DNA of 17,835 bases from an uncultured Anaerolineaceae bacterium (GTDB lineage Bacteria; Chloroflexota; Anaerolineae; Promineifilales; Promineifilaceae), in assembly GCA_937967805.1 (NCBI GenBank), contig CALBTC010000436.1:1-17835 (forward strand), given 5' to 3'. How positions within the stretch are numbered: position 1 is the first letter of the stretch; each line of letters begins with the position of its first letter. The notes below the pieces were generated by a model. The model did no database searches, was not told the DNA's origin, and saw only the letters and a program-made list of their open reading frames with translations. This document shows, piece after piece, positions 1 to 17,835 of the stretch. Both the position numbers and the translations under genes were made by a program.

Positions 1-89
1 GGTGGTACATCTTGGCCGTGCATAGGTGGCACATTATAGGGTGTTAAGTGACACCTCTAGTATTTGGGACCAGGGTACTGCTATTAAGC

Positions 90-118
90 TTGAACAGTAA
101 GGGGAAATGGGATATGCT
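90..118 (+). promoter_or_regulatory. Putative sigma-70-type promoter upstream of the HU-like gene
   Basis: TTGAAC at 90-95 and TATGCT at 113-118 are separated by exactly 17 bases; each hexamer matches the consensus at four of six positions. Transcription would start near 125 and give a leader of roughly 235 bases before the HU-like gene, passing through the hairpin at 233-284. The same -35 hexamer, also with a 17-base spacer, occurs in front of the UDP-sugar dehydrogenase. Prediction by eye only. Confidence 0.35.
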
Positions 119-232
119 TTCGGCCACTTGAAGACCAGTTGGGGTGGTTGGAGCATAACAGCAAAAAATCTCCTATCACTCACATAAAACTTAGCAAAGG
201 GACATCCGTGTATGCAAGCCTGGCAGCCGGAC

Positions 233-292
233 AGCCGGCTAGCAGACACGATAATCCGTATTATTGTCACGCAGCGGGCCGGCTTTCTTTTT
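233..292 (+). terminator. Hairpin plus T-rich run: terminator or attenuator
   Basis: AGCCGGC at 233-239 pairs perfectly with GCCGGCT at 278-284. Inside it a second stem forms between ACGATAAT (247-254) and ATTATTGT (259-266), with one G-T wobble. The outer stem is followed directly by TTCTTTTT. The layout fits a rho-independent terminator on the plus strand. It sits about 70 bases before the HU-like gene and has no plus-strand gene before it in the window, so it could end an upstream transcript, act as an attenuator, or be the 3' end of a small RNA. Confidence 0.4.
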
Positions 293-360
293 GCGTTTTG
301 CGAGAGCGTTTTGTCATCATTTGGTCCGTTGCCCATGAAGCCACATTAGGAGAACAAATT

Positions 361-756
361 ATGGCAACCAAGATTCAGGCAATTAATGCCTACCGGCCTC
401 GGGTAAAGCTGGGGCGCAGAGCGGAAACGGATGAATTGGTCACGTTCATCGCCCGCAGCACGGGATTAAATGAAAGCGGCGTGCGGCAGGTGTTGTTAGA
501 ATTGCGCGATGCCGCCATCTTCTTTAACCAGCAAGGCCGGGGCATTCAACTGGAAGGGTTGGGCACCTACAGCCCCAGTATCGATCTGGCAGGGACGATC
601 AAAGTAAGTCACCGAGCGGATACTGCCTTAAAAAACGCCTTAAATGCCCAAGGCTCGTTTAAGGGCGAAATTATCAACCGGGCCAATATTGGCAAAACGG
701 GCGATGAGCTGGTGGCCATGTGGAACACAGACAACCCGGACGATCCGGTGAGCTAA
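361..756 (+). CDS. HU-like (HU-HIG type) DNA-binding protein
   Basis: The 131-residue product looks like the HU/IHF fold of the HU-HIG/DUF4469-associated families rather than classical 90-residue HU. A helical N-terminal half includes a stretch around residues 35-50 (GLNESGVRQVLLELRDAAI) that resembles the helices carrying the HU dimer. It is followed by a strand pair, GIQLEGLGTYSPSI, typical of the HU 'G-G-F' turn. Such proteins bind DNA as dimers and shape the nucleoid. The start is ATG 361, which has a clean AGGAG eight bases upstream; the frame stays open further upstream to 139, but that part is low-complexity leader. The acidic tail (about the last 15 residues) is unusual for HU. The gene stands alone and is followed by two strong hairpins. 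Family identity is moderate, exact role unknown. Confidence 0.6.
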   Translation: MATKIQAINAYRPRVKLGRRAETDELVTFIARSTGLNESGVRQVLLELRDAAIFFNQQGRGIQLEGLGTYSPSIDLAGTIKVSHRADTALKNALNAQGSFKGEIINRANIGKTGDELVAMWNTDNPDDPVS

Positions 757-769
757 TGGTTTAAGCAGG

Positions 770-810
770 TTCCTCTGAGGCAGTTCTTCCGAAGAATTTC
801 CTCAGAGGAA
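770..810. repeat. Long intergenic hairpin 1
   Basis: TTCCTCTGAGG (770-780) is perfectly complementary to CCTCAGAGGAA (800-810). The stem continues past one mismatch into TTCTT/AAGAA (784-788/792-796) with a three-base loop, so almost the whole 41 bases fold. On the plus strand it is followed by A rather than T residues, so it is not a textbook terminator for the HU-like gene, although it could protect the 3' end of that mRNA. Confidence 0.7.
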
Positions 811-854
811 AAAAAAGTTTCTAGTGAAGAACGCGATCCGTTTTTCACTAGAAA
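809..854 (-). terminator. Rho-independent terminator for the epimerase gene
   Basis: TTTCTAGTGAA (818-828) pairs perfectly with TTCACTAGAAA (844-854), and the stem extends inward to 833/839 with one G-T wobble, leaving a five-base loop. On the minus strand the hairpin is followed, after one base, by eight T residues (complement of 809-816). This is the standard layout of an intrinsic terminator, placed about 75 bases after the stop of the minus-strand epimerase gene. Confidence 0.7.
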
Positions 855-930
855 AAAATTTTTCCAGTAAAGAAAGTTACGGCAACAGGCAGAGTCCTGT
901 TTAGTGTCTAACGGGTTATCCAATCTACGT

Positions 931-1854
931 TCACGTTTTTTCCTTCTTACTGCGAAACCACTCCCAGGTTTGCATCAATCCATCGGCCAACGGCGTGGTT
1001 GGCTGCCAGCCCAGCAGTTTGGCCGCTTTGGATACGGCCGCATAATCCTGCCCAATATCCCCCGCCCGCCGCTCAGAATGGGCCACCTCAATCGGCTGCT
1101 GCGTCACCTGGGCAATCTGCTCGGTGAGTGCCAGGATGCTTGTCTCCGTCCCCGTGGCAATTTGGAACAGCTCGCCGCTGATCTCGCTCTCCAGCGCCAG
1201 CTGAATCGCCCGGCACAAATCCCCCACAAAAATAAAATCGCGCGTCTGCTGCCCGTCACCGTGAATGGTGAGCGGCCGTTTGGCCAACATCGCCTTGTAA
1301 AACTGGGCCACCACCCCCTGGGTGTGCCTGCTAAACGGCCCGTACAGATTGGCAAAACGCAAAATAATTGTGCCCAATCCCCAGGAACCGTGATACGCCA
1401 TACAATACCCTTCCCCCGCCAGCTTGCTGGCGCCGTAGGGCGAGATGGGCAGCGGAGCCTGCGCCTCGTGGGCCGGCGGCCGTTGGCGGCCCAGTGGCGC
1501 ATTGGATGAAGCAAACAGAAAGCGCGGCACCTCGGCCTGGCGGCACGCCTCCAGCAGGTTGAGCGTTCCCAGCACGTTAAGCCGGCAATCATAAAAGGGC
1601 TCAGCGACGGAGTCCGGCACGCTGGTTTGGGCCGCCAGGTGGATGACGCCGTTTACGTCACGCACGGCCGTTTGCACCCCATCCCGATCCAAAATGTCCC
1701 CTTCAACCAGCTCAATGTCCAAACCGGCCAGGTAGCTGCGCTGCCCCGTGGCAAAGTTGTCTAACACGCGGATTGAATACCCCTCAACCAGCAGCCGTCG
1801 CACCAAATTGGCCCCAATAAAACCTGCGCCTCCTGTAATTAAAACCTTCTTCAT
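931..1854 (-). CDS. NAD-dependent sugar-nucleotide epimerase/dehydratase (extended SDR, GalE/TviC-like)
   Basis: The 307-residue product is a short-chain dehydrogenase of the extended type that acts on nucleotide-linked sugars. The Rossmann glycine motif GGAGFIG is at residues 8-14, DNFATG at 32-37, HLAAQTSV at 72-79, the catalytic YGASK at 140-144 (Tyr140, Lys144), and RFANLYGP follows at about 166-173. Length and motifs fit UDP-glucose/UDP-GlcNAc(A) 4-epimerases. The serine segment reads SSNAPLG instead of the usual SSS/T-x-VYG, so substrate cannot be fixed. The start is ATG at 1854, with AAGGA about ten bases before it; the frame continues upstream without family similarity. It is divergent from the UDP-sugar dehydrogenase. 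That pairing resembles TviB/TviC or WbpO/WbpP systems, which make UDP-N-acetylgalactosaminuronate for surface polymers (inference). Confidence 0.85.
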   Translation of the reverse strand: MKKVLITGGAGFIGANLVRRLLVEGYSIRVLDNFATGQRSYLAGLDIELVEGDILDRDGVQTAVRDVNGVIHLAAQTSVPDSVAEPFYDCRLNVLGTLNLLEACRQAEVPRFLFASSNAPLGRQRPPAHEAQAPLPISPYGASKLAGEGYCMAYHGSWGLGTIILRFANLYGPFSRHTQGVVAQFYKAMLAKRPLTIHGDGQQTRDFIFVGDLCRAIQLALESEISGELFQIATGTETSILALTEQIAQVTQQPIEVAHSERRAGDIGQDYAAVSKAAKLLGWQPTTPLADGLMQTWEWFRSKKEKT

Positions 1855-1903
1855 CTGCTTTATTCCTTTTATTGATTCTGCCTGCGGACACCGCCTGAGT
1901 GTC

Positions 1904-1932
1904 TTGAACCAAATGGCCATTATCGCTATACT
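1904..1932 (+). promoter_or_regulatory. Putative promoter of the UDP-sugar dehydrogenase
   Basis: TTGAAC (1904-1909) and TATACT (1927-1932) are separated by exactly 17 bases; the -10 matches the consensus at five of six positions. Transcription would begin near 1939. That leaves GTG 1945 almost no leader and favours one of the downstream ATG codons (1957 or 1972) as start of the dehydrogenase. Prediction by eye. Confidence 0.5.
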
Positions 1933-1971
1933 CCACCCACTCAAGTGCATAAAGGAATGATAATTAATCAC

Positions 1972-3282
1972 ATGGAAAGAAAAGATAAATTGTTGCAAAA
2001 AATTAATAATCACCAAGCTAGAATTGGTGTGGTTGGTTTAGGTTATGTTGGTTTACCGTTGGTTGTGGCTTTTGCCCAGGCGGGTTTTTGTGTTGTTGGC
2101 GTTGATGTGAACCCGGACAAAGTGGCGCAGCTGCGGCAGGGGCAAAGCTATATTGCCGACGTGCCCGCGGCCGAGATTGCGCCCCTGGTGGCCAACGGCC
2201 GTTTCCAACCCACCACCGACTACAAACAGCTGGCCGGCACCGATGCCATCTCCATTTGCGTGCCCACGCCGCTGCGCAAAACCAAAGACCCGGACATCTC
2301 CTACATCATCGACGCCGCCGAAAATATCTCTCGCGTCGGTGCCACGGGCAAACTGGTGGTCCTGGAATCCACCACTTACCCTGGCACGACCGAAGAAATC
2401 ATCCTGCCCCGGCTCATCCACAATGGTGACCGGGTGGGGCAAGATTTCTTCCTCGCCTTTTCGCCGGAGCGCATCGATCCGGGCCGGACCGACTACACCG
2501 TGTACAACACGCCCAAAGTAATTGGTGGCATGACGCCTGCCTGCCGGGAAACGGCCGTTGCCCTCTACGGCACCATCGTGGCCCAGCCCGTGCCCGTTTC
2601 CAGCACCGCCGCCGCCGAAATGGTGAAGCTGCTGGAAAACACCTTCCGCGCCGTCAACATCGGCCTCGTGAACGAAGTCGCCCTGATGTGCGACCGGCTG
2701 GGGCTGAACGTCTGGGAAGTGGTCCAGGCCGCCGCCACCAAGCCGTACGGCTTTATGCCTTTTTATCCCGGTCCCGGACTGGGCGGGCACTGCATTCCCA
2801 TCGATCCCCATTACCTGAGCTGGAAGCTGCGCACGCTCAACTACACGGCGCGTTTCATTGAGCTGGCCGCCGAGGTGAACAGCGCCATGCCCGCTTACGT
2901 CGTCGGCAAGATTGCCGCGGGACTCAACGAATTCCGCAAAGCGGTCAACGGCAGTCGCGTTCTGCTGCTGGGCGTGGCCTACAAGCCCAACGTCGCCGAC
3001 GTGCGCGAAAGTCCGGCGCTGGACATTATCCATTTGCTGCAAGCCCAGGGCGCAGAGATTAGCTACCATGATCCGCACGTGCCTGATTTGACGCTGGATG
3101 AGTTTACGGCCGAATCGATCCCGCTCACGGCCGTTACTCTACAGCAGGCCGATTGCGTCGTCATCGTCACCGATCATGCCGCCTTCGACTGGCCGCTCAT
3201 CGCCCAGCACGCCCCGCTCATCGTCGATACCCGCAACGCGCTAAAGACGGGTGAGGTGAACGGCCGTTTGCTGACCCTTTAA
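1972..3282 (+). CDS. UDP-sugar 6-dehydrogenase (WbpA/TviB-like nucleotide sugar dehydrogenase)
   Basis: The 436-residue product belongs to the UDP-glucose/UDP-N-acetylhexosamine dehydrogenase family, which oxidises the C6 alcohol of a UDP-sugar to a carboxylate with two NAD+. The N-terminal NAD fold has GVVGLGYVGLPL at 19-30. ESTTYPGTTEE (132-142) and SPERIDPG (164-171) follow, then KLLENTFRAVNI (219-230) with the conserved Lys219 and Asn223, and the catalytic cysteine in GGHCIPIDP (Cys274). The C-terminal UDP-binding domain includes GVAYKPNVADVRESPA. The SPERIDPG and LENTFRAVNI forms favour N-acetylhexosamine substrates over UDP-glucose, but this is not certain. The start is uncertain: ATG 1972 gives the family's normal N-terminus, though AAGGA is 15 bases upstream; ATG 1957 and GTG 1945 are in frame. 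The first 35 codons are markedly AT-rich compared with the rest. Confidence 0.9.
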   Translation: MERKDKLLQKINNHQARIGVVGLGYVGLPLVVAFAQAGFCVVGVDVNPDKVAQLRQGQSYIADVPAAEIAPLVANGRFQPTTDYKQLAGTDAISICVPTPLRKTKDPDISYIIDAAENISRVGATGKLVVLESTTYPGTTEEIILPRLIHNGDRVGQDFFLAFSPERIDPGRTDYTVYNTPKVIGGMTPACRETAVALYGTIVAQPVPVSSTAAAEMVKLLENTFRAVNIGLVNEVALMCDRLGLNVWEVVQAAATKPYGFMPFYPGPGLGGHCIPIDPHYLSWKLRTLNYTARFIELAAEVNSAMPAYVVGKIAAGLNEFRKAVNGSRVLLLGVAYKPNVADVRESPALDIIHLLQAQGAEISYHDPHVPDLTLDEFTAESIPLTAVTLQQADCVVIVTDHAAFDWPLIAQHAPLIVDTRNALKTGEVNGRLLTL

Positions 3283-3340
3283 CCGCGGAGAATGCGGAGG
3301 GATTAAAAAATCTCTGCGCCCTCTGCGCTCTCCGCGGTTA
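3280..3340. repeat. Unit-doubled palindrome joining two stop codons
   Basis: TAACCGCGGAGA (3280-3291) is perfectly complementary to TCTCCGCGGTTA (3329-3340). Inside, GCGGAGGG (3294-3301) pairs with CCCTCTGC, so each arm is a doubled GCGGAG-type unit. The outermost three bases on the left are the TAA of the dehydrogenase and on the right the TAA (read as TTA) of the convergent methyltransferase. It can serve as a bidirectional terminator, although no clear T run follows either side. Confidence 0.7.
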
Positions 3341-4771
3341 TTCAATCTCTAATCGCCAATCGCCAATTCGCCGCAGGCCGCGTGGATAATGGTTTTTGAG
3401 ACGGCCGTTCACCCGCTTGCCCCAGCCCAGCACAAACCCGTCCACCGCCACCGGCAGCCAGCCGTCGGGCCCGGCATTGGGCAAATCCAGCCCTTGCCAG
3501 TAAGCGGCAAGCTCGTCGGAATCGGCGGCGAAGTTGGCCACGTCTGCCGCATCTTCCGGCGTGAGGGCCAATGCCAGGGCGTGATCCGGCCGGAAATACC
3601 CTTTGCGAATCTCGCCCAGCAGCAGCCCGTAGCGAATCAGGTATAATTTGCCCGTTTCCAGGGCCGTTTCCGGCAGCAGGTAGAGACGGCCGTTTACCAA
3701 CAGCAGCCGCTCTTCCACCACCTCAATCTGCAAAAATTCCCGGGCAAATGCCCGCCAGACGGCCAACTCTTTTTTACCCGGCGCTGAAAAGTTGTATGGC
3801 CTGCCATTTGTCTGAGCGTTGTTCTCGCCTTGATTTGTCATCACGGCGATAAAATGACCCTCGCCAGGAAACCGGTGCGGCCAGAGGCGCACGCTTTTTT
3901 GCAGCGATTCGTCTGCCAGGGCGCTATCTACCCAGGACGGCCGTCCGGCAGCAAATCCGGCAAAGCGCGGCGGATCGAGGAGTGTAAATTGGGGAAAGTC
4001 GCGCAAAAATTGGGCAATCACCACTTCATTCTCCTCGGGCGAGAAGGTGCAGGTGGCGTAGACCAGCTGACCGCCCGGCTTTAGCAGTTTGGCAGCGGTG
4101 TGGAGAACGGCCGTTTGCCGCTGCGAACAGGCCAGCACCATTGCCTCACTCCATTCAAATGGCTCTTGCCTGCCGGCAAACTGGTGTTTGCGCATCATGC
4201 CCTCACCAGAGCAGGGGGCATCCACCAGCACCCGGTCAAAAATCGGGCCAAACTGCGCGGCCAACTGCGCCGGCTCGGCGCTGGTGATGAGGCTGTTGCC
4301 TGCCCCCCAGCGCGTCATGTTCTCGGCCAGCAGCCGGGCGCGGCCGGTGTGGATGTCGTTGGCCACCAGCAGGCCGCTGCCCTGCATCTGTGCCGCCAGA
4401 TGGGTGGCTTTGCCGCCGGGCGCGGCCGCCAAATCCAGCACCAGTTCACCTGGCCGTGCCGCCACCAATCCACCCACCACCATCGCCGACGGCTCCTGCA
4501 AATAATACAAACCGGCCGCGTGGTAGGGGTGGCTGCCCGGTTTACGGCCGTCCGTCACCAAAAATCCGGCCGGCTCGTGCGCCCCCACTGCTTTCAGCGC
4601 AAACGGCGAAACGGTGTTAAAATCGGCCGCGCTCAGCTTCAGCGTGTTCACCCGCAGCCCCACGGCCGGCGCTTCGCTGTAGCTTTGCGCAAATTGAGCA
4701 AATTCATCCCCCAACAACCCGGCCATCTTGGCCATAAATTGAGGCGGGGGAGTTTGATGGCTTATTGACAT
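3338..4771 (-). CDS. rsmF: 16S rRNA (cytosine-C5) methyltransferase, RsmF-like (RsmB/NOP family)
   Basis: The 477-residue product is a SAM-dependent RNA m5C methyltransferase. The N-terminal NOP domain has GLRVNTLK at 38-45, and LYYLQEPSAM is at 89-97. The SAM site is DLAAAPGGK (113-121), motif IV is DAPCSG (184-189, Cys187) and motif VI is YATCTFSPEENE with the nucleophile Cys241. Total length and the roughly 170-residue C-terminal region match E. coli RsmF (479 residues), which modifies C1407 of 16S rRNA in the decoding site. Other RsmB/NOP members cannot be excluded. The start at 4771 keeps the family's N-terminal helix; no good ribosome-binding site is visible. The family-like protein ends near PRGLR; the last nine residues (IGDWRLEIE) come from a doubled GGCGATT repeat that runs into the stop codon. 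The gene is divergent from the transglycosylase gene. Confidence 0.87.
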   Translation of the reverse strand: MSISHQTPPPQFMAKMAGLLGDEFAQFAQSYSEAPAVGLRVNTLKLSAADFNTVSPFALKAVGAHEPAGFLVTDGRKPGSHPYHAAGLYYLQEPSAMVVGGLVAARPGELVLDLAAAPGGKATHLAAQMQGSGLLVANDIHTGRARLLAENMTRWGAGNSLITSAEPAQLAAQFGPIFDRVLVDAPCSGEGMMRKHQFAGRQEPFEWSEAMVLACSQRQTAVLHTAAKLLKPGGQLVYATCTFSPEENEVVIAQFLRDFPQFTLLDPPRFAGFAAGRPSWVDSALADESLQKSVRLWPHRFPGEGHFIAVMTNQGENNAQTNGRPYNFSAPGKKELAVWRAFAREFLQIEVVEERLLLVNGRLYLLPETALETGKLYLIRYGLLLGEIRKGYFRPDHALALALTPEDAADVANFAADSDELAAYWQGLDLPNAGPDGWLPVAVDGFVLGWGKRVNGRLKNHYPRGLRRIGDWRLEIE

Positions 4772-4810
4772 AAAATTAATATGGCATTTGGCATTGGAAA
4801 TAACTTTATG

Positions 4811-4871
4811 TCACGCAAAGGCGCAAAGGCGTCAAGATTTTTCTCCTTTGCGACTTCGCGTCTTTGCGTGA
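4811..4871. repeat. Unit-doubled palindrome between divergent genes
   Basis: TCACGCAAAG (4811-4820) pairs perfectly with CTTTGCGTGA (4862-4871), and each arm carries a second copy of the unit (GCGCAAAGGCG on the left, CTTTGCGACTTCGCG on the right). The element fills most of the 130-base divergent spacer between the RsmF-like and transglycosylase genes. Promoters for both must lie in or beside it; none is clear to me. Confidence 0.7.
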
Positions 4872-4901
4872 GACTTCTTAATTTCCGATATTCTCTACTG
4901 T

Positions 4902-6011
4902 ATGCTTTCTGAACTAAAACTGCCGCACGGCACCCTCCAACTACCCGTCTTTTTGCCCGACGGCACCCAGGGCGTGGTGCGCACGCTGGACGCGCGTGAT
5001 TTGGCAGAAGCGCAGATTCAGGCGGTACAGATGAACGTGTTTCACCTGATGCAGCGCCCTGGCTCTTCAACCATTCAGGCGCTGGGCGGCCTGCACCGGA
5101 TGGCCGGCTGGGACCGGCCCATTTTCACCGATTCCGGCGGGTTTCAAGTCTATTCACTTTTGCGCCAAAACGCGAAAAGCGGTTCGATTAACGACAAAGG
5201 GGCCACCTTTCGCCCCGAAGGTTCCGACCGTAAGTTTAATCTGACGCCGGAAAAAAGCGTCCAGCTCCAGCTCAGCTACGGCTCCGACGTGGTGATTTGC
5301 CTGGATGATTGCACCCACGTAGATGATCCGCTGGCCGAACAAGAAAAATCGGTGGCGCGTACGGTGCAGTGGGCGGCGCGCTGCAAAACCGAGTTTGACA
5401 AGATTGTGGCGCAGCGAGAGTTGGCGGAAGGGGAACGGCCGTACCTCATCGCCGTCGTCCAGGGTGGGGCCGAACACCATCTGCGCCGGCAGTGCGCCGA
5501 GCAGCTTCTGGAAATTGGTTTCGCTGGCTACGGCTACGGCGGCTGGCCGCTGGATGCCGATGGCAATTTGCTCACCGAAATGCTGGCCTACACCCGCGAA
5601 CTCATTCCCAACCAGTTTACGCTGCACGCGCTGGGGGTAGGGCATCCGGCCAACGTCGTGGTGAGCACCCGGTTGGGTTACAACATTTTCGACAGCACCA
5701 TGCCCACGCGGGATGCGCGACACGGCCGTCTCATGATCTTCACCGCCGATCCGCGTACTAGTCGCCTGGACGACGCCGGCGATTTCTTCCGCTACATCTA
5801 CATCAAAGACAAAAAGCACGTCAAAACTAACCTGCCCCTCTCCGAATTTTGCGACTGCTTCGCCTGCACCCGCTACAGCCTGGGCTACCTGCACCATCTG
5901 TACGACCTCAACGACGTGCTTTACCAGCGGCTGGCCACGCTGCACAATTTGCGTTTTATGACCCAGCTCATGGCCAACCTTCGCCAGGAGAATGAAAAAA
6001 CGGGACGCTGA
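4902..6011 (+). CDS. tgt: tRNA-guanine transglycosylase family protein, divergent
   Basis: The 369-residue product matches bacterial TGT, which exchanges the wobble guanine of GUN anticodons for a 7-deazaguanine on the queuosine pathway. Visible motifs are TDSGGFQV with Asp77, LDDCTHVD (135-142, equivalent to the base-binding DECT), VVQGG (185-189) and the nucleophile in NIFDSTMPTR (Asp264). The zinc site CDCFAC (Cys317, Cys319, Cys322) is completed by His348 at the canonical 26-residue spacing. Length and zinc site argue against the DNA-modifying DpdA relatives. The loop that is normally FALGGLxVGE reads GYGYGGWPLDADG, so the pocket that selects preQ1 or queuine is altered and the glutamate is lost. 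The substrate could therefore differ. No ribosome-binding site precedes ATG 4902. No queuosine biosynthesis gene is nearby. Confidence 0.85.
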   Translation: MLSELKLPHGTLQLPVFLPDGTQGVVRTLDARDLAEAQIQAVQMNVFHLMQRPGSSTIQALGGLHRMAGWDRPIFTDSGGFQVYSLLRQNAKSGSINDKGATFRPEGSDRKFNLTPEKSVQLQLSYGSDVVICLDDCTHVDDPLAEQEKSVARTVQWAARCKTEFDKIVAQRELAEGERPYLIAVVQGGAEHHLRRQCAEQLLEIGFAGYGYGGWPLDADGNLLTEMLAYTRELIPNQFTLHALGVGHPANVVVSTRLGYNIFDSTMPTRDARHGRLMIFTADPRTSRLDDAGDFFRYIYIKDKKHVKTNLPLSEFCDCFACTRYSLGYLHHLYDLNDVLYQRLATLHNLRFMTQLMANLRQENEKTGR

Positions 6012-6015
6012 TTAC

Positions 6016-6052
6016 CCTGATCTTCCTGATCATTAAAATCAGGTCAATCAGG
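6016..6052. repeat. Unit-doubled palindrome after the transglycosylase gene
   Basis: CCTGAT occurs at 6016-6021 and 6025-6030; its complement ATCAGG occurs at 6038-6043 and 6047-6052. The two pairs nest into one hairpin with a 3x3 internal loop and a seven-base terminal loop. It begins four bases after the TGA of the transglycosylase gene and lies 27 bases before the next gene. No T run follows, so read-through into the methyltransferase gene is possible. Confidence 0.65.
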
Positions 6053-6079
6053 CAAATCTGCGTTCAATTTATTTTAGAA

Positions 6080-6910
6080 ATGCCTGAAGAGATGCTTGAA
6101 ATGTTAACACAGCAAGTTTTGCAGGGGGCCAAGTACCGCGAGGTTGCCCCGGCGCTGGTGCGGCGCATTGGGGCGCAGGAGCTGGCCAGGCGGCGTTCGC
6201 TCAAGGAGGCGGTGAAGGCGACCAAAAACAAGCTGCATCAGATTGGTGGCGCGTACCAGCCAGGCCGGATTAATTATGAAGAAGGGTTGGCCATGCTGCG
6301 CGAACCGGCTACTTCGACTTCGCGCAGTACAGGCGTCTCTTCACCCCACTTCCGCGCCATTTGCCACAGCATCATGCAGGCTCATGCCTCGACCCGCGAA
6401 CGGCTGCCTATTATCGAGGAGTTCTACCAAACCACGCTGGCCAACCTGCCACCCATCCGCACCGTGCTGGACCTGGCCTGCGGACTGAATCCGCTGGCCT
6501 ATCCCTGGCTGCCCCTGCCGGCTGACGTGCAGTACACGGCCGTAGACATCTACGGCGATATGCTCAGTTTCATTCAACAATTTTTTGCGATTGCGAGGGT
6601 AAACGGCCGTACCGAGCAGCGCGACATCATCGGCAATCCGCCGACCGAGCCGGCCGACCTCATCTTGCTGCTTAAAACGCTGCCCTGCCTGGAGCAGGTA
6701 GACAAAAATGCGGCGGCCAATTTGATTGATGCGTTGAACGGCCGTTTCCTGCTCATCAGCTACCCGGCGCAAAGCCTGGGCGGGCGCAGCAAAGGCATGG
6801 TAGAGAATTACACCCGGCAGTTTGAAGCGTTGGCAGACGGCCGTGCCTGGCGGGTAGAGAAGTTTGAATTCAGTACCGAACTTGCCTTCCTGGTAACAAC
6901 CGAATCTTAA
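6080..6910 (+). CDS. 16S rRNA (guanine1405-N7) methyltransferase homologue, Arm/Rmt/Sgm (FmrO) family
   Basis: The 276-residue product has the full signature of the aminoglycoside-resistance methyltransferases (ArmA, RmtA-H, Sgm, FmrO), which methylate N7 of G1405 in 16S rRNA and block 4,6-disubstituted deoxystreptamine drugs. An N-terminal helical RNA-binding extension (about 1-100) is followed by HASTRERLP (102-110), the SAM motif LDLACGLNPLA (130-140), AVDI with Asp156, LLLKTLPCLEQ (196-206) and SLGGRSKGM (232-240). These are the residues known to be conserved across the family, so an active enzyme is likely. The target base is inferred from homology. The start is ATG 6080; ATG 6092 is an alternative. 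It carries four ACGGCCGT copies, the window's dispersed octamer, so it looks native to this genome rather than recently imported. It lies 68 bases after the transglycosylase gene, same strand. Confidence 0.85.
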   Translation: MPEEMLEMLTQQVLQGAKYREVAPALVRRIGAQELARRRSLKEAVKATKNKLHQIGGAYQPGRINYEEGLAMLREPATSTSRSTGVSSPHFRAICHSIMQAHASTRERLPIIEEFYQTTLANLPPIRTVLDLACGLNPLAYPWLPLPADVQYTAVDIYGDMLSFIQQFFAIARVNGRTEQRDIIGNPPTEPADLILLLKTLPCLEQVDKNAAANLIDALNGRFLLISYPAQSLGGRSKGMVENYTRQFEALADGRAWRVEKFEFSTELAFLVTTES

Positions 6911-6925
6911 CCCTGCTGAAATAAC

Positions 6926-6970
6926 CGCAGATTTCTCTCTGCACCTCCGTGCCTCTGCGTTGGCTTTTTT
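6926..6970 (+). terminator. Probable terminator between convergent genes
   Basis: CGCAGA (6926-6931) pairs with TCTGCG (6954-6959); a smaller GCAC/GTGC stem (6941-6944/6949-6952) sits in the loop. Six T residues follow at 6965-6970. The sequence also belongs to the family of CTCTGCG-type doubled units seen at 3280-3340. It would end the methyltransferase transcript. Confidence 0.45.
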
Positions 6971-6984
6971 CAGTGGACTAAATC

Positions 6985-8004
6985 TTAAACCGGCCCTCTA
7001 CCCTCATTAATACAGCCCGCTTCCTCAGGCGAAAATCCGTCAGGCCAAATTGTGTGCTCATTATATCGGGCCTCTGTTAGATCGGCTTCGTCCAGCCGGG
7101 CGTTGGTGAGTTTGGCCCAGCCCAACCGCGCCTGCTGCAAATTAGCCCGGCGCAAATCTGCCTGTGAAAAATCGACCCAGTTTAAATCTGCCCTGGTCAG
7201 GTTGGCTCCAGAGAGATTGGCGTTCTGCAAAATTGCTCCGTTTAGAATCGCTTCGGCTAAGTTGGCTTTTTCCAGATTGGAATCTGTCATAATGGAGCCG
7301 ATAAGATTGGCCCGAAACAAGTTGGCTCCCTGCATCTGGCTTTTGCTTAAATCGGCCCATTCCAGATGCGTCGCTTCCATGTTGGCCTCTGTCAGTTGGG
7401 ATGCATGAAGTTCGGCACCCTGCAAATTGACCTGCGTCAGATCGCTATAAGATAGGTCGGTGTAGCTGAGAACGGCATCTTCCAAAACCAGTTCGTCCGT
7501 GGCTAAATGCTGCGCAAACCGCTCGCCAATCTCTTGTGCCCAGGCGCGAATCACATCCCAGTCACGATAATCTCCCTGGGGGCCTTCGCCAACCATGATT
7601 GCCTGGCGTGCCGGATCGAGCGATCCGGCAAACAGACCAAGGCCGATTGGCTGGATTTCCGGCGCAATTTTCAGCAGCAATGGTTCCATGTAATCCAGCA
7701 CTGTTTCCCGATTCTCTTTGGTATCATCCACCATTGTGAGGCAGGTCGTAAAATAGGCAACGGGCTTTTCACCTACTTCTGCCTTGATACGTTCCAGGCA
7801 GGCAACAGCTTCCGGCAGCCAGCGCCCGATGCGAATGGAGCTGCCAATGACGATGCCGCCATATGAGGTAACGTTGGCAACCTCACTGACGTTTTGAACA
7901 ACAGTGGCTAGACCTTGCTTTTCGATTTCAGCAGCAATAGATTCAGCAACTTCACGCGTAGAACCACTGCCGCTGGCATAAGCGACTAAAATTTGTGTAT
8001 TCAT
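6985..8004 (-). CDS. Flavodoxin-domain protein fused to a pentapeptide-repeat helix
   Basis: Residues 1-165 of the 339-residue product form a flavodoxin-like domain of the HemG/'flavodoxin_5' type. ILVAYASGSGSTREVAESIA supplies the FMN phosphate loop (residues 10-16), IVIGSSIRIGRW (51-62) the second FMN loop, and YFTTCLT (84-90) the third. Residues about 175-315 are some 28 tandem pentapeptides with the A(D/N)Lxx pattern, enough for about seven turns of a right-handed beta helix. They end with the family's usual YNEHTIWPDGF cap. Flavodoxins carry single electrons or act as oxidoreductase modules. Pentapeptide helices act as docking surfaces or DNA mimics, and their role here is unknown. I start at ATG 8004, just before the first beta strand; an in-frame ATG lies at 8046. 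The gene contains no ACGGCCGT octamer. Confidence 0.8.
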   Translation of the reverse strand: MNTQILVAYASGSGSTREVAESIAAEIEKQGLATVVQNVSEVANVTSYGGIVIGSSIRIGRWLPEAVACLERIKAEVGEKPVAYFTTCLTMVDDTKENRETVLDYMEPLLLKIAPEIQPIGLGLFAGSLDPARQAIMVGEGPQGDYRDWDVIRAWAQEIGERFAQHLATDELVLEDAVLSYTDLSYSDLTQVNLQGAELHASQLTEANMEATHLEWADLSKSQMQGANLFRANLIGSIMTDSNLEKANLAEAILNGAILQNANLSGANLTRADLNWVDFSQADLRRANLQQARLGWAKLTNARLDEADLTEARYNEHTIWPDGFSPEEAGCINEGRGPV

Positions 8005-8383
8005 ATCTAAGACTATACATGCCCCGGCTAAGTTCATCAACTTCATTACATGCCTATATAATCTGGACCTTTTTACATTTGTTGCAAGGTACTCATTTTA
8101 GAATGCTGGATGGGAAGAAGGGAGTTGCATTCTCAGATGTTGAACCATTTGTTTGGCTAACGACATCTGGGAATGCACGGGCCGTCCCGGTTTGTGACGT
8201 TTTATGCCAGTTGGGTACTAAAGAATGGCGCAAAATTCCACACGGCGCTATTATCTGCTATCTTAACGACTATCGTTAGCTTGGTCTGCCATCTTTGTGA
8301 TCGGCATCGTGCAGTTTTAACCAGGCGACCTTTGCCAGAAAATCGTATCGTTATTGCTTGACCACTCCTTACCTGAAAAACTT
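8005..8383. other. Divergent regulatory spacer, no convincing gene
   Basis: This 379-base stretch separates the flavodoxin gene from the histidine kinase gene. It contains a perfect TATAAT on the plus strand at 8057-8062 without a good -35 (TTCATC at 8033-8038 is weak). The same AT-rich site read on the minus strand offers TATATA-type -10 sequences for the flavodoxin gene. Short open frames cross the region on the plus strand (7995-8279 and 8173-8361), but they lack ribosome-binding sites and recognisable protein features. The plus-strand leader would be about 315 bases if TATAAT is used. Confidence 0.45.
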
Positions 8384-10813
8384 ATGTCGCAAAAAATTAT
8401 TAGTGAACACACTGGATTAATTGCAGACCCGGAAGTTGACCATACCAGGACAGAGGAACTGACGTATCAATCGGTTCCGTACGCGGAAGTAGATGAAAAA
8501 AAGCAGCCTGTTTGGCGCGTGCGTTTATCTTTTACGGCCAAAAAACATCTACTTGGTCTGGAGATTAACGGTGAGATTCATTTGGGGCGGGGCAAGAATG
8601 AAACTGATCTCATTGATCTCACACCATATGACGCCGAAAAGTCAGGCGTGTCGCGGCGGCATGTCGCTTTGCGGCCCACGGCCTCTAATTTGTTTGTAAT
8701 TGACCTGGGCAGCACCAACGGCACGCGACGCAACGGCCGTTCCATTGGCCTCAACACCCCCTATGCGTTGGCTGACGGCGATGTCCTCGCCCTGGGCAAT
8801 TTGCAGGTAACGGTCCACATTATGAAGCGGCCGTACATGCAAACCACCCCCATCAAACAACGCCCTGACCTCGTCGATGCCCTGGCCCAAATTGGCCAGG
8901 CCATTACCACCCAGCTTAATTTAGAGGAAGTGCTCAACCAAATCGTCAGCACCGCCATGACTATTACCTTTGCCGGTGAAACCTCCATTTGGCTGGTAGA
9001 CGATGTCACCGGCGAACTATTCTTGGAAGCGCGTAAGGGTATTGATGACACCAAACTGCGCCGCACCCGAATGCCCATCAATGAAGATACGCCGGCTGGT
9101 CGCGTTATTAAAACCGGCAAATCGATTCGGTCAGAACCGGGAGACGCCTCCCAGCAGGTTATGACGGGCTATCTGGTTGAGGCTTTGGCTTATGTGCCTA
9201 TTTCGCTCGGCGGCGTTACGTTTGGTGTGCTGGCTGCGGCCCATCGGGAACCGGGCAAATCGTTTGATGATTATGACGAACGGCTGCTGAGCGCCGTGGC
9301 CGACTATGCCGCGATTGCCGTTCAGAATGCCCGCCTGTACCAGGCCACGGACGAAGCCTTGAACGAGCGTGTGCGGGAACTGGCCGCCATTAACGAGTTG
9401 ACCCGAACCATTTCGGCATCGCTGGATATGAATGAGGTTTACCGCGTTTTGGCAGAGCAGGTGAAGCGGCACATGCCGGTGGCCCAGGTTCATATTTATT
9501 TGCGTGATGAAAAGCGGCCGGTGTTACGGCCGTTAGGCGAAGCCCCCGAACTGCCGGTTTATCCACTGGAACGCGGTATTCTGGGGCAGGTTGTGGCTGA
9601 GGGGGAATCCATCATCACCAACAATATTGCCCAATATCCCAGTTTTGATGAACAGCTTGATGCCATTGGCCCGCAGGCTGAGGTGCCACTGGCTGCCGTC
9701 CCCTTAAAAGTGAAGAATGACGTCGTGGGCGTGCTGGTGTTGCACAGCCAGCCCGGCACCCTCTTCTCGGAAGAAGATGCGGCGCTGCTGCGCGCCTTTG
9801 CCAATCCGGTGGCAACGGCCGTTGAAAACGCCCGCCTCTACGCCAACACGGCCCGGCAGCGCGGCGCAATTTTGGCCATGGGCAACACCCTCTCCGAGCC
9901 GCTTACCATTTTAGACGATATTGGCAACGTGCTGGTATCTAACGAGGCGGCCCAGCGCCTGCTGGCGACCAACATGTCCCAATTTTTTGCGGCGATTAGC
10001 AACAGCGTGGGCCGCACCATTGAGGTGCAAATTGGCGATGAGACTTATCTCTCCACCACCGAGCATGTCGAAGGCATCGGCACCATTGCCATGATGCAGG
10101 ACATCACCTACGTTAAGCAGTTGGAGAAAGACCGCTCCGAATTTATGCACATGTTGTCCCACGATCTCAAAAATCCGCTGATGGCGGTGACGGGCTATGC
10201 CGGTTTGTTGGAACGCACGGAGTCATTGGGTGAAAAGGGCCAACGTTTCCTGAGTGAGATCAACGTGGCGGCCGACCGGATGCTGGATATGATTACCAAG
10301 CTGCTGGACACCGTGGCTCAGGATGACGCCATTCAGCTGATGCAAGAGGTTGTGGATTTACAGCAAATCATGGCTCAAGTTGTGCACGACACGGAAGGAG
10401 CCGCGCTGCCGAAGTCGATCCAGATAACGGCCGTAACCGAAGGTACCCCCTACCAAATCCACGGCGATGGCCTGCGCCTCTACCACATGATCCTCAACCT
10501 GGTAGACAACGCCATTAAATATTCGCCTGACGACACAGAAGTGACGGTGAAAACCTGCTACGGTCCGGAGAAGTTGCTGATTCAAGTGGCCGACCAGGGG
10601 CCGGGCATTCCCGAAAAAGATTTGCCCCGCGTCTTTGATAAATTTTTCCGCGGCATTCAGGAAGGCCTTCACTCCAAAGGCTCCGGCGTTGGTCTCTCCG
10701 CTGTGAAGAACATCGTCTCTGCCCATCAGGGAACCATCGAGGTGGAAAATCTGCCGGAACGAGGCGCCCAATTCACCATTGAACTCCCCGGCACGCTGCG
10801 CGCTCACCGGTAA
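8384..10813 (+). CDS. FHA-GAF-GAF-PAS-like sensor histidine kinase (orphan)
   Basis: The 809-residue product has no signal peptide or membrane segment, so it should be a cytoplasmic sensor. Residues about 55-145 are an FHA domain, with HLGRGKNE near 65 and IDLGSTNGTRRNG near 105-117; FHA domains bind phosphothreonine. Two GAF domains follow (about 160-320 and 335-488), each ending in the AVQNARLY / AVENARLY helix. A PAS-like segment spans about 496-578. HisKA contains SHDLKNPL with the phospho-acceptor His593. The ATPase has N-box NLVDNAIKYS, G1 DQGPGIP and G2 GSGVGLSAV. All kinase boxes look intact. ATG 8384 is chosen over an upstream TTG at 8354 because the next 50 codons are already poorly conserved; no ribosome-binding site is obvious. 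No response regulator adjoins it. A convergent kinase-like gene lies 69 bases downstream. Confidence 0.9.
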   Translation: MSQKIISEHTGLIADPEVDHTRTEELTYQSVPYAEVDEKKQPVWRVRLSFTAKKHLLGLEINGEIHLGRGKNETDLIDLTPYDAEKSGVSRRHVALRPTASNLFVIDLGSTNGTRRNGRSIGLNTPYALADGDVLALGNLQVTVHIMKRPYMQTTPIKQRPDLVDALAQIGQAITTQLNLEEVLNQIVSTAMTITFAGETSIWLVDDVTGELFLEARKGIDDTKLRRTRMPINEDTPAGRVIKTGKSIRSEPGDASQQVMTGYLVEALAYVPISLGGVTFGVLAAAHREPGKSFDDYDERLLSAVADYAAIAVQNARLYQATDEALNERVRELAAINELTRTISASLDMNEVYRVLAEQVKRHMPVAQVHIYLRDEKRPVLRPLGEAPELPVYPLERGILGQVVAEGESIITNNIAQYPSFDEQLDAIGPQAEVPLAAVPLKVKNDVVGVLVLHSQPGTLFSEEDAALLRAFANPVATAVENARLYANTARQRGAILAMGNTLSEPLTILDDIGNVLVSNEAAQRLLATNMSQFFAAISNSVGRTIEVQIGDETYLSTTEHVEGIGTIAMMQDITYVKQLEKDRSEFMHMLSHDLKNPLMAVTGYAGLLERTESLGEKGQRFLSEINVAADRMLDMITKLLDTVAQDDAIQLMQEVVDLQQIMAQVVHDTEGAALPKSIQITAVTEGTPYQIHGDGLRLYHMILNLVDNAIKYSPDDTEVTVKTCYGPEKLLIQVADQGPGIPEKDLPRVFDKFFRGIQEGLHSKGSGVGLSAVKNIVSAHQGTIEVENLPERGAQFTIELPGTLRAHR

Positions 10814-10880
10814 TCGGTTATCGGTAGGTCGGTAATCCGTAATCCGTAATCAGTTACCGATTACCGTTCACCGATTACGG
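10808..10880. repeat. Unit-doubled palindrome between convergent kinase genes
   Basis: CGGTAATCGGT (10808-10818) is perfectly complementary to ACCGATTACCG (10856-10866). Between and after these are three copies of a TAATCCG-like unit and its complement GATTACGG (10873-10880). The left arm contains the TAA stop (10811-10813) of the histidine kinase gene and the element ends two bases before the stop of the convergent gene. It probably serves as a bidirectional terminator, though T runs are absent. Confidence 0.65.
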
Positions 10881-10882
10881 AA

Positions 10883-12733
10883 CTAGGGTGCCGTCATGGC
10901 GCAGCGGAAGCCTAAATTGTCTCGCTTCACGGTGGGGTCAAAGGAGCTGCGGGTGACCACGCTCAGATCTTCGGCGGAGGAAAGCCAGGAGCCGCCGCGA
11001 ATTGCTTTGAACTCGCCTTCGGGCGGGCCAAGGGGATTGGTGTCTGTACTGCTTTCGTAGTAGCGGCGATCGTACCAATCGCTCACCCACTCCATCACGT
11101 TGCCGGCCATGTCGTACGCGCCAATGGGAGAACGGCCGTTTACAAAACTACCCACCGGTGCCACAATCCTAAAGCCATCATCCACGCTGCTGTCCCGACC
11201 GCCGGAGGCGCAGCTGGCATCGCAAAAGTTCACCTTTGTGCCGTCAAATGCATCCCCCCATGGATAGCGCAGCACAATCGACTGGGTGGGGTCAAAGCCC
11301 GCCGCCATCTCCCATTCCGCTTCAGACGGCAGCCGCCCGCCGCGCCAGTCGCAAAACGTATCGGCGTTGTACCAGGAGACCTGAATCACCGGATAGTCGG
11401 CGTAGTCAGGGTCTTCATAGTAGCCTGGAGGAATGGGCGCGCTGCTGCTGCCCGGCGGGGCGCAGACGCCTGCCTCCACGCATTGGGTATACTGCCCGTT
11501 GGTCACTTCCGTTTCATCAATAAAAAAGGGATCGATGCGCACCAGGTGAGACGGCCGTTCATCCGCTTCCCCTTCATCCGTGCCCATGCGGAACAGGCCG
11601 CCGGGCATAAACACCATGCGCGCCCCCGTATCGGTGATGAGCGGTTCCGGGCTGGGCGTAGGCGGCAGCGTCGGCGCGGGCAGCGGTGAAGGCGTGGGGG
11701 CCATAGAGGTCATCGCAGCCACAATGGCCGATTCCAGCGTGGCGGTGGCTTCGGCTTCGGCCGTTTCATCTGCGCCACGCAAACCAGACAGGGTAAAAAC
11801 AGCACCGATGAGCAAAACTAGCGCCAGAATCACCACCAAAGCAACGATAGTGCGCTGCTCCATTTGCCGCCGGGTGCGCGGCGAGAGGCGGGGCGGCGGT
11901 GGGCTGCCCAACTGGCGCGTGGGGCTGCGGCGCGGTTCGGCCGGCTGTAGGTTCGGCTGGCTGTTGGGTTTGCTCAGGGCGTTGGCGAACGATTCGGCCG
12001 TTTCGTAGCGGGCAGCGGCGCGTAAAGAAAGCGCCCGGTTGGCCACCAAAGAGAGATATGGCGGCACGTCTGTGTTCACCTCGCGGGCCGGAATCAGATC
12101 CGCCAGGCCGGTTTCGCGGCTGAGGGCGTTGGGCGGTACCTGGTTGGTCAGCAGCGTGTAGAGCGTGGCCCCCAGGCTGTAAATATCGCTGGCGGGGGAG
12201 ACGTCTTGCTGCGCCTGCTGTTCGGGTGAGCCGTATCCCTGGCTGTGCAAATGAACGCCCATCCCTGGCAGCCCGCTGTCTACCAGAAAAACGGTTCCTT
12301 CCGGCGTCACGCGAATATTGGCCGGCTTGATATTGAGGTGGAGCTGCCCTTTTTTGTGCAGGTAGGTAAGCGGTTGGCAGGCGGCCTGTAACCATTCAAT
12401 GATGCGGTCGGAGGGGAGACGGCCGTATTGGTCCAACAAACTCTGTAAATCAACGCCGTCCACATAGCTGCTCACCAAATATTGCCCGCTTTGCTCAATG
12501 GCAAAATGGTCCAGCACCTGTGGCAGTTGCGGATGCGACAGATCGCTCAGGCGGCGTGCCTCCTGGCGAAACAGCTTCTGCATTGCCACCGAGCCGTCCC
12601 GGTACTCCTTTAGCGCCACGTCCCGGTTGTCCACCACGTCGCGCGCCCGGTAGACGGCCCCGTATTGCCCCTCGGCCAGCAAGTTGATGATGCGATACCG
12701 CTTGTTGAGAAGTTCACCCGGATATAGTGGCAT
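10883..12733 (-). CDS. Membrane Hanks-type pseudokinase with FGE-like (sulfatase-modifying-factor fold) outer domain
   Basis: The 616-residue product starts with a Ser/Thr-kinase-like domain (about 12-255): a glycine loop AEGQYGAVY (20-28), the ATP lysine in VALKEY (Lys42), Glu58, the metal-binding DSG (Asp152 in place of DFG), GSPEQ (168-172) and ASDIYSLGA (181-189). The catalytic loop reads HLNIKPANI (132-140), so the proton-accepting Asp is Asn134; I checked the codon (AAT). Catalysis should be weak or absent, although ATP binding seems intact. A proline-rich linker, one membrane helix (about 296-315) and a Thr/Pro linker (346-364) follow. Residues about 370-616 are an FGE/SUMF1-like domain, with MVFMPGGLFRMG, DETEVTNGQY, RLPSEAEWE, AGNVMEWV and GFRC. 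The two active-site cysteines of true FGE are missing (AIRGGSWLSSAED), so it more likely binds a ligand. It lies 28 bases after the antiporter gene, probably in one operon. Confidence 0.85.
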   Translation of the reverse strand: MPLYPGELLNKRYRIINLLAEGQYGAVYRARDVVDNRDVALKEYRDGSVAMQKLFRQEARRLSDLSHPQLPQVLDHFAIEQSGQYLVSSYVDGVDLQSLLDQYGRLPSDRIIEWLQAACQPLTYLHKKGQLHLNIKPANIRVTPEGTVFLVDSGLPGMGVHLHSQGYGSPEQQAQQDVSPASDIYSLGATLYTLLTNQVPPNALSRETGLADLIPAREVNTDVPPYLSLVANRALSLRAAARYETAESFANALSKPNSQPNLQPAEPRRSPTRQLGSPPPPRLSPRTRRQMEQRTIVALVVILALVLLIGAVFTLSGLRGADETAEAEATATLESAIVAAMTSMAPTPSPLPAPTLPPTPSPEPLITDTGARMVFMPGGLFRMGTDEGEADERPSHLVRIDPFFIDETEVTNGQYTQCVEAGVCAPPGSSSAPIPPGYYEDPDYADYPVIQVSWYNADTFCDWRGGRLPSEAEWEMAAGFDPTQSIVLRYPWGDAFDGTKVNFCDASCASGGRDSSVDDGFRIVAPVGSFVNGRSPIGAYDMAGNVMEWVSDWYDRRYYESSTDTNPLGPPEGEFKAIRGGSWLSSAEDLSVVTRSSFDPTVKRDNLGFRCAMTAP

Positions 12734-12761
12734 AGTTGTTACCTATCTCAACCCTTTTCCC

Positions 12762-14726
12762 TCACGATGGCGCACTCTGATTCTCAAAGCGCAGCATCGC
12801 TTCATCCAGTTTGTCGGGCGCGCCAAACAGGGTGACCTTATCGCCTAACTTAAGCTGCGTGTGTCCGTGGGAGACCAACGTTTGCTGGTCGCGGCGCACA
12901 GACAAAATCAGGACGTCCAGCGGCAGGCGCAGTTCGCGCAGCGTGATGCCGTCCAGATCACGGTTGCGCATCTCGATGTCCACAATTTCTTGCTGATGTT
13001 CGCCACCCAGCAGGAGTGTTGATGAAGAAGGTGCCCGCACAAATTGTTCAAGTAGGGAGACAACGGCCGTATCCGGTTCCACAATCAACGCCCCCAACTC
13101 TTGCAGTGCCGGATGCAGCTCCCGGTCGCGGGAATGCACCACCACCGTTTCTGTACCAAAATGTTCATAAATCAGCTCGCAAACCCGCAAATTTTCTTCG
13201 TCAGACAACATCAGCACAAAGCTGTCTGCCTGAGCCGCTTCCAACGATTGCAGCGACGCCAGCGAAAAATCCGGCAGCAGACGCACGTCCAGGGCATTGC
13301 TGTCCAACAGCGCCAGGCGCATTTGCATCCGATCATTGTCTAAAGCGGCCAGGCGCACCTGCCAATGGTGCGCTTTAAGCTTTCGCGCCAGCGTCACCGA
13401 TTGTGGGTTGAGTCCCAGAATGATGACATCACGCACCCCATCGAAGGGGGCTGCTTCTGCCTGCACATGGGACTCTCCCATGCGGTTCAGCGCCAGCTTA
13501 AACAAAATCGGGCCAACAATCTCGTTCAGCACCACCATGGCGATAATGGTGGTGGCAAACGCATCTCCCCATCCAGGAAACGCCACGCCTACCTCTTTGG
13601 CCAGCCCCAGGGCCACACCAGCCTGCGTCACAAAAACCATCCATTTGTACCGATTGCTTTTGAGCGAGTCCCCAGCCAACGTGCCGCCGGCAAACGAGCC
13701 GATGAGAATGACTACCCCGCGAATGAGGGCCAGGGCCAGGGCAATGGGCCACACCTGGGCCAAAATTTCCAGCTTGAGCCCTTCTCCCACATGGGTGAAA
13801 AAGGCAACGTAAACATACGGTCCAACGTTATGTAAAATCTCGGCAAATTCCAATCGTCTTTGGCTGTAATTGTTAATGATAAAACTGCCGACCATACAGA
13901 TGAGCAAGGGTTCCAGCAAAATTTCAAATGGAAAGTTGTCGTGTGTATATTCACGCACCTGCGCCGAGAAGACGTAAACGGCAAAGCCCAAAGCCAGGAT
14001 CACGGCCGTTTTCACCACAGGCCGCCAATGTCGCTGCAACACCAAAAGCAGCAGGCGGCTCAACAGATACCCTATTGCCACAGACAGCAGCAGCTCAACC
14101 GCCAGCAGCAGCAGCAGCGAAAGATTGATCGACACGCCCGTCAGCACCGCGCCGGCAATATCGGCGCTGATGGCAAACAGGACGATCACCAGCACGTCTG
14201 AAATGACCGTGACGCCCAGCGCCAGTTGAGTAAACGGCCCGCGCGCCCGCAGCTCGTTGATCAAGGCAATGGCCACCGATGGCGAACGGGCGACCATGAT
14301 GGTGGCGGCCATCAAGGCAATGGCCACCTGGCCGGTCACCGAAAAAGATTGCATGAACGGGATAAAGTCGGCCAGCATAAAGACCGCCAGCGTGCCGCCA
14401 ATCACGGTGACAAAGACGATAACGGCCGTAACCATCCCAATACTGCGCAGCCGCCCCCGAATTTCCGGTATGTACAGCTCGCTGCCGGCGGCAAAAGCGA
14501 TAAAGGCCAATGAAATCTCGTCAACAAAGCGAAGTGATTCCACAACGTCTTCCTGGGCAAATTCCAGCACAAACGGCCCGGCCAACAGGCCGGTAAATAG
14601 GTAGCCGCTAATTTTGGGAAGCCCAAGATAAGAGAAAAGCCGCCCGACTTGCCAGGAGGCAAGGGCAACCAGGCTAAAATTGAGAAGAAAAATAGATAAT
14701 TGAGGGAATTGTTCAAGGATGTCCAT
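12762..14726 (-). CDS. CPA2-type cation/proton antiporter with C-terminal RCK (TrkA-N/TrkA-C) module
   Basis: The 654-residue product has about 12 membrane segments in residues 10-415 (Na_H_Exchanger fold). GLPKISGYLFTGLLAGP (35-51) and MVARSPSVAIALINE (144-158) are typical KefB/KefC/CPA2 stretches. A single acidic residue occurs in the crossing helix VTVISDVLVI (Asp177), where electrogenic members carry DD; this suggests electroneutral exchange. Residues about 432-555 form a Rossmann-type TrkA-N domain (DVIILGLNPQSV, with the glycine motif reduced to GLNPQS), and about 575-650 form a TrkA-C domain ending in LGDKVTLFG. Known relatives exchange K+ or Na+ for H+ and are gated by nucleotides through RCK. 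The altered glycine motif may weaken NAD(H) binding. ATG 14726 has CGAGG shortly upstream. It is the first gene of a probable two-gene operon. Confidence 0.88.
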   Translation of the reverse strand: MDILEQFPQLSIFLLNFSLVALASWQVGRLFSYLGLPKISGYLFTGLLAGPFVLEFAQEDVVESLRFVDEISLAFIAFAAGSELYIPEIRGRLRSIGMVTAVIVFVTVIGGTLAVFMLADFIPFMQSFSVTGQVAIALMAATIMVARSPSVAIALINELRARGPFTQLALGVTVISDVLVIVLFAISADIAGAVLTGVSINLSLLLLLAVELLLSVAIGYLLSRLLLLVLQRHWRPVVKTAVILALGFAVYVFSAQVREYTHDNFPFEILLEPLLICMVGSFIINNYSQRRLEFAEILHNVGPYVYVAFFTHVGEGLKLEILAQVWPIALALALIRGVVILIGSFAGGTLAGDSLKSNRYKWMVFVTQAGVALGLAKEVGVAFPGWGDAFATTIIAMVVLNEIVGPILFKLALNRMGESHVQAEAAPFDGVRDVIILGLNPQSVTLARKLKAHHWQVRLAALDNDRMQMRLALLDSNALDVRLLPDFSLASLQSLEAAQADSFVLMLSDEENLRVCELIYEHFGTETVVVHSRDRELHPALQELGALIVEPDTAVVSLLEQFVRAPSSSTLLLGGEHQQEIVDIEMRNRDLDGITLRELRLPLDVLILSVRRDQQTLVSHGHTQLKLGDKVTLFGAPDKLDEAMLRFENQSAPS

Positions 14727-14893
14727 AAGCCTCGTAGCGTATCACGTCTGAGCCTGCCAGACGATAGGATGACGGTTATCTCACTTTGTTTTTAACTAAA
14801 CTGGGGAAATGGGCGTGCCGCCTGGTAATTTATAAATTGGTCGGTGCTGCGCAGCCTGATTTTAGCGAATAATAGCAGAATTAAAAAATTGCT

Positions 14894-14921
14894 CTTGAAA
14901 TTGTGTATACTGTTATTCAAG
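14894..14921. promoter_or_regulatory. Operator-like dyad upstream of the cyclase gene
   Basis: CTTGAA (14894-14899) and TTCAAG (14916-14921) are perfect complements, placed exactly symmetrically around the palindrome GTATAC (14905-14910), giving CTTGAA-N5-GTATAC-N5-TTCAAG. TATACT at 14906-14911 is a good -10 candidate, so a bound dimeric regulator would cover it; the matching -35 region is only A-rich (14881-14888). The site ends 36 bases before the start codon. The regulator is unknown. Confidence 0.45.
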
Positions 14922-14957
14922 ATCAATCGCCCTCAGAAAAGAAAAAGGAGAGACGTT

Positions 14958-15797
14958 ATGTGTTTACCGGCTTGTCAAGAGAAGATCACCCAGGCAGTTG
15001 ATATGGGTCGCCGCAACTTTTTAAAGAGCCTCGGCGCGGCTGGCGCAGCTATGGCGGTTGCCCCTGTCGGCTTAAGCTCACCGGCCCGCCACAGAAGCGG
15101 GTCTGCCATTCGTTATCGCAGGATTGTCGATTTAACCCACACGCTTTTTGAGCAGTTTCCCACCTTTTTTGGCGCACAGCAGCTTGAGGTGGAACCGCTT
15201 TTTGAAGCAGCCACAGACGGGTTCAACCTCAACCAGTGGACGATCAATGAGCATACCGGTACCCACATGGACGCCCCGTTCCATTTTTCTGACCAGGATA
15301 CGGCCGATCAAATTCCGGTGGAGAATCTGGTTGGGCCGCTGGCCGTAGTCGACATTCGGGCCAAAGCGGCGGCAGACCCGGATGCCCAGCTGACGATAGA
15401 TGATTTGATTGCCTATGAGCGCGCTTACGGCCGTATCCCCGACGGCGCCATCGTAGCCATGAACAGCGGTTGGGATCAATTTGTTAATACGCCCATGTTT
15501 CGCAACGCCGATGCCGACGGCGTGCTCCATTTTCCTGGCTTTCACCTGGAGGCCGTACAATATTTATTGGCATACCGTCACGTCAAGGGCATTATGGTAG
15601 ACACTTTGAGTCTTGACTACGGTCCCTCACCTGATTTTGCGGTTCACTTTGAATGGTTACCGGCAAACCGCTGGGGGATGGAAGCGGTGGCCAATTTAGG
15701 GCACCTGCCGCCCAAAGGTGCCACGGTGGTTGCCGGTGGCCCTAAAATTCAAGGGGCCACCGGCGGTCCCAGCCGCCTCATTGCCTTTTCACCATAA
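14958..15797 (+). CDS. Tat-exported cyclase-family metal-dependent hydrolase (kynurenine formamidase-like)
   Basis: The 279-residue product belongs to the cyclase/KynB family of metal-dependent amide and lactone hydrolases. HTGTHMDAPFHF (99-110) is the diagnostic metal-binding motif. RIVDLTHTLFE (55-65), VAMNSGWDQF (166-175), PGFHLEAVQYL (193-203, His196), GIMVDTLSLDYG (211-222) and the closing WGMEAVANL with Glu242 follow. GRRNFLKSLGAAGAAMAVAP (17-36) is a twin-arginine signal, so the folded enzyme should be exported. Fifteen residues precede the Tat motif and contain CLPAC; ATG 15003, just before the Tat motif, is an alternative, but ATG 14958 has an excellent AAGGAG seven bases upstream. 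An operator-like dyad lies at 14894-14921. The substrate is unknown; no tryptophan-degradation genes are nearby. Confidence 0.87.
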   Translation: MCLPACQEKITQAVDMGRRNFLKSLGAAGAAMAVAPVGLSSPARHRSGSAIRYRRIVDLTHTLFEQFPTFFGAQQLEVEPLFEAATDGFNLNQWTINEHTGTHMDAPFHFSDQDTADQIPVENLVGPLAVVDIRAKAAADPDAQLTIDDLIAYERAYGRIPDGAIVAMNSGWDQFVNTPMFRNADADGVLHFPGFHLEAVQYLLAYRHVKGIMVDTLSLDYGPSPDFAVHFEWLPANRWGMEAVANLGHLPPKGATVVAGGPKIQGATGGPSRLIAFSP

Positions 15798-15805
15798 AAT
15801 TCCGT

Positions 15806-15841
15806 GATGCGTTGACGTGAATTGGTTCACGTCAACGCATC
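15806..15841. terminator. Perfect 16-bp hairpin between convergent genes
   Basis: Bases 15806-15821 (GATGCGTTGACGTGAA) pair without mismatch with 15826-15841; the loop is TTGG. It begins nine bases after the cyclase stop. On the other side it contains the last codons and TGA stop (15827-15829) of the NACHT gene. Neither strand has a proper T run, so it may work as a transcript-end stabiliser as well as a bidirectional terminator. Confidence 0.65.
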
Positions 15842-17683
15842 GGCCGTTTCTCTGAAATAATCCAGCAGCAGCAGATGCACAAACATGTAGCCGCCGCCCA
15901 CCTTGCGCAGCAGGTTGCGTTCGGCGGCGTAATCTAAAAAGTGGACGTAATCGTCGGGGGCCAATTGATGTTCGCTTAAAACGCGATGCAACCGCCTGTG
16001 CTGCAAGGCGGCCAGCCCGCCATAAGCCAGTCCGGCAGAGATGCCCAAATAAAGCGAAATGCCCACGGCAAAAGGCCAAAAGGTAGCGGCGGCCGGCGGC
16101 ATGTTGAGCCAATTTGTAATGAGCCAGCCAAGCCCGAGCAGCACGGCCGTTCCCACCCCGGTGATGATGCCGATGAGACGGCCGTTCTGCGCTGACCGGT
16201 TCAATCCCTGCCCCGGCGTGGTGCGCATCTTCATCTCGTCCCGCTCCAGCGCGTGGGCCACCGTCTGGCTGATCAGGCCGACCAGCGCCAACAGAATCAC
16301 CCAGCCGCCGGAGAGCGGCGGGTCCAGGCCGCGTCCCGCCAGCCAGAGCAGCCCGCCCAGCAAACCACCGCCAACCAGCCCCAGACCGCCGCCCAGCACG
16401 GCCCGCAGCCAGCGCCAGTTGAGCGTTTCCACCGTCTCAATGCGGAACCACGACACGCGTGCCCACACCAGCAGCAGGCGAAAAAGGGCCAGCAGGCCGC
16501 CGGCCACAAGCCCGGCCCCCAGACCGGCCAACAAAGCCCGCCAATCGGCCATGAGCAGGCCAACTAATCCCGCCAGCAGGCCAACCAGCACAAACAGCCC
16601 GGCCAGCCGGGTGCGCAGGTCACCGGTAAACTGGCGCTGCTGCTCGCGGGGCAGCCAGTTCGGCTGCAAATTCTCCAGGAAGAAGATCGTCTGGTTGAAC
16701 TGGGACATCTTCTGCGCCAGCCAGCCCAGCCACTGCACGGTTTGTTCCGGCTCATAAATCGATTCGCCGCCGCGATAGCGCACCATGCGCTCGACGTAGA
16801 CGTCAAAGAGCAGCGTGCGCCCCATTTTGCGGTTGCCCAGCGACAGGGCCACGTCCTCTGGCATACGGTAGTAAGCCAGCGTCATCATGCTGAGCATGAG
16901 GGGGGATTCGGCCAGTTCGCGCAACGTCTGGTCCGTTTGCAGCGCGACGCGCAGCCCGGCCAGGCGCGGCCCCATGCTGGCCAGGTATTGGTCAATCTGC
17001 GCCAGCGACAGCGGCTGAAGCACAATCGCCTGGGCCAGGTTGAGCCGGGTGGCCAGCGCCTCGTAATCCTTCAGGCGGCAGGTGACGACGGTGGGCAGCG
17101 TGAGGTAGCGCTGGCGGAACTGGTTGATCGCCTGGGCGCAATCCACGCGGTGTTCTTGTTCCACCTCGTCCAGGCCGTCCAGCAGGGGAAGCAGTTCGCC
17201 GTTTTTGAGCCACAGCTGCCCCAGGCGGCGCGGCACTTCATACCGGTTGGCCAGCTCGTTGACCATCCAGTCGCCCAGGGGAATGTTGTTGGCCCAACTG
17301 GCCAGGCTAAACACCACGGGGATAGGATGACGGCCGTTCATCTGCGCCCGTAACAGTAAATCACTCACCAACTGCAACAGAATGGTCGTTTTGCCCGCCC
17401 CCGGCTCGCCCATGATGAGCAGCGTGCCTTCGGCCTCGTCGTACACCTCGGTGATGTGGGTGCCCAGGGGCAAGGGGGTGTCGAACAGTTCATCGGGCAG
17501 CAGGTTGTCCGGTTGGTGGTAATCGGCCGTGACCAGGTGACTGGCGACGGCATTGGTGCGGTAGGTCATGGCCAGGTCAATCAGCTCCGCGCCGTGCAGC
17601 GATTCTTGCAGCACGCCGACGAGCCAATACGTTTTCACCCGCTGGAGCATCACCTGGCGGTTGTGGTTGTTTTGTACTTCCAT
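15827..17683 (-). CDS. Membrane-embedded NACHT (STAND) NTPase
   Basis: The 618-residue product is a STAND-type ATPase. An N-terminal segment (about 9-45; NRQVMLQRVKTYWLVGVLQE) resembles the short conserved domain found before NACHT in many filamentous-bacterial proteins. Walker A is GEPGAGKTT (92-100), Walker B LLPLLDGLDEV (164-174), and the sensor strand is VVTCRLKDYE (199-208). A winged-helix-like region continues to about 355. Then follow about six membrane helices (roughly 362-378, 384-404, 429-449, 460-476, 504-525, 536-560). A C-terminal cytoplasmic helix carries YMFVHLLLLDYF (599-610). STAND proteins oligomerise on sensing a signal; prokaryotic members include anti-phage sensors. Here the membrane region would be the effector or an anchor. 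No leucine-rich, TPR or WD40 sensor domain is present. Its GGAGG ribosome-binding site lies within the hairpin at 17691-17746. Confidence 0.85.
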   Translation of the reverse strand: MEVQNNHNRQVMLQRVKTYWLVGVLQESLHGAELIDLAMTYRTNAVASHLVTADYHQPDNLLPDELFDTPLPLGTHITEVYDEAEGTLLIMGEPGAGKTTILLQLVSDLLLRAQMNGRHPIPVVFSLASWANNIPLGDWMVNELANRYEVPRRLGQLWLKNGELLPLLDGLDEVEQEHRVDCAQAINQFRQRYLTLPTVVTCRLKDYEALATRLNLAQAIVLQPLSLAQIDQYLASMGPRLAGLRVALQTDQTLRELAESPLMLSMMTLAYYRMPEDVALSLGNRKMGRTLLFDVYVERMVRYRGGESIYEPEQTVQWLGWLAQKMSQFNQTIFFLENLQPNWLPREQQRQFTGDLRTRLAGLFVLVGLLAGLVGLLMADWRALLAGLGAGLVAGGLLALFRLLLVWARVSWFRIETVETLNWRWLRAVLGGGLGLVGGGLLGGLLWLAGRGLDPPLSGGWVILLALVGLISQTVAHALERDEMKMRTTPGQGLNRSAQNGRLIGIITGVGTAVLLGLGWLITNWLNMPPAAATFWPFAVGISLYLGISAGLAYGGLAALQHRRLHRVLSEHQLAPDDYVHFLDYAAERNLLRKVGGGYMFVHLLLLDYFRETADALT

Positions 17684-17690
17684 AGTTTTT

Positions 17691-17746
17691 AACCTCCCGG
17701 AGGCTCAGCGAATGAGCTTCGCCTTAGACAAAACCTCCGGGAGGTT
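17691..17746 (-). repeat. 13-bp perfect inverted repeat masking the NACHT ribosome-binding site
   Basis: AACCTCCCGGAGG (17691-17703) is fully complementary to CCTCCGGGAGGTT (17734-17746). Each arm is itself almost palindromic, and GCTCA/TGAGC (17703-17707/17713-17717) forms an inner stem. In the NACHT mRNA the arm nearest the gene reads CCTCCGGGAGGTT, and its GGGAGG is the Shine-Dalgarno sequence, nine bases before the ATG. When folded it is fully paired. The element also separates the NACHT gene from the upstream amidohydrolase stop at 17751. Confidence 0.7.
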
Positions 17747-17750
17747 CGGA

Positions 17751-17835
17751 TTACATCAGGTTTTTGTGGATACGGCCGTTTTTCACCACCAGCCGAATAT
17801 TGTCCACATCTTCCAAACTGCGAATGTCGGCCAGC
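17751..17835 (-). CDS. C-terminal end of an amidohydrolase-like protein (partial)
   Basis: Reading leftward from the right edge, frame 17834-17751 encodes LADIRSLEDVDNIRLVVKNG, then RIHKNLM and a TAA stop. The pattern 'ADIRSLxDVxxIRLVVKNGRI' is the characteristic last strand pair of amidohydrolase-superfamily enzymes (imidazolonepropionase, prolidase-like and cytosine-deaminase-like proteins), where it closes the small beta domain beside the metal-dependent barrel. Only 27 residues are visible and the start lies outside the window, so the substrate cannot be named. An ACGGCCGT copy encodes its Asn-Gly-Arg. The NACHT gene begins 67 bases downstream on the same strand, so co-transcription is possible if the intervening hairpin does not terminate. 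Confidence 0.7.
   Translation of the reverse strand, partial: LADIRSLEDVDNIRLVVKNGRIHKNLM

Follow-up and report, generated by a model that had tools for sequence, protein, structure and literature searches.

The window and its copies of ACGGCCGT

The genes in the window (the whole stretch of DNA that was analysed, 17,835 nucleotides) are named here by their Pfam matches; distributed among them are 31 exact copies of the octamer ACGGCCGT, which span positions 1664-17779 of this 17.8-kb window. The octamer is a palindrome, so its copies have no strand. Copy 1 (1664..1671, read as Thr-Ala-Val, TAV) is located in an epimerase ORF (931-2016). The UDP-sugar dehydrogenase ORF (1945-3282) contains copies 2 (2195..2202) and 5 (3260..3267), both read as Asn-Gly-Arg (NGR), and copies 3 (2551..2558) and 4 (3127..3134), both TAV. 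The RsmF-type rRNA methyltransferase ORF (3338-4771) contains copies 6 (3401..3408, NGR), 7 (3686..3693, NGR), 8 (3937..3944, GRPS), 9 (4107..4114, TAV), and 10 (4544..4551, DGR); the TGT-family ORF (4902-6011) that follows contains copies 11 (5435..5442, ERPY) and 12 (5722..5729, HGR). Copies 13 (6536..6543, TAV), 14 (6603..6610, NGR), 15 (6738..6745, NGR), and 16 (6837..6844, DGR) are in the FmrO-family rRNA methyltransferase ORF (6080-6910), and copies 17 (8733..8740, NGR), 18 (9526..9533, LRPL), 19 (9815..9822, TAV), and 20 (10427..10434, TAV) are in the FHA-GAF histidine kinase ORF (8354-10813). The Pkinase + FGE-sulfatase ORF (10883-12733) encodes copies 21 (11132..11139) as NGR, 22 (11551..11558) as ERPS, and 23 (12419..12426) as YGR; the three copies in the Na/H exchanger + TrkA ORF (12762-14726), that is, 24 (13063..13070), 25 (14002..14009), and 26 (14422..14429), are all TAV. 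Copy 27 (15427..15434, YGR) is in a putative cyclase ORF (14844-15797), copies 28 (16143..16150, TAV), 29 (16178..16185, NGR), and 30 (17330..17337, NGR) are in the NACHT ORF (15827-17683), and copy 31 (17772..17779) is outside the 12 ORFs used.

The original prediction, that the word is over-represented (31 copies with about 0.4 expected) and occurs in genes on both strands and in different frames, agrees with our counts: 200 dinucleotide-preserving shuffles of the window contain a mean of 0.44 copies (maximum, 4), and the 30 copies inside the 12 ORFs cover both strands and every reading frame. When the octameric palindromes of the window are ranked, ACGGCCGT is first with 31 copies and the runner-up has 3. 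The emphasis placed on Asn-Gly-Arg describes 10 of the 31 copies, but Thr-Ala-Val is equally common (11); the others are read as Asp/His/Tyr-Gly-Arg (5) or x-Arg-Pro-x (4) or are outside the ORFs (1). Pfam also supports the names given earlier to both rRNA methyltransferases (RsmF and FmrO types), the UDP-sugar dehydrogenase, the FHA-GAF histidine kinase, and the NACHT protein; however, two names were replaced, the 'pseudokinase' combining, by domain match, Pkinase and FGE-sulfatase domains in one ORF, and the 'amidohydrolase' ORF matching PF04199 (Cyclase). An Rfam search of the window gave no match at the gathering threshold.

Distribution and conservation of the word in Anaerolineae

The excess is genome-wide in relatives of the source organism and far above the Markov expectation, not confined to the window; all of our whole-genome figures are for these relatives' genomes rather than for the window's own genome. 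Fifteen of 18 relatives' genomes contain 5,641-15,176 copies of ACGGCCGT (1.05-2.09/kb); the remaining three are G011 (2,887 copies, 0.44/kb) and two non-carrier outgroups (47 and 31 copies, ~0.01/kb). Samples of 119.5, 133.3, and 140.0 kb from relatives contain 146, 226, and 177 copies, respectively, versus 1.6, 1.8, and 2.4 expected from an order-1 Markov model. Among 396 Anaerolineae genomes, the density is at least 0.9/kb in 18, 0.42-0.51/kb in two, and at most 0.18/kb in 376; the limits of the carrier clade are those of two single-gene trees (rpoB and tgt, the latter leaving out L030-L032, the paralogues L052-L063, and the duplicates L034-L041). The density in coding DNA exceeds that in non-coding DNA in seven of seven genomes (ORFs delimited by a simple picker), which gives no sign of regulatory placement; regular spacing is not seen either, the spacing of the copies being approximately random.

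The CGGCCG core is common to the carriers, and the outer bases are lineage-specific, that is, A..T in most. One genome, G196, uses the G..C dialect GCGGCCGC (12,040 copies), another, G112, uses the T..A dialect TCGGCCGA, and four carrier genomes (G167, G219, G296, and G364) have CGGCCG with nearly any flank; in the tree built from rpoB, the six non-A..T genomes cluster (96/95). An aligned tgt position is GCGGCCGC in G196 and ACGGCCGT in the other genome in 14 of 23 comparisons that involve G196. A general switch of dialect in place is not supported, the rpoB of G196 having two core words of which neither is G..C-flanked. A weaker, flank-neutral CGGCCG excess (approximately threefold to fourfold) is seen in G053, G085, and G131.

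The copies of ACGGCCGT are held as DNA, site by site, as shown by comparisons of 20 genome pairs, each counted in both directions. In 12 pairs with 77-88% identity, 0.82-0.95 of the copies are retained versus 0.22-0.53 for scrambled words; in eight pairs with 68.6-72.5% identity, the retention is 0.48-0.74 versus 0.10-0.17. CGGCCG with other flanks is also retained above the scrambled control in some pairs (extremes, 0.72 versus 0.53 and 0.71 versus 0.43). At fourfold-degenerate sites (six of the 20 pairs), 48 of 905 bases differ inside the copies and 11,425 of 28,821 differ outside; in rpoB from seven distant carriers, DNA-level maintenance is 134/168 versus 466/3,584. The bases of the copies change at approximately one-tenth of the rate of fourfold sites elsewhere, and this disfavours plain mutational bias, which the original prediction had listed as a possible cause.

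The fates of the copies are close to all-or-none: in 12 of the 20 pairs, 1,148 of 1,324 comparisons are perfect, and one to four changes are found in 54, 39, 45, and 19; for the control words, zero to four changes are found in 4,584, 4,977, 3,525, 1,621, and 616 of 15,775. Near-misses are concentrated at the first and last positions, with a mean of 56 per outer variant versus 9.4 per inner variant. In six genomes, the outer near-misses clearly outnumber the expectation (336 versus 101), which implies that the A..T specificity is not absolute; the pooled inner near-misses number 170 versus 200 expected. Two estimates of the force on the word are close, 3.6 from the slow-down and ~4.8 from how far perfect sites outnumber inner near-misses, both assuming symmetric mutation.

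The word also occurs in six contigs with tailed-phage genes, which contain 8-18 copies each (0.06-0.24 expected) at the host-like density of 1.6-2.6/kb; these contigs were chosen by the word itself, and their hosts were assigned from the word alone. Five relatives of one terminase (41-42% identity) contain no copy of ACGGCCGT. When viral contigs were scanned for GCGGCCGC, the densest among the matches listed were mostly GC-rich, and nothing firm emerged.

Candidate enzymes and explanations for the excess

We searched the carriers, which are represented by MAGs, for enzyme families that might read or modify the word; the PF00145 and PF01555 panels comprise 22 carriers (G112 and G364 are left out). 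PF00145 (cytosine-5 methyltransferase) is absent from nine of the 22, so a solitary cytosine-5 methyltransferase, suggested originally as a cause, is not a general one. A strong PF01555 match (predicted methyltransferases, by family match alone) is present in 18 of the 22; in G004, G006, and G010, which have no PF00145, the PF01555 matches are weak (E 4e-8 to 5e-4), and G219 has neither family. The dialect genomes G196, G167, and G296 do encode PF00145 enzymes. As neither family is universal in the 22 carriers, both were rejected as a reader common to all. A phosphorothioate (Dnd) site was likewise rejected, DndC being above the cut-off in just three of 23 carriers. Vsr is present in two of 23. 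A PF12705 ORF of at least 900 aa is found in three of 23 carriers (G370, G364, and G167) and in three of six non-carriers; 19 of the 23 have PF12705 in short ORFs alone (about 176-331 aa), and G249 has no match. ComEC (PF03772), in 22 of 23 carriers and six of six non-carriers, does not discriminate. Among the families searched (PF00145, PF01555, DndC, Vsr, PF12705, and ComEC), none is both carrier-specific and common.

ACGGCCGT is a highly iterated palindrome (HIP) of a group of Anaerolineae (Chloroflexota), and we consider it about an even call that it is a host-factor site. Each copy would be a binding or processing site for a host-encoded, dyad-symmetric DNA-recognising factor, which we infer would act on DNA resident in the cell in genome maintenance (chromosome organisation, replication, recombination, or repair). 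Perfect copies would confer a small, near-uniform advantage (scaled strength ~4) that a one-step defect within the core would abolish, and dialects would change when the outer-base specificity of the factor shifts. Such a site would not require a conserved cytosine-5 methyltransferase. We counted against this host-factor site the retention of CGGCCG with other flanks, the excess of outer near-misses, the coding-rich placement, the strong PF01555 matches in 18 of 22 carriers, and the PF00145 enzymes of G196, G167, and G296. A more specific version, in which a methyltransferase-free Chloroflexota HIP has a hard CGGCCG core and evolving dialects, its putative factor uses the word to tell resident DNA from other DNA, and phages acquired the word, is offered tentatively and is itself rather doubtful; if the word is such a mark, the phages of these hosts would have needed to acquire it.

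Molecular drive without benefit, in which a mismatch-directed enzyme or biased gene conversion perfects near-misses, is somewhat unlikely. Elhai's proposal for HIP1 via methyl-directed mismatch repair is a precedent, a uniform small force over thousands of sites with all-or-none fates suits conversion bias, phage DNA would likewise be subject to it, and a repair-based drive would be expected to produce the same statistics as a host-factor site; however, Elhai's version requires cognate cytosine methylation and PF00145 is absent from nine of 22 carriers, G004, G006, and G010 have weak PF01555 matches alone, G219 has neither family, and Vsr is nearly absent (two of 23). The explanation that CGGCCG is marked by enzymes outside the searched families, or by genome-specific ones, and that the mark is read by the cell is improbable: the PF01555 matches in 18 of 22 carriers favour it, as does Elhai's conclusion that every cyanobacterial genome with highly over-represented words encodes a putative cognate methyltransferase (available text of PMC4390886), but the gaps in PF00145 and PF01555 and the DndC result (three of 23) argue against it, and no adenine methyltransferase can act on every dialect because the core of the any-flank word has no adenine.

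That competent cells import word-bearing DNA and accumulate the word by recombination, as with the uptake sequences of Neisseria and Haemophilus, is quite improbable. Those sequences have a similar density and dialects that share a core, ComEC is present in 22 of 23 carriers, and an excess of outer one-mismatch forms (336 versus 101) is expected of a drive; however, ComEC is also present in the six non-carriers, the inner one-mismatch forms show no excess (170 versus 200), the density of ACGGCCGT is lower in non-coding DNA, the opposite of uptake words, contigs with phage genes bear the word, and uptake words are non-palindromic (PMC1939737, available text). We judge very improbable a Chi-like recombination signal read by a RecBCD/AddAB helicase-nuclease: Chi words vary among species and may occur in phages, but the known ones are directional, and, judged by PF12705 alone, the carriers as a set do not show an AddAB/RecBCD-type enzyme, the long ORF being in three of 23 carriers and also in three of six non-carriers. 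The least credible explanation, hardly to be entertained, is a protein, codon, or composition effect or an assembly artefact. Coding copies are often read as TAV or NGR, but they occur on either strand and in every frame, conservation of fourfold sites is confined to the inside of the word, the excess survives dinucleotide and Markov controls, and the same word is found in genomes from many separate submissions (by record titles and accessions); we regard this explanation as refuted, within the reach of these analyses, by the Markov counts, the retention in genome pairs, and the fourfold sites.

Comparison with HIP1 and other genomic words

What HIP1, described in 1995, does in the cell is still a matter of debate. 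In the available text of the sources, HIP1 is a GC-rich palindrome found genome-wide at about 0.5-2.5/kb, with a 6-bp core, lineage-variable outer bases (GCGATCGC, TCGATCGA), and near-misses mainly at positions 1 and 8 (PMC4390886); two genomes have 855 and 1,418 per million (PMC3497702), and maintenance by selection is reported as cited in PMC6604393. The original description of the word as HIP1-like is well supported: ACGGCCGT is a GC-rich palindrome in genome-wide excess in many relatives, maintained at the DNA level, at 1-2/kb (1,050-2,090 per million versus 500-2,500 for HIPs), with a 6-bp core, variable ends, and deviations at the end positions. It is not HIP1 in the strict sense, being a word other than GCGATCGC in a genome that is not cyanobacterial. 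Unlike HIP1, it is found in another phylum, its core is CGGCCG, and the CGGCCG words fall into several complete dialects, one of them a hexamer with nearly any flank. Some carriers have neither PF00145 nor a convincing PF01555 match; this difference is one of degree, because some HIP1 genomes also have no CGATCG enzyme, although Elhai finds a putative modifying methyltransferase in every cyanobacterial genome with highly over-represented words (both from the available text of PMC4390886). The occurrence in contigs with phage genes is set apart from HIP1 from the Chloroflexota side, cyanophages being outside the comparison. HIP1 is treated in the available literature in its cyanobacterial setting, often tied to the methyltransferases of cyanobacteria. 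Among the literature matches listed, as available in part, none describes a HIP outside cyanobacteria; the available text of PMC3497702 states, as an unpublished result, that octamers reach the frequency of HIP1 in very few bacterial genomes, so known non-cyanobacterial cases may exist.

This group of uncultured Chloroflexota is a second lineage for learning what HIP-type words do. Their similar or higher density, dialects, word-free near-relatives, and phage contigs allow comparative tests that are impossible with cyanobacteria alone, namely of the gene that varies with the dialect, of the need for methylation, and of the benefit to phages. A recogniser, if found, would define a system that reads DNA across the whole genome, at thousands of sites in each, and leaves an imprint on protein sequences.

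DNA uptake words (DUS/USS) have dialects with a shared core; like them, ACGGCCGT is short, far above chance, divided into dialects, and accompanied by near-misses that are partly in excess (at the outer positions). Unlike them, it is palindromic, richer in coding DNA in seven of seven genomes, and without an excess of inner near-misses; uptake words are denser outside coding DNA (PMC1939737, available text). ACGGCCGT resembles Chi in being a short genome-enriched word, but its excess is larger, it is non-directional, and a long PF12705 ORF is found in three of 23 carriers. Chi sites are species-specific short words that are enriched in genomes and can occur in phages; they are directional, and their excess is smaller. 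The type II restriction-modification sites of EagI (CGGCCG) and HaeIII (GGCC) share the core word. Some other Anaerolineae do avoid CGGCCG (e.g., G378, with 7 CGGCCG versus 858 GCCGGC); restriction leads to avoidance of its sites, so the excess of ACGGCCGT is of the opposite sign.

The iterated word in the window and its relatives

The window contains 31 exact copies of the palindrome ACGGCCGT (CGGCCG flanked by A and T), just as the original prediction had counted against about 0.4 expected; dinucleotide-preserving shuffles give a mean of 0.44 and a maximum of 4, and no other octameric palindrome exceeds three copies. As also predicted, the copies are spread over both strands and different frames (30 of 31 lie in the 12 ORFs used, named by their Pfam matches, and all three frames are represented). 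The emphasis on Asn-Gly-Arg holds for 10 copies, but Thr-Ala-Val is just as common (11), and nine copies are read otherwise (Asp/His/Tyr-Gly-Arg, 5; x-Arg-Pro-x, 4). The window also encodes an FmrO-family ribosomal RNA methyltransferase (6080-6910; PF07091, E = 2.8e-62), a family associated with aminoglycoside resistance in producers, and a small ORF (337-756) that weakly matches the HU-type DNA-binding family HU-HIG (PF18291, E = 8e-7).

The TGT-family protein of the window (4902-6011; PF01702) has relatives, at most 94% identical, in metagenome-assembled genomes that bear the label Anaerolineae or Chloroflexota; three loci (L001, L004 and L028) can be aligned with most of the window, and locus L005 is labelled Ardenticatenaceae bacterium. 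Many relatives have two paralogues, the second ~35% identical, and some genomes rich in the word (carriers) showed only the latter.

Whole-genome counts were made in relatives, including the 18 genomes behind the TGT-family loci: 15 contain 5,641-15,176 copies of ACGGCCGT, G011 contains 2,887, and two outgroups contain 47 and 31; the reversed word has 40-459 occurrences per genome in the same 18. Among 396 Anaerolineae genomes, a draw from a larger group, the density is at least 0.9/kb in 18 and at most 0.18/kb in 376, with G167 and G296 at 0.42 and 0.51/kb. An excess limited to the window, or counts near the Markov expectation, would have refuted the original prediction; the relatives show neither. 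Seven genomes, sampled at 47-140 kb, contain 131-247 copies vs 1.0-2.6 expected (order-1 model). Even order-4 models, into which most of the word is already built, give expectations about eightfold to tenfold below the observed counts. The tgt tree places every one of the 23 carriers inside a single supported set of 28 rows, and the carrier state needs three changes vs a shuffled mean of 13.6; the remaining five rows are labelled non-carriers, yet one of these, G196, has its own word.

Conservation as DNA and the strength of the force

Retention was scored by ungapped eight-base comparisons in aligned regions, counting both directions, with permutations of the word's letters as controls. In 12 pairs at 77-88% identity, ACGGCCGT is retained in 82-95% of comparisons vs 22-53% for scrambled words; in eight pairs at 68.6-72.5% identity, the values are 48-74% vs 10-17%. 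CGGCCG with other flanks is retained less than the octamer in every one of the 12 pairs and, in most, about as often as the controls (e.g., G001/G004, 32/105, 0.31 vs 0.25); a few pairs exceed the controls (0.37 vs 0.22, 0.47 vs 0.31, 0.72 vs 0.53 and 0.71 vs 0.43). Fourfold-degenerate third positions in six pairs differ at 48 of 905 sites inside the word and at 11,425 of 28,821 outside. In rpoB, seven distant carriers retain 134 of 168 copies vs 466 of 3,584 controls, and three genomes that favor the core with nearly any flank retain 32 of 56 CGGCCG hexamers vs 12 of 81. The conserved thing is the DNA, not the protein. The compared copies include 1,148 that are perfect and 54, 39, 45 and 19 with one, two, three and four changes; unshared copies, unlike controls, are often several bases off.

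The fourfold rate ratio inside/outside the word (~0.10) corresponds to a scaled strength of 3.6 by the standard fixation formula, and 1,168 copies, set against 9.4 for the average inner one-base variant, to ~4.8, both assuming symmetric mutation; outer one-base variants give 2.75-3.66. In six genomes, inner variants are about as numerous as expected (170 vs 200 when pooled; slightly above expectation in two of the six) and outer variants are in excess (336 vs 101), so the outer bases have less weight than the core. Together, the strengths and variant counts point to a weak, near-uniform force on many copies. This force could be selection or biased repair, for which these statistics are alike.

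Dialects, placement and phage-gene contigs

G196 contains 12,040 copies of the G..C-flanked GCGGCCGC, two of its reversed control and 83 of ACGGCCGT, and is located among carriers in both the rpoB and tgt trees. G112 has 74 copies of the T..A-flanked TCGGCCGA in 60 kb vs 1.8 expected. In G167, G296, G219 and G364, CGGCCG is over-represented with nearly any flank, with G296 leaning to A..T (208, 106, 149 and 87 copies in samples of 30.7-40 kb vs 17, 9.7, 21 and 8.2 expected; 19,809-25,568 per whole genome). In the rpoB tree (20 rows, root position uncertain), these six genomes form a supported group (96/95) adjoining the A..T genomes. Across the dialects, the core stays fixed and it is the outer pair that evolves.

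Some other Anaerolineae have the opposite sign: CGGCCG is nearly absent, with seven copies in the 6.0 Mb of G378 (vs 858 of the reversed word) and similar values in G069 (16 vs 1,479), G141 (13 vs 862), G135 (92 vs 5,312) and G257 (2 vs 192); within one class, the core is either hoarded or shunned. The G196 samples (L104-L111) are depleted in other palindromes (GGGCCC, 1 vs 108 expected; GCCGGC, 1 vs 68; GTCGAC, 0 vs 24; GAGCTC, 0 vs 22); depletion of so many palindromes suggests that G196 has numerous restriction systems alongside the single palindrome that it hoards.

Word density is greater in coding than in non-coding DNA in seven of seven genomes (six A..T genomes and G196, simple ORF picker). 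Spacing is near random in five genomes (coefficient of variation 0.93-1.05), and the other two, which contain deserts, have values of 1.6 and 2.7; word pairs <100 bp apart are rarer than expected in six of seven genomes (barely so in G001). The largest desert, 25.8 kb (G017:C90, about 103,000-129,000; L082, L083), encodes a Tn7-type TnsA-like protein, TniQ, a restriction-type (ResIII/Mrr-type) helicase, a C5 methyltransferase and two histidine kinases (HATPase and histidine kinase matches); this desert is, we infer, imported DNA and may be a defence or transposon island.

Viral contigs were scanned for two copies of ACGGCCGT 90-120 bases apart, yielding at least 80 loci; because the word selected them, the scan shows that such contigs exist, not their frequency. 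Among the 80 listed, 19 have >1 copy/kb, and one to four proteins were scanned from each of 14 of these. Six loci (L166, L168, L180, L217, L218 and L222) have head, portal or terminase matches and 8-18 copies each vs 0.06-0.24 expected, and in every one of them at least one copy falls within structural genes. The word is absent from five relatives of one terminase (41-42% identity). These contigs may be prophages, with hosts that we infer. Two pieces (L182 and L231) of one 100-kb 'viral' contig, IMGVR_UViG_3300033417_000002, chosen by the word, have 3.7 and 2.8 copies/kb; one has ParA, FtsK/SpoIIIE and lytic transglycosylase matches, and the contig resembles a plasmid or conjugative element more than a phage.

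Candidate readers and the comparison with HIP1

According to Elhai (PMC4390886), cyanobacterial genomes in which words are highly over-represented encode a putative methyltransferase that could modify these words, and some HIP1 genomes are without the CGATCG enzyme. For Anaerolineae of Lake Biwa (CL500-11), GANTC, TTAA and GCWGC are reported as methylated motifs (PMC6329791). The search that the original prediction had proposed did not yield a methyltransferase common to the carriers: PF00145 was not found in nine of 22 A..T carriers, nor in G011, G219 and G380; PF01555 matches strongly in 18 of the 22, only weakly in G001, G004, G006, G010 and G011, and not at all in G219. Single absences carry little weight because the genomes may be incomplete; any link between the word and a methyltransferase is only putative here and looks dispensable in some genomes. 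Other candidates are sparse or general among the 23 carriers: DndC is above cut-off in three, Vsr is present in two, long PF12705 ORFs in three, and ComEC in 22 (and likewise in six of six other genomes).

Our preferred reading, at about even odds, is that a putative host factor with dyad symmetry recognises the word. Biased repair, the main rival, could produce the same slow-down and variant counts; we regard it as rather improbable.

ACGGCCGT is a highly iterated palindrome outside the cyanobacteria, and its system combines copy-by-copy conservation as DNA, dialects on one core and presence in some contigs with phage genes. No earlier report of such a palindrome outside cyanobacteria was found in the literature searched, among the matches listed. 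The expectation of HIP1-like behaviour with a different word is borne out: genome-wide and conserved copy by copy, ACGGCCGT behaves as HIP1 does in the respects tested.
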